DNA of 64,000 nucleotides from Bactericera cockerelli. Its lineage: Eukaryota; Arthropoda; Insecta; Hemiptera; Triozidae. Below the pieces are notes generated by a model, which made no database searches, was not told the origin of the DNA, and saw only the letters and a list, made by a program, of their open reading frames with translations. Shown here piece after piece: positions 1 through 64,000 of this stretch. The stretch covers positions 21,019,321 through 21,083,320 of the forward strand of contig CM044963.1 in the NCBI GenBank assembly GCA_024516035.1, read 5' to 3'. How positions within the stretch are numbered: the stretch's first letter is position 1; the number at the start of each line of letters is the position of its first letter. Position numbers and translations under genes: made by a program.

Positions 1-354
1 CTCAGCTGACATTTCATAAAGGACATGAGTACCATATATGATCCTCACCCGAAATTTGACTGTGGACATGAGTACTCTATAATATGTTCTTCACGACCTT
101 CCTTACTTTGAAGTTAAATCATAAAGTATAAAAGGTACAGCTGAAGAACGTAAATTTATCGAATTTTGACGACAAAATACACAATGTTTTACAATAAAAA
201 AAACTTTGGTACGAAGGGTGCAAAACGCATTTTTTGAGTTGGTCCCTCATGCTCACTCGCCGATCCAAGCTCTGGGGCTCAAAGTGTTAAAATGTACACG
301 AGACAAAATAATTCGGCCCAAAAATGGACGCCCATTAAAAAAACTCAAGCTCAC
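1..354. other. intron sequence downstream of SPT6 exon 27
   Basis: This stretch follows the donor of SPT6 exon 27, so it should be intron. It is AT-rich. I recognise no exon, RNA gene or repeat in it. The next SPT6 exon, which should carry the second SH2 domain, must lie left of the window. Confidence 0.6.
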
Positions 355-557
355 CGGAAGGCCAGCAGCTCCCGCACATTGGCGGCCATGGGCGTCACGT
401 GGCGGGCGATAATCTCGTCCAGGTCCTCGAACTCTTCGGTCCCAATCCAGAGGGAGCGGCCCAGGGAGAACGAGTTCTCCTTGCCCTCCTCCCGCACGTC
501 AATGTGCTGGTACAGGTCCTCGGACACTTTCCACGTCACGGTGAGGTGGTCGGCGCC
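355..557 (-). CDS. Spt6: SPT6 exon 27: body of the first SH2 domain
   Basis: Residues about 1367-1434. It continues the SH2 fold that starts in exon 26, with readable segments [20 protein letters not shown] and [16 protein letters not shown]. The acceptor is CCCCAG at the 558 side and the donor is CG|GTGAGC at the 354 side. It enters in phase 0 and leaves 2 nt over. Confidence 0.95.
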
Positions 558-3500
558 CTGGGGGAGTGAAGAGGTGCAGTCCCGTTAAGTGATGATGGGT
601 GCAGTCCCGTTAAGTGACGATGGGTGCAGTCCCGTTAAGTGACGATGGGTGCAGTCCCGTTAAGTGACGATGGGTGCAGTCTCGTTAAGTTGTTTGAAAA
701 AAATAACATTTAAATTGTTAAAAAAAAAAACAAAACAAAAAAAAAGGAAATTGTTATTGAACTTTTTCGAATTGAACTTAAGTTTTTGATATTGAACTAA
801 AGTTCGAATTGTTATTGAACTTGAGTTGTTTAAAAACCAACATTTAAATTATTTAAAAAAAAGGAAAAAAAAAAAATGTTATTGAACTTTTTTGATGAAA
901 ATTTATTCGCAGGATTAGTTCAGTACGATAACTCACCTTGCTAGAAGGCACCTTAGGATAACTCACCTTGCTAGAAAAACATGTGTAAAACCCGTTAAAA
1001 TGATAAAAAAAAACAAAAACAAAAAACTTGCTAGAAGGGCGCACGATCACTCACCTTGCTAGAAGGGCGCACGATCACTCACCTTGCTAGAAGGGCATAC
1101 GATCACTAACCTTGCTAGAAGGGCATACGATCACTCACCTTGCTAGAAGGGCATACGATCACTCACCTTGCTAGAAGGGCGCACGATCACTCACCTTGCT
1201 TGAAGGGCGCACGATCACCAATATTGCTAGAAGGGCGCACGATCACTCACCTTGCTAGAAGGGCGCACGATCACTCACCTTGCTAGAAGGGCGCACGATC
1301 ACTAACCTTGCCAGAAGGGCATACGATCACTCACCTTGCTAGAAGGGCGCACGATCACTCACCTTGCTAGAAGGGCGTACGATCACTCACCTTGCTAGAA
1401 GGGCATACGATCACTCACCTTGCTAGAAGGGCGCACGATCACTCACCTTGCTAGAAGGGCATACGATCACTCACATTGCTAGAAGGGCGCACGATCACTA
1501 ACCTTGCCAGAAGGGCATACGATCACTCACCTTGCTAGAAGGGCGCACGATCACTCACCTTGCTAGAAGGGCGTACGATCACTCACCTTGCTAGAAGGGC
1601 GTACGATCACTCACCTTGCTAGAAAGGCATACGATCACTCACCTTGCTAGAAGGGTGCACGATCACTCACCTTGCTAGAAGGGCGAACGATAACTCTCTC
1701 ACCTTGCTAGAAGGGCGTACGATCACTCACCTTGCTAGAAGGGCGAACGATAACTCTCTCACCTTGCTAGAAGGGCGCACGATCACTCACCTTGCTAGAA
1801 GGGCGCACGATCACTCACCTTGCTAGAAGGGCGCACGATCACTCACCTTGCTAGAAGGGCGTACGATCACCTCGCCCTGGTCCATGTTCTTCATCCACTT
1901 CTCCGCCTCGGCGAAGGAGATGTTGTGGAAGGCGGGATGCACGATGACCCGCTTGACGTACTGCTGTCTCTGCTTGATCTTCTTGCCGTCCTCTTCAGTC
2001 TTCCTGTCCTTCTTCTCCGCGGCGTAGTCGTAGTACGGGTCCTTGGGAGGCCTGGGGGACAGCGGGAGGGAAGAGGTCAGATTTTAACGTTGCCAAATGT
2101 TTTCCTTTCTATTGTTTAAAGCGGATAAAAAAATGTTTTTTTTTTTTTTTTCTTTCTTTTTTTACTCGTATAGGTCAAATAAACAATGAATTTCTGAAGT
2201 TTCAACGTTCAAATTTTAAGTTTAAAAATGTAAAAAGAAGCAGAGTACAAATTATCGAAGAGATGAAATATATTGAGAATGAACGGGTATTTCATGGAGA
2301 AACAGAAGACTGTATGGAAAAAAAATAAATGAATAAACAATGCCAGATTTTTTTCTCTTAATATTGATACCCTGGAACAGGTCATGATAGCTGTTGTACA
2401 TATTAATAAAAATGGCTTCAAATATTATAGAGGTTCGGTCTTATGAACATGAGCTGCAATATTAAAGATAATCAGTCAAAGTAACACCATAGCGTGTACA
2501 TTTAGGAAGTGAGGAAACGAACCCCAGTTGCATGGAAACGCCACATAGCGCGACACCATAGCAAAGAACATTTCTCGCGGTCTATTTATGTTTATGTTTG
2601 ATGTATTTATGTTTATGTTTACATTTGATACGGGCGAGGGACGAGGAGAGGAGACTCCTTTGCGATACTAGCACTGAGGACGCCACAATGTAGGCCGGCG
2701 GGAGTTTCCACACTTCTTAATTTTACACGCTATGGTAACACTACAACAGCCTTAAGTCCAGCTATCTTTTCCAAATCTAGCCACACAGTTATAATTATGA
2801 TTGGGAAGTTCACTAATCTAGCACATTAACGGGTACACTAGCAATGTTTTGGATCTGCTTTTTTACTTTCCTTATCTTATAATAAGGAAAGTATTGTATT
2901 CTTTTTAATACTAACGTTTATTTACCAAATAGGATGATCAAGTCTTTAGAGAAGGGGATTTTACCAGCCATAAGCTAGAAACCTACAATAACCTCGCCGA
3001 GCCTGGGTTAAGCCGGTTACAATACAATTCTCACCTCCATTCATTGTTCGTATCATTCAGATCCGATGTTCGACTCGTGGCCTCTACATAGAACCTCTCT
3101 GTGTCGATCTTGATGATTCTGCAATGGATTGTTTGGCCTGGAAGTAGCAGAAATGAGAGTTCAACACAAATGAAATCAATTGTTTTGATAAGGTTTTCTA
3201 TTTTTTGTGTAAGTCACACCAACTCAAACCCAAACTTGATGAAAATTGTATAATTCTCAGAGGGATATTTTGTTAAGTAGTGTCGAGTAACTCTATCCTC
3301 AACATGTTGGCTCTTCAAAAAGAGTGACTCATAAGTTGCCCCTTCAATTCAACTCACCTCGAGTAACTAACTCTATTCTCAACATGTTTGCTCTTCAAAA
3401 AGAAAGACTAATAAGTTGCCCCTTCAATTCAACTCATCTCGAGTAACTCTATCCTCAACATGTTGGATCTTCAAAAAGAATGACTGATAAGTTGCCCCTT

Positions 3501-6500
3501 CAATTCAACTCACCTCGAGTAACTCTATCCTCAACATGTTGGCTCTTCAAAAAGAATGACTAATAAGTTGCCCCTTCAATTCAACTCACCTCGAGTAACT
3601 TTATCCTCAACGTGTTGGCTCTTCAAAAAGAATGACTCATAAGTTGCCCCTTCAATTCAACTCACCTCGAGTAACTCTATCCTCAACATGATGGCTCTTC
3701 AAAAAGAAATGCTAATAAGTTGCCCCTTCAATTCAACTCACCTCGAGTAACTCAATCCTCAACATTTTGGCTCTTCAACAAGAAAGACTAATAAGTTGCC
3801 CCTTCAATTCAACTCACCTCGAGTAACTAACTCTATTCTCAACATGTTGGCTCTTCAAAAAGAAAGACTAATAAGTTGCCCCTTCAATTCAATTCACCTC
3901 GAGTAACTAACTCTATTCTCAACATGATGGCTCTTCAAAAAGAATGACTAATAAGTTGCCCCTTCGATTCAACTCACCTCGAGTAACTAACTCTATACCG
4001 ACCTCAGTAGCTTGATCGATAAGGCAACGGACTTGTAACCTGGAGGTCGGTGGTTCAAGTCCCTAAAAATGTCACAAAAGATATATCTAAGGTTGCAGTG
4101 ACAAAGAGCTTTCGTAGCCGATAGCCCTACCTTTACCAATACCAAACTAACTCTATTCTCAACATGATGGCTCTTCAAAAAGAATGACTCATAAGTTGCC
4201 CCTTCAATTCAACTCACCTCGAGTAACTCTGTCCTCAGGACTAGTCACCTCACTATCACTCAACTTCTTGATGTGGATATACCCGGTGATTCCGTTGTCC
4301 AGCCGGATTCGAACTCCGGTCGCCTGACCAGGACACCCGCCCGCGTCGAAATGGTTCCACACCTAAGGAGAACACAAATATCTGTTCAAGAGAATGCCCC
4401 GGAGTCCTAGAGCTACATTATGAAACAGGATCTATAAAGCTAAGCCAGACACGCCTGGCGTGTTTTAACCAATCACAGCAAACTATAGCCCGAGTATAGG
4501 GTTGGATGGAAGAGATTGCCATAGGCAATAACCCCGCCCTTTAGTTAGGACATATGTTTATATAATATATACTTTTCTATTCTTTTTTCTTTTTATTGTA
4601 TATATTGTTTCCATTTTTTCATTGTTAAAATTATTATTTGTATGTATATAATGTCCATTTATATCTAATACTAGCGGGTTACACCCGCCGCTTCGCCAGC
4701 CCATCAACACAAACACAACACACACCCACACACACCACCCACACACACACCACACACACACACACAACACACCACCACACACACACACCACACCACCACA
4801 CACACACACACACACACACACACCACACACAACACACCCACACACACACCACACACACACACACACACACACCCCACACACACACACACACACACCACAC
4901 ACACACACACACCACACACACACCCACACACACACACACACACCACACACACACACCACACACACACCACACACACACACACACACACCCACACACACCA
5001 CACACACCCACACCCCCACACACACACCACACACCACACCACACACAACACACCACACACACACACACCACACCACCACACCACACCACACACACACCAC
5101 ACCACACACACAAAACACACACACACACACACACAAAATGTCATTTAGGTTTGAAAAAAAACCTGAATATTTTTTGTCGCCCATCTATTTTCTGGCCTTC
5201 CCCGGCGTAGCTCAAGAATGGCTCATCAGAATTTCGCGATCAATATGTCAAATGAAAGCCTAAACCCTTGCCTAAAACTTTCTCGCTCTGAGTTGATAGG
5301 TCGTCACTTCAAATTTCGAGAAAAAATGTCATTTAGGTCAAAAAACGTGAATATTTTACATGTTACCCATCCATTTTTTTACCTTACCCGGCGTAGCTCA
5401 AGAACGGCTCATCAGAAATTCGCGATCGATATGTCAATTGAAAACTCAAGCCCTTGCCTAAAACTTTCTCGCTTTGAGTTGATAGGTCGTCGCGACAAAT
5501 TTCGAGAAAAAAATGTCATTTATGTCAAAAAACGTGCATTTTTTTTGCGTCACCCATCTATTTTTTATCCTTACTCATTGTAGCTTAACCTCAGGGAGAT
5601 ATAATCTAGCCTAGAAGAATTTCCTGATCCAAGCGGACCTATGTGCAAAATTTCAGGTTTCTCGGTCAAACGGTGTGGATTTGTATAAAGAACATACATA
5701 CATACACACACACACACATACATACAGACAGCTTTCTTTTATAGATATAGATAAGGTGTTGTATGATAATAATAATAAGGGATAGTGTCCACTTGGATGA
5801 AATCAAATCCTAGATGCCGTATAATTACTTATATTTGGAATTCGAACATTTTAAACTATTTCAAATAAAATCCTAGATTATAATCCGGCTCCTAGTATGT
5901 ACAAATGTACATATTGAGAATCAAGACTGTTTAGCCAATAATGCAAAAACGTTTTCACTCTCAATTCATTTTCTCTCCTTTTGCTGTTGAGTCTTTCAGA
6001 TCTTAAGGACCAGGCACTCCACTCCCTCATTCCAAAAAGCACTCTGACTTCTGTAATGCCCAAAATATCCGTTTCAACCGTCACACAACGCATTCTGATT
6101 GGTTATTTTGATAAAATTAACCAATCAGAATGATTTGTGTGACGGCTGAGAGAGAGACAATTGGGGATGAATAGAATCACTAATGTTGCGCCTTCAAAAA
6201 GGACTGGATAAGTTGCGCCTTCAAAAAGGACTGCATTCAACCGTCACACAACGCATTCTGATTGGTTATTTCGTTAAAATATTAACCCATCAGAGAGATT
6301 TGTGTGACGGCTGAGAGAGAGAGAGAATTGGGGATTAATAGAATCACTACTAAGTTGCGCCTTCAAAAAGGTCTGCAACATTAAATAATCATCATTATCT
6401 TTCTCTTCAGTGTAGCGAATCTCACCTCGGACAGCTCCGGAAAGTCGTTCTTGAGACAGAAGGGGCACTGCCAGAGACCGGTCTCATCATTTCGGTTGGG

Positions 6501-9500
6501 GTTGGCCTTGTTCAACTGCTCCTCGGTTGGTTTCTTGTGGGTGAAGCCAGTCACGGTCGACATCACCATTTTACCTGGAGAGAAAAAACATACTTCATCA
6601 AACACAAATTCAGAAGAGCTTGTAAAAAACAAAAAAAAAAAAACAAAAAAACGAAAAAGTTCTCGCAATGGCTGATCGGTGGGTGGAAGAGATTGCCTAA
6701 GGCAATAATAACCCCGCCCTTTAGTTAGGACATATTTATATTATGTATATATTTATTAATTTTTTCTTCTATTATATTGTATATTGTATTTTCATTTGTA
6801 ATTATTTGTATTGTATATAATATGTTCTATTACCTAATAAAGTGTAAATAAATAAAATAAAATCGAATGATCGCACATAGAAATACGGTCGAATCTGTAT
6901 ATAAGAGAACTCAAGGGATTGGAAATGTTTTACCTTATATCCAAGGGTTCCTTTTTTTTTATTAGAGAGAGGTAAATCGGATCTAGAAATTGTTCTCTTA
7001 TAACGAGGTGTCTCTTAAGTCCACATTCGACTGTATGTGAATCGGGACTTTTTAAGTAAAGTTGTCTGGAGACCATCACTCCCTTCAGCTGAAGCCAAGC
7101 TGGTTACATCAACAACATTCTTGAGGATGAAAAACCATGAAATCCCGATAGTTTTTATTTAACAACTGATGAGTCGAGTGTGATCGACAACCATTTAAAA
7201 TTATGACCACATAATAATACGTCTTGGGAATAATAATAATACTGCTGGAATAATTAAATGCCCCTTTATTTCAGCAGTAAGCCCAAGACGGACTAGTGGG
7301 AATGAGACTCATTAGTCCTAGCCGGGTAGTAAAAATAAGGCGATTTTATTTCTTTTTTTTATTATCAGTGTTTCACAGGCTTTTTTCATTTTGTAGCCAT
7401 GAAACAGCAGCTACTGTATTCCCCAACTACCAGGAATATTAACCACTTGACCACCAGTGTGTGTGAAGAGAATGGACCGACCTATGTAGAGGATTCCCCA
7501 ACTACCAGGAATATTAACCACTTGACCACCAGAGTATGTGAGGAGAATGGACTGACCAATGTAGAGGATTCCCCAACTACCAAGAATATTAACCACCAGT
7601 GTATGTGAGGAGAATGGACTGACCTATGTAGAGGATTCCCCAACTACCAGGAATATTAACCACTTGACCACCAGAGTATGTGAGGAGAATGGACTGACCA
7701 ATGTAGAGGATTCCCCAACTACCAAGAATATTAACCACCAGTGTATGTGAGGAGAATGGACTGACCAATGTAGAGGATTCCCCAACTACCAAGAATATTA
7801 ACCACCAGTGTATGTGAGGAGAATGGACTGACCAATGTAGAGGATTCCCCAACTACCAAGAATATTAACCACCAGTGTATGTGAGGAGAATGGACTGACC
7901 TATGTAGAGGATTCCCCAACTACCAGGCAATAACCCCGCCCTTTAGTTAGGACATATGCATATATATTTTTTTTTTTGTTTATATTATTATTATTATTGT
8001 CAATTTTATATTTAATTTTTACCATTATTTGTCTGTATATTTGTTCTACTAATAAAGTGTTTCTAAAAAAAAAAAAAATTAACCACTTGACCACCTTTGT
8101 ATGTGAGGAGAATGGACTGACCTATGTACAGAGACTCGGGCGTCTCCTTTGTGAGCATATCGAACATCTGCTCCGTATTCACCGACACATAGGGGACTCT
8201 CAGGTCCTTGTATCTGCAGCTGAGCTCCGCGCGGATATCATACAGGGTGATACTCTTGTTGCCAAACCCCTGGAATGTAGAGAACAGAGTACAGATATCT
8301 CATGTTATTCAGTATTCACCGACACATAGGGAACTCTCAGGTCCTTGTATCTGCAGCTGAGCTCCGCGCGGATATCATACAGGGTGATACTCTTGTTGCC
8401 AAACCCCTGGAATGTAGAGAACAGAGTACAGATATCTCATGTTATTCAGTATTCACCGACACATAGGGAACTCTCAGGTCCTTGTATCTGCAGCTGAGCT
8501 CCGCGCGGATATCATACAGGGTGATACTCTTGTTGCCAAACCCCTGGAATGTAGAGAACAGAGTACAGATATCTCATGTTATTCAGTATTCACCGACACA
8601 TAGGGAACTCTCAGGTCCTTGTATCTGCAGCTGAGCTCCGCGCGGATATCATACAGGGTGATACTCTTGTTGCCAAACCCCTGGAATGTAGAGAACAGAG
8701 TACAGATATCTCATGTTATTCAGTATTCACCCACACATAGGGAACTCTCAGGTCCTTGTATCTGCAGCTGAGCTCCGCGCGGATATCATACAGGGTGATA
8801 CTCTTGTTGCCAAATCCCTGGAATGTAGAGAACACGTAGAACACAGTACATATATCTCATGTTATTCAGTATTCACCCACACATAGGGAACTCTCAGGTC
8901 CTTGTATCTGCAGCTGAGCTCCGCGCGGATATCATACAGGGTGATACTCTTGTTGCCAAACCCCTGGAATGTAGAGAACAGAGTACAGATATCTCATGTT
9001 ATTCAGTATTCACCCACACATAGGGAACTCTCAGGTCCTTGTATCTGCAGCTGAGCTCCGCGCGGATATCATACAGGGTGATACTCTTGTTGCCAAATCC
9101 CTGGAATGTAGAGAACACAGTAGAACACAGTACATATATCTCATGTTATTCAGTATTCACCCACACATAGGGAACTCTCAGGTCCTTGTATCTGCAGCTG
9201 AGCTCCGCGCGGATATCATACAGGGTGATACTCTTGTTGCCAAATCCCTGGAATGTAGAGAACACAGTAGAACACGTACATATATCTCATGTTATTCAGT
9301 ATTCACCCACACATAGGGAACTCTCAGGTCCTTGTATCTGCAGCTGAGCTCCGCGCGGATATCATACAGGGTGATACTCTTGTTGCCAAACCCCTGAAAT
9401 GTAGAGAACATAGTAGAGAACATCTGTACCTATCTACTTTATACCTGTCTCTCCAGCTCCTCCGCGAAGGCGTCCAGATCCAGATCCTTGAGTCTGTCCG

Positions 9501-12500
9501 GAGTCTTGAGTATCTCCTCTAGGGCCCCTATAAACCTGTCTACACTACACTATACAAGTCTACACTATACAAGTCTATACCTGTCTCTCCAGCTCTTTAT
9601 ACTACACCTATCTATAATATACAAGTCTATACCTGTCTCTCCAGCTCCTCCGCGAAGGCGTCCAGATCCAGATCCTTGAGTCTGTCCGGAGTCTTGAGTA
9701 TCTCCTCTAGGGCCCCTATAAACCTGTCTACACTACACTATACAAGTCTACACTATACAAGTCTATACCTGTCTCTCCAGCTCTTTATACTACACCTATC
9801 TATAATATACAAGTCTATACCTGTCTCTCCAGCTCCTCCGCGAAGGCGTCCAGATCCAGATCCTTGAGTCTGTCCGGAGTCTTGAGTATCTCCTCTAGGG
9901 CCCCTATAAACCTGTCTACACTACACTATACAAGTCTACACTATACAAGTCTATACCTGTCTCTCCAGCTCTTTATACTACACCTATCTATAATATACAA
10001 GTCTATACCTGTCTCTCCAGCTCTTTATACTACACCTATCTATAATATACAAGTCCATACCTGTCTCTCCAGCTCTTTATACTACACCTATCTATAATAC
10101 ACAAGTCTATACCTGTCTCTCCAGCTCCTCCGCGAAGGCGTCCAGATCCAGATCCTTGAGTCTGTCCGGAGTCTTGAGTATCTCCTCCAGAGCCCCTATA
10201 GTCCCTATACACCTGTCTATACTATACACCTGTCCACACTATACAAGTCCATACCTGTCTCTCCAGCTCTTTATACTACACCTATCTATAATATACAAGT
10301 CCATACCTGTCTCTCCAGCTCTTTATACTACACCTATCTATAATATACAAGTCCATACCTGTCTCTCCAGCTCTTTATACTACACCTATCTATAATATAC
10401 AAGTCTATACCTGTCTCTCCAGCTCTTTATACTACACCTATCTATAATATACAAGTCCATACCTGTCTCTCCAGCTCTTTATACTACACCTATCTATAAT
10501 ATACAAGTCTATACCTGTCTCTCCAGCTCTTTATACTACACCTATCTATAATATACAAGTCCATACCTGTCTCTCCAGCTCTTTATACTACACCTATCTA
10601 TAATATACAAGTCTATACCTGTCTCTCCAGCTCTTTATACTACACTTATCTATACTATACAAGTCTATACCTGTCTCTCCAGCTACTATACACCTATCTA
10701 TAATATACAAGTCTATACCTGTCTCTCCAGCTCCTCCGCGAAGGCGTCCAGATCCAGATCCTTGAGTCTGTCCGGAGTCTTGAGTATCTCCTCCAGAGCC
10801 CCGGCAGGGTTCGTGTCCTCGTCGTCATACTCCAAAGCGTCCACCGCCATCTTTCGGGCCCACTCGTACGTCTCCGGGTGAACTCGGGACCCGTCCAGCA
10901 CCTCCACATATGCATCCGTGCTGGGGGGAAAAAATAATAATAATATAATAACACTCTTCAGTGGAAACATAAAATAAGATTTTTCCCAAAAAAAAAAAAA
11001 AATATTGAACACAAATTATGATTGGTTTCACTCTATGATTTTTCTTTTCATGTCATGTTAAGTAAGTCCTAGTCAATGTCATAGTCTTTATTGTGTATTT
11101 AGTAAGTATTTTTGTTTTTTTTTTATGTATACTCAATTACTCATGCAACAGATCATTAACAATGTAAAAAAATATAATATACCCTTTTAAAGGAGGCCCT
11201 AGCCCATTTATGTGGGTGACAATGGGGCTTTATAAATAAATAAATAAAAAACTCTTTAGTGGAAGGTAACCACCAGGCGAGCTTGATGTTTAAAGCATTT
11301 TCTACCACCTAACCCTCAGAGTCTTAATATTATGTGGTTACAAACTCAAATTAATGAGGAAAAATTCGTGCACTGGGTGGGATTCGAACCAACGGATCCC
11401 TACGCTACCTGGATTACCAGACTAGCGCGTTAACCACTTGACTACCAGTGCACAAAAATGGTCGCGCACGATTAGCTCGGTGGACAGGTGCTCCTCGCCT
11501 ACCATATGGAAGATCCAGGGTTCGAACCCCCTGTATGCGTGCTTGTCTCACGGACACGGAATTATTATTCTGACTTAAGTTGGGACAAAAAAAGAATCAC
11601 ATACAGATCCATAGAATAAATAAAAAAAGTTTTCATATTAATCACTTTCGTGATATCACAACTACTCAAACTCGCTTTACTAAATCTACGTTGAAACCGG
11701 GACTTGAACCACCGACCTCCTGGTTACAAGTCCGCCGCCTTATCGATCAAGCTACTGAGGTGGGTGATAGAATATATAAAGAAACGTTTATTTGGAACAG
11801 AAATAGTACATACATTAAAATTGATACCTACATCAGAACAACTGATTCCAATTCAGCTTCTTTGCTGAGGATATCCATGGTAATAAACCTAATTTAATAG
11901 CAATCAAGAAAATTAGGAATGGCTTTAATTTTCTTAAGTTGAAACCACGATCTTCTGCGGCTTAAAAATATTTTAACAGAGCTGTATGAAAGAAGAAAAA
12001 CAAATCTCCAACTCTAAATGGAGGCATATTTTGTCAATATTACAGTAATACCTACCTACCTCTCAAAACTCAAATGACGTGTAACTAAAAGTTTTAAAAA
12101 ATATATCATATTTTTGTTAAAAAACTGAAGTGAAATCACTCAAAATCGCTGTATTAAATCTAGGCTGAAACTGGGACTTGAACCACCGACCTGTAAAGCT
12201 TTTCGTGGTTGAAAACCCTTCAAATTCCATTTATGAAGGTTTAAACAAAAGTAACAATTAAAATAAAAAATAAAAAAAAGTTGGAGGTGCGGGGCATCGA
12301 TCCCCGTACCTCTCGCATGCTAAGCGAGCGCTCTACCATCTGAGCTACACCCCCTGAGTGAGGAAGGAGGAGAAAGTAGATCAATATAAATCTGACCACA
12401 GCACGCGGGCAGTGTTCTGTTGATTGAAGTATCGAGGTCAAGAAGGCAACGTGTTGTTCATATTCGACCGAAATAACTTGTTCTTAAATCAGACATAATA

Positions 12501-15500
12501 ATAAAATTATGGTTAACTCGGTTAACTCTTGTATAAAAAATGTCGTGGCCAATCAACCTCAGTAGGGCGTATTTTATTTATTCATATGACACACTGATGG
12601 TGGAGTGCGTAGTTACTCTAACAGGCTGATTAAGCACGGCCATTTGATTTTTTTTTAATTTCCATTTATTTATTACATTTATAATATGATACATATTTTA
12701 AAATGATTTGGTACCCTTTCTCAAAGTTAAAAAACAAACTGTGTTGAGAAAGGGGAGTTCAGAATTTAAGTTGTGGATACATGAAGAATAGGAAAAAAAA
12801 TATTATCATTTAAGTTCCATTTTTTTACTATTATTTATTTTTTCTTTTAAAAAAAAGTTAATGGTGCATAAAGTTGATTGATTTAATCTGTTTATTAGTA
12901 ATTATGCACTTGGGCCTGAGATAAATAAAAGCACTTCTGAGTATATGTTCTATAGATGTCTAGAATATTGTGTGTTTTTTTTTAATTTTTTTTTTTTCAA
13001 AAAAATATCTAAGATTCTTATTTTAGTCTGGAAATATGTCCTGGAGTTGATTTAGAAATAAAAATTAAATACTATTTTTCTTCAAAAATAACTTGTTTCA
13101 AAACTCACACATAGAAAAATCGCGATTGATAACTCACCAAAGAAAACCTCCCGTTAGAAACACCCCTATAGAAAATTCACGATTGATAATCCACCAGACA
13201 AAGCAACACGTGCGAAAACTCACCAAAAGAAAAATCACGATTAAAAACTCACCAGAAGAATTAACGCGTTCGAATGCTCACCAGAAGAATTAACGCGTTC
13301 GAATAATGCTCACCAGAAGAATTAACGCGTTCGAATGCTCACCAGAAGAATTAACGCGTTCGACTGCCCACCAGAAGAATTAACGCTTTCGACTGCTCAC
13401 CAGAAGAATTAACGCGTTCGAATGCTCACCAAAAGAAAAATCACGATCAAAAACTCACCAGAAGAATTAACGCGTTCGAATGCTCACCAGAAGAATTAAC
13501 GCGTTCGAATGCTCACCAGAAAAATTAACGCGTTCGAATGCTCACCAGAAGAATTAACGCGTTCGATTGCTCACTTTTTTTTTATTAAAAAAAAAGGTAG
13601 TTGTGTCCCGGAACCGCTTTCGGATTACTTTAGGGCACTTTACCTTTACATCCATGCCATTCCGGAAACTGAAAAACTCGGTTAGAATTTTCCGCTCCGG
13701 CCGGGATTCGAACCTGCAACCTCCGGGTCAGCAACCAATGCTCTTAACCACTGAGCCACGGAGATCGATTGCTCACCTGCCCAACGAATCCGTGTCTATC
13801 TTGATGAAGCCGGCGCAGTTGATGAACACCTTGGGGCCCATGTGGCACTTGGTCACCAGGAGAGTGCGGTTCTCTAGCCGCAGATTGGTCTGCTTCATCA
13901 GCTTGATGAGGGCCGCGCCCTTTCGCGGCCCGAGGCCGCAAATAAACTGGACCAGGTTGCACGTGTACGGGTTCTGCACGATTTCGTTCAGGTCCACGCC
14001 CACCTCATTGGTTCTGAAAACAAAATAAAAAGGTAAGTTAATAATAATATCGCCCTATTTATAATTCCCGATTGGTTCTAAAAACAAAATAAATATAAGT
14101 TAATAGTAATGTCGCCTTATTTATAATTCTCGATTGGTTCTAAAAACAAAATAAAGATAAGTTAATAATAATATCGCCTTATTTATAATTCCCGATTGGT
14201 TCTAAAAACAAAATAAAGATAAGTTAATAATAATATCGCCCTATTTATAATTCCCGATTGGTTCTAAAAACAAAATAAAGATAAGTTAATAATGATATCG
14301 CCTCATTTATAATCCTCGATTGGTTCTAAAAACAAAATAAAGATAAGTTAATAATAATATCGCCTTATTTATAATTCCCGATTGGTTCTAAAAACAAAAT
14401 AAAGATAGGTTAATAATAATATCGCCCTATTTATACTGCCCGATAAGGACTCTGAAGTCCCATTATTCCCGGTAGCTCAGTGGTGTTTATGTCCCGGTAG
14501 CTCAGTGCTAGTCTGGTAATCCAGGTAAATTAGCGATCTGTTGGTTCGAATCCCACGCAGCGCAGTGCATAAATTCTTGCTCTTTAATTTGAGTTTGTGA
14601 CCACATAATAATAAGACTCTGAGGGTTAGGAGGTAGAAAATTCTGTGATCATTAAACTTGCCTGGTGGTTTCCTACTTCTAAAGAGTATTGTTGTTGTTA
14701 TAATTATATTATGTTTTATTAGGAGGACGGTACAATGGTAACAGTATAAAATAAAGAAAAAAAACAAACAAATGACAAAATAAATAAGTAAAAAAGAAAA
14801 TAACAATAATATCCTACCTAAAGAGCGGTGTTATTGCCTGTGGCTATCTCTTCCACCCAACCCTTTTATTCCACCCAACTTCTGTTATTATTAAAAAAAA
14901 ATAGAAGCCTCACCTGTTGACAAACTCGAGTGTGATCACCTACGGAGACACATGATCCCATCAGATGGGAATAGAATAGAATAGAAGCCTCACCTGTTGA
15001 CAAACTCGAGAGTGATCACCTCCAGCAGATCCTCTTTGGACAAGTAATCCTGCAGCGGATGGTAGCGGAGACACATGATCCCATCAAATGGGAATAGAAT
15101 ATCATGGGAATAGAATAGAATAATAGCCTCACCTGTTGACAAACTCGAGGGTTATTGCCTGTGGCAATCTCTTTCACCCAACCCATTTATTCCACCCAAC
15201 TTCTATTAATATTAAAAAATAGAAGCCTCACCTGTTGACAAACTCGAGTGTGATGACCTCCAGCAGATCCTCTTTGGACAAGTTGTCCTGCAGCGGATGG
15301 TAGCGGAGACACATGATCTCGTCGTCTGACGTGCAGAGCTGCGAGAACTCCATGAGTGGATCCTGCAGGCGACGCGCCAGGGAGATGGCTTGTCGCAGCA
15401 CCACCGGGTACTCCTTGAAGTCAGACTCGCCCTTGAGTGAGTTGGCGTAGATCTGAGAAACATAATAAATAATAATAATAATATCGCCTTATTTATACTG

Positions 15501-18500
15501 CCCGATTAAGACTATTAAGTCCCATTATTCCAGCAGTAAGCCAAAGACGTATTATTATGTGGTAAAAATCCCAAATGGGAGGATAACTTGTCATGTCCCG
15601 GCTGGGTTTCGAACCCGCGACCACTGGTATCTCTGGATTCAGAGAGTGCCGCCTTTACCACTGAGCTACCGGGACAGACTGTAGTAACTCATAAATTAAT
15701 AATAGGTTTTTTATAATTAACAAATAAATTTTATTTTATTTTGAACTGCTCTAAACAAAGATTAGCCAACTGACACAGTATACAATTCAAACATTCTTGT
15801 CATTCGTTATTCAAACATTTCAGGGTATAATGAACATTTTTGAAGATGAAATTATTTCAGCAGTATCTTCGGGAACAGCTCTTATGTGTACACTGTACAT
15901 ATAGTCTCGTCCTCTACTCTTACCTTTGAGAACTCATTGTCCACAATCTCCACCTTCACCTCCGGGAACTCCTCATCCTCTACTCTTACCTAGAAGAACT
16001 CCTCATCCTCTAGTCTTACCTTGGAGAACTCATTGTCCACAATCTCTACCTTCACCTCCGGGAACTCCTCCTCCTCTAGTCTTACCTTGGAGAACTCCTC
16101 ATCCTCTAGTCTTACCTTGGAGAACTCCTCATCCTCTAGTCTTACCTTGGAGAACTCATTGTCCACAATCTCCACCTTCACCTCCGGGAACTCCTCATCC
16201 TCTAGTCTTACCTTGGAGAACTCCTCATCCTCTAGTCTTACCTTGGAGAACTCCTCATCCTCTAGTCTTACCTTGGAGAACTCATTGTCCACAATCTCTA
16301 CCTTCACCTCCGGGAACTCCTCCTCCTCTAGTCTTACCTTGGAGAACTCCTCATCCTCTAGTCTTACCTTGGAGAACTCCTCATCCTCTAGTCTTACCTT
16401 GGAGAACTCATTGTCCACAATCTCCACCTTCACCTCCGGAAACTCCTCGTCCTCTCCCAGCTGCTTGATGATCACCTCCAGATCCTTCTGGATCATGAGA
16501 GCCTCTCGCGACTCCCCGCTCACTCCGATCACGTGAGGCTTCTTCGAGGCGATGAAGTTGCGCAGGGCGAGCAGATCCGACTCCTGTGGGCCCGGGGGGC
16601 ACAGAAAGGGTTAAGAAGTTGGTATTTTATTATTTTCTTTTTTTTATTTTTCGGCACAGAAAGGGTTAATAAGTTGGTATTTTTTTTTTAATTTTTCTTT
16701 TTTTTTAGGTATAACGTTGCTTTTAACTACATGGTCATATCACAGTTAAAGTTTGATTTCTTTGAAGCGCAAGTCCCAAGAGTGCAAGGTGACAGATGTA
16801 TACATACTATACGGGGTATGTACAGGGACGTAAGCTATTTTTCCCTGACAGATTTCGCTTGTGGTAAGTGAAAATGAAATAACATAAAAAAAAAACCTTT
16901 TATCTCAAAATGAACTTTCAGTCACTCGGCACATGATTGACGAGTCTTCAGTTCTTGTTTATGTTAAGGATAGCTTTTAACGTTTCTCTTCATTATAGAG
17001 GGTACCTCATACATTTATTCATTTGTACTGAATCGCCCAACTTCCTGTCCAATGTGTTTCTCTTCCTTATACAGCGTTTCTCATACATGTTGTCTGAAAG
17101 GTGGGTTAGTTAACTTTTTTTTTTTCAAACGATATAATATATTTCATTCAACACGTCTTCTTTCTTCAGTGTGCTCATTACTGATGCCACATTTCCTCTT
17201 TGTGCCGCGAAACTCACTCTTTGACGGAAGTACTCCCCTGCGCGTCTCTCTTTCGTTTCAAGTACCAGAGACTTGGAAAATGGAATTGAATAGTTCCAAG
17301 GCATCTGGTCCAAAAGATCCGAAAGTTTCGACGGCAAAGGGAGAGAAAATGAATTGGGAGTGAATTTCGCGATACTTATCTTTTTACTTCCGAGAAATTT
17401 CTAATATTAGAAATCGGAAGTATTGTGTTCGTTTTTGTAAAAAAAAATATTTTTTTGCTCCAATTTCAATTTTTTTCATATTTCTGGACGTTTCATAACC
17501 TACTGAGTAAATTTGGTTTTGTGTCCGTCTGTCGGTCTGTCGCTCTGTTAAAACGATTCCTTGTAACGCGCAAATCTCGAAAACTACTCAACGGATTTTG
17601 ATGAAATTTTGCACACATCTAGGAGACATTCTGTAGATGGTCCCATAAATTCATCGAATTCGTACCAGCGGTTCTGGGTGAAAGAGGCCATGCGCCTGAC
17701 CACTAACTTTTTACTTAAACGCTTATATCTCGTCAACGGTACACCCGATTTCGATAAAATTTTGTAAAAATATGCATATTATAGTTTTACATAGGTTATT
17801 TGTATTTATTTTTAAATTAATTATAATTTGATTCTGATATTTAAGAAAATCCGAAATTTTGGACAAAAAAGTAAAAAAATAAGGACCACGACTTGCCGAT
17901 ACAGAATTTTTTGTAGAATTTAGAATGTAGAAAAAACAATATTCTACCAAATTTGAAGAAAATCGGTTGAGCCGTTTTGGAGATACAAGTAATTTTCTAT
18001 AAAATCTCAAAATTGGCACGTGTTTACAATGTGAAGCAATCACGAGGAAGTATTGTGTCCATAATTGGCAGTGTTTTTTAATTTTTCAGCGTGTTTTGCT
18101 GCTTCTCCTGTTAGTTAACTTGAGTTTTACCTTGAGGATCTTCTCGTTCTCCCAGTGCGAGTTCCTCCGCCGCAGCAGGTTGGGCAGACGCAGGAACTCC
18201 GTGCACTCCCCATCCGGCGCCACGATGGCTGTGAACGCGGCCTGCGACAGATCTGGCTCGTAGGCCACGCCCATCACCCGGATCCCCCCCTCCCCCTCCT
18301 CGTTGTTCCACTCCTCGTCTTCGATCTGGGGCGACACGGGCGCCACCTTGATCCAGTCGTACAGCTTGCCGGCACACCTGAGGAGCGTTGGTTAATCAAC
18401 CATTAATAATTTGGCATTGGTTAATGTGGAAGAAGATATGAGAGAAAAAGATGTGAGAATAAATGAGGCACAAGACCGAGAAGTGTGGAGAAGACACCTG

Positions 18501-21500
18501 AGCGTTGGTTAGTCAACAATTAATAATTTGGCATTGGTTAATGTGGAAGAAGATATGAGAGAAAAAGATGTGAGATTAAGTGACATAAATTAATGCGACT
18601 TTAGTGGCATTGGTTAATGCGACATTAGTTAATGGAGCACCGACCTCAGTAGCTTGATCGATAAGGCGACGGACTTGTAACCTGGATGTCGGTTGTTCAA
18701 GTTAGTTAATCAACAATTGATAATTTGGCATTGGTTAATGCGACATTAGTTAATGGAGCACCGACCTCAGTAGCTTGATATTTTTGCTGAGCAATGGCTC
18801 AAGCAAGGTATTTGTCAGTAATATTGAAGGAAATCATGCTTGAGACATTTATCAGACGGCGTTTTCTGTTCATAAATAATAATAATACTCTTTAGTGGAA
18901 GGGAACCACCAGGCGAGGCTAATGCCTAACCTTCAGAGTCCTACTATTTTGTGGTCTAATACTCAAATTGATGAGGCAAATTCATACACTGGGTGGAATT
19001 CGAACCAACGCATCTCTACGCTACCTGAATTACTAGACTAGCGCCTTAACCACGATATTTATTTACACTTTTTTTTATACAAGACAAACAACAATAAATT
19101 ATTAAAAGAGATAATAAAAAAATTAACAATATTTACAAAATAAGGTAAAAAAATATTTAAATTTAAATGTGCACTTGTCTTGTAATCCGGGGCGAAGTTA
19201 ACGCTTTAGGCATTCATTATACATTATAAGTTAGCTCTTAGCTTAGGGGAATTATATGATGTAAAAAAGAGAACCAATAAAACAATTTATATTATTATCA
19301 AATCAAAAATCTGCCTCTGCCTCACCTTTTGAGCACATGGTCTTTAGCTTCCGTGAGCAGGGCTGTCTTCTGCTGTTAGACTCACCTTTTGAGCACATGG
19401 TCTTTAGCTTCAGTGAGCAGGGCTGTCTTCTGCTGTTAGACTCACCTTTTGAGCACATGGTCTTTAGCTTCAGTGAGCAGGGCTGTCTTCTGCTGTTAGA
19501 CTCACCTTTTGAGCACATGGTCCTTAGCTTCAGTGAGCAGGGCTGTCTTCTGCTGTTAGACTCACCTTTTGAGCACATGGTCTTTAGCTTCAGTGAGCAG
19601 GGCTGTCTTCTGCTGTTAGACTCACCTTTTGAGCACATGGTCTTTAGCTTCAGTGAGCAGGGCTGTCTTCTGCTGTTAGACTCACCTTTTGAGCACATGG
19701 TCTTTAGCTTCAGTGAGCAGGGCTGTCTTCTGCTGTTAGACTCACCTTTTGAGCACATGGTCCTTAGCTTCAGTGAGCAGGGCTGTCTTCTGCTGTTAGA
19801 CTCACCTTTTGAGCACATGGTCTTTAGCTTCGGTGAGCAGGGCTGTCTTGAGTTCCTTGTACAGCTCAGGCAGGATCATCCGCTTGAGAGCTGTCTCCAC
19901 CACGTCTGCCCTCACCGCATTCCAGTCCTGCACGTACTTGCTGAACTCGTCCTGGGAACCGAACAGATCAGGGTTTAAATAATATTGTGATACATCAGGG
20001 TTTAATAATAATGTGAAAAATCAGGGCTTAGTAAAATATTTCACAGTTATAAATAAATAAGTGATACATACACTTACATTTGGTAAGTGAAAATGGAATG
20101 GCCAGACATAAAAAAAATGTATGATCTCAAAATGAACTTTCAGTCACTTAGCACATGATTGACGAGTCTTCAGTTTAATCATTGTAAAAAATCTGGGTTT
20201 AACCATCACAGAGACCATCACTCACGTAACTGTAGCCAAGCTGGCTACGCCAACTTTCAATTCAAGTTGGATAGAGATCATCACTCACGCAACTGTAGCC
20301 AAGCTGGCTACGCCAACTTTCAACTCAAGTTGGATAGAGATCATCACTCACGCAACTGTAGCCAAGCTGGCTACGCCAACTTTCAACTCAAGTTGGATAG
20401 AGATCAACTCACACATATGTAGCTAAGCTGGCTACAAGAACAACAACAGGGTTAACTCACCCGATAATAGAGTTGCTTGACTTTGGATAGATAAGCTGGC
20501 TACAAGAACAACAACAGGTTAACTCACCCGATAATAGAGTTGCTTGACTTTGGATAGATAAGCTGGCTACAAGAACAACAACAGGTTAACTCACCCGATA
20601 ATAGAGTTGCTTGACTTTGGATAGATAATCTGGCTACAAGAACAACAACAGGGTTAACTCACCCGATAATAGAGTTGCTTGACTTTGGATAGATAAGCTG
20701 GCTACGAGAAGAACAACAGGGTTATTACTCACCCGATAATAGAGTTGCTTGACTTTGGATAGATAAGCTGGCTACAAGAACAACAACAGGGTTAACTCAC
20801 CCGATAATAAAAAAGAGTTGCTTGACTTTGGATAGATAAGCTGGCTACGAGAAGAACAACAGGGTTATTACTCACCCGATAATAGAGTTGCTTGACTTTG
20901 GATAGATAAGCTGGCTACGAGAACAACAACAGGGTTAACTCACCCGATAATAGAGTTGCTTGACTTTGGATAGATAAGCTGGCTACGAGAACAACAACAG
21001 GGTTAACTCACCCGATAATAGAGTTGCTTGACTTTGGATAGATAAGCTGGCTACGAGAACAACAACAGGGTTAACTCACCCGATAGTAGAGTTGCTTGAC
21101 TAGAACAACAACAGGGTTAACTCACCCGATAGTAGAGTTGCTTGACTAGAACAACAACAGGGTTAACTCACCCGATAGTAGAGTTGCTTGACTAGAACAA
21201 CAACAGGGTTAACTCACCCGATAGTAGAGTTGCTTGACTAGAACAACAACAGGGTTAACTCACCCGATAATAGAGTTGCTTGACTTTGGATAGATAAGCT
21301 GGCTACGAGAACAACAACAGGGTTAACTCACCCGATAATAGAGTTGCTTGACTTTGGATAGATAAGCTGGCTACAAGGAGAACAACAGGGTTATTACTCA
21401 CCCGATAATAGAGTTGCTTGACTTTGGATAGATAAGCTGGCTACAAGAACAACAACACTAACTCACCCGATAGTAGAGTTGCTTGACTAGAACAACAACA

Positions 21501-24500
21501 GGGTTAACTCACCCGATAATACAGTTGCTTGACTTTGGATAGATAAGCTGGCTACAAGGAGAACAACAGGGTTATTACTCACCCGATAATAGAGTTGCTT
21601 GACTTTGGATAGATAAGCTGGCTACAAGAACAACAACACTAACTCACCCGATAGTAGAGTTGCTTGACTAGAACAACATCAGGGTTAACTCACCCGATAA
21701 TACAGTTGCTTGACTTCATCCATGTACAGCGTGGAGGTTAACCCTTTCAGGTCCTCGCAGACACTGATCTTGATGAGCTAACTGTAGCCAAGCTGGCTAC
21801 GAGAACAACATCAGGGTTAACTCACCCGATAATACAGTTGCTTGACTTCATCCATGTACAGCGTGGAGGTTAACCCTTTCAGGTCCTCGCAGACACTGAT
21901 CTTGATGAGCTAACTGTAGCCAAGCTGGCTACGAGAACAACATCAGGGTTAACTCACCCGATAATACAGTTGCTTGACTTCATCCATGTACAGCGTGGAG
22001 GTTAACCCTTTCAGGTCCTCGCAGACACTGATCTTGATGAGCTAACTGTAGCCAAGCTGGCTACGAGAACAACATCAGGGTTAACTCACCCGATAATACA
22101 GTTGCTTGACTTCATCCATGTACAGCGTGGAGGTTAACCCTTTCAGGTCCTCGCAGACACTGATCTTGATGAGCTAACTGGAGCGAAGCTGGCTACAAGA
22201 ACAACAGGGTTAACTCACCCGATAGTAGAGTTGCTTGACTTCGTCCATGTAGAGCGTGGAGGTTAACCCTTTCAGGTCCTCGCAGACACTGATCTTGATG
22301 AGCTTGTCCTGCTCAGCGATGTGCAGCTTGAGGTATTGGTCGGCCACTAGATCGCGCACTGGTTTGTCGTTCAGGTATTTCATGCTGCATGAAAAATAAA
22401 ATATATTATCAAAAATCATATCAAAAAATATTTTTTCCTGAAAAAAAAAAAAAAAAAAAATCACTGGTTTTCAAAACCCGCGACCTCTGAACTACCAAAC
22501 CGACGGTGACGTACCTACGCCTTGACCACTGAGCTACCGGGACAGGTAAAAAAAAAAAAATATTTTTAATTATAAAATATGCTATCAAAAATCATCCAAA
22601 AATATTTTTTCCTGAAGAAAAAAAAAAATCACTGGTTTTCTAAACATGCGACCTTTGAACTACCAAACCGACGGTGACGTACCTATGCCTTGACCATTGA
22701 GCTACAGGGACAGGTAAGAAAGACTTGTAGGTAACCAAATTATGAATACAATATATTTTTGCATTGGGGTTCGAACCCAGGACCTCATCCTTGGCAAGCA
22801 AGAGTCTTACAGCAAATATCTTAGCAAGGAGCATATAAACCAGCGAATGGAGGGTAGATAAAATCGTGATATTAAGTGATGACGTAGCATTAATTTTCCA
22901 CATCTAATACGCAAAATCTAGACTCTACAGAGGTATTACAAAAACGTCTATTATAGTATATCCATTTCAATATGACAGCTATGACTCATTAAAATCGTAG
23001 GCAGGGTTGCCAAACCTGCAAAGACTACAGAAGTAAAGAATCTTAAGTGCAGGAAGGTGCATCGCACAATACTTCCTTGTACATTTTCTTTCAACCTTAA
23101 GGTTGATACAATATATGTATCTACATATTATGTAGATTCAAACATTCAAAATCATATATTTCTGATCGATAACCAAGTACCTAGGTAATAATATTATGTG
23201 ATGCAGTACATATAGGTTGGGAAAAGGTGGATTGGGTCCCAAATTCTATTTCATAGGTGTATTGGGTCCCACAGGGAAAAAGGTCATGTATGAATTGGGT
23301 CCCTTATATTTTTTTTCTATTCATAGGTTAATTCGGTCCCTTGAATTTAGCTGAATAGTATTTATTAATTTTCCTTGTAGGTGTAATAATAATACATGGT
23401 ACATAGTACATAGGTAGGTACGATAGCACATAGGTAGATAAGCTTGACTATTAGTTCATCAGTGTCATTCATCAAAGCAGTGTTTATAAAATAAATAAAT
23501 AAATCGTATTAATGTGAAAGAGAAATTTGTCAAGCAGGAAATGAGTAAACTAGAAGAAAAACAAATTGATCGATTCCCATTTGTAAAAAGAGTTTCCTAC
23601 AAATTCCTTCCCAAAGTTTGAAATGTCATTATTATGTACCTACTTATATTTTGCCTGTGTTCAATTTAAAAAATAAATAAATAAATTAATCAAAAAATAT
23701 CCATTTTGTGAATAAATTCTATCTAGGGACCGAATTCATACGCCAATGGACCCAATTAATACGTTGGGGAACCCAACGTATCAATTGGGTCCCAAATTAT
23801 GGGACCCAGTTCATACGTGACCCTTTTTTCAAAATTATTCTCGGACCCAATTCATACTCAGCCTATAGGTTGAAACCTTTTAAATATTACCTGCACCAAA
23901 CGTACCCTTCCGACCTTTGTGTAGTAGAGCTCCTTTTATTCGTAACGATTGAGAGAGTGTACTTTTTTTAGAAAAAAAAAAATAGATATTTTTAGGTCTG
24001 CAACATTGTAAGAAATTCTGGAATCTGATTGGTTCTCATATTTTGTCGTGATGAGACATAGCTATCATAATGAAATGGATATACTATAATTATAATTATT
24101 ATTATGGCATAAATAACAAAGATATATTAATTTATTCATATCTGTACAGCACAACCAACATAAAAAATAAACGATATTTTTTTAGACATTGGCTACATTA
24201 TAAAATTAAATTACTTTTTATTATTATTATATATCATGCTTTATTAGAAGCACATATACAACAATATTTACAAAATAAAATAGTTTGAAAACTAATAATA
24301 GATAAATTTGTTTGAAAATAAATAAATAATAAAGAAGAAAATATCAATGTCCTAACTAAAGGGCGGAAGGTTATTGTCTACGGCAATCTCTTCTGTCCCG
24401 GTAGCTCAGTGGTAAAGGCGGCACTCGGTGAATCCAGAGATTCCAGAGGTCGTGGGTTCGAAACCCAGCCGGGACATGACAAGTTATCCTTCCCGTTGGG

Positions 24501-25327
24501 ATTTTTACCACATAATAATACGTCTTGGGCTTACTTCTGGAATAATGGGACATAATAGTCCTAATCGGGCAGTATGAATGTGCACTGGTAGTCAAGTGGT
24601 TAACGCGCTAGTCTGGTAATCCAGGTAGCGTAGGAATCCGTTGGTTCGAATCCCACCCAGTGCACGATTTTTTCCTCATTAATTTTGAGTTTGTGACCAC
24701 ATAATAATAAGACTCTGAGGGTTAGGTGGTAGAAAATGCTTTGAGCATTACCCTCGCCTGGTGGTTAACTTCCACTAAAGAGTGTTATAAGGCGATATTA
24801 TTATCTGACATGAACATTTATTTTGTTTTTACATTTGATACATTAGAAGGGACAATTCAGTCCTATTCGTTAATTTTGAAATCATATGACCTACACAAGT
24901 AGGTCTTATCAATTATGTGTTGAGGAAACTTCTGACTAGCTGACAAGTTTGTAATATGATGGATTTCTGAATGAGGACACTTCTTGAATGATGAACATTG
25001 ATTATTATTATTACATCTCTTCCACCCAACTCTTCCAGCACCAGTAGGTACTCACGTGTAGATCGGATGACTCTCGTCTATCTCCTTGATCCCGCGTTTG
25101 GTCGGGGTCACCGAGATCTTGGCCCACTCGATATTATTATTATTATCTCTTCCACCCAACTCTTCCAGCACCTTCCAGCACTCTTTCCTTAACACCTTTT
25201 TTTATTTTATTTTACATGTATACCTAACTTTTATATATTTTTATTTTATACTGATATATGTATTTTTTCCAACTTTATACAATTGTATTTTAATATTGTA
25301 TACAATAAACATGGGTAAACCCCGTTA

Positions 25328-25367
<40 letters not shown>

Positions 25368-28300
25368 AAACAAACAAAAACAAAAAAACCGTCACTCACG
25401 TGTAGATCGGATGACTCTCGTCTATCTCCTTGATCCCGCGTTTGGTCGGGGTCACGGAGATCTTGGCTCGCTCGAACAGAGTCTCCCGCACGCACTTGAT
25501 GACCAGAGGCTCCCGGGCCAGCTGGGTGGAGACCACAAACTTGCCCGCCTTCAGTACATCGTCCGGGTTGGTGAATTTACTGTGGAGGAAAACGAAAGTC
25601 ATTAGTGAAAACATATGCTATATGCTGAAGAGATTGCCACAAACAATAACCCCGCCCTCTAGGAAGGACATTAGTGTTATTTCTTTTTACTTTTTTATTT
25701 TGTCATTTGTTTGTTTTTTCTTAATTTTATACTCTTAACATTGTACTCTGTCCTCCTAATAAAGCATACTATAATAATAATAAATCCCCTATAATATCAT
25801 GCATGAAAAAATTCAACAATAGCCACAACAACCTGATCTCTTTAAAATTTAAATGAATACATGTGTGAATGACTGAATGATCATACCAGTTAGTGCTTGA
25901 TTGTTATAATCTATGAGTTCAAGTGAAGGTATTTGAATAAAAAAAACATGTTTTACCCTCGCAAAAAGGTACACAAATTCAAATCTGGATATCAGAGATG
26001 CATAAATACAAGAGAAAAAAGTCCCGGTTCAATTTACTTCTCTAGAAAGGAAAATATCCTCTTATTAAGAGAAACCTGGATATAAGAGAGAGAAAAATTT
26101 TTGGTCCCTTAAGTTATTAATATTATAAAAATTATGGTAGTACTAATGCCAACGGCATTCTCTTCAATCCAGGTTCAACTGTATTGTATTGTACTGTACC
26201 GTACTGTATTGCATTGTATTGTGTTCTGTTGTGTTGAGTTGTATTGTATTGCATTGAACTGTATTGTACTGTATGAAATTGTACTGTATTGAATTGTATT
26301 GTCTTGTATTGTATTGTGTATTTGTATTGCATTATATTGTATTGTATTGTGTTGTGTTGTATTGTATTGCCTTGTAGTGTACTGTCTGGTATTGCATTGT
26401 ATTGTATTGCATTGTGCTGTACTGTATTGTATTGTATTGCACTGCATTGTATTATTTGTATTGTATTGCATAAGTTGAGACTCACTTGTATTGTATTGTA
26501 AGTTGAGACTCACTTGGTCACGTATTCCTTGGCAAGTTCCAGAGGTCCCACGGACTCCTGGTCCAAGTCATGCCTCTGATAGTTGTCTCGCAAATGTTCT
26601 CCGAACTGATCCGGCGTCAAACCAAACCTCTTGGCAAAACCGACTGTGAACACAAGGGATAGGATGGTGGACTATTGCATTGAAACAAAAAGCTTCTCAA
26701 AAATTAGAAAACAAAACAAAAATTGAAAACAAAACAAAAAGTTATCATATTTGTGTTAATCACTTTCGTGATGTCACAACTACTCTAACTCGCTTTACTA
26801 AATCTACGCTGAAACCACCGACTTGAACCACCGACCTTGAATTGAATGCGAAACAAAAACTGAACAAAAACTGTTAATCACTTATTTGTGTTAATCACTT
26901 TCATGATGTCACAACTACTCTTAACTCGCTTTACTAAATCTACGCTGATACCACCGACTTGAACCACCGACCTTCAGGTTACGAGTCCGCCGCCTTATCG
27001 ATCAAGCTACTGAGGTCGGTTATTGAATTGAAAACAAAGCAAAAAGCGAGCTGAGAGGCTGAAAAAAAAATCTTCCACTACCACTTCCCAAGGGTTGGGT
27101 GGAAGATATTGCCATAGGTAAAAACCCCGCCCTTTAGTTAGGACATATGTTTATATATTTTTTTCTATTCTATTTTCCTTTTTATTGTATTACATTGTTT
27201 CCATTTTTTAATTGTTATAATAATTATTTGTACTGTACATATGTCTTTTTATAAAACCAATACAATAGCTAAAGTATTGGTATTATTATTGGTATTAAGT
27301 CAGAGTCATTACTCCACTGTCTGGGTACCATCGTTCACGATGACGCCACCCTATGATGATGATTAATGATAATCCCAATACTTTACCGATTGCGAATCTT
27401 TATCAGTCGCGCCGTTGGAAGTAGGTACAATATTTGGTAGATGGTCTATTACTTTCGATAAATTTCTAATATTAGAATTCGGAAGTATTGTGTTCGTTTT
27501 GGTAAAAAAAAATCTTGCTCCGATTTCAGTTTTTTCATACTTCTGGACGTTCTTTTTTATGTACTTTTACGTGTTTCCACAATCTCTGATGAAAATCTGA
27601 GCACCTTCAAAGAGAACGCTTCAGCTCATTTTCACGCGCAACTGTGCGCCTTGGCTGCTTTAGTCAAACTAACACAGGTTGATCACAGAGATTAACACTA
27701 ATATGATGACATATTTGGTTTGGGTGGAAGAGATTGCCATAGGCAATAACCCGCCCTTTTGGTTGGGACATATTATGTATATATTTTGTTTATTTTTTTC
27801 CTGTTTATATTGATAATGTCTATTTTAATTTGTTTTTATATATTTTTTATTATTTTTAACTTTTATTGTATATATTGTTTCCATTTTTTTCATTGTTAAA
27901 ATAATTATTTGTATGTACACAATGTCCATTTATATCTAATAAAAATAATAATAATTGTTTTGGAATACTCGCAGGGGTCAACCCAACCAAAGTGCAATGG
28001 AAGAGCCTCACCCTGGAGGAACCTACTTCTTGATCAAGGTAGCCTCCACGCCAGGTAAGTTGTATTTATGTACTTATTATTATGTGTTGCTTTGTTAAGC
28101 CCACATAATGTATTAACTTACCTTCATTCAATAAATAATAATAATAAAAAAAATAACACAGAACTTTGTCTAATACTATAGAACTATAGGATAAAATAAG
28201 AAAAGGGAAAAGAATATAAGTACATAATTAACGTTAGAACAGATGGAACGATGTAAGTCATAATTTAGTTTATAGTTTAACACGTTCGTTACCAAGCCAA

Positions 28301-31300
28301 TTTTTTCAAGTTTTACGTAGGGACCAGGCGGTAAAGTCGCTGTTGAATCCTGGGGACCAAATTTTTTTTTTTTGCATATTTGGCATCGTATTTGTACAAG
28401 AATCGATCCTATATCTGTTCTAATACTAACAACCTACCTCAAAAAGGCCATATATGGATGTCCGGTCCCTCGTTAATTTTGATAACAGCCACATGTGTGT
28501 TTTGGTCCCAAAGAAAAACACAAAAACATCCACATATGGCCGTTCGGTAACGAACGTGTTAAGTAGGTCCGCGTGTTTATAAAAATGGATTCGTAATCCG
28601 TAATTAAATAAAATAAAAGAATGAGAAAATTAATTGAAACGTAAAAAACTCACTGATCTTGGCTTTCCGACACAAGGAGTAGGGTCCACACCTGTTGGCT
28701 GGCTTCACCTTCTCTGGCTCCTCCTCATTCTCCTTGTTATTCTCCACCACCTCCTCCTCATCATCTGTCACCTCCACCTGGGAATATAATAGGTAACCAC
28801 CTGGTAATGCATGGGAATATAATAGGTAACCACCTGGTAATGCATGGGAATATAGTAGGTAACCACCTGGGTATGCATGGGAATATAAAAGGTAACCACC
28901 TGGGTATGCATGGGAATATAAGTCTTCAATTGCACTATGCAGAAGATAATAGACATGTGTCTTTCATTGAAATAGACATGCTTAGTTTTAACTCATTAAC
29001 GCCTGAACTGTTGGAAAACGTTGATCCATTTTGAAAAAATATATATCAAAATTCTGATAGAACAACTGATAAAACTGTCAAGTAAAATTCAGAAGGTAGC
29101 GAATGTTGTCAAGAATGAGAACTATAATGTTATAAAGTGGTAACATGTGCCGTATTGAACTAACAGGTCAGAAACTTGCACTGCCTCCATCGTTGCCATA
29201 TAGCAACACTAGGCGTAAATGGGTTAAGACTTTTTTATTATAAACAATGGAGCCTTATCTCCAAAGACTTAAAAAAAAACTTCAACAAACCATCATCCTC
29301 CAATGCCAATCTCGTAATGGCGCCGCTGCTCGTTTCCCACTCTCTACAAATACCCCATTATGCTCAGGAGGCAGAGTAGGCCCGAATATCTAAACTGTCT
29401 GTCCTGGTAGCTCAGTGGTATAGGGTATAGGCGGCACCCTGTGAATCCAGGGGTACCAGAGGTCGTGGGTTCGAAACCCAGCCGGGACATGACAAGTTAT
29501 CCTCTTATTTGGGATTTTCACCACATAATAATACATCTTGGGCTCACTGCTGGAATAATGGGACTTGATAGTCCTGATCGGGCAGTATAAATAAGGCGGG
29601 GAAAAAAAAAAAAAAAAAACGACAGAGCCGAAAAAATTGCGACCCCGCCGGGATTCGAACCAGGGTGACCTAGCGTGCAAGCCGGGCATGCTACCACTAG
29701 GCCAAGGTCATGCTACCACTAGGCCAAGGTCATGCTACGGCTAGGCCAAGGTCATGCTACCACTAGGCCAAGGTCATGCTACCACTAGGCCAAGGTCATG
29801 CTACGGCTAGGCCAAGGTCATGCTACGGCTAGGCCAAGGTGATGCTACCGCTAGGCCAAGGTCATGCTACGGCTAGGCCAAGGTCATGCTACCTCTAGGC
29901 CAAGGTCATGCTATAGCTAAACCAAGGTCATGCTACCGCTAGGTCAAGGTCATGCTACTACCGCTAGGTCAAGGTCATGCTACCGCTAGGCCAAGGTCAT
30001 GCTACCGCTAGACCAAGGTCATGCTACGGCTAGGCCAAGGTCATGCTACCGCTAGGCCAAGGTCATGCTACCGCTAGGCCAAGGTCATGCTACCGCTAGG
30101 CCAAGGTCATGCTACCGCTAGGCCAAGGTCATGCTACCGCTAGGCCAAGGTCATGCTACCGCTAGGCCAAGGTCATGCTACCGCTAGGCCAAGGTCATGC
30201 TACCGCTAGGCCAAGGTCATGCTACCGCTAGGCCAAGGTCATGCTACCACTAGGCCAAGGTCATGCTACCGCTAGGCCAAGGTCATGCTACCGCTAGGCC
30301 AAGGTCATGCTACGGCTAGGCCAAGGTCATGCTACCGCTAGGCCAAGGTCATGCTACGGCTAGACCAAGGTCATGCTACCGCTAAGCCAAGGTCATGCTA
30401 CCGCTAGGCCAAGGTCATGCTACCGCTAAGCCAAGGTCATGCTACCGCTAGGCCAAGGTCATGCTGCCGCTAGGCCAAGGTCATGCTACCGCTAGGTCAA
30501 GGTCATGCTACCGCTAAGCCAAGGTCATGCTACCGCTAGACCAAGGTCATGCTGCCGCTAGACCAAGGTCATGCTACCGCTAGGCCAAGGTCATGCTACC
30601 GCTAGACCAAGGTCATGCTACCGCTAGGTCAAGGTCATGCTACCGCTAGGCCAAGGTCATGCTACCGCTAGACCAAGGTCATGCTACCGCTAGGCCAAGG
30701 TCATGCTACCGCTAGGACAAGGTCATGCTACCGCTAGGTCAAGGTCATGCTACCGCTAGGACAAGGTCATGCTACCGCTAGGTCAAGGTCATGCTACCGC
30801 TAGGTCAAGGTCATGCTTACCTCCTCCTCCTCCCCCTCCTCATTGGTAATGGTCTTCATCTTCTTCTTCTTCTCCTTGGGTCTGTTCAGCCTCTCCTCCC
30901 TCTCCTTCTTGCGAATGAAATCCTGCATGGCAGGGATCTGAAAAAGAGGGAACATTATATTTTTTTTTTTTACTTTCCGTCTATAAAAGCGTTGGGTGGA
31001 AGAGATTGCCACAGGCAATAACCCCGCCCTTTAGTTAGGACATATGTTTTTTTATATTTTCATTTCTTTTTCATCTTTATTGTACATGTTGTTTCTATTT
31101 TTTTTCATTGTTAAAATAATTATTTGTAGGTACATAATGTCCATTTATATCTCAAAAAGTGTTGTATAATAATAATAATAACTTTAAGGGAAGTATTTTT
31201 CGTCGAAAATTTGACCTACCCAGTTTTTCACATTTCTGGACGAATCATAGCCTCGGGCTACCAAAAAAATTGTTTTCGGCCATTCATTGGTCCGTCCGTC

Positions 31301-34300
31301 TGTCTGTGAACAAGATATCTCGAGAACGGTAAGACTTGAAATTTGGTATGGAAGTTTATTTTATTGTATATCACACGAGCCACGAAACTTTTGGTTTTAA
31401 TCAGCCGCAATCAGCGTCCACTAGGCCACAAAAGAGTGCCGCCAGGGCCTTTTCTTTGGATCGGTTAAAGATAATAAAAAATAAATAGAGAACTACATTC
31501 TATTCTATTTAATTCAATACAATTCTATTCAACTTTATTGAATTCTATTCTATTAGCTTACCTCTGGTAGCTGGTACGATTCCCAGCGAATGGAGGGTAA
31601 AACCCCCGTCCGGCTTATCTCAAGTCAGGACGTTAAAACCAAATAGAATCAATGGACATGAAAGGAGCCTAGACATTGGACCTGGCCGTCCACATAATCC
31701 TCTCACCACCGTGATTTAGGAATCTGTCCCTGTCTCGGTCCCTGTCCCGGTAGCTCAGTGGTAAAGGCGGCACTCTGTGAATCCAGAGATACCAGATGTC
31801 GTGGGTTCGAAACCCAGCCGGGACATGACAAGTTATCCTCCCATTTGGGATTTTTACCACATAATAATATGTCTTGGGCTTACTGCTGGAATAATGGGAC
31901 TTTAATAGTCCTAATCGGGCAGTATAAATAAGACGATATTATTATTATTATTATTATTCAAATTTTGGTTCTTTTTGTTGGGATTTTTTTGGGATTGGTA
32001 GGCCTTCCACGAATCCACAGGCCTCCAATCCAAATTGGTAGGCCACAGAAAGGCTGTATGGAAGGCCCTTAATCGGGCAGTATAAATAAGGCGATATTAT
32101 TATTATTACCTCACGGACACGGAATTATTGTTCTAGCTCACCTCGTGCGCGTAGTAGAGGAAGAAGTGATGCTGCATGTCCTTCACCTCCTCGGGAGTCT
32201 GGATCTTCTTGATCCACTCCACATCCTCCTCCCTCACTATTCTATTCTATTCTATTCTATTCTATTCTATTCTATTCTATTCTATTCTATTCTATTCTAT
32301 TCTCTTCTATTAGCTCACCTCGTGCGCGTAGTAGAGGAAGAAGTGATGCTGCATGTCCTTCACCTCCTCGGGAGTCTGGATCTTCTTGATCCACTCCACA
32401 TCCTCGTCCCTCACCAGTCTATTCTATTCTATTCTATTCTATTCTCTTCTATCAGCTCACCTCGTGCGCGTAGTAGAGGAAGAAGTGATGCTGCATGTCC
32501 TTCACCTCCTCGGGAGTCTGGATCTTCTTGATCCACTCCACATCCTCCTCCCTCACCAGTCTATTCTATTCTATTCTATTCTATTCTATTCTATTCTATT
32601 CTATTCTATTCTATTCTATTCTATTCTATCAGCTCACCTCGTGCGCGTAGTAGAGGAAGAAGTGATGCTGCATGTCCTTCACCTCCTCGGGAGTCTGGAT
32701 CTTCTTGATCCACTCCACATCCTCGTCCCTCACCAGTCTATTCTATTCTATTCTATTCTATTCTCTTCTATCAGCTCACCTCGTGCGCGTAGTAGAGGAA
32801 GAAGTGATGCTGCATGTCCTTCACCTCCTCGGGAGTCTGGATCTTCTTGATCCACTCCACATCCTCCTCCCTCACCAGTCTATTCTATTCTATTCTATTC
32901 TATTCTATTCTATTCTATTCTATTCTATTCTATTCTATTCTATCAGCTCACCTCGTGCGCGTAGTAGAGGAAGAAGTGATGCTGCATGTCCTTCACCTCC
33001 TCGGGAGTCTGGATCTTCTTGATCCACTCCACATCCTCGTCCCTCACCAGTCTATTCTATTCTATTCTATTCTATTCTCTTCTATCAGCTCACCTCGTGC
33101 GCGTAGTAGAGGAAGAAGTGATGCTGCATGTCCTTCACCTCCTCGGGAGTCTGGATCTTCTTGATCCACTCCACATCCTCCTCCCTCACCAGTCTATTCT
33201 ATTCTATTCTATTCTATTCTATTCTATTCTATTCTATTCTATTCTATTCTATTCTATTCTATCAGCTCACCTCGTGCTACCGCTAGGTCAAGGTCATGCT
33301 ACCGCTAGGACAAGGTCATGCTACCGCTAGGTCAAGGTCATGCTACCGCTAGGTCAAGGTCATGCTTACCTCCTCCTCCTCCCCCTCCTCATTGGTAATG
33401 GTCTTCATCTTCTTCTTCTTCTCCTTGGGTCTGTTCAGCCTCTCCTCCCTCTCCTTCTTGCGAATGAAATCCTGCATGGCAGGGATCTGAAAAAGAGGGA
33501 ACATTATATTTTTTTTTTTTACTTTCCGTCTATAAAAGCGTTGGGTGGAAGAGATTGCCACAGGCAATAACCCCGCCCTTTAGTTAGGACATATGTTTTT
33601 TTATATTTTCATTTCTTTTTCATCTTTATTGTACATGTTGTTTCTATTTTTTTTCATTGTTAAAATAATTATTTGTAGGTACATAATGTCCATTTATATC
33701 TCAAAAAGTGTTGTATAATAATAATAATAACTTTAAGGGAAGTATTTTTCGTCGAAAATTTGACCTACCCAGTTTTTCACATTTCTGGACGAATCATAGC
33801 CTCGGGCTACCAAAAAAATTGTTTTCGGCCATTCATTGGTCCGTCCGTCTGTCTGTGAACAAGATATCTCGAGAACGGTAAGACTTGAAATTTGGTATGG
33901 AAGTTTATTTTATTGTATATCACACGAGCCACGAAACTTTTGGTTTTAATCAGCCGCAATCAGCGTCCACTAGGCCACAAAAGAGTGCCGCCAGGGCCTT
34001 TTCTTTGGATCGGTTAAAGATAATAAAAAATAAATAGAGAACTACATTCTATTCTATTTAATTCAATACAATTCTATTCAACTTTATTGAATTCTATTCT
34101 ATTAGCTTACCTCTGGTAGCTGGTACGATTCCCAGCGAATGGAGGGTAAAACCCCCGTCCGGCTTATCTCAAGTCAGGACGTTAAAACCAAATAGAATCA
34201 ATGGACATGAAAGGAGCCTAGACATTGGACCTGGCCGTCCACATAATCCTCTCACCACCGTGATTTAGGAATCTGTCCCTGTCTCGGTCCCTGTCCCGGT

Positions 34301-37300
34301 AGCTCAGTGGTAAAGGCGGCACTCTGTGAATCCAGAGATACCAGATGTCGTGGGTTCGAAACCCAGCCGGGACATGACAAGTTATCCTCCCATTTGGGAT
34401 TTTTACCACATAATAATATGTCTTGGGCTTACTGCTGGAATAATGGGACTTTAATAGTCCTAATCGGGCAGTATAAATAAGACGATATTATTATTATTAT
34501 TATTATTCAAATTTTGGTTCTTTTTGTTGGGATTTTTTTGGGATTGGTAGGCCTTCCACGAATCCACAGGCCTCCAATCCAAATTGGTAGGCCACAGAAA
34601 GGCTGTATGGAAGGCCCTTAATCGGGCAGTATAAATAAGGCGATATTATTATTATTACCTCACGGACACGGAATTATTGTTCTAGCTCACCTCGTGCGCG
34701 TAGTAGAGGAAGAAGTGATGCTGCATGTCCTTCACCTCCTCGGGAGTCTGGATCTTCTTGATCCACTCCACATCCTCCTCCCTCACTATTCTATTCTATT
34801 CTATTCTATTCTATTCTATTCTATTCTATTCTATTCTATTCTATTCTATTCTCTTCTATTAGCTCACCTCGTGCGCGTAGTAGAGGAAGAAGTGATGCTG
34901 CATGTCCTTCACCTCCTCGGGAGTCTGGATCTTCTTGATCCACTCCACATCCTCGTCCCTCACCAGTCTATTCTATTCTATTCTATTCTATTCTCTTCTA
35001 TCAGCTCACCTCGTGCGCGTAGTAGAGGAAGAAGTGATGCTGCATGTCCTTCACCTCCTCGGGAGTCTGGATCTTCTTGATCCACTCCACATCCTCCTCC
35101 CTCACCAGTCTATTCTATTCTATTCTATTCTATTCTATTCTATTCTATTCTATTCTATTCTATTCTATTCTATTCTATCAGCTCACCTCGTGCGCGTAGT
35201 AGAGGAAGAAGTGATGCTGCATGTCCTTCACCTCCTCGGGAGTCTGGATCTTCTTGATCCACTCCACATCCTCGTCCCTCACCAGTCTATTCTATTCTAT
35301 TCTATTCTATTCTCTTCTATCAGCTCACCTCGTGCGCGTAGTAGAGGAAGAAGTGATGCTGCATGTCCTTCACCTCCTCGGGAGTCTGGATCTTCTTGAT
35401 CCACTCCACATCCTCCTCCCTCACCAGTCTATTCTATTCTATTCTATTCTATTCTATTCTATTCTATTCTATTCTATTCTATTCTATTCTATCAGCTCAC
35501 CTCGTGCGCGTAGTAGAGGAAGAAGTGATGCTGCATGTCCTTCACCTCCTCGGGAGTCTGGATCTTCTTGATCCACTCCACATCCTCGTCCCTCACCAGT
35601 CTATTCTATTCTATTCTATTCTATTCTCTTCTATCAGCTCACCTCGTGCGCGTAGTAGAGGAAGAAGTGATGCTGCATGTCCTTCACCTCCTCGGGAGTC
35701 TGGATCTTCTTGATCCACTCCACATCCTCCTCCCTCACCAGTCTATTCTATTCTATTCTATTCTATTCTATTCTATTCTATTCTATTCTATTCTATTCTA
35801 TTCTATTCTATCAGCTCACCTCGTGCGCGTAGTAGAGGAAGAAGTGATGCTGCATGTCCTTCACCTCCTCGGGAGTCTGGATCTTCTTGATCCACTCCAC
35901 ATCCTCCTCCCTCACCAGTCTATTCTATTCTATTCTATTCTATTCTATTCTATTCTATTCTCTTCTATTCTATCAGCTCACCTCGTGCGCGTAGTAGAGG
36001 AAGAAGTGATGCTGCATGTCCTTCACCTCCTCGGGAGTCTGGATCTTCTTGATCCACTCCACATCCTCCTCCCTCACCAGTCTATTCTATTCTATATTCT
36101 ATTCTCTTCTATTCTATCAGCTCACCTCGTGCGCGTAGTAGAGGAAGAAGTGATGCTGCATGTCCTTCACCTCCTCGGGAGTCTGGATCTTCTTGATCCA
36201 CTCCACATCCTCCTCCCTCACCAGTCTATTCTATTCTATATTCTATTCTCTTCTATTCTATCAGCTCACCTCGTGCGCGTAGTAGAGGAAGAAGTGATGC
36301 TGCATGTCCTTCACCTCCTCGGGAGTCTGGATCTTCTTGATCCACTCCACATCCTCCTCCCTCACCAGTCTATTCTATTCTATATTCTATTCTATTCTAT
36401 TCTATCAGCTCACCTCGTGCGCGTAGTAGAGGAAGAAGTGATGCTGCATGTCCTTCACCTCCTCGGGAGTCTGGATCTTCTTGATCCACTCCACATCCTC
36501 CTCCCTCACCAGTCTATTCTATTCTATATTCTATTCTCTTCTATTCTATCAGCTCACCTCGTGCGCGTAGTAGAGGAAGAAGTGATGCTGCATGTCCTTC
36601 ACCTCCTCGGGAGTCTGGATCTTCTTGATCCACTCCACATCCTCCTCCCTCACCAGTCTATTCTATTCTATATTCTATTCTCTTCTATTCTATCAGCTCA
36701 CCTCGTGCGCGTAGTAGAGGAAGAAGTGATGCTGCATGTCCTTCACCTCCTCGGGAGTCTGGATCTTCTTGATCCACTCCACATCCTCCTCCCTCACCAG
36801 TCTATTCTATTCTATTCTATTCTATTCTATCAGCTCACCTCGTGCGCGTAGTAGAGGAAGAAGTGATGCTGCATGTCCTTCACCTCCTCGGGAGTCTGGA
36901 TCTTCTTGATCCACTCCACGTCCTCATCCCTCACCAGTCTCACATCCTCCGGGATGGGCGCGTCCAGATCTCGCGTCAGAATCTCGGTCTGGTAGACGCG
37001 CATGTTTTCGTACAACTTCTGCAGCGAGCTCTTGCGGGACTTGAGCTGGCACCACTGGAAATAGAATAGGAAATAGAATAGAAATAGAATAGAAATAGAA
37101 TAGAAATAGAATAGAAATAGAATAGAAATAGAATAGAAATAGAATAGAAATAGAATAGAAATAGAATAGAAATAGAATAGAAATAGAATAGAAATAGAAT
37201 AGAAATAGAATAGAAATAGAATAGAAATAGAATAGAAATAGAATAGAAATAGAATAGAAATAGAATAGAAATAGAATAGAAATAGAATAGAAAGACGCGC

Positions 37301-40300
37301 ATGTATTCGTACAGCTTCTGCAGCGACCTCTTGCGTGACTTGAGCTGGCACCACTGGGGAGGAGAGGGCGGATGCGAGACGACATTAAAATTAAATAAGT
37401 AGTCACCGATGGAAGTTTACTTTAAACACCTGAGAATCTGAGAGGTAGTTTAGCCATTCCTGAGTACTGAGAGTGTACACTTGTATACAGTGCACTAACC
37501 ATTAATACGAAGAGCTTAGATCTTGAGCTATCTTGGTAAGGTCGGTGGTTCAAACCCAAGTATAATAAAAATTATACTCATCTTATAAGAAGTCACCGTG
37601 GCAGAGTAGGTTAGTGCGCTAGGCATTGCACGCACGGTGACCTGGGTTCGATCCCCAGCGGGGCATGATTTTTTCTGCACTGTTCTTGGGTGTTCGAGGT
37701 CCACTCATACCTCGTGAGGAAAAATGAGTAGTGACTTGTATGAGTAACAAGAGTGTATACCGAAATGCTTAAAATATAATAAAAAATAATAATTCCTCCA
37801 CTGTCTGGCTACCATCGTTCACGCTGAGGCCACCCTATGATGATGATAATGAAAAGATTTCTCACCTTGGCATCGTACTTGTACACTTTCCACAGGTCGG
37901 AGATGGTAAGCTCTGGCTGAACGTACTCTTTCCGATAGAAAGCTATGAACGGGACCTCCAACTGCTGGTTTCGCATGAAGTCGAGCGCTTTCTTGATCTT
38001 CGCGATGGTCTGGGTGCCTTTCTTTGATTTGGTGCGAGGGTCAACGCCTCCCTCGCAATCCTGAGGAGGGAAAGCAAATTAATAATTGACAACAACAAAA
38101 AAAAGTATAAGTGATATGAGAATAATAAAAATTAATAAGTAATTACTTTTTTTTAAGAAGGTAAGTGTGCCCCGGAACCGCTTTTGCATTACTTCAGAGC
38201 ACTTTACCTTTACATACATGCCATTCCGGAAACGGAAAATTTCGGTCAGAAATTTCCGCTCCGGCCGGGATTCGAACCCGCAACCTCCGGGTCAGTAACC
38301 AATGCTCTTGACCACTGAGCAAGTAATAATTAACAAACACATAAAATAGGTAAACAAATTAATACTAAGTTATTTCAATGTTACTTTACACATGTTATAA
38401 AGTCAGTAACATTAAATTTAAAAAAAATAATTTTATGAATTGATCTTATCCCTAATCACAACAATCCATACTGACTAACATCAGTCATTGCCCGGAAAGC
38501 AAAAATAAATGTAAATAGTAGATGTTTTACATAAAAATAAAAATACTGACCCGCTTGAAAAGCCAATCATTTGCCATTTTGCATATTTAACTGAGTGTAT
38601 TTTCATGCGCTTGAAAGACGATGTAACTTCTGTTATTGATATAAAAAATACCAGACCAAACAATGTTGAGTAAGTTACGAAAAGAACAAAATTCTCGTCT
38701 CAAATGGCCTACATGTTGAAGAGAGAATTAAAAAAAAGTGTTCAATTTCATATTATTAAAATAAATTCTTTATTAATAGGACACATGTACAAACAATTGA
38801 AATAATAAAAATTAAAAAATAAAATTGAGAAAAATATAAACAAAAAAAAAAGATAAACAACATAGGTAAAATATATAATTATGTCTTAACCTAACGGCGG
38901 GGTTATCGTCTATGGCAATCTCTTCCACCCAACTTTTACTAAAGTATTGAACCTCTGGTAGACTAGTATAGGTATGTCAGGTTTCAGTGTTTCTTTCTTC
39001 CTCTTTCTTACGGGAAACAAAATAGAGCTATTTTGTTTAAGCTTAAACTTAAACTATTTTGTTTTAAGTATTGTTTTCTTTTGATAATTTTTTTTCTGAA
39101 TTATATAATTTCTATAATATTTTTAATGTGAAACACATACTTTTGTATTTTATATCTTTTTCACAATAAATAAATTGAATTGAAAATACCTGCGTGGATA
39201 CGCTGGGTTTGGCGTACACCTGATTGTAGATCCACTTGGATTCCTCATCCAACTCATCGCTTCCCTCTGGTACTGAAGTGACCTGGGAAACAAAAATGTA
39301 AAATCAATATCTACTAGAAGAGAATAGAAATAGAATAGAAATTACCTTGTTTATACTACCGAGGTTACTCTAAAAAGTCCCTTTATTCCAGCAGTCTAAA
39401 CATTTGTTTATTTTCTTGTTAATTTTCAAATTTAAATAGACATTTTGTACATACATTTATTATTCTTAATTCTGTGTTTCTGTGAACTGTAAACCTCACT
39501 CAGATTCGACTATCGCATTATAAATGTTCAATCAAGAATGAGGACATCGATACCTTTCATTTAAATCCCCATTCGATAGGTTTTAATTAAAATATATCAA
39601 CCGGCCCTTTTTTTTGGCCCTTTTTCGACTCTTCAGGAATTGAACCCAGATCACTGTGAATACAAGGCTAATGCACTACGCCATTAGCCACAGTGACTAC
39701 TCAGAATTATGACATATTATAAATTTTATATAAATAAATGTTTAACAACACTCACATCTTACAAATAAAATATCTATTCCATTGGCTCAGTGCAAGGTAA
39801 AGAGCCTAATACACTCGCACTGTTTCCCCGCTGAATGGCTAAGGATAGCCTTTCAACCAGGAAACAACGCGAGCGTGGCTCTTTACTAATTTTTTTTCAG
39901 AAGACCCCCGATTTTGTTTATAAAATCCACTGTCTCGGTTGCCCAGGGCCCAAGGGTCTCCACTGCAAGGGCAACAAAATGGTGACTTTGGGCAATATTT
40001 TGGTATTTTGAATGTTTGTTCCTTGCAGCAGTTTCCCCTGGGTATCCTGGGACCAGAGAACTTCCTAAGTAAGTTTTTGCCATCGAATCCACACATGTAG
40101 CATCCCAAACTAAAAACCGACCCTTTTCCCAAGCCACCATCGTAATCCCATCTGGTCTTTTACCATCGTCTCTAAACAAACCATTAGGTTCTAGTCTCGA
40201 GCAGATATTTGCAGTTGACAACGCTCGCTGTATTATTTGGTTAATCTCAGTATGTCTTGAGAATCTACCAGCACTGAACTTGCAAGTGAGGCCATGTCTA

Positions 40301-43162
40301 CCCAGCGATTATAATATATATATATCTCCCTTGCATTTATCCCATATTAGCTTATGTTGCTTTTGGGGTCGGCATTGTTCAACCTCATGGTTGAGGCTGG
40401 TAGGGTGGAGCACGTTTTCTTTTATGGCTGGATGCCCTCCCTAACGCCAACGATTCTATTTGGTTTTAACGTCCTGATCTGGACGGGGGTGTTACCCTCT
40501 ATTCGCTGGGAATCGTACCAGCTACCCACATGAACCTCACCCAGCCTGACTTATTGAGAATAACAAATCTTACCGGAACTTCCCGAAGTTGCATTCGTTC
40601 GGGAATGTCCGCGTTTCGAATCTCGTTGTCCAGATCCGTGAAGTGGCCACGCTTCAGTTCACTTGGCTCATAGATCTCGAATATTGACTTCTTGTGAACC
40701 TTGCGTCTTTGCTTCTTCTTTTTGCGTCTAGAGAAACGGACAAGAAATTGAAACTTAGAAGCTCTTCAAAGCTTAGGAGAAGTACCTTTGTATAAATGTT
40801 TCTTTATAAAGAAAATAAAATAAATAAACTATGATTATTATTAATCTAGATATGTTTGAATTGAATATCATGTCCTTCTGCACTACTCCCCGGAACACCT
40901 CTTCACAGGTATATTGTGTTGTGTACATGTCAGATCATTATTTATTTTAATTATTTTTGATCAAGTTTTGTTTTGTTAATGTCAATTTCTATGTAAATAT
41001 TCGATGTAGTTACTTAGTTGTAAATAAAACTTCATCTAACATGTTTATAATACAGATTACCAGTCAGACACCTGAGCTACCTAGACGAACTGATAAATAC
41101 ACCAACAGCACTTACCAGTTGATTAGCACTAGACAAAAATTTATGACCTGTCTTCCTGCAATTTTTTTTTAATATATTTCATAACACAAAGACTTCATTC
41201 AATGAATTTGTGAAGGGGAATTAGCCCGCAATGCTGGCTTAAGCAAAAATTTATCACCCGGCTTAAGAGTTCACCGGACACTCACCTGACCGTTTCTTCA
41301 TCCGTCTCTTCATCCAGATACTCATCTTCTTCATCTTCATCCGAGTAGTCTTCCTCATCATCAAACCTCTCGAACTCGTCAAAGTCAAACTCGACACCAA
41401 AGATGTCTTGTGCTTCCTAAGGAGAGATAAAAATAATAATTAAAAAAAAATTAATCTTCTGATGTAGTATTCTTGTGCTCCCCAAGGAGAGAAAAAAATA
41501 ATATTTTTAAAAATCATTAATCTTCTGTTGTAGTTTTCTTGTGCTTCCTAAGGAGAGAAAAAAATTATAATTTTAAAAATTATTAATCTTCTGTTGTAGT
41601 TTTCTTGTGCTTCCTAAGGAGAGAAAAAAAAGTATATTAAAATATAAATGAAAAATAATTTATTATTTGTTTCAGCTGTACGAGGGAAAAACTACAAGCC
41701 TATTATTCTGTCAAATTCAAACTCAACACCAACAATGTCTTATGCTTCCTAAGGAGAGACAAAATCCACATTCCATCAACACAAAAGATCTGGCACAAGT
41801 AAGTGCCCTTGTTTGTAAAAAGTGAAATAAATGTATTTTAATTAAAGCCATGAAAATCTCATTTATTATAAACAAATTATTTCATAAATAAAATTTAGAA
41901 AAAAAAACACACACACAAAAAATTAGAAATTAAAAAAAAGGATACAAACTGAATGTACCTTAAAAAACAAAACATTTTTGAACTATCAAGGATAATAAAG
42001 AGTTAGATTAGATTTAATTGAAGCAAAACACTCACCTGTAAAGCAGCATCAGAAAATATTGGAGCCTTCTTCTTCTTACTAGCAGCAATTGGTTTGTCAT
42101 TATCATCCACGATGAAATCATCGGCATCACTGTAGTCTTCACCTTCTCCCTCCTCAAACTCGTTAACCTCTGTTGTGTCCACAGCACTGCGTCTCTCCGA
42201 GCTTTTATCAGCTGTGTCCTCCTACAGAGATTATTTTCAATTTAATAATAATAAAAAAAAATAATACAGAAATCACATATTCTGTGATTTCAAAAATATA
42301 TTTCAGTCGCCACGAACGACCTGTTGCAACACAGAGTTAAAGTGCCTAATGAGAAGAAAAAAATATATTTCAAATCAACTACCTATAATCTCTGTGATTT
42401 TACCTGCTAGGCACCTATTGAATTTTACAAAATATGAATAAACCTACTGATCCCAAATCTATTTTTATTTTGTTTTTTCATAAATAAAAAAAATGTCTCA
42501 TGGTAGCTAAGCAGTGCACATTTGCTCAGATAGCTAAACTAGCCATGCAAACAGGTTCCGAGTTTGAACCCTAGAACCAAAAAAATTGTCTTCAAAATTT
42601 GGTTACATTAGTCAAAGGGATAACTCCTGATGTGCTTGTGTTGACACTTGAGCTACCCTAACAAGGAACCTAAATGGGAAGTTTAGTGTCACTTCCTGCC
42701 CATCAGAGGTGAGGCATACCATGGGATAGGCAAGCTAAAACACTGACTACCATAGTCTAAATTAGCCACTAATTAATGGCTACAAAATAAAAAGGATGTT
42801 ACTTTTAATAATAAAAATATACATAACTGGTTATCAATTCTTGAATAACTAACACCATAAAGTTACTTGAATAAAAAAAGTCACACTCACATCTCCAGAG
42901 TCAAACAGTTCATTGGCTATTTTGTCTCTTGCATGTCCCTCTCCTTCATTCCCGTCATCATCTGACTCATCATCTTCAATCCGTTTCAGCCGCTTGAACT
43001 GCTTCTTCCTCTGCACCTTCATACCTGATAGGGAAAGAAAGTTAGTGTACTCTTTGCGTATAACAACAGTCAAGAGACCGGGAACTTTTTGTCATTATAG
43101 GCAAATGCCTTTATAACCAAATGAACATATTGACACTGTCAAAACATTACTAACTGTCACAA

Positions 43163-43199
<37 letters not shown>

Positions 43200-46100
43200 C
43201 ACTTAGATACATACAGGGTGTAAAAATGTACGTTTTTTTTACGTAACAAAGTGTCATAACTGTATTACCGTTTCTTCCATGTCATTTAATTAATTTTATT
43301 TGTGTCACAAGTGAATTATGAAGTTTCTGAGTGAGCAAGAACACTATTGTAGTAAGAACACTCACAAAAAGTAGAGATTTTGCACTTAAGACCATTGATT
43401 TTGACAACATCAATATGTAGTATGTTATTTGCTAATACACTTTATGTAGGGGTAAAATTGTCAATACAAATATACATTTTAGCATAATAATGGCTATTCA
43501 TTTATGTTAGGGGAAACCAAGGGACCACAATATTTGCTTGTTATAACTGTTCACTTCTTACAATATATGACTCTTAGATGAGAAATGTGCTTGGAATATT
43601 TTAAACCATCTTACCCTTCATCTCTAGAGCCAGTACTTGATGTTTTAAGTCATTTTCGTTTTGTCTCATAAATATACTAGTAATATCTCTCAATCCCATT
43701 TCAAACATGTACAATTGTACATTTATTATATTATGTAAAATGACAAATTAAAAAAATTCAATGGGTAAATTGCAAAACAATTTCAATCAAACTTTATTTA
43801 CAATACCTATAAAAAGCTACATTACAAGATTTTAAAAAAAAAAAATACATAGAAAAGTAAGTGAAATTTGATTAAGAGTGGATTACAAAACATTTTTGCT
43901 TGTTGTTGTTGTTGTAGCCAGCTTGGCTACAGCTGGAGGACTCTGTTTATAGTCCTCTAGCGGGACACTGGTCTTCTCCCTGTTTAACGTCCCCCAGCCA
44001 GACTTTTTTTGCTTACCCAAGTTCTCTTCAATAAGATCATAGTCATCATCCTCCAGTCTGTCATCCAGCTCATCATCCGATATTTTCCTTTTCCTATTCT
44101 CGTCATCACTTTCATCGTCTTCATCTTCTATTGGAGCGTCATCAATAAGATCTTCAAGTTCTTCACGGAGCTTGTCTTCATCATCTGAAAAGGTAAAACA
44201 AAAAAAAAAATGTAAACACAGAGTTTTATTAATATTATTATATGCTTTATTAGAAGGACATAAACAATGTTTACAAAATAAAATAGTTTGAAAATTAATA
44301 AGAGATAAAATTGTTTGAAAATAAATAAAGAAAATTATAATGAAGACAAGAATAATGTACAGGGTTATTTCCTGTGTCAATATTTTCCAACCAACCTTTA
44401 TTCTTTTATCTTTTCTTTTCTTCTTCTTTCTTTTTTTAAGTTTCCATGTATTTATATCTCACAATAACATTTTCAACAAACAATGAGGGTACACCCACCT
44501 TCAAAAGATAAAAAATCTTGTGCTGAAGGTGGGGAATTTTGGCATAACCATCACATGTGTGTACTCTAACACAAGAATGGACAGGGAAAAAATAAACTAG
44601 CTTCAAGGTGTTAAAAAGGCACCCGCAAAAATTTCATGAATATCAGCCATTTACTTTTCAGCTTATATTTTGAAAACATTATAATATTCCTTTGTCTTGT
44701 AAACAATACAGTAGCAACAGGAAGTTATCTCCTTTGTACAGAATACATTGTAATAGTACACCCAGTTTTCTATATTTTCTTCATACACAATAATTTTAGA
44801 GCTACAGAACCTGAGATACAGTTGACCTTTGAATCATTAGGTGACCTTTGAACTATGAGCAGAAGTCATCAGGAGCACTAAACCATAGGCTGGCTTTTAA
44901 TAGTGGTAGGTATACAACAATATTATTGAGAAATCTCACCTTCATCCTCATCACTACTCTCCATTGCAATCCGCTTCACCTTCTTCCTCTCCTGGTCATT
45001 CAACTCCTCCTCCTCCTGTAGGAAAACAAACAAGAGAAAAATATATTAACTTATTACATTTTTACTTAGAAATGTTTTATAGGGAAATTCTGTCCAAAGG
45101 AGAGTTCAAACTCATGACCCCAATGGTTAGTTTTCTGGTAATCCAGATAAAGGAGTCACAGTGGTCTAGCGGCAGCACTCTCAACTTGCACTCCAGGTGA
45201 CCCAGGGTTGAATACCAGAAGGGTGAGAATTATTCCTCTCTATACTTAGGATGCCAAGGCTTATCCTAGCCTTGTGACGACAATTGGGGTAGTTCTAGAG
45301 TGAATACCAGCAGGGTAAGCATTATTCCTATTTGTACTTTGGATGCCAGGGCCTACCCTAGCTTTGTGAGGGGTTGTTGTAGAGTGGGTGGCAACCAGTG
45401 CAGCAGTGGTAGCATTACAATATTAATATATTTGACAATGCTGATTGGTTGGAGATATGATGCATTAGCATTGGTTCTCATAATGTTGATGATAGCCACT
45501 AAAAATAATGACATAATAACACAAATAACTATCTTTTTAATAAGTATCCAGATAGCATTAACATCTGATGGTATGCATCCTACCTCTATTTATTTGAGGA
45601 AGACATTTTCAATACTTCCTGTATTTCCATGATGTATGCCCATTTGAATTATATCTCCCTTGCCTTTATCCCATATTAGCTTATGTTGCTTTTGGGGTCG
45701 GCATTGTTCAACCTCATGGTTGAGGTTGGTAGGGTGGAGCACGTTTTTTATGGCTGGATGCCCTTCCTAACGCCAACGATTCTGTTTGATTTAACGTCCT
45801 GGATTAAGACGGGGGTTTTACCCTTCATTCGCTGAGAATCGTACCAGCTACCCACATTAACCTCACCCAGCCTGGGTAGGGCCGGAAAAGCCAGCCTCAC
45901 GTGTTTGGATGGAACAGAATTTTCTTTGAAAAGTCTGCCCCAGCCGGGAGTTGAACTCGGGAACTCTGGACTACGGGCAGTAGTCACAACCATTACGCCA
46001 CGGAGGCCACGTTTTTTTTTTTTATTTTTTTTATTCAAAGAATTCAAATGTATGCCCATTTGAATTCTTTGAATAAAAAAAATATATTTATATTTCCTAC

Positions 46101-46300
46101 ACACAGATTTCCAAATCAAGCATTTCATTTTTCTTTTTGTGATATTTATAAATAGTAGTGCTCAACTCAAAGATAATGCGGGTGCTATCTCAGAGGTATT
46201 TTTAATTACTTTAAACATGAACTATAGGATCTTGTATCATGTAATGCAACACAGGACTTACCTCACTCTCCTCGGCTTCACTGTCGATGAAGTCAGCCAT
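355..46300 (-). CDS. Spt6: SPT6 transcription elongation factor / histone chaperone, 27 exons, C-terminus off window
   Basis: SPT6 travels with elongating RNA polymerase II in the nucleus, re-deposits histones H3-H4 and binds the phosphorylated polymerase linker through tandem SH2 domains. The 27 exons join with consistent phases into about 1434 residues that follow the known SPT6 order: acidic N-terminus (exons 1-6), helix-turn-helix and core (7-16), YqgF/RNase H-like (17-19), helix-hairpin-helix (20), DLD-type region (21-22), S1 (23-25) and first SH2 (26-27). Human SPT6 is 1726 residues, so roughly the last 300, including the second SH2 and the tail, lie off the left edge. The start [13 protein letters not shown] matches the family start. 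Exon 11 exists twice through a tandem duplication. Exons 10-27 are GC-rich and bordered by tandem arrays; exons 1-6 are AT-rich and mostly free of them. Confidence 0.96.
574..698 (+). repeat. 25-bp minisatellite, 5 copies, beside exon 27 acceptor
   Basis: Five copies of a 25-bp unit containing gtgcagtcccgttaagtg start at 574, 599, 624, 649 and 674. The array lies 16 bp from the exon 27 acceptor but does not include it. Confidence 0.9.
930..1846 (-). repeat. 28-bp donor-containing array of exon 26, about 29 units
   Basis: From 1027 to 1846 the sequence is an almost unbroken run of 28-bp units. On the minus strand each unit reads GTGAGTGATCG then the exon end CCTTCTAGCAAG, so each contains an exon end and a consensus donor. 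Two degenerate units precede it at about 935-980. The exon part encodes VRPSSK of the SH2 phosphate-binding loop. Reading in from the exon meets a TAG after seven codons, so intron retention would truncate the protein. Confidence 0.93.
1847..2051 (-). CDS. Spt6: SPT6 exon 26: S1-SH2 linker and start of SH2
   Basis: Residues about 1298-1366. It reads [17 protein letters not shown], then [20 protein letters not shown], then [10 protein letters not shown]. The arginine in VRPS is the phosphate-contacting residue expected in an SH2 domain. The donor AAG|GTGAGTG keeps phase 0 and is the unit repeated in the neighbouring array. The acceptor is CCCCAG|G. Confidence 0.95.
2052..3034. other. intron between exons 25 and 26
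   Basis: This AT-rich intron has poly-T at about 2130-2160 and a short TTTATG repeat near 2585-2625. At 2868-2898 there is a perfect small hairpin, actttccttat-cttat-ataaggaaagt, which resembles the hairpin ends of repeats near 17385 and 27445. I found no gene. Confidence 0.5.
3035..3137 (-). CDS. Spt6: SPT6 exon 25: end of S1 domain
   Basis: Residues about 1264-1298, reading [20 protein letters not shown] then [14 protein letters not shown]. It matches the C-terminal part of the SPT6 S1 RNA-binding fold. The acceptor is TTCCAG|GC and the donor GAG|GTGAGA. This is one of the few 3'-half exons with no array at either side. Confidence 0.94.
3281..4217 (-). repeat. 73-79-bp donor-containing array of exon 24, about 11 units
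   Basis: The unit on the minus strand carries the exon end GAGTTACTCGAG, the donor GTGAGTTGAATTG and an intron part ending in a CTCTTTTTGAAGAGCC-like segment. About eleven units are visible. A tRNA-like SINE interrupts the array at 3997-4144. Confidence 0.9.
3997..4144 (+). mobile_element. SINE family C (tRNA-derived), inserted in the exon 24 array
   Basis: A tRNA-like head (accgacctcagtagcttgat, B box ggttcaagtcc) is followed by a short unrelated tail. A perfect 12-bp target-site duplication, aactaactctat, flanks it at 3985-3996 and 4145-4156, so it retroposed into an existing array. Confidence 0.85.
4218..4362 (-). CDS. Spt6: SPT6 exon 24: S1 domain
   Basis: Residues about 1216-1264, reading [36 protein letters not shown] and [12 protein letters not shown]. 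It begins the S1 OB-fold after the zinc-ribbon-like [12 protein letters not shown] of exon 23. The end was set at CTCGAG|GTGAGT because that donor keeps the phase with exon 25; an inner GAG|GTGACT would break it. Confidence 0.94.
4498..4672 (+). repeat. dispersed repeat family X (LINE-like 3' tail)
   Basis: It starts gttggatggaagagattgcc, continues with the motif aaccccgccctttagttagg and runs into a T-rich segment. About 15 copies occur in the window on both strands. A copy at 7928 is cut at its 5' end and ends in AATAAAGTG plus poly-A, as expected of 5'-truncated non-LTR retrotransposition. Confidence 0.7.
4665..5755 (+). mobile_element. repeat element with CA microsatellite and 187-bp tandem repeats
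   Basis: It begins atactagcgggttacacccg, then has a CA-rich microsatellite (about 4695-5135), then two and a half units of about 187 bp starting near 5137, 5325 and 5511, and ends near ctttcttttatagatatag. A related element with a start of the same type, in the other orientation, lies at 54978-55250. The class is unknown to me. Confidence 0.55.
6074..6372. repeat. two tandem copies of a fold-back element
   Basis: Each copy carries a hairpin with arms of about 28 bp (ccgtcacacaacgcattctg ... ccaatcagaatg) at 6078-6145 and 6241-6310. The spacer gttgcgccttcaaaaagg is also repeated. The second copy ends about 50 bp from the donor of exon 23. Confidence 0.8.
6426..6574 (-). CDS. Spt6: SPT6 exon 23: start of S1 region
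   Basis: Residues about 1166-1215, reading [16 protein letters not shown] and [20 protein letters not shown]. The segment [13 protein letters not shown] is almost invariant in animal SPT6. Acceptor CTCCAG|GT, donor GAG|GTGAGA. It completes phase 0. Confidence 0.95.
6683..6862 (+). repeat. dispersed repeat family X copy
   Basis: It carries the family X signature (agattgcctaaggcaataat, cgccctttagttaggacata) and ends with aataaagtgtaaataaataa, a poly-A-signal-like tail. Confidence 0.7.
7200..7345 (+). repeat. SINE tail fragments
   Basis: Rearranged pieces of the SINE A tail occur here, for example ccacataataatacgtcttg and its reverse partner cagcagtaagcccaagacg. No tRNA-like head remains. Confidence 0.5.
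7420..8121 (-). repeat. 67-77-bp donor-containing array of exon 22, about 7 units
   Basis: Each minus-strand unit contains CTCTACATAG or CTCTACATTG followed by the donor GTCAGTCCATTCTCC, the same junction as the real exon 22 donor. The units alternate between long and short forms. A family X retroposon interrupts the array at 7928-8078. Confidence 0.9.
7928..8078 (+). mobile_element. 5'-truncated family X retroposon inside the exon 22 array
   Basis: It starts at caataaccccgccctttag, lacking the first part of the family consensus, and ends with aataaagtgtttct followed by poly-A. Array sequence resumes on the far side. This copy shows the family spreads by poly-A retroposition. Confidence 0.75.
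8122..8269 (-). CDS. Spt6: SPT6 exon 22: DLD-type region
   Basis: Residues about 1117-1166, reading [38 protein letters not shown] and [12 protein letters not shown]. It matches SPT6 (human [20 protein letters not shown]). Acceptor TTCCAG|GGG, donor TAG|GTCAGT, a weaker donor than most here. Arrays stand on both sides of this exon. Confidence 0.95.
8270..9412 (-). repeat. 138-148-bp acceptor-containing array of exon 22, about 8 units
   Basis: Each unit repeats the first ~100 nt of exon 22 with its acceptor (CTACATTCCAG|GGRTTTGGC) and about 40 bp of intron. Each exon fragment breaks off after GTGAATAC, where the frame hits a stop (TGA) at once. The changes GGG to GGA and GTC to GTT are synonymous. 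Confidence 0.92.
9436..10718 (-). repeat. donor-containing array of exon 21, about 20 units of two lengths
   Basis: Four long units keep about 90 nt of exon 21 plus its donor CAG|GTATAGACTTG. Roughly fifteen short units of about 60 bp keep only CTGGAGAGACAG plus the donor. The long-unit differences GCT to GCC and CTG to CTA are synonymous. Reading past the donor gives a stop at once (GTA TAG). Confidence 0.92.
10719..10920 (-). CDS. Spt6: SPT6 exon 21: end of HhH region and DLD-type region
   Basis: Residues about 1049-1116, reading [38 protein letters not shown] and [13 protein letters not shown]. Very close to human SPT6. Acceptor CCCCCCAG|C, donor CAG|GTATAG. Confidence 0.96.
11251..11453 (-). 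mobile_element. SINE family B (tRNA-derived)
   Basis: The minus strand starts tgcactggtagtcaagtgg (A box) with B box ggttcgaatcc and ends with the tail shared with SINE A (gtggttaccttccactaaag). Related copies lie at 14483, 18885 and 24582. Confidence 0.8.
11461..11575 (+). mobile_element. tRNA-derived SINE fragment
   Basis: The head has A box tagctcggtggacaggtgc and B box gggttcgaaccc, followed by tctcacggacacggaattatt, a tail also seen near 32110. Stem pairing is imperfect, so I do not call it a tRNA gene. Confidence 0.6.
11604..11768 (-). mobile_element. SINE family C copy
   Basis: The minus strand begins with the family C head (cacctcagtagcttgatcg), carries ggttcaagtccc and ends with the tail gtgatatcacgaaagtgatt. 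Truncated copies lie at 12119-12235 and 26747-27018. Confidence 0.75.
12282..12354 (-). tRNA. tRNA-Ala (anticodon AGC)
   Basis: A 73-nt cloverleaf: acceptor stem GGGGGTG pairs with CACCTCC plus discriminator A, the D arm is GCTCAGATGGTAGAGC, the anticodon loop reads TTAGCAT and the T arm is CGGGGATCGATGCCCCG. The acceptor stem contains G3:U70, the identity element of alanine tRNA. A run of T on the minus strand directly after the 3' end is a Pol III terminator. Unlike the SINEs nearby it has no tail. Confidence 0.93.
12355..13092. other. AT-rich intron sequence, no gene seen
   Basis: This is part of the intron between SPT6 exons 20 and 21. It has poly-A and poly-T stretches. No exon or clear repeat was recognised. 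Confidence 0.5.
13093..13574 (-). repeat. 29-bp donor-like array of exon 20, about 16 units
   Basis: Most minus-strand units read CTGGTGAGCATTCGAACGCG then TTAATTCTT; the real donor reads CAGGTGAGCAATCGA. So each unit carries a donor-like GGTGAGCA derived from the exon 20 junction but little exon. Units at the far end are more degenerate. Confidence 0.85.
13575..13764 (-). mobile_element. SINE family D (tRNA-derived) inserted at the exon 20 donor
   Basis: The minus strand shows head CCGTGGCTCAGTGGTTAAGA, B box GGTTCGAATCC, body and a poly-A tail. The 12-bp target-site duplication tcgattgctcac occurs at 13563-13574 and 13765-13776. That duplicated sequence is the splice donor (GTGAGCAATCGA on the minus strand), so the insertion copied the donor. 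Other copies lie at 38155, 53255 and 53568. Confidence 0.92.
13777..14013 (-). CDS. Spt6: SPT6 exon 20: helix-hairpin-helix domain
   Basis: Residues about 970-1049, reading [39 protein letters not shown] and [19 protein letters not shown]. The segment [10 protein letters not shown] is the conserved HhH hairpin. Acceptor TTTTCAG|AA, donor CAG|GTGAGC. Confidence 0.96.
14014..14445 (-). repeat. 62-bp acceptor-containing array of exon 20, 7 units
   Basis: Each unit contains TTTTGTTTTTAG|AACCAAT, a copy of the exon 20 acceptor with 7 nt of exon, followed by an AT-rich segment. In-frame use of an outer acceptor without splicing reaches a TAA after six codons. Confidence 0.9.
14483..14720 (+). mobile_element. 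chimeric SINE A/B copy
   Basis: Two partial heads (cccggtagctcagtggtg, then gtagctcagtgctagtctgg) join to a SINE B body and tail ending tcctacttctaaagagtatt. It looks like a recombinant of families A and B. Confidence 0.65.
14826..15231 (-). repeat. three partial copies of the exon 19 donor end plus family X pieces
   Basis: Copies begin at about 14908, 14985 and 15126. Each has the donor AACAG|GTGAGGCTTC and 25 to about 90 nt of exon. Most differences are synonymous (GTC to GTG, ACA to ACT); the longest copy also has one N to Y change. Family X 5' fragments (ctcttccacccaaccc) lie between them. Confidence 0.85.
15232..15452 (-). CDS. Spt6: SPT6 exon 19: end of YqgF domain and following helices
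   Basis: Residues about 897-970, reading [40 protein letters not shown] and [18 protein letters not shown]. Clear SPT6 match. Acceptor TTCTCAG|A, donor ACAG|GTGAGG. Confidence 0.96.
15478..15677 (-). mobile_element. SINE family A (tRNA-derived), near full length
   Basis: The minus strand starts GTCCCGGTAGCTCAGTGG, has B box GGGTTCGAAACCC and CCGGGACA closing a 7-bp acceptor-like stem, then the tail TGACAAGTTATCCTCCC ... TATAAATAAGGCGAT ending in ATT repeats. Confidence 0.88.
15905..16397 (-). repeat. Spt6: in-frame donor array of exon 18: 30+30+66-bp units, 11 extra donors
   Basis: The minus strand repeats TTCTCCAAG|GTAAGACTAG with spacings 30, 30 and 66 bp, giving a 126-bp higher-order unit. 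All spacings are multiples of three. The exon 18 frame stays open for more than 130 codons into the array, encoding repeated [10 protein letters not shown] blocks with longer [14 protein letters not shown] blocks, until a TAG near 15990. Use of an outer donor would add in-frame blocks of 10 or 22 residues next to the YqgF domain. Whether this happens is unknown. Confidence 0.92.
16398..16583 (-). CDS. Spt6: SPT6 exon 18: YqgF / RNase H-like domain
   Basis: Residues about 835-896, reading [38 protein letters not shown] and [12 protein letters not shown]. Matches human KPHVVTVAGENRDAQ ... VELVDNELA. Acceptor CCCACAG|G, donor AAG|GTAAGA. I placed the end at the most exon-proximal donor because exon 19 then follows directly as in other animals. 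Confidence 0.95.
17125..17395 (-). pseudogene. C-terminal fragment of a reverse-transcriptase-type mobile element protein, frameshifted
   Basis: Two minus-strand frames join across one frameshift near 17275: [20 protein letters not shown], then [20 protein letters not shown] and [16 protein letters not shown]. The first part is homologous to [18 protein letters not shown] in the fragment at 39840-40310, so both come from the same family. Such tails are common at the end of LINE-type polyproteins; the family name is from memory. Confidence 0.6.
17380..18065 (+). mobile_element. dispersed repeat family W with hairpin end
   Basis: It starts with a hairpin (cttccgagaaatttctaata and its complement ending cggaagtattgtg), runs through ctgtcggtctgtcgctctg and aactactcaacggattttg, and ends near gaggaagtattgtgtcc. 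Related pieces lie at 27440-27560 and 31190-31400. No coding capacity was seen. Confidence 0.5.
18131..18377 (-). CDS. Spt6: SPT6 exon 17: start of YqgF domain
   Basis: Residues about 752-834, reading [40 protein letters not shown] and [20 protein letters not shown]. Third positions are strongly GC. Acceptor CTCAG|GTGTGC, donor AAG|GTAAAA. Confidence 0.95.
18372..18640 (-). repeat. duplicated acceptor region of exon 17
   Basis: The segment with acacctgag(ga)gcgttggtta, ttggcattggttaatgtgg and aagatatgagagaaaaagat occurs twice, about 120 bp apart, each including the acceptor CCTCAGGTGT or a close variant. Confidence 0.75.
18641..18800 (+). repeat. SINE family C fragments, duplicated
   Basis: The family C head (gaccgacctcagtagcttgat) appears at 18641 and again, truncated, near 18760, together with the flanking ttaatggagcac. 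A local duplication of SINE plus flank explains this. Confidence 0.6.
18885..19056 (-). mobile_element. SINE family B copy
   Basis: In plus orientation it reads ctctttagtggaagggaacc, then the B box complement ggaattcgaacc and ttaactagact-type head sequence. It is truncated before the start of the head. Confidence 0.65.
19323..19805 (-). repeat. 60-bp donor-containing array of exon 16, 8 units
   Basis: Eight near-identical 60-bp units lie head to tail with the exon. Each has 44 nt of exon end, the donor AAAAG|GTGAGT and a 16-nt spacer GTGAGTCTAACAGCAG that itself starts GT and ends AG. The differences (ACC, ACT or ACG; AAA or AAG) are synonymous. The coding frame stops right after the donor (AGG TGA). 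Confidence 0.95.
19806..19951 (-). CDS. Spt6: SPT6 exon 16: core helical region
   Basis: Residues about 704-752, reading [40 protein letters not shown] and EAKDHVLKR. Matches human DEFSHQVQEWN. Acceptor TCCCAG|G, donor AAAAG|GTGAGT. Confidence 0.95.
20208..20430 (-). repeat. short tandem array from repeat family Y
   Basis: About three units of 66 bp carry gagatcatcactcacgcaac, tgtagccaagctggctacg and ccaactttcaactcaagttgg. Family Y occurs singly at 43895, 56636 and 61118. Confidence 0.75.
20440..22218 (-). repeat. donor-containing array of exon 15 with nested unit lengths
   Basis: About 20 units all contain the donor CGG|GTGAGTTAACCC. The four units nearest the exon are about 125 bp and keep some 86 nt of exon. 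Units farther away are 68-70 bp or about 46 bp and keep only about 20 nt (GTCAAGCAACTCTATTATCG type). The intron part includes family Y sequence (agctggctac, agaacaacaacaggg). In the long units four of four exon differences are synonymous. Confidence 0.92.
22219..22384 (-). CDS. Spt6: SPT6 exon 15: core helical region
   Basis: Residues about 648-703, reading [40 protein letters not shown] and [15 protein letters not shown]. Acceptor CATGCAG|CATG, donor CGG|GTGAGT. Phase 0 at the end. Confidence 0.95.
22385..22715 (-). repeat. duplicated intron segment with two tRNA-like SINEs
   Basis: A unit of about 160 bp (atcaaaaatcat, tattttttcctgaa, poly-A, then a SINE A-type head on the minus strand) occurs twice. 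The tRNA-like heads are at 22467-22547 and 22629-22713, with GTAGCTCAGTGG and GTCGCGGGTTT boxes. Confidence 0.7.
22745..22830 (-). mobile_element. tRNA-like SINE fragment
   Basis: It has a B-box complement ggggttcgaacccaggacc and an A-box-like region near ttgccaaggatgagg. A second related head lies near 58590. Confidence 0.5.
23215..23880. mobile_element. candidate fold-back element with repeated GGGTCCC motif
   Basis: The motif gaattgggtccc and close variants occur at least three times in plus orientation on the left side. On the right side both the complement (gggacccagttcatacg) and one more plus copy appear. The middle is AT-rich. This resembles a non-autonomous element with subterminal repeats; no clear TIR end or target duplication was fixed. 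Confidence 0.5.
24230..24395 (-). repeat. dispersed repeat family X copy (minus)
   Basis: In plus orientation it begins atcatgctttattagaagc and ends ggcaatctcttc, the complement of the family X start. It directly abuts the SINE A copy at 24395. Confidence 0.65.
24395..24800 (+). mobile_element. SINE A and SINE B in tandem
   Basis: SINE A (24395-24577) begins gtcccggtagctcagtgg and ends gggcagtatg. SINE B starts at 24582 with tgcactggtagtcaagtgg and ends with cttccactaaagagtgttat. Both heads have intact A and B boxes. They share a related tail, so this may be a dimeric SINE. Confidence 0.8.
25054..25131 (-). repeat. partial copy of exon 14 donor end
   Basis: It repeats the exon 14 donor (CTACAC|GTGAGT) and about 75 nt of exon. 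One change (TCC to TCG) is synonymous; at the broken end CGA reads TGG, which changes the residue. It lies about 350 bp downstream of the real donor. Confidence 0.88.
25400..25579 (-). CDS. Spt6: SPT6 exon 14: core region
   Basis: Residues about 588-648, reading [40 protein letters not shown] and [17 protein letters not shown]. Matches human [20 protein letters not shown]. Acceptor CCACAG|T, donor CAC|GTGAGT. Confidence 0.96.
25621..25785 (+). repeat. dispersed repeat family X copy
   Basis: Family X signature (gaagagattgccacaaacaa, ccccgccctctaggaaggac) ending in cctcctaataaagcatac with an AATAAA motif. Confidence 0.65.
26175..26513 (-). repeat. TGTAT-type pentanucleotide array plus duplicated exon 13 donor
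   Basis: A degenerate run of tgtat/tgtact units from 26175 to about 26480 ends in two copies of the exon 13 donor flank (aagttgagactcacttg), at 26472-26488 and 26500-26516. Long reading frames across it come from the repeat only. Confidence 0.9.
26514..26643 (-). CDS. Spt6: SPT6 exon 13: core region
   Basis: Residues about 545-588, reading [40 protein letters not shown]. Matches human [20 protein letters not shown]. Acceptor TTCACAG|TC, donor CAA|GTGAGT. Confidence 0.96.
26747..27018 (-). mobile_element. two SINE family C copies, one truncated
   Basis: The copy at 26874-27018 has the family C head complement (cgatcaagctactgaggtcgg) and tail complement (cactttcatgatgtcacaac). The copy at 26747-26835 lacks the outer half of the head. 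The two appear to be a local duplication. Confidence 0.7.
27096..27300 (+). repeat. dispersed repeat family X copy
   Basis: It starts gggttgggtggaagatattg, carries aaccccgccctttagttagg and continues through the T-rich body to acatatgtctttttata. Confidence 0.7.
27721..27955 (+). repeat. dispersed repeat family X copy
   Basis: It starts gggtggaagagattgccata and ends with ttatatctaataaaaataat. It has a longer internal T-rich part than the other copies. Confidence 0.7.
28277..28562. mobile_element. TTAA-flanked MITE (piggyBac-like), perfect terminal repeats
   Basis: A 286-bp element with perfect 17-bp termini, TTAACACGTTCGTTACC at the left and its complement at the right, each starting with TTAA. 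TTAA target duplications are typical of piggyBac-type elements. There is no coding capacity. Confidence 0.8.
28654..28777 (-). CDS. Spt6: SPT6 exon 12: acidic linker in core
   Basis: Residues about 504-545, reading [20 protein letters not shown] then [16 protein letters not shown]. It matches the loop before [10 protein letters not shown] in other SPT6 proteins. Acceptor TTCCCAG|GTGG, donor TCA|GTGAGT. Confidence 0.93.
28778..28930 (-). repeat. 33-bp acceptor-containing array of exon 12, about 4.5 units
   Basis: Units read gggaatataataggtaacca then cctggtaatgcat; each carries a copy of the CCAGGTGG junction of the exon 12 acceptor. Confidence 0.88.
28988..29227. mobile_element. TTAA-flanked MITE, 240 bp
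   Basis: Termini TTAACTCATTAACGCC (left) and GGCGTAAATGGGTTAA (right) form a 16-bp inverted repeat with three mismatches, both ending in TTAA. Non-coding. Confidence 0.65.
29399..29597 (+). mobile_element. SINE family A copy
   Basis: Head tgtcctggtagctcagtgg with a small insertion (tatagggtatagg), B box gggttcgaaaccc, and tail through gggcagtataaataaggcg. Confidence 0.8.
29636..29705 (-). mobile_element. tRNA-Ala-like SINE head
   Basis: On the minus strand it reads TTGGCCTAGTGGTAGCATGC (A box), an anticodon-like TTGCACG and GGTTCGAATCCCGGCGGGGT (B box). It begins the long 22-bp array to its right. Confidence 0.7.
29688..30818 (-). repeat. 22-bp array of tRNA A-box units, about 50 copies, ending at exon 11 donor
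   Basis: The minus-strand unit is GGCCTAGCGGTAGC followed by ATGACCTT, which is the 5' end of the adjacent tRNA-like SINE. The array runs up to the exon 11 donor, whose flank GTAAGCATGACCTTG resembles the unit's GTAGCATGACCTTG. Confidence 0.93.
30821..30937 (-). CDS. Spt6: SPT6 exon 11, copy 1: basic/acidic linker
   Basis: Residues about 465-503, reading [20 protein letters not shown] and [13 protein letters not shown]. It matches the lysine-rich linker after LLYYGRDIPKMQ in human SPT6. It has 117 nt (39 codons) and phase 0 on both sides, so including one or both copies keeps the frame. Acceptor TTTTCAG|A, donor GAG|GTAAGC. Confidence 0.93.
30992..31165 (+). repeat. dispersed repeat family X copy (also at 33541-33714)
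   Basis: Family X signature ttgggtggaagagattgcca and aaccccgccctttagttagg; carried along in the 2549-bp duplication. Confidence 0.7.
31190..31640 (+). repeat. repeat family W piece and SINE S fragment (also in copy 2)
   Basis: At 31190-31440 there is family W-like sequence (tccgtccgtctgtctgtgaac, agatatctcgagaacgg). At 31560-31640 there is a SINE S piece (gctggtacgattcccagcg, aatggagggtaaaacccc). Confidence 0.5.
31743..31950 (+). mobile_element. SINE family A copy (also at 34292-34499)
   Basis: Full head gtcccggtagctcagtggta, B box gggttcgaaaccc, and the whole tail ending in ATT repeats. It was duplicated with the 2549-bp unit. Confidence 0.85.
33278..35826 (+). repeat. 2549-bp direct duplication, copy 2
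   Basis: It matches copy 1 at constant offset. The lack of differences, including in the pentanucleotide runs, means either a very recent event or an assembly artefact. Confidence 0.93.
33370..33486 (-). CDS. Spt6: SPT6 exon 11, copy 2
   Basis: Identical to the exon at 30821-30937, with the same acceptor and donor. In transcript order this copy comes first after exon 10. If both are spliced in, the 39-residue linker is doubled in frame. Confidence 0.85.
36839..37054 (-). CDS. Spt6: SPT6 exon 10: HTH/core region
   Basis: Residues about 393-464, reading [38 protein letters not shown] and [12 protein letters not shown]. Matches human MDELKDVYNHFLLYYGRD. Acceptor ATTTCCAG|TGG, donor GAG|GTGAGC. 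Tandem arrays start at both ends. Confidence 0.95.
37055..37354 (-). repeat. 11-bp array (gaaatagaata) and duplicated exon 10 start
   Basis: About 20 copies of gaaatagaata (37065-37290) separate the real exon start from a second copy of its first ~60 nt at 37291-37354. The outer copy has the stronger acceptor (CCTCTCCTCCCCAG|TGG); the inner one has only an A/T-rich tract from the repeat. The outer copy differs by S to R and N to Y changes. Confidence 0.9.
37588..37690 (+). mobile_element. tRNA-derived SINE
   Basis: Head gtggcagagtaggttagtgc, B box gggttcgatcccc and a downstream body ggtgttcgaggtccactcat. Not a functional tRNA by stem pairing. Confidence 0.65.
37866..38060 (-). CDS. Spt6: SPT6 exon 9: HTH domain
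   Basis: Residues about 328-392, reading [40 protein letters not shown] and [11 protein letters not shown]. Human has [20 protein letters not shown]. Acceptor CCTCAG|G, donor AAG|GTGAGA. No array on either side. Confidence 0.96.
38155..38322 (-). mobile_element. SINE family D copy
   Basis: Plus-strand reading: gtgccccggaaccgcttttg, catgccattccggaaacgg, then B-box complement gggattcgaacccgcaacc and caatgctcttgaccactgag. Same family as the element at the exon 20 donor. Confidence 0.8.
38757..38940 (-). repeat. dispersed repeat family X copy (minus)
   Basis: It begins with attctttattaatagg and ends ggcaatctcttccacccaac. Confidence 0.65.
39190..39282 (-). CDS. Spt6: SPT6 exon 8
   Basis: Residues about 297-327, reading [31 protein letters not shown]. 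It matches the segment DELEEEADWIYRNAF in human SPT6. Acceptor TCCCAG|G, donor CAG|GTATTT. Phase 0. Confidence 0.93.
39840..40310 (-). pseudogene. C-terminal fragment of a reverse-transcriptase-type mobile element protein
   Basis: The minus frame reads [56 protein letters not shown] and [19 protein letters not shown], then loses frame near the end. The DDGKRPDG...W...WDATC pattern is common at the ends of LINE-type RT proteins in invertebrates (from memory). No RT catalytic motif is in this piece. Confidence 0.65.
40310..40560 (-). mobile_element. SINE S body, partial
   Basis: It shares ggggtcggcattgttcaacc, ggctggatgccctccctaac and tcgctgggaatcgtaccag with the complete copy at 45651-46047. 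The tRNA-like head is missing. Confidence 0.7.
40574..40727 (-). CDS. Spt6: SPT6 exon 7: end of acidic region and start of HTH
   Basis: Residues about 245-296, reading [40 protein letters not shown] and [11 protein letters not shown]. Human has [20 protein letters not shown]. Acceptor TCTCTAG|A, donor CCG|GTAAGA. Confidence 0.95.
41286..41416 (-). CDS. Spt6: SPT6 exon 6: acidic region
   Basis: Residues about 202-245, reading [20 protein letters not shown] then [18 protein letters not shown]. Human has [20 protein letters not shown]. Acceptor TCCTTAG|G, donor CAG|GTGAGT. Confidence 0.95.
41417..41770 (-). repeat. repeated copies of the exon 6 acceptor
   Basis: The junction ttgtgcttcctaaggagag recurs near 41470, 41540, 41610 and 41740 with 15-30 nt of exon start and A-rich spacers. 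The spacing is irregular. Confidence 0.8.
42036..42221 (-). CDS. Spt6: SPT6 exon 5: acidic region
   Basis: Residues about 140-201, reading [39 protein letters not shown] and [10 protein letters not shown]. Human has DIDDFIVDDDGQP ... YTDAALQ. Acceptor CTGTAG|G, donor CAG|GTGAGT. Confidence 0.95.
42891..43024 (-). CDS. Spt6: SPT6 exon 4: acidic region
   Basis: Residues about 95-139, reading [20 protein letters not shown] and [15 protein letters not shown]. Matches EAIAEEIFQDGE in human SPT6 by position. Acceptor TATCAG|GT, donor GAT|GTGAGT. Confidence 0.93.
43895..43985 (+). repeat. repeat family Y, deleted copy
   Basis: It reads gttgttgttgttgtagccag, cttggctacagctggagga and then jumps to tatagtcctctagcgggaca, the far end of the family. 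The middle is missing. Confidence 0.65.
44017..44184 (-). CDS. Spt6: SPT6 exon 3: acidic region
   Basis: Residues about 39-95, reading [20 protein letters not shown] and [20 protein letters not shown]. The last part matches human [18 protein letters not shown]. Acceptor TTTTCAG|A, donor TGG|GTAAGC. Confidence 0.96.
44236..44400 (-). repeat. dispersed repeat family X copy (minus, diverged)
   Basis: It begins attatatgctttattagaag and ends near gtcaatattttccaaccaac. Confidence 0.55.
44940..45015 (-). CDS. Spt6: SPT6 exon 2
   Basis: Residues about 14-39, reading [20 protein letters not shown] then SDEDE. Acceptor TACAG|G, donor AAG|GTGAGA. Phase 0 in, 1 nt over. Confidence 0.92.
45150..45400 (+). 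mobile_element. tRNA-like SINE with internal duplication
   Basis: The head cacagtggtctagcggcagc and B-box-like cccagggttgaatacc are followed by two diverged copies of about 95 bp (gaataccag.agggt.ag, ggatgcca.gg). Confidence 0.5.
45651..46047 (-). mobile_element. SINE family S, complete, with 19-bp target duplication
   Basis: The minus-strand head CCTCCGTGGCGTAATGGTTG and B box GAGTTCAACTCCC are followed by a body with GGAAGGGCATCCAGCCATA. The 19-bp direct repeat atgtatgcccatttgaatt lies at 45632-45650 and 46048-46066. An A-rich segment precedes the head on the minus strand, which is unusual for a SINE. Confidence 0.75.
46262..46300 (-). CDS. Spt6: SPT6 exon 1 with start codon
   Basis: Encodes [13 protein letters not shown], close to human MSDFVESEAEESE. 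ATG is at 46300-46298. Donor GAG|GTAAGT. A TTTCCAG just upstream (46326-46332) could be the acceptor of a 5' UTR intron. Confidence 0.95.
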
Positions 46301-47344
46301 ATTTGGGTTGCTGTGTATCTAAACCTGGAAAGATTTTACATAACACTCAAGTTTGCATGTGTAGGTACAATAGTTTTGATCTATAAAATGTATATTCCAA
46401 ATAAACAGGGTTACACAAAGAGGGCCAATAGTGGATGTGTCCTCTTGGTATCAAACCTCCTTAGCAGAGGCTGATTGAATGAATTTGAAAGTTGATCAAC
46501 ATCATAACTCACTTTCAACAGAGCCTAGAGTGTATACATTATCTGAGAAAATGTTGAAACACTTAAATAAACCGAGTCATCTATCCATACTACTGAAGTG
46601 AAACAATTAAAACTAGGTACTTAAAAGTATCTCCAATATAAATGGACAATAGAATAGAAAGAAAACCGTTTTCTTTAATGTATTCTATCAAAACTGAGTA
46701 CCTATTGATCTAAGTTGTGAACTTGTGAGGTCCATTCCAAGGTGATACACAAACATTTTCATGTTTTTCTTTGACTTACCATACCGTTTTCTTTAATGTA
46801 TTCTATCAAAACTGAGTACCTATTGATCTAAGTTGTGAACTTGTGAGGTCCATTCCAAGGTGATACACAAACATTTTCATGTTTTTCTTTGACCTACCAT
46901 TCCTAGCTAAGGTCCCACCACTATTTTTTTCTTCTTGTGTATTTTCTCACCAATTACAAGAAACCTTAGTTAGATTTTACAAATTTACATAATTATTTTA
47001 CATAAGCCTCTGAAAACTAATCTTTTTTAACCATAGTAGGACCCAGGAAGTTAGAATACCAGTGTGTTACCAAGACCCAGGTAGAATGGCCCAGAAATTC
47101 TTACAGCAGACTTCAAGAAGTCTTCAGAAGAGGATTCTACTGTTATTTGAAGCAACGCAAATTACCTTACGACTTGCACGAGTTGGATGTCGCAGGTTAA
47201 CAGTTATTTTAGTTGTACTGGAAAATCTTGAGTGGACAGTGAACTTTCCTGTTGATTACTTCAGAGGACTAGACAGTTTGAATTTTCAGGAGTGAGGAAG
47301 GAAATGATGGAAAGTCTTAGAACTTTTCTACCTACGTATCTAAG
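46301..47344. other. upstream region of SPT6
   Basis: The promoter or 5' UTR of SPT6 should lie here, but I can point to no core element. It contains a 118-bp direct duplication (46665-46782 and 46783-46900) with the motif accgttttctttaatgtattc. No gene was recognised. Confidence 0.45.
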
Positions 47345-47600
47345 GTATGACAGAAAAAGATATAACTATTAGATGAATTGAGAACGAAATAACGGAGAAA
47401 TAAGCAATTAAGCAGGATCGTAGGTAGATTTACCGATACCAATTGATTTACAAATTCCATCAAAATTTGCAAAAAAAAAAAAAATTTATGAAATAAAACT
47501 TGATATTTGAGAAACTAACAAGCGAAACGCGAAACCGAACAACGAATAGCTGTATTCGAAGTAGCAACGAATTAGATTTTTCTACAAGGTTCAAAAAACG
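47345..47600 (+). repeat. left inverted repeat flanking the THAP9-like gene
   Basis: The reverse complement of this segment aligns with 54590-54845. Strong blocks are TTGTTAGTTTCTCAA with TCAAGTTTTATTTC, and GTTGCTACTT.GAATA, plus TTCTGTCATAC at the outer end. Overall identity looks about 70%, with gaps. Confidence 0.75.
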
Positions 47601-49097
47601 ACTTTGAATAGAGAGTTTCAGCAAAATAGCGTTATGTTTAAATTAATGTTACAGTTACAACTGTTACACTACGTTATTTTTCTTGTTTTCAAAACCGAAC
47701 GCGAATCGAGAATTGTTTTTTGGTGTTGAACGAGAGAGTACTCTAATTGAAATAGCTTAACAATATTTAAATTTAATTTAAAACATGACGCTAGTTTGCG
47801 CAAACTTTCTATTCAAAGTCATTTTTTTAACCTGTAGAGAACATAGATTTAAAATAATAGATAAACAACTCCCTATGTTCCCCGTGTAATCACAGCTGAA
47901 GCCAAGGCTCACAGTGTTGCCGTGAGCCGTAAAGGCAAAAAAACAGAATTCCCTATGCTCGCAATGTAATTTTAGCGATTTTCGTCTTTGATTACTGATC
48001 AAACCATACAATTTAATGAAAACTTCTCGAAACAAATTCGGTTGTATGGTCTTTTCTACGCCTTTTTCAGTATTTTTTTCGTCATTTAATATGTTCATTG
48101 TCGAAATATCGCCAAATGTTTAACCCTCTCTTTTTCGATACTTTTACGCGGGGAAAATTCAAATAATAGCAATTGAACTGATGTTTACATCTTATTTTTA
48201 TCACTATCAGTTATTGTTATCAGTCCAAGATATTTTTACGAAGGATTTACTCGATTATACTATCTGAGACCTTTGAAATGGAAATAAAACAAACTTTTTG
48301 TCTTCTTTGAAAGACTAACATCTTTATGTTATTTCTCTATCCAACAATATTGAGCCATTTCTGAGGTTTGGCCTAAAATGGATGACCAATCAAATTCAAA
48401 TGCTCATGATCCTGGCTATTACCAGCCTCCAGACTGGTTAGGTTTATTAATGTGAAAAGCTGATTTTAGTATCAACATGACCTAATCAGTTCAAATGAAC
48501 ATAAAAAATGGGGAATGTATAGATCACTAAAGTTTAAAATGTCCAATAGGGAATAGGATTTAGTAGGTGACCACTCAAATTCACAAGCTTCCTGGCTTAA
48601 ACCACACTGAGTGAGGCACACAGCTCACACCCTAGAACAACTGGCTTTTGATATTATACGCAGGTAGTGTTCATGGACGCTGACCCCATAAGAGGACTTG
48701 TAACCTGGAGGTCCCCTAGTTTTATGAGCCTTGGTAACTGAACCATTTGTTTCTTTATGCTATTATATCATAATTTCAATTTGCTGGAAGGACATAATAA
48801 AAAAAATAAAAAATGGTTTTTAGAATATAAAACTAGACAGGTGTACTGTTTGTATTCAGGGAATAATGAAAGATATACAATAAAGTCTACAAAAAACAAA
48901 TAGAATTAACAGGAAATATCTGTTCAATTGTTTCTTTGAATATACAAAATATAATACAAAAATTGAAGGTACAATAAAAAAGTATTTACAAAAAAAAAAA
49001 AATAATAATAATAATTACAGAGTTATTTATACAAAAATAAATTATATTTACATCATATATGTAGAATAATGGAACATTATGTACAGTACTATATATG
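47601..49097. other. sequence downstream of the THAP9-like gene
   Basis: No recognised gene. It includes a small SINE C remnant near 48690-48715 (ggacttgtaacctggaggtc) and A-rich stretches. It lies inside the inverted repeats. Confidence 0.4.
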
Positions 49098-49103
49098 TAT
49101 TTA
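49098..49103 (-). promoter_or_regulatory. AATAAA poly-A signal overlapping the THAP9-like stop codon
   Basis: The minus strand reads AAT CAA TAA ATA, so the hexamer AATAAA contains the stop codon TAA. It may be the poly-A signal, but AT-rich sequence yields such hexamers by chance. Confidence 0.4.
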
Positions 49104-51003
49104 TTGATTCAGGAAGAGGGTCAGTTTATTGTGCCATTGCCTTCTCGATGTTGTAGACACAATTTCTGATTGCAATTTAGCAAATGCATTTAACCTTATT
49201 TTGAAGTACAACTGACAAACTAGCTTGATCAATTCTAATTTGTGACATCTAAAATCACTCACATCTTGACATTTTTGAAAAACATTTTGTTGGGACAATT
49301 CATTTTTTACAAATATAATACACTTAGTCATAAAGTTCCTATCAAATTTGTGAATATTTTCTCTATTCATACCTATGAACAAAACCTTTTCAGCTAACTG
49401 AACTGTTCGGAACACGTCTTCTGATACATACACAAGTCCTCCAAGGTCTTTTATATGCACCAATTGTGTGTGTTCTCTAGTAATGTGTGTACAGTCCTCT
49501 TTATCAAGAACCAAACTTGTTTTACAATCTAAACAAGGAATGTTCTTAATAATTTTTCGTACAATGAAACCACAAATGTAATACAAAATACTGTCTTTTA
49601 ACATTGAGTTTTCTCCCGAGACAGGGCAAGTGACATCAATGTCAAGTTCATCTTCCTCTTCTTCTAGCTCATCAAAACTTTCCTCAACCTTCCTTTTCTT
49701 CCAACTAATTTCAAATACACTGCCTGCGGGATCACTGTCTGAAAAAAGACTGTTCCCCAATGCTGAAGCAGAAATTTCATTTCGAAGCAAAATCTGCCTG
49801 ATTGCCCATTTGAATTGCTGTACATTAGGATTATTATTGAAACCATGCCTTTGTCTTATTTTAGAAAAAAATGTCTCTATGTGGTCTTGAGAAAATTTGT
49901 ATGTCAGAACATATTTGAATTTGTCCCCATCGTTCAGCAGACTTTTTGAAACAGACAGTATAGATTTAACAGCTGCTGCAAAACCAATGACAAATGTTTT
50001 TCTATGGGATTGGTAAAGTGGAACATTTTCACAAGTGGTTAGACTGTACAAATATTCCACAATACTCAGCATGTCTCTACTCAATGATTCATAGTTAGAG
50101 ACAGTAATAGCTGATTTTGATCCTTTTTCAAAAGGGTTCCTACTATTTAAAAAATCAAACAGCCTATCTATCATCCTAATAAATTTAACTGTTTCATCTG
50201 AGTCCTGAAACCCTACAATGCCTTCCTTATCTAAAAATTCAATGGCATCTGCAATAGATTTACTCAGGGTTTGAGCTGCCAACTTCACCTTCATTCTATT
50301 CAAGCCCCACTCAATGTGGGCCCGAGACAGTTTGTTTGCAAACTTCAAACCCACTGAGTTTTGTAATGTATGCAATTTTTTTATAAATGACCAATCAATT
50401 ATGCCCTGTGGTGATTTCAGTTTACCCAAAGTTGCCAAGCAGTTTCTAGCCAATTTGAGCATATGACAGGGGTCGGGTATGGCAGAATATTTTTGATTGT
50501 TGAAGGTAAATTCTGGTTGTAATTCACCAATGTCACCATAGAAATTGCAACCTAAAGAGTTTAATGTTGCAAGATTGGTTGAAGTCCCATCAAAGGTAAT
50601 TCCATGGATCCTTAAACCAGCTTGCTTTGACAAATGAATTGTAGACTTGATCAAGCTAGCTTGTATTGTTGCACTGCTTTTATTCTGTAGGAAATAACCA
50701 ATTGGCCATTTCCATTTTGATTTTAGCCCTACCAACATAAACACTAATGCCTCTGTAGCAGGAACTTCTGGTCCCTCAACCAGGGCATCTCCATAATCAC
50801 AATACCCTACAAATTTTTTTTCTGAATTACAAAAGAGAATTTGTTTTCTGATGGCCATTCCATCAATCACCAAGTTGCAGTCCTTGGAATTACCATCCAG
50901 CTCCTTCAGTCTTTGAAAAACATTTTCAAGAAATCCTGGCTGAACATGAACATTTGAAATCCAATTCGCTAAGCTTGATGGATGTGGTAGCTTGAGCAAA
51001 GGT
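49101..51003 (-). CDS. THAP9-like P-element-type transposase, exon 3
   Basis: 635 codons with stop. Catalytic-core motifs are visible: LVIDGMAIRKQI (first acidic residue), HGITFDGTSTN, IPDPCHMLKLARN and SQDHIETFFSKIRQRHGFNN, the last carrying the expected D and E of the P-type RNase H-like fold. Acceptor TTTCAG|A joins in frame to exon 2. The frame is open throughout. Confidence 0.9.
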
Positions 51004-54000
51004 CTGAAACAAAGATGGAAGAACAAAGAGATTTAGATTATTGAAAGAAAATACAGTAGAAATCATTTATTACAAACTTCAAGGGACTGGATAGATTTGT
51101 TCCTTGTAGCCGATTTTCACTATAACCAATATATCGGCTATAAGGAACAAGTTCACTATATCTAATATATATCGCTTATAGAGAACAATGTACCTTATAA
51201 GGAAACTTTGTAAGATGTGAAAAATGTACATTTATGTATGTAAACATGTATGTAGGTACATACATAATCCACTAGTTCAAAAACTGAAACACATACTATC
51301 TTCTAGGGGCTAATAAAATGATCTAAATTAGACCGATCACTTATTGACAAAGTTCTGCAGAACTAAACATGTTTTCTATTTTACTCACACAGCATTAAAA
51401 TGAATTTTGTACTCTAAAACTGATAGGAAGTAGCCACAGTACTTGAAATTTTGTTCGCTAAATCTGATATTGTTCCTTATAAGCCGATGTTTGTTATAAA
51501 TGATACCAATGTTAATTTTTCATAAGACCCTAATGGACTGGAAATTCTACTGTATGTTGAGATCATAAAAAAGCTTGAATTTTGAGTCAGTGCAATTCTA
51601 TTATAAAACCAAGTGGAGACTGTCATGACCAAGTGTCACTATGATAAGACAAACAGTTTCAGATGAGATAGAAAACATAGGTAGGTAGGTAGGTACAATT
51701 ATTGAGAGCATCATTAAATAATAAAAGACACAGAAGAATCTCACTAACTTGAAATTTTAATAAATTTTCACAGTAAATCAAAAGAAAGCTAATTCAAAAT
51801 TATGTCTCTTGAATTTAAGTTAGTGGGATTTTACTTTATATCTCATCTTGATTCTCAATTAAATATCTCAGAAATATTCTTACCTGCAGAATTTGTAAGC
51901 TTTTGGAGAACTGTAGTATAGGGTGAGGGCAAATTTCTTCAGTTCCTGTGAATATCGTTGACCACCTCTTGAAACCGTTGTATTTCTTCTAGCGTTTAGA
52001 AAAATTTCCTTACTCATGCCAGAAAATTCACTAAGAAGAAGATTTTGAAAGTCATCTGAAGCAAGGCCTTTGTTTTTTAACGAATGCACCAACTCTTTCA
52101 AACTTCCAATCCTTTTATTCCGCCTGCGTACCTTTTGTTGCAAAATTTTTATTTTTCTTTTCAAAGTAAACTCATCTTTTTTCATTTTTTTTAAATAAAG
52201 GGGCAGAGCTTTTTCTTCTGTTTGAGAAGCTTTGTCTTCTGATAGATCTGCAATGCCCAGTACTGTTTCTTCAGCTTCAACAAGTTCCAAATCCATCTCA
52301 TTATTTCCTCCAAGTCCAACATTCAAATCCATCTCATCATTTCCTCCAAGTCCAACATCTGTAATAATTTCAATGTCTTCCCAAATTTCTTCTGAATGTT
52401 GAAATGATGTTGATGGAATTGGATTTGACATAGTATCTTCTGGGCTTGCCTGTATTAGTGGTGTTTTTTGTGCTTCCTTATAGGGCTTTCTTTTCTTGGC
52501 AGGGGGTTGTAAGTAAGAGGGAAAAGCTGTAAAAACTGAAGGAACAGCATCACATTTCAGTTTTCTTTTATACTCAGATTCAATTATATAATCACTTTCT
52601 GTGAAATGCTCACTGCATATGAGAGTAGTTTTTGAAGGTTTAAAGTCTTTCCTGCGAATTGCTTGGAGCCATCTTTTTCTCAGTTCAACATCAGTTGGAA
52701 ACCTGAAACAAAATAAATTATTATTATAACAGATAAAAAATTACAAAGTCTGCGCATCAATCATATTCATTAGGTATTAGAAAGACCATAATTAAAAAAA
52801 AAAAAAAAAAAAAAAAAATCATCAGAATCATTGCATTAATAAGAGGGCATTGCCACCTGGTTCATAATCATGTAACACATTGATTGCCAATGTTATAGTT
52901 ACATTTCCTCAGGGGCTCAAATGACACTCCAATGTCAAGTGAATTCACCTGACGGGGCCGTACAAGATAATCATTCACCTGACTGGGCCGTATGGGATAA
53001 TAAAATTATGTCAGGTGAATATGCCTGACAGGGCCAGCTGGGAAAGGTTAGTGTCAGGTGAATTCACCTGATGTGGCAATCAACGTGTTAAACAAACAAT
53101 AATAATTAGAAGAAAAATAACAGAAAAAAATGAGAAGAGACAGTAACATCATTGCATGATAATAATCCATTTCACCTTTTAATGAAACATCTTTATAAAC
53201 ATTGTACTGTGTCAATGACAATTATGAAAAGGAGGTTAGTTAGTAAAAAAACATCTAGTTTTTTAAAGAGAGTTGTGCCCCAGAAACGCATTTGCATATT
53301 TCGGAGCACTGTACCTTTACATTCATGTCAATCTGGAAAAAGAAAAACTCAGTAAAAATTTCCACTCCGGCCCGGATTTAAACCAGCAACCTCTGGATCA
53401 GCAAACGATGCTATTAATCACTGATCTTTGGAGGTCGCCTATCTATTAACTTGTATGAGATCTTTCCTACCCTGGTCTCAGTAGAGAAGAAGTCTGTCTT
53501 GTTATCCAGAGGGTTCAGAAACTAGCCAGTTCAATTTGGGATTATTTCCACAAAATGATCTCTGGGGCTTTTTTAAAAAGTATTGTGCTCTGGAACTGCT
53601 TTTACATTACATCAGGGCACCTTAACTTTACACCTATGACATTCTGGAAATAAAAAAAACTAGGTCCAAATTTTCCGTTTTACCCAGAATTTGAACCCAC
53701 AACATCCAGGACAATAACCAATACTTTTAACTATAAAGCTGGCCTCTTGTGCTTACTGTTGAAAATATGGCACTCATAAGTCCAAATTAGGTGAATATAA
53801 ACACAACCTATGTAAGCAGCCAAAAGGTCCCTGGACCTAGACCCTAGTCTTAGTGCACGGGGGATTAGATTAGTAATTTCTTCAGGAAATACAATAGAAT
53901 TGACCATGTAGAGATCCTACTTTTCATTATAAATAAAAATTTAAGGACAAAAAAAGTGAAAGTATGAAAAGTAATAAATTAGCATGATTCTGATAAAACT

Positions 54001-54356
54001 GCCTACTTGACTTATATTATTCTAAGAAAGCCTTTAGCATCATTAGTATTTAAGATTAAAATTCCTCAGGAATCATAACTTTGTAAAATGGTGTACTACA
54101 TAAAATAACCTTCATCTCACTCCAGAGGGTGCTAATAATTCTCTAACAAGGTAGCTTCTGGATATTATTATGACTATTTGATACCCCAAACTATGAGTAA
54201 AATACAATGAAAGTTAAATAAAGTTCAATTTACTGTGTTTTTACTTGGGAATAAACTAGACTACTAGATTGTTAAGACTTCTTACCTGTGGAAGTGTATT
54301 CTAGAATCCTTCTTAAAACGGTTGGTACAACCATAAGCGCAGCAAGAGCTTACCAT
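49101..54356 (-). CDS. THAP-domain transposase gene (P-element superfamily), 3 exons, 930 codons, intact
   Basis: An N-terminal C2CH THAP zinc finger binds DNA in proteins of this family; the C-terminal part is a P-element-type RNase H-like transposase with an inserted helical/GTP-binding region. The joined length of 930 aa compares with about 903 in human THAP9. All three frames join in phase with no stop. It is either a domesticated host gene like THAP9 or a transposon; flanking inverted repeats at 47345-47600 and 54590-54845 favour the transposon. Codons are AT-rich, unlike the GC-rich exons of 3'-half SPT6. Confidence 0.88.
51884..52702 (-). CDS. THAP9-like transposase, exon 2: rest of THAP domain, linker, coiled coil
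   Basis: It reads FPTDVELRKRWLQAIRRKDF, TLICSEHFTESDYI and CDAVPSVFTAFP, completing the THAP domain (C..H of CSEHF, AVPSVF). An acidic linker and a basic coiled-coil stretch (KRKIKILQQKVRRRNKRIG) follow, then RYSQELKKFALTLYYSSPKA, a conserved lead-in to the P transposase core. Acceptor TTTCAG|G, donor CAG|GTAAGA. Confidence 0.9.
52872..53091. mobile_element. TTAA-type MITE in the first intron of the THAP9-like gene
   Basis: The 16-bp termini AACACATTGATTGCCA and its near-complement TGGCAATCAACGTGTT enclose 220 bp with repeated palindromes (caggtgaattcacctg). TTAA is intact at the right and reads GTAA at the left. Confidence 0.7.
53255..53748 (-). mobile_element. two SINE family D copies
   Basis: Copies at 53255-53436 and 53568-53748 share gtgccccagaaacgcatttg-type sequence, a diverged B-box complement (ggatttaaaccagcaacc) and caatactttta/caaacgatgctattaa at the head. 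Both are older than the copies in SPT6. Confidence 0.65.
54286..54356 (-). CDS. THAP9-like transposase, exon 1: start of THAP domain
   Basis: Encodes MVSSCCAYGCTNRFKKDSRI then HFHR, with the first two zinc-binding cysteines (CCAYGC). Donor ACAG|GTAAGA. A second ATG at about 54840 on the minus strand followed by a consensus donor (GAAGAG|GTAAGT) could mark an upstream exon. Confidence 0.88.
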
Positions 54357-54589
54357 CTTGGAGATTAGAAAGTGGAGATTTTATAAAAGTAACTCGTGTG
54401 AAATTATATAGTGAAAAGAAAATTAAAAAATTCGAGAACTACAAGAGCGTCGGATTTTTCCATAAGAACCAATGTAAATTTTTCAATGTTTTGCCTTTAT
54501 AGCGCGCAAAATGCTCACCAGAGTGCTCTCAATCTCTCTCTCAAAATTTGACTTCACTTTTGTGTCAACTCTGCGATATCTATTGTTCT

Positions 54590-54845
54590 AAATCTATGGT
54601 AGAGAAATGTAATTTGTTGCTACTTGGAATATTCGTTATTCGATTTCACCTGTCTTTTGTTAGTTTCTCAAGTGTCAAGTTTTATTTCTTGAGTTTCTTT
54701 ATTTTTTTGTTGGAAATTTTGGAATAAACTGGTTTTGGTAAATCCATAGGGTAAAAAATCTAGTCATCTCATACTTATGTACTCGCCACTATTCGTCCTC
54801 ATTATTTCATCAAAAAAGGTTTACTTACCTCTTCTGTCATACATA
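54590..54845 (-). repeat. right inverted repeat flanking the THAP9-like gene
   Basis: It pairs with 47345-47600 in opposite orientation. Homology fades outward of ttctgtcatac near 54840. No target-site duplication was found by eye. Confidence 0.75.
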
Positions 54846-54977
54846 TTTACACAATAATGTGAGCGCGATCAGTGCGCGGAACTATGTACCTATTGTGTAA
54901 AACAAGATAGCTGTGGTAGTGTGGTATATTAAAATTGTAAAAAAGTCTTATGATTCTGAACTACCCGCTAAAATTGT

Positions 54978-55250
54978 GACATCTCTATATATAAAACAGA
55001 AAAAAGGACTACCTACCTACCTACCTACCTACCTACCTATGTTTGTTTGTTTGTTTGTCCGGAGTTGTTTAGCCAAAACGGTAAGATATAGAAAAATGTC
55101 TCAGAATTGACCCCCCAAAACCATTATCGCTTTGTCCAGAAAAATTATAAAAAGTTCAAAAAGGCATTGCTGTCCAGCAGTACGGCCATGCCTTAGTAAA
55201 TTTGAAATTTAGTCCCGTTGCAAAGCACGGGCAAACGGCTAGTCATAATA
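54978..55250 (-). mobile_element. repeat element with ctacc repeat and ACTAGC end
   Basis: In plus orientation it starts tctctatatataaaacag, has a (ctac)n run and tttgtttgtttgtttgtc, and ends acgggcaaacggctagtc. The end motif is of the same type as the start of the element at 4665. Confidence 0.5.
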
Positions 55251-56224
55251 TATGTAAAAAATATAACACAAATAAAATATATTATTATTGTATTAGTTCT
55301 ATCATCTGTACCTTCGCGTGTCTAAACAAGATATCAAGCAAATGAAAGAACCGTGAAAAATCGAAATTCGAAAAATCGAATGAAAGAAACGAGTTTCTTC
55401 GCATCAAGGCTTCCTTTTCTTTCTTTGTTGATAAGAAGGATCACAACCGATTTTTGTAGTTTTTACCAATACTAAAAATTGCGTAACTATACGGGGACTA
55501 GTTTCTTGGTCTCCCAGGTCAGAATCTTATTGAGTATTGAACGTCGATGTAGGAAAATGTTTTTTTTTTGTCCCAACCGGGGATCGAACTTGGGATCTCT
55601 GGACTACAGGCAGTAGTCTCAACCATTACGCCACGGAGGATGGCTCTCATAAGAGAAGTGATAGCTTCAATTATTTATTAGCGTCTACGTTTTTGATCCA
55701 CGTTTCGCTGTTGGTACGTATTTTTTCCCCATGATTCGAAAAGAAAAACTCAACCAACGTACAAAGCAAACATAATATTTATTTTATAAAAAATACGAGA
55801 ATGAATTCGTTATAAGTATTTTAAATTTCAATGGATAATTATTAGTTAGAAATCTCCTAAACATAATTATAGACAGGTAAAAAAAATGATGATTTTCAAC
55901 TTGACCCTAAAATTTTAGATTATGAATGTATTTGTATGGTATTGAACTATGAGTAAATTTAAAATTCAATTTGATTTACAGTTATTCGTCCTCTTTGATT
56001 TTGTTCTCTTTTTTTTCTTCTTCTATATTTACAATAGAAACTTTTCGCTAGCTGGGCTGGTTATGGTTGTTTCAGTTTCATCCTCGGCCTGAGGGAAAAG
56101 AGATTCTTGAAATCCATTGAAGCAGCATGTCCAATATCGACATATTTTCAACGTCGATATTCAATAGGAATTTTAGTAACATAAATAAAAATATTAATAT
56201 TAATTGCCAAACTAGGAGTTACAA
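55251..56224. other. AT-rich region between THAP9-like and ABC transporter genes
   Basis: It contains a tRNA-like SINE head on the minus strand at 55558-55640 (complement of a B box ggggatcgaacttggg). The part next to 56381 is probably the 3' UTR of the ABC transporter. No other gene was recognised. Confidence 0.45.
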
Positions 56225-56372
56225 GTTCCATTTTTCCAGCAGTAAGCCCAACACGTATTATGATGTCAAAATCCCAAATGGGAGCACAACTGTTTTGTCC
56301 CGGCTGGGTTTCGAAACCGCGACATCTGGATTACCAGTCCGACGCCTTGACCACCTGGACAACCGCAGGATG
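56225..56372 (-). mobile_element. SINE family A copy, diverged
   Basis: Plus reading: ccagcagtaagcccaacacg, atcccaaatgggagcac, then cccggctgggtttcgaaacc and a head variant with gtccgacgccttgacc. It ends 8 bp from the ABC transporter stop codon. Confidence 0.7.
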
Positions 56373-56380
56373 AGTTTCAC

Positions 56381-56604
56381 CTACAATGTCTTTCTGTTGG
56401 AGACCTTGAGGTAGATGAAGAGGATGTAGACGAGAGTGTGGATGGCGCAGATGAAGAAGCCGAGGTACACCTGCTTGTTGAGGATGGAGGCATTCTTCCA
56501 GATGATGGCGAAGATAGACTTGAGCACCAGAGTGTTGGGAAGGATGGCATTGCTGATGTAGCGCACCTGAGGGAACATGGCCGCCTCTATGGGCCAGATG
56601 AATC
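56381..56604 (-). CDS. ABC transporter exon A9 (last exon, with stop)
   Basis: It reads FIWPIEAAMFPQVRYISNAI, FAIIWKNASILNKQVYLGFF and HTLVYILFIYLKVSNRKTL, then TAG. The WPIE motif before the last membrane helix is typical of arthropod ABCG/ABCH transporters. Acceptor TTGCAG|GA. Confidence 0.85.
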
Positions 56605-59600
56605 CTGCAAGGAAAAAGAAAATGAAACAGTAATTTTGTTGTTGTTGTAGCCAGCTTGGCTACAGCTGGAGGGGTGAGTGATGGTCTCCAGCCAACTTTA
56701 TTTCAAAGTTGGCTCGTCCTGAACCACATATTTCTATGTGCGATCAACCATCATGAGGACTTTGACTTTTCTGTACAAGTCATTAAACCCTTAGAAAACT
56801 GCAAGCTAGCCTGGCTTATAAGGGTTGGCTAGTCTGTTCTGTGTTTATAGTCCTCTAGCGAGAAACAGTAGTTCAGACGAACTTGTCAAAGTACAAAATA
56901 AAATTTAATTGGGGAAACAAAGGAAAATTGTAAACATTTCTTATATTCAATTTAGTTTCTCCAACTTCACAATAGCCATATACAAACAAATAATGCATAC
57001 CTACGTGTTTCAGATATCACAATTAACACATCAGTTACCGAGGAAGAAAAATGTTGGAACCAAACACATCTACTTGAAAACACAATTAGTAACAAGAGTA
57101 CTGTATCTTGTGCAAGCATCGATAGTGATGTCAGTTGTTCGTAAATAAATTTTACTTTCTTTCTCTCTCATAGTCATAATTTCATTACTCCGGTAGTTTT
57201 CGTGTTTTAACGAACACTTTGGCATGAAAGGAACCACTAGAATAGACAAGGTTGTTGTTGTTGTTGTGGCGACAAATGCCGAGGGGTGAGATAGTCTCTA
57301 ATGGTTTCAATAAATAATAGCTCAATTGAAGTATGAAGGAACCTATTGTGCCAGTATAATATTGTGCCATTAATTTCAGCATTTTCGAAGCAATGTCCAG
57401 CTTTTCCCATCCCACATATTATATGTGAATTATTGGTAGGACTAATCATCGTGAGAACTTCTGGCTTTTTTTTTTTTTGCATTATCATCACAGTATCACA
57501 TAAAATCCAATATCATCGATGTAGATCTGTAGGAAATAATCACATAGATACTAATAGCTTTATAATACCTTTATTAATAGATGTCTGAGATACATCCTGA
57601 AAATTCACTGGCCGGACTGTGTTTCAAACCAACATCTATGGAACTTGTGTAGACAGACCCCCAGTGATATTACAGTAAAACAGAGAAAATATTGTTGGAT
57701 TGGACGCACTTTAAGAAGACAATACAACATAGTAAAAGAAGCATTGGACTGGAATCTCCGAGGAAAATGAAGAGTAGGTCGCCCGCGAAACTCCTGGAGA
57801 AGAACCCTAGACCAAGAAATAAAAGATGAAAACAAGACCTGTGGAGAGAAGTCAAGGCGGTGGCACAAAATCGAGTTCGTTGGTGTTCTTTTGTTGAGGC
57901 CCTAAGTCCCCTTCGCGATTAAAGGAAATAAGTCAAGTCACTAATAGCTTACCACAGGATATTTTTATATTATTATTAGTATTATTATTAAAACGCTTTA
58001 TTAGGTATAAATGGACATTATGTACATAGAAATAATTAATTTAATAATGAAAAAATGGAAACAATATATACTACAATGAAAATGAAAAAGAATAGAAAAT
58101 ATAAAACAAAAACATAAGCCCTAACTAAAGGGCGGGGTTATTGCCTATGGCAATCTCTTCCACCCAACCCTCTGAGTTTTCATATTTGAACAAACTTACC
58201 GGTAAACGTGTAGGATGAGACAGAGGCTATGATGCAGACCCCGGCACTCTCTATGAGGTTCCTGGTGAAGACGACCACGAAGAAACCTGGGAAAAAATAT
58301 GAAAAGGTTTTAATATTTTACGATCATGTAATAGAAAGTGTTTTTATTTTTGTGCCTTTGTGCCAAGTAAAGATGAGTGTTTCACAGCCTTTTTTATTGC
58401 GTAGCCATGAAACAGGAGCTACTGTATAGACGCTTGTGGTCTGTGTTGTAGCCTCCCCATCCCGTAGTATGTCTCCCCTCTGATGGGCGAGAAGTGACAC
58501 AGTACTTCCCAATTAGCTGCTGGGTCAACACGAGCGCGCCGGAAGGTAGCCCTTACAAACAATTGTAACCAAATTAAGAATACAATTTTTTGTCGGCACG
58601 GGAAATCGAAACCCAGGACCTTCTGCATGGCAAGTGTGTGCTTCACGACGGAGGCATTACCCTCCATTCGTAGGAAACTCACAAACCTACTACCTACATT
58701 AACCTCGCCCTGCTTGGGTTGGGCAGGAATGCCGGCATCACGAAGTCTTTATCTCGCTGGATGTTGCTTAACTACTGTGATCCTAAGAGATCCGGTGCAT
58801 TCAACGTGCCATCGACGCTGGTTTTTTTTTTTTTTTTTTTCGTAGCCATGAAACAGGAGCTACTGTAGACGCTTGTGGTCAGTGCTGTAGCTTGCCCGTT
58901 CTTTGTTATAATAAGTATACTTTCTAAAAAAAATATCTGGATATAAAACTAAAAACTTTCTAAAATACATTACAATATGGTTAATCTGAAATCAGCTTAG
59001 TACAATCTTACAGAAAAATATTCCGGCAAAGCCAATAGTGTTGAGCATCAAATAACCCAGCCAGAAGCTGCCGTAGGGTTTGTCGTAGTAGATATACTGC
59101 ACGAAGCTCATGAGGAGAATGTTGAGCAAGTTGAATATCACCTTTTCTATTCTATTCGATTCTATACTATCATCTTACCGAAGAATATTCCGGCGAATCC
59201 AATAGCATTGAGCATCAAGTAGCTCAGCCAGAAGTTGCCGTAGGGTTTTCCGTAGAAGACGAACTGTACGAAACTCATCATGCCAATGTTGAGGAGGTTG
59301 AACAGAACAAGCACCACAGTGTAGCCTGCAAGGATTTCAGAAATGCGCACACCTAAAAAAAAAAAAAAAACATTCATAAAACATCATTTTAGCTTGGAAA
59401 ATAAAAACAATGGATGAATAAATCAGCTTTCAGTCTAACTAGATGTCCTGCAATTATTTCAGTATTTGTTGATCACTCTAAGTTAGTTTATGTAACGTTT
59501 CTTTTTTGGCTCAATAGTTTGATTCTTTCCCTTCTTTAAAAAAAAAAAAAATATTTTCAATATCACAAATTACTTTCTGCATGCTATTAATTTGTAATTA

Positions 59601-62600
59601 TAAATTTTATTGAAATCTTCAACTAATTTTTAAATTTTGATTTTTATTATGTCTCAATTAACCAGAAATTTCATTACCTACTGAAACATCTGGCTTTGTT
59701 GAAATCTCTACTAATGAGACTAATGTTGCTGAAAAAGTGAAAAACATTCTATTACATCTGAATCAACCGAAGTAAGTTTTTCTATATGTGTAGAATCTAT
59801 TTTTTTCTACCTTCCTTTTGTTTTGAGTTTACAAATGTTAAGTGTCTTTCTGTAATTATTTGAGTGACTACATTTACAACACTACTTATGTATATACTTC
59901 TGGTGTTTATGTGATTAAGAATTTTCAACACAGTATGTAGTATGATCTTCGTAAATGTAATTATGAATGTGTACACGTATGTATTATTGTGTACCCATCC
60001 TTTTTCATTTATTGCATGTTGGCGTAACTTGCTATGCCAGCATGTGTAGACAGTATCATTAAAAAAAAAAAAATCAAATCTACTCACCACCGATGATACA
60101 CCTGGTGTAGGCTCCGGTCATCTTCTCCAGACACAGGGACAGGGTAAGAAGAATACAAGGCAACAGGAACGTGACTCTGAAACCAACAAAGTGCAGAGAT
60201 ATTCAGATTTTGTCTAGTCTGTCCCGGTAGCTAAGTGGTAAAGGCGGCTTTCCGTGAATCCAGAAGTTCCAGAGGTCGTGGGTTCGAAACCTAGCCGGGA
60301 CATGACAAGTTATCCTCTCATTTGGGATTTTTACCACATAATAATAGGTCTTGGGCTTACTGCTGGAATAATTTTTTTAAAAAAAATCTACATCCAAGTT
60401 CAGCTTTTTATTTTTCTGATTACCTATGCTGAATATTTCTTAAGGTCCGATTTACGGTAGGGTACGATACCTAAATCTGATTCTCATTTGATTAACTCCA
60501 AATTATGTCAACCATGGCGACTCTAGCATTGTCATGCAGAAGAAATTCTTCTTCGACAGTCCTCTTCTCTTGTTGTGATTTACTCGAATTCAAACTGTTA
60601 TCTAGCATTGTTTCTACACACTAAATGAAAAACTTTGTTCACACACATGAAGGCGGGAAAAAGAATTGTCTTCTAACAGCTTTTATATGTACTACTACTT
60701 CAGGTGTAAAACGTATAAAATTGTAGAATTTATTTTATTTTTTTTATTATACTGTATTAAATATAATTTTAAGAATTCATAAACACACAGAAAAAAATGT
60801 CCCTATATGTTCACTTACCCTACCATACAGCTCATCGCCACATGAACAGTATAGTCGTTTGGATTATGATGCACACCTTCTCCGAAAAACTCATCCAAGT
60901 TTATCTGTAAATAGTAATAGTATTGGTAGTGCTTTATTTATAATGTCTGCTCGAGACATGGAGTCCGACTAAGTTACAGTAGACAAACACAGAAAAAAAA
61001 CAATGCTAAAAAATTTCAGGTACTTTTATCTTTGTGCATTTTATTAAAGAGAATTTGCAAATTTAATGTATGGACCACCTGAGCGAATATTTCTGATAAG
61101 AATATACGCAGTACTTTGTTGTTGTTGTAGCGAGCTTGGCTACTCCTGGATTGAGTGATGGTCTCCAGCCAAACTCAAGTGAAAAGTTGGCTCGTTCTGA
61201 ACCACATATTTCTATGTGCGATCAATCATCGTGAGAAATTGATCTTTTTCTTTATAGGTAAGCCATTAAACCCTTGGGAACTGCAAGCTAGCCTGTCTTT
61301 TAGGGTTAGCTTGTCCGTTATTTGTTAATAGTCTCTAGTGAAACTAGGGTTGGCTTGTCCGTTCCTGTTAATAGTCCTCTAGTGAGACACTGGTCTTCTC
61401 CCTGATAAAGCGCAAGGACTATTTTGCTAACATCAGTTATTATGAATATTAAATTCTTTATTAGATAATTAGATAATATGTTCAGTACATATAATAATTA
61501 TTACAAATAAATGAAAAAATGGAAACAATAAAAAGGAAAAAATGGATAAAAATATATACGTCCCATCTAAAGGGCGGGATTATTGCTCATGACAATCTCT
61601 TCCACTATTCCATAATTCTACCTACCAAATAAAATAATATTTTTTTTTCAAATAGGGGAAGTAGGTAAGTTGAGTTAAAATCTCACTTTCATAGGAGGTA
61701 GTTGAGCAACTTTGGGAAGATAGCCACAATTTGAAAGATGTTGCTGAAACGTCAAGCTCAGAATGTTCCTGATGCTTTGCTCTAGCTTGTATGTGGTCAT
61801 GAAATCTGCGAACACAAATTAAAAATATCCATTAAGTCTAACCGGTGATCGAAATCTGGAGATTAATGAGTCACTTTGTTCGACTTGGTTTTTATAATAG
61901 GTCCACTTATCTAACTCTTTTTGCTACTTTTTTTATTCTGCTTTGTGTACGCGTATTTTGCAATGAACCATAAAAAAATATGAAATGATGTTTTGATTTG
62001 AGTTTTACTTGACTTGACAGGAATCAGCTTGAAAAATCTAAGAAGTGAGCATTACCACCAAAAAAGGGAGATATGTTGTTTTCGATACTTAAAGACAGTT
62101 TTGTTATGTCTTTTCTGGTCGATAAAGAAACAAAGGTTTGTTTCAGGTCTGTGATAGTTTAGTTTTATATGTATTTTATTGCATGTAGTCCTTTTTAGGA
62201 CAGTATTATTGCCAGTGGCGTGTTGATTCTACAGATTTAGTCTATAGTTCTATCTTACCGGTGGAGTCTTGATGGATGTCCATGATGGAAGAGTCCACTA
62301 AGTCTTTGTCCACACTCCAGCCTTGCTCAAACCTCTGCAAAACTCCATCAGTGAAATTCTTGGGGATCTCTAAGAATGCCACCAGATAACGGGACTTAGC
62401 TTTTCTCATTGCTTCCTCCTTATTGTCGTAGATAATCTAAGAGAACAATATGAGAGGTACAAAAGATGATTAACATGGGAGAACAAATGTCCTTTTTAAA
62501 ATATTTTTACTAGGTTTGCTATAGTCGGTACCTGTTGGATTTCATCTTGATAACAATAATTCAGAAAAAAATCAAACACCTACCTATTTTAGAGGTATCG

Positions 62601-63628
62601 TGTTTTATATTTTTTACAATTCAATCGAGCTTTATTCACAATTTTTTATATAGAATGAACATAAAAATAAGTTATAAAATAAATACATAGATAATATAAA
62701 CAGAGCCTGATCAGGAGTGGTGCTAATGCCTTCGGCATTCTCTTCTTGTTTGCTTCTATAAATTTCATTGAAATAAAAGTTCATAAACTCACCATAGGAG
62801 CGTCGGGTATTTGATCTCGCCACGTTTCGATAAAGTCGCAGCTGAAGTCAAGTTGATCCTTTCCAATGCTGGACGAACAATTATAGCCGGAGCTGGAGAA
62901 TGTGGAACAGTTGTTGGCGCCGTGATTCACGATGCCTATCCGCATGGGGGGTGCAAACTTGAGGCATTCGTTGCTTTCTATAACACAGGCTACGCTCAGA
63001 ATAAAGCTAAGGAAAGAGAACATCCTGCGAACAAAGAGGAACATGCCTTAAGAACTGGCAAAGATGAATTTTTCTAACTGAACTGACTTGGTAAGTACAA
63101 AAAATTAAGGACCTCTATAAGCAGAATTCAAACCCAAGTTTTATGTAATTTTTTAAATGTCAATTTTTTTTACTATAGTAACAATTAATAGGACAAAACA
63201 TTCTCGCTAAAGGTTATCTCCTCCTTTTTCACCTACAACACAAATCGTGTAAATGGTTTCTACCACCCACCGGCAGTGGTTTGAATTTCTGGGAGACTTT
63301 ATAATAGTTTTTTTTTCAGCCTGAAAATAATCAAAATAATGAGATCGAAGAGATATTCTTACAGTCTAGAACTATAGAGAGAAAAAAAAAGTTCAATGAA
63401 CACGTAACAACATTTATTTTCTGTTATTTAGGAACGTGTATCGGATGATAAATTAGATTAAGCTAATGCACTAAGCTGTGAGAGTAAAGGGACTCTTTAG
63501 TCTCATTCTTGCAGGATAAACAGAGATTAATGTAAACTTACATAAAATTACGCTGGACCCACTTGATGTTCTTGTAGATCAAAGCCTGTGTGTGAGGCCA
63601 GAACATTGACGAGGACTTCACGTCGTAT
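56381..63628 (-). CDS. ABC transporter, ABCG/ABCH-type membrane half, nine exons, N-terminus off window
   Basis: Nine exons join in phase into about 425 codons to a stop. The order is: amphipathic start and first membrane helix, an extracellular or luminal loop with NCS sites, then five or so hydrophobic helices ending with the WPIE segment. This matches the ABC-2-type membrane domain that follows the ATPase domain in half-transporters annotated as ABCG20/ABCH in arthropods. The Walker A, Walker B and signature motifs are not in the window, so they must be encoded beyond the right edge. Substrate unknown. The ABCG versus ABCH choice is from memory of the family. Confidence 0.82.
56636..56870 (+). 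repeat. repeat family Y, near full length
   Basis: It starts ttgttgttgttgtagccagc, includes gagtgatggtctccagccaac and accacatatttctatgtgcg, and ends tatagtcctctagcgagaaa. Another long copy is at 61118-61405; a degenerate one at 57250-57460. Confidence 0.7.
57582..57918 (+). pseudogene. LINE reverse transcriptase C-terminal fragment, disrupted
   Basis: The plus frame reads CLRYILKIHWPDCVSNQHLW, RKYCWIGRTLRRQYNIVKEA and LDWNLRG, then an in-frame stop, then RVGRPRNSWRRTLDQEI, followed by another stop. The LDWN.RGK...GRPRNSWRR pattern is the usual tail of RTE/jockey-like LINE proteins (from memory). It is clearly dead. Confidence 0.75.
57978..58172 (-). repeat. dispersed repeat family X copy (minus)
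   Basis: It begins aaacgctttattaggtataa and ends gggcggggttattgcctatg plus gcaatctcttccacccaac. Confidence 0.7.
58200..58286 (-). CDS. ABC transporter exon A8
   Basis: It reads FFVVVFTRNLIESAGVCIIA then SVSSYTFTG, a membrane helix and loop just before WPIE. Acceptor TCCCAG|GT, donor CCG|GTAAGT. Confidence 0.82.
58378..58900. repeat. repeat family Z pieces and tRNA-like SINE
   Basis: The segment cgtagccatgaaacaggagc followed by tactgta.agacgcttgtgg occurs at about 58400 and 58842, and a shorter form at 7395. Between them at 58585-58735 is a tRNA-like SINE remnant on the minus strand. Confidence 0.5.
59012..59142 (-). pseudogene. second, diverged copy of the 3' part of ABC exon A7
   Basis: It reads FNLLNILLMSFVQYIYYDKP then YGSFWLGYLMLNTIGFAGIF. 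It ends at a donor (TTCT|GTAAGA). It lacks the first ~17 codons of A7 and is only about 36 bp from the A7 donor, too close for a normal intron. Most differences from A7 are at third positions. Confidence 0.75.
59179..59352 (-). CDS. ABC transporter exon A7
   Basis: It reads VRISEILAGYTVVLVLFNLL, NIGMMSFVQFVFYGKPYGNF and WLSYLMLNAIGFAGIFF, spanning two hydrophobic helices. Acceptor TTTTAG|GT, donor TTCG|GTAAGA. Confidence 0.84.
59440..60080. other. intron between ABC exons A6 and A7
   Basis: AT-rich sequence with no recognised repeat or gene. Confidence 0.45.
60088..60176 (-). CDS. ABC transporter exon A6
   Basis: It reads VTFLLPCILLTLSLCLEKMT then GAYTRCIIGG. A hydrophobic helix is followed by the cytosolic LEKMTGAYTRCIIGGV loop, equivalent to the E-K-x-G...R...AGV coupling segment of ABC-2 half-transporters. 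Acceptor TTTCAG|A, donor GTG|GTGAGT. Confidence 0.84.
60221..60376 (+). mobile_element. SINE family A copy
   Basis: Head gtcccggtagctaagtggta, B box gggttcgaaaccta, tail through cttactgctggaataatt, then truncated. Confidence 0.8.
60819..60904 (-). CDS. ABC transporter exon A5
   Basis: It reads INLDEFFGEGVHHNPNDYTV then HVAMSCMVG. Acceptor TTTACAG|A, donor AGG|GTAAGT. It precedes the helix in exon A6. Confidence 0.8.
61118..61405 (+). repeat. repeat family Y copy
   Basis: It starts ttgttgttgtagcgagcttgg and ends with two partial copies of tagtcctctagtgagacactg-like sequence. Confidence 0.65.
61442..61605 (-). repeat. dispersed repeat family X copy (minus)
   Basis: It begins tattaaattctttattaga and ends ctaaagggcgggattattgc plus caatctcttccac. 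Confidence 0.6.
61687..61805 (-). CDS. ABC transporter exon A4
   Basis: It reads FMTTYKLEQSIRNILSLTFQ, QHLSNCGYLPKVAQLPPMK, part of the external loop. Acceptor TTCGCAG|A, donor AAA|GTGAGA. Confidence 0.78.
62259..62436 (-). CDS. ABC transporter exon A3
   Basis: It reads IIYDNKEEAMRKAKSRYLVA, FLEIPKNFTDGVLQRFEQGW and SVDKDLVDSSIMDIHQDST. The FxxNFTDxL pattern is usual in the large loop of ABCG/ABCH membrane domains. Acceptor TCTTAG|A, donor CCG|GTAAGA. Confidence 0.82.
62615..62752 (-). repeat. dispersed repeat, family X-like (minus)
   Basis: It begins caatcgagctttattcaca and ends atgccttcggcattctcttc. The same end (gccaacggcattctcttcaa) is near 26150. Confidence 0.5.
62793..63024 (-). CDS. 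ABC transporter exon A2
   Basis: It reads MFSFLSFILSVACVIESNEC, KFAPPMRIGIVNHGANNCST and DFSCDFIETWRDQIPDAPM. A first membrane helix is followed by a loop with several cysteines and N-x-S/T sites. Acceptor TCGCAG|G, donor ATG|GTGAGT. The plus-strand frame at 62811-63077 is its shadow. Confidence 0.83.
63542..63628 (-). CDS. ABC transporter exon A1 (first in window)
   Basis: It reads YDVKSSSMFWPHTQALIYKN then IKWVQRNFM, the cytosolic lead-in to the first membrane helix in exon A2. Acceptor ATATAG|A, donor TAT|GTAAGT. Its 5' neighbour lies further right or off the window. Confidence 0.8.
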
Positions 63629-64000
63629 CTATATGGATCAACAAATGAAATTTTCTGAAAGCAGATAGTTGAAATGATATTTTAAAAAGTTATCCATCAA
63701 AAGATGATGATTTCTAAAACCCGGCACCGAAATTTGAGTAGCTGGTTTGCAAGTTTCCAACAAATGGAGGCTAAAACTACCATCGTGATAATTATGACCA
63801 TGCAGTTGAAAGTCACGTTAAACCAAAAAAAAAAAAGAAAAAAAAAAAGAGTAAATTAATCGTAGGTACGATTCCATGATTGTAATGTAGCATTTGATTC
63901 ATTTGGTTTTCCATGGAGTTCTACAGTCTTTACCACAAATTGAATAATGACATTAATCATAAATAATTTTTAGATTCCACAGTTTGTTATACAGTCTTGG
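63629..64000. other. intron sequence upstream of ABC exon A1
   Basis: AT-rich, with an A-rich run at 63820-63850 and a short SINE S-like phrase (gtagctggtttgcaag). No exon was recognised up to the window edge. Confidence 0.4.

Follow-up and report, generated by a model that had tools for sequence, protein, structure and literature searches.

Repeats that carry splice sites are known inside introns from introner-like elements, in which a single family of sequences has spread to many sites. Exon stuttering, described in chicken (Hron et al., 2026; PMC12954441), shows the same pattern as the locus reported here and has tentatively been linked to the GC-rich, G4-forming and highly recombining dot chromosomes of birds; GC-rich, G4-prone dot-chromosome DNA was proposed as a correlate and is not strictly defining (PMC12954441). 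In the excerpt of PMC6792250 used here, chicken genes of high GC content, among them TNFa and MRPL52, have introns that consist largely of tandem repeats, with intact exons. For Drosophila, the excerpted part of PMC2891723 has a new intron arising when a tandem duplication takes in a splice junction or proto-splice site. The sequence-only reading of our locus held that no description of its pattern existed, which the chicken report contradicts: exon stuttering itself is known, and what is new is an AT-rich insect case without the features suspected as causes in birds.

The window, a stretch of 64,000 nucleotides from Bactericera cockerelli, contains the SPT6 gene on the minus strand. The gene model comprises 27 exons in a single open frame, with every intron of the GT-AG type, and its terminal exons were placed at 46262–46300 (exon 1) and 355–557 (exon 27); exons are numbered as in the sequence-only reading. 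In the alignment listed, residues 1–1431 of human SPT6 match the gene product in a single stretch. The product is approximately 91% identical to the proteins of the psyllids Cacopsylla and Diaphorina (91% to Cacopsylla P0121), and the longest gap against P0121 does not exceed 3 residues. The [G + C] content is 38.1% in the introns and 54.0% in the exons. The evidence on SPT6 comes from one gene in one assembly, and the features are listed in Table 1.

Table 1. SPT6 and the repeats at its exon borders (positions in the window).
Feature	Position	Strand	Evidence
SPT6 gene, exons 1–27	355..46300	-	Gene model; matches to human and Cacopsylla/Diaphorina SPT6; 3' end beyond window
28-bp × 30 array, exon 26 donor copies (24 nt exon + GTGAGT)	1027..1870	-	Tandem-repeat and spanning-copy analysis
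76-bp × 9 array, exon 24 donor copies; insertion with repeated target site separates array from exon	3283..3988	-	
67/75/142-bp array, exon 22 donor copies	7418..7932	-	
137-bp × 9 array, exon 22 acceptor copies with ~95 nt exon	8175..9419	-	
52/188/298-bp compound array, exon 21 donor copies	9440..10733	-	
29-bp × 11 array; minus the tRNA-like insertion, start would equal exon 20 donor	13100..13574	-	
62-bp × 7 array, exon 20 acceptor copies	14007..14444	-	
Exon 19 donor, three spaced copies (each 23–87 nt exon)	14830..15155	-	
30/96/126-bp array, exon 18 donor copies; second donor would be in frame	15906..16455	-	
Exon 17 acceptor side, weak: local repeats extend 4 nt into exon	18374..18779	-	
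60-bp × 9 array, exon 16 donor copies (44 nt exon)	19321..19849	-	
46/68/70/111/132/181-bp compound array, exon 15 donor copies (≤86 nt exon)	20420..22304	-	
Exon 14 donor, one displaced copy, 76 nt exon + 6 nt intron, 96% identity	25050..25131	-	
28-bp × 2 repeat from exon 13 donor (3 exon bases)	26456..26516	-	
33-bp × 4 array adjoining exon 12 acceptor; units with CAG|GTGG	28779..28921	-	
22-bp × 51 array, begins ~4 nt past exon 11 donor	29687..30817	-	
142/144/177/319-bp arrays, exon 10 donor copies (102 nt exon); part recurs at 32134–33277	34683..36940	-	
Exon 10 start, 61-nt copy (within 37293–37357); 11-bp × 21 array between copy and exon 10	37058..37357	-	
66-bp × 3.4 array, exon 6 acceptor copies	41406..41630	-	
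Perfect tandem duplication, 30726–33277 = 33275–35826, shift 2549, 3-bp overlap; exon 11 doubled	30726..35826	-	

A copy was scored as junction-spanning when it lay in the adjacent intron and included at least 6 nt on the exon side and at least 6 nt on the intron side; four exon 11 matches were excluded, as they reflect only the segmental duplication with its 2,549-bp shift. Spanning copies are present at 13 of the 53 SPT6 junctions, with donors (exons 10, 14, 15, 16, 18, 19, 21, 22, 24, and 26) outnumbering acceptors (exons 6, 20, and 22) by 10 to 3. Five further junctions, the donors of exons 11, 13, and 20 and the acceptors of exons 10 and 12, have abutting or partial copies, and acceptor 17 is a weak case only. 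The claim that nearly every intron edge from exon 10 to exon 26 is built from such copies was therefore overstated, since 12 of these 34 edges pass under the strict definition. Ten of the 12 donors originally listed carry spanning copies; those of exons 13 and 20 do not, although arrays abut both. Among the six listed acceptors, those of exons 22, 20, and 6 stand, whereas the other three drop out: at exon 10 the first part of the exon recurs as a 61-nt copy but with a different flank, and at exons 12 and 17 only approximately 4 exonic nt lie in the repeats. The donor of exon 11, absent from that list, is followed closely by a 22-bp array. Array units in SPT6 are mostly 22–188 bp long, with many per array, and some arrays are wholly intronic (e.g., 5156–5574 and 6073–6375).

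Local duplications account for 48% of SPT6 intron bases, versus 3.5% outside the gene. The arrays might accordingly be ordinary intronic minisatellites that strike exon borders merely because repeats fill half of the intron space, and the existence of purely intronic arrays, such as the two named above, fits this view. So does base coverage, which was tried first and failed to separate junctions from introns (48% of intron bases duplicated versus 13 of 53 junctions spanned, no junction excess), and which was replaced by tests of founder-unit placement and edge distance. Within SPT6, 11 of the 29 TRF arrays have a founder unit that spans a junction, where 2.63 were expected (P = 2.6e-6), and 15 of 26 arrays have an edge at most 20 nt from a junction, where 4.80 were expected (P = 6.4e-6); for the 16 arrays listed with at least 3 copies the latter figures are 12 and 3.55. 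Both tests used 55 junctions, counting both copies of exon 11, and excluded rows with a period below 10 or low entropy. The unit-placement test used all 29 arrays; the edge-distance test omitted three TRF rows (31497, 32134, and 33275) that are repeats of the segmental duplication, and scored arrays separated from a junction by an insertion as not touching it. An excess of arrays at junctions over random placement thus gains support inside SPT6 from the two placement tests and none from base coverage. Given the excess at SPT6 borders in both placement tests, ordinary minisatellites are quite unlikely to account for the pattern.

The copies are also local. We applied the screen of Hron et al. 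to SPT6 alone (blastn-short, at least 20 nt and at least 42.1 bits), without manual review or multi-source filter and with one shuffle as background, in which the top match reached 16.4 bits. It picks out 10 exon-intron pairs, which are distributed over 9 of the 26 SPT6 introns; all 56 copies are in forward orientation, and the smallest distance to the exon border is 0 in 10 of 10 pairs. Matches in non-adjacent introns number seven, all of exon 10 in the intron between exons 11 and 12, and are attributable to the segmental duplication. The sequence-only reading of a repeated local process, as opposed to one repeat family, is supported: exon edges have no copies in non-adjacent introns except via this duplication, and we found no single sequence family at many SPT6 intron sites, as introner-like elements would have. 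An interspersed element lies near several borders and was considered as a cause; it was set aside, being present outside the gene too and generally absent from the arrays. The GC content of exons picked out by the screen is slightly above that of the remaining exons (0.562 versus 0.517, P = 0.034). The arrays contain no G-quadruplex motif, the two motifs in the 64 kb (18270–18296 and 2037–2070) both lying outside them. Two scans of bacterial and viral collections for stray psyllid DNA found none.

Misjoined or repeated stretches of reads could also produce such arrays during assembly. Exon 11 is surrounded by a perfect 2,552-bp tandem repeat, and the excerpted text of the Diaphorina citri genome paper describes both false tandem duplications and spurious exon copies (PMC11659978); the two observations point in this direction. 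The array copies, on the other hand, are not identical, their flanks being on average 86–99% identical to the native junction in 12 of 13 cases (100% only in the single exon 14 copy); their short, numerous units are unlike haplotype duplications, and the reading frame of the 27 exons is intact. In the exon 24 array, moreover, an insertion whose 12-base target site is repeated splits the array between its first two junction copies, so that the exon 24 duplication predates the insertion. The tRNA-like insertion that parts the exon 20 array from its donor has a repeated 12-base target site on its flanks as well; the order of array and insertion can be read from the DNA for exon 24 only, not for exon 20. 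An assembly origin of the arrays is therefore unlikely. The perfect 2,552-bp repeat, with breakpoints inside the exon 10 and exon 11 arrays, may itself be an assembly error and was counted against exon stuttering.

The copied splice sites are largely intact, with GT or AG kept in 124 of 127 spanning copies. The 9-mer of the true donor recurs in 99 exact copies across eight introns, up to 24 further exact copies being held by a single intron, and the decoy donors, nearly all intact, mostly match the true site in strength. Read-through to the next donor copy meets a stop in 10 of 11 donor arrays, and exon 18 alone stays open; the count is limited to donors whose 7-mer next recurs in an array copy, 11 in all, and leaves out exon 11, for which the next identical 7-mer, 1,808 nt away, is not an array copy. 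The stops suggest that productive splicing should start from the exon-proximal donor. Intact, strong decoys and the predominance of donors could also reflect a selected function, in which rows of donor sites attract U1 snRNP, aiding splicing or shielding the long transcript. Arrays at acceptors would not fit such a role, however, and an alignment of the copies from 11 arrays to a unit centred on the junction shows no greater conservation at the splice site: 12 of 99 splice-site columns vary, against 64 of 650 other columns (P = 0.48), and for donors taken alone the figures are 11 of 72 and 46 of 412 (P = 0.32); in this alignment the exon 22 donor row, with only 3 copies, has an undefined mean and the exon 6 row holds only 2 copies. 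A selected function is thus very unlikely. Special conservation of donor copies, read at one stage from the 124 of 127 intact sites, was dropped, since that count had preselected junction-spanning copies and the effect vanished on alignment.

Tandem duplication of an AG|GT proto-splice site had also been put forward as a route to new introns. Under this model (the Rogers model) introns would be born from the arrays, with donor and acceptor derived from the same duplicated sequence. Array units in SPT6 do contain AG|GT, and in the excerpt of PMC4974935 a tandem duplication across an intron-exon border in potato did create an intron. The contexts of donors and their own acceptors in SPT6, however, agree at 13.8 of 56 positions, against 13.6 of 56 for unrelated pairs, and the comparison with Cacopsylla P0121 leaves no gap longer than 3 residues. 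This part of the sequence-only reading is not sustained, and intron gain is a highly improbable explanation.

We conclude that the SPT6 arrays probably represent exon stuttering in an insect gene, with a probability of about 0.74. Each array would start from a short tandem duplication of tens to approximately 180 bp, with one breakpoint in the exon edge and the other in the intron, which would place a copy of the exon edge and its splice site in the intron. Such a duplication would be tolerated, as the exon itself survives together with one undamaged splice site. From two copies on, slippage, unequal exchange or conversion may expand it into a minisatellite, and transposons could later insert into the array. 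Separate events of this kind would have taken place at a dozen or more SPT6 borders, and in productive splicing the exon-proximal donor (or acceptor) would be used and the decoys ignored.

The AT-rich insect case, with arrays that lack G4 motifs, suggests that stuttering is separable from the candidate causes in birds, and it provides another, independent lineage for the search for the mechanism. More tentatively, and with considerable doubt, duplication across exon-intron borders may be ongoing in AT-rich, G4-poor genes of psyllids and perhaps of many animals; stuttering could then be an instability of exon borders in general, with possible ties to transcription, to splicing or to the change in GC content where exons end, and GC-rich bird microchromosomes would not be its source. 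The SPT6 arrays are also natural tests of splice-site choice, in which only the first of many donor copies should give a useful product. Copied exon edges may furthermore enter gene models, as is suggested by the Diaphorina citri SPT6 model, in which the tail of exon 26 is tandemly copied and the copy ends exactly on the exon 26 border. This copy was also counted in favour of exon stuttering, with the reservations that the model is a predicted protein that also misses exon-sized blocks and that false tandem duplications are reported from assemblies of D. citri (PMC11659978).

Introner-like elements and the SPT6 arrays both carry splice sites within introns, but the arrays derive from their own junctions. 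With the Drosophila system, as presented in the excerpt of PMC2891723, SPT6 shares tandem duplication across a junction, the outcome of a new intron being found only there. TNFa and MRPL52 resemble SPT6 in having repeat-built introns and spared exons, but their repeats are G-rich and G4-forming, unlike those of SPT6, and the excerpted text does not note junction copies (PMC6792250). Chicken exon stuttering (Hron et al., 2026; PMC12954441) differs in its host, a bird instead of an insect, and in its setting of GC-rich dot chromosomes with predicted G4 structures, an association absent from SPT6, with introns of 38% GC and arrays without a G4 motif. Interspersed elements occur among the SPT6 arrays, whereas chicken dot euchromatin reportedly lacks them, and extensive within-species variation in intron length, a main feature in chicken, compares with a single assembly for SPT6 (PMC12954441). 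By the screen of Hron et al., expansions hold 1–44 copies in chicken and 1–14 in SPT6, and the flagged introns are 3.4% of those annotated on chicken dot chromosomes versus 9 of 26 in this one gene (PMC12954441). Chicken exon stuttering is nevertheless the closest match: in both systems the repeats are of local origin with their source at the exon border, exons are intact, introns are full of locally expanded repeats of tens to hundreds of bp, and the lateral part of an exon is copied together with its splice site into the adjacent intron (PMC12954441).

The gene for the transcription elongation factor SPT6 was modeled on the minus strand in 27 exons (E1–E27), whose introns are GT-AG without exception and consistent in phase. 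The joined product comprises 1,433 residues with no stop anywhere, and human SPT6 gives a single phmmer alignment with it (residues 1–1431). Its closest relatives are the psyllid proteins of Cacopsylla melanoneura (P0121, an entry presumably derived from transcript data) and Diaphorina citri (P0122 and P0123), at 90–91% identity, which places the window in a psyllid or a near relative. Compared to P0121 no gap is longer than 3 residues. Exon-sized blocks are missing from both D. citri models, which appear to be defective.

SPT6 contains many tandem arrays identified with TRF. For the junctions, 120 nt on each side were searched against the window, and only copies extending 6 nt or more past the junction in each direction were retained. 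Ten donors (E10, E14, E15, E16, E18, E19, E21, E22, E24, and E26) and three acceptors (E6, E20, and E22) passed this search; four further E11 matches were left out, as they reflect only a perfect 2,552-bp tandem repeat. Reading of the sequence added arrays that begin at or almost at the junction (E11, E13, and E20 donors, E12 acceptor). At the exon 10 acceptor, the start of the exon recurs as a 61-nt copy on the far side of an 11-bp array, and the case of the E17 acceptor is weak (4 exon nt). The sequence-only reading had placed such arrays at nearly every SPT6 intron edge from exon 10 to exon 26; they are real and striking, but their extent was partly overstated.

Local duplications make up 48.2% of SPT6 intron bases, 23.5% of exon bases and 3.5% of the remaining window. 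Because intron sequence is about half repeats, junction coverage alone provides no evidence of enrichment. When every array was counted as one founding unit of period length, a junction was spanned by 11 of 29 arrays against 2.63 expected with random placement (P = 2.6e-6), in a test that is conservative because of long compound periods. We also placed 26 arrays at random within the gene, on condition that they overlapped at most 110 exon bases and contained no whole exon. The observed counts exceed the random ones for arrays that include a junction (10 versus 3.84 expected, P = 2.2e-3) and for arrays no more than 5 nt (12 versus 4.09, P = 1.8e-4), 20 nt (15 versus 4.80, P = 6.4e-6) or 50 nt (15 versus 6.16, P = 1.7e-4) away from one.

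The simplest account would be that short tandem duplications arose repeatedly, each having a breakpoint inside the exon edge and a second one in the intron; they would be tolerated as an intact exon and splice site are left, and the arrays would then grow by slippage or unequal exchange. Exon sequence contributes between about 1 nt (E11 and E20 donors) and 102 nt (E10 donor) to the unit, a spread in line with random breakpoints that chance to straddle the border. Among the junctions crossed by copies, donors outnumber acceptors (10 versus 3), and selection against additional upstream acceptors may underlie this excess. Intron gain through tandem duplication has been reported in Drosophila (PMC2891723); for SPT6, where such duplication had been raised as a route to new introns, we found no indication of intron birth.

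Compared with the native junction, the flanks of the copies have a mean identity of 86–99% in 12 of 13 cases and of 100% in the lone exon 14 copy. The splice dinucleotide is kept in 124 of 127 spanning copies, a figure that does not indicate constraint on splice sites, as the copies had been selected for crossing the junction. Aligning the copies of 11 arrays to the junction-centered unit revealed no extra conservation at splice-site columns (12/99 variable versus 64/650 elsewhere, P = 0.48), and youth or homogenization of the arrays probably explains why the decoys are intact. In exon 24, an insertion with a 12-base stretch repeated at its flanks separates the native donor from the next junction copy; the duplication therefore predates the insertion. 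At exon 20 a tRNA-like element, bordered by identical 12-base stretches, lies between the donor and a 29-bp array that would otherwise begin at the donor; this array may have grown before or after the insertion.

Exact copies of the true donor 9-mer number 99, spread over eight introns, each with copies of its own donor. At 11 of 13 donors tested the next identical 7-mer is an array copy; the exon 20 donor has none within 2.5 kb, and the one following the exon 11 donor, at a distance of 1,808 nt, does not come from an array copy. Reading on to the next array-copy donor meets a stop in 10 of 11 cases, so that the exon-proximal donor should be the productive one, presumably picked first-come or by exon definition. 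Only exon 18 stays open, and its second or third donor, if used, would add 10-residue repeats to SPT6.

The duplication that doubles exon 11 has both breakpoints within arrays, those of exons 10 and 11, with a 3-bp overlap. Either it arose very recently or it stems from an assembly error; in the first case, arrays may seed larger rearrangements. In the predicted D. citri protein P0123, the final 28 residues encoded by exon 26 are present twice (period 33 residues), the second copy continuing directly into exon 27. The window carries a 28-bp array at the matching border, which suggests that this border was affected independently in both species. False tandem duplications, however, have been reported in D. 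citri assemblies (PMC11659978).

Other elements were observed in the window. Over its first ~95 nt a U1-like sequence agrees well with U1, with ACUUACCUG among the matching bases close to the 5' end, and its 3' part is degenerate; it is probably a truncated U1 pseudogene. The tRNA-like matches look like tRNA-derived SINEs. The interspersed element GGGGTTATTGCCTGTGGCAATCTCTTCCACCCAAC is frequently close to SPT6 junctions, yet is found outside the gene too.

Features located in the window
Feature	Position	Strand	Remarks
SPT6	46300–355	-	gene model
Exon 18 donor array	15906–16455	-	30-bp unit; first copies in frame, stop-free
Exon 11 duplication	30726–33277 = 33275–35826		perfect, 2,552 bp, tandem; shift 2,549
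U1 snRNA-like sequence	27911–28062	-	intron 12; 69.8 bits vs cut-off 69.5
THAP/P-element-like transposase	49107–52740	-	THAP + P-transposase HTH 51886–52740; TNP-like RNase H + GTP-binding 49107–51032
Interspersed element	4501, 14827, 15148, 27719, 30991, 33540, 38899, 58134		8 matches at ≤3 mismatches; shuffles mean 0.00
tRNA-like matches	11368–11451, 12282–12354, 24582–24665, 31743–31826, 34292–34375		Thr, Ala, two unassigned
Imperfect (AC)n tract	4707–5135		about 430 bp; intron 23

The sequence-only reading took the pattern to be undescribed, but the same kind was recently reported from chicken dot chromosomes as exon stuttering (Hron et al., 2026; PMC12954441), where 190 of 5,572 introns (3.4%) pass the screen. 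Rerunning this screen on SPT6 at the published thresholds, with one shuffle and without manual review or multi-source filter, yielded 56 copies, all forward, in 9 of 26 introns; the exon border was reached in 10 of 10 flagged exon-intron pairs, and the best shuffled match scored 16.4 bits. In the open-licence literature PMC12954441 was the one paper found under the names "exon stuttering" or "sequence stuttering", and none of the titles and abstract beginnings listed concerned such arrays in insects, though reports may exist elsewhere. As possible causes Hron et al. consider high GC, G4 structures and meiotic events, and they mention GC-rich genes of gerbils (data not shown; PMC12954441). SPT6 introns are AT-rich (38.1% GC versus 54.0% in exons), and the 64 kb hold only two G4 motifs, both outside arrays. 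Flagged exons are slightly higher in GC than the others (0.562 versus 0.517, P = 0.034), and the GC step at exon edges is one candidate cause of frequent border events. The value of the SPT6 case lies in its occurrence in an insect, in AT-rich DNA.
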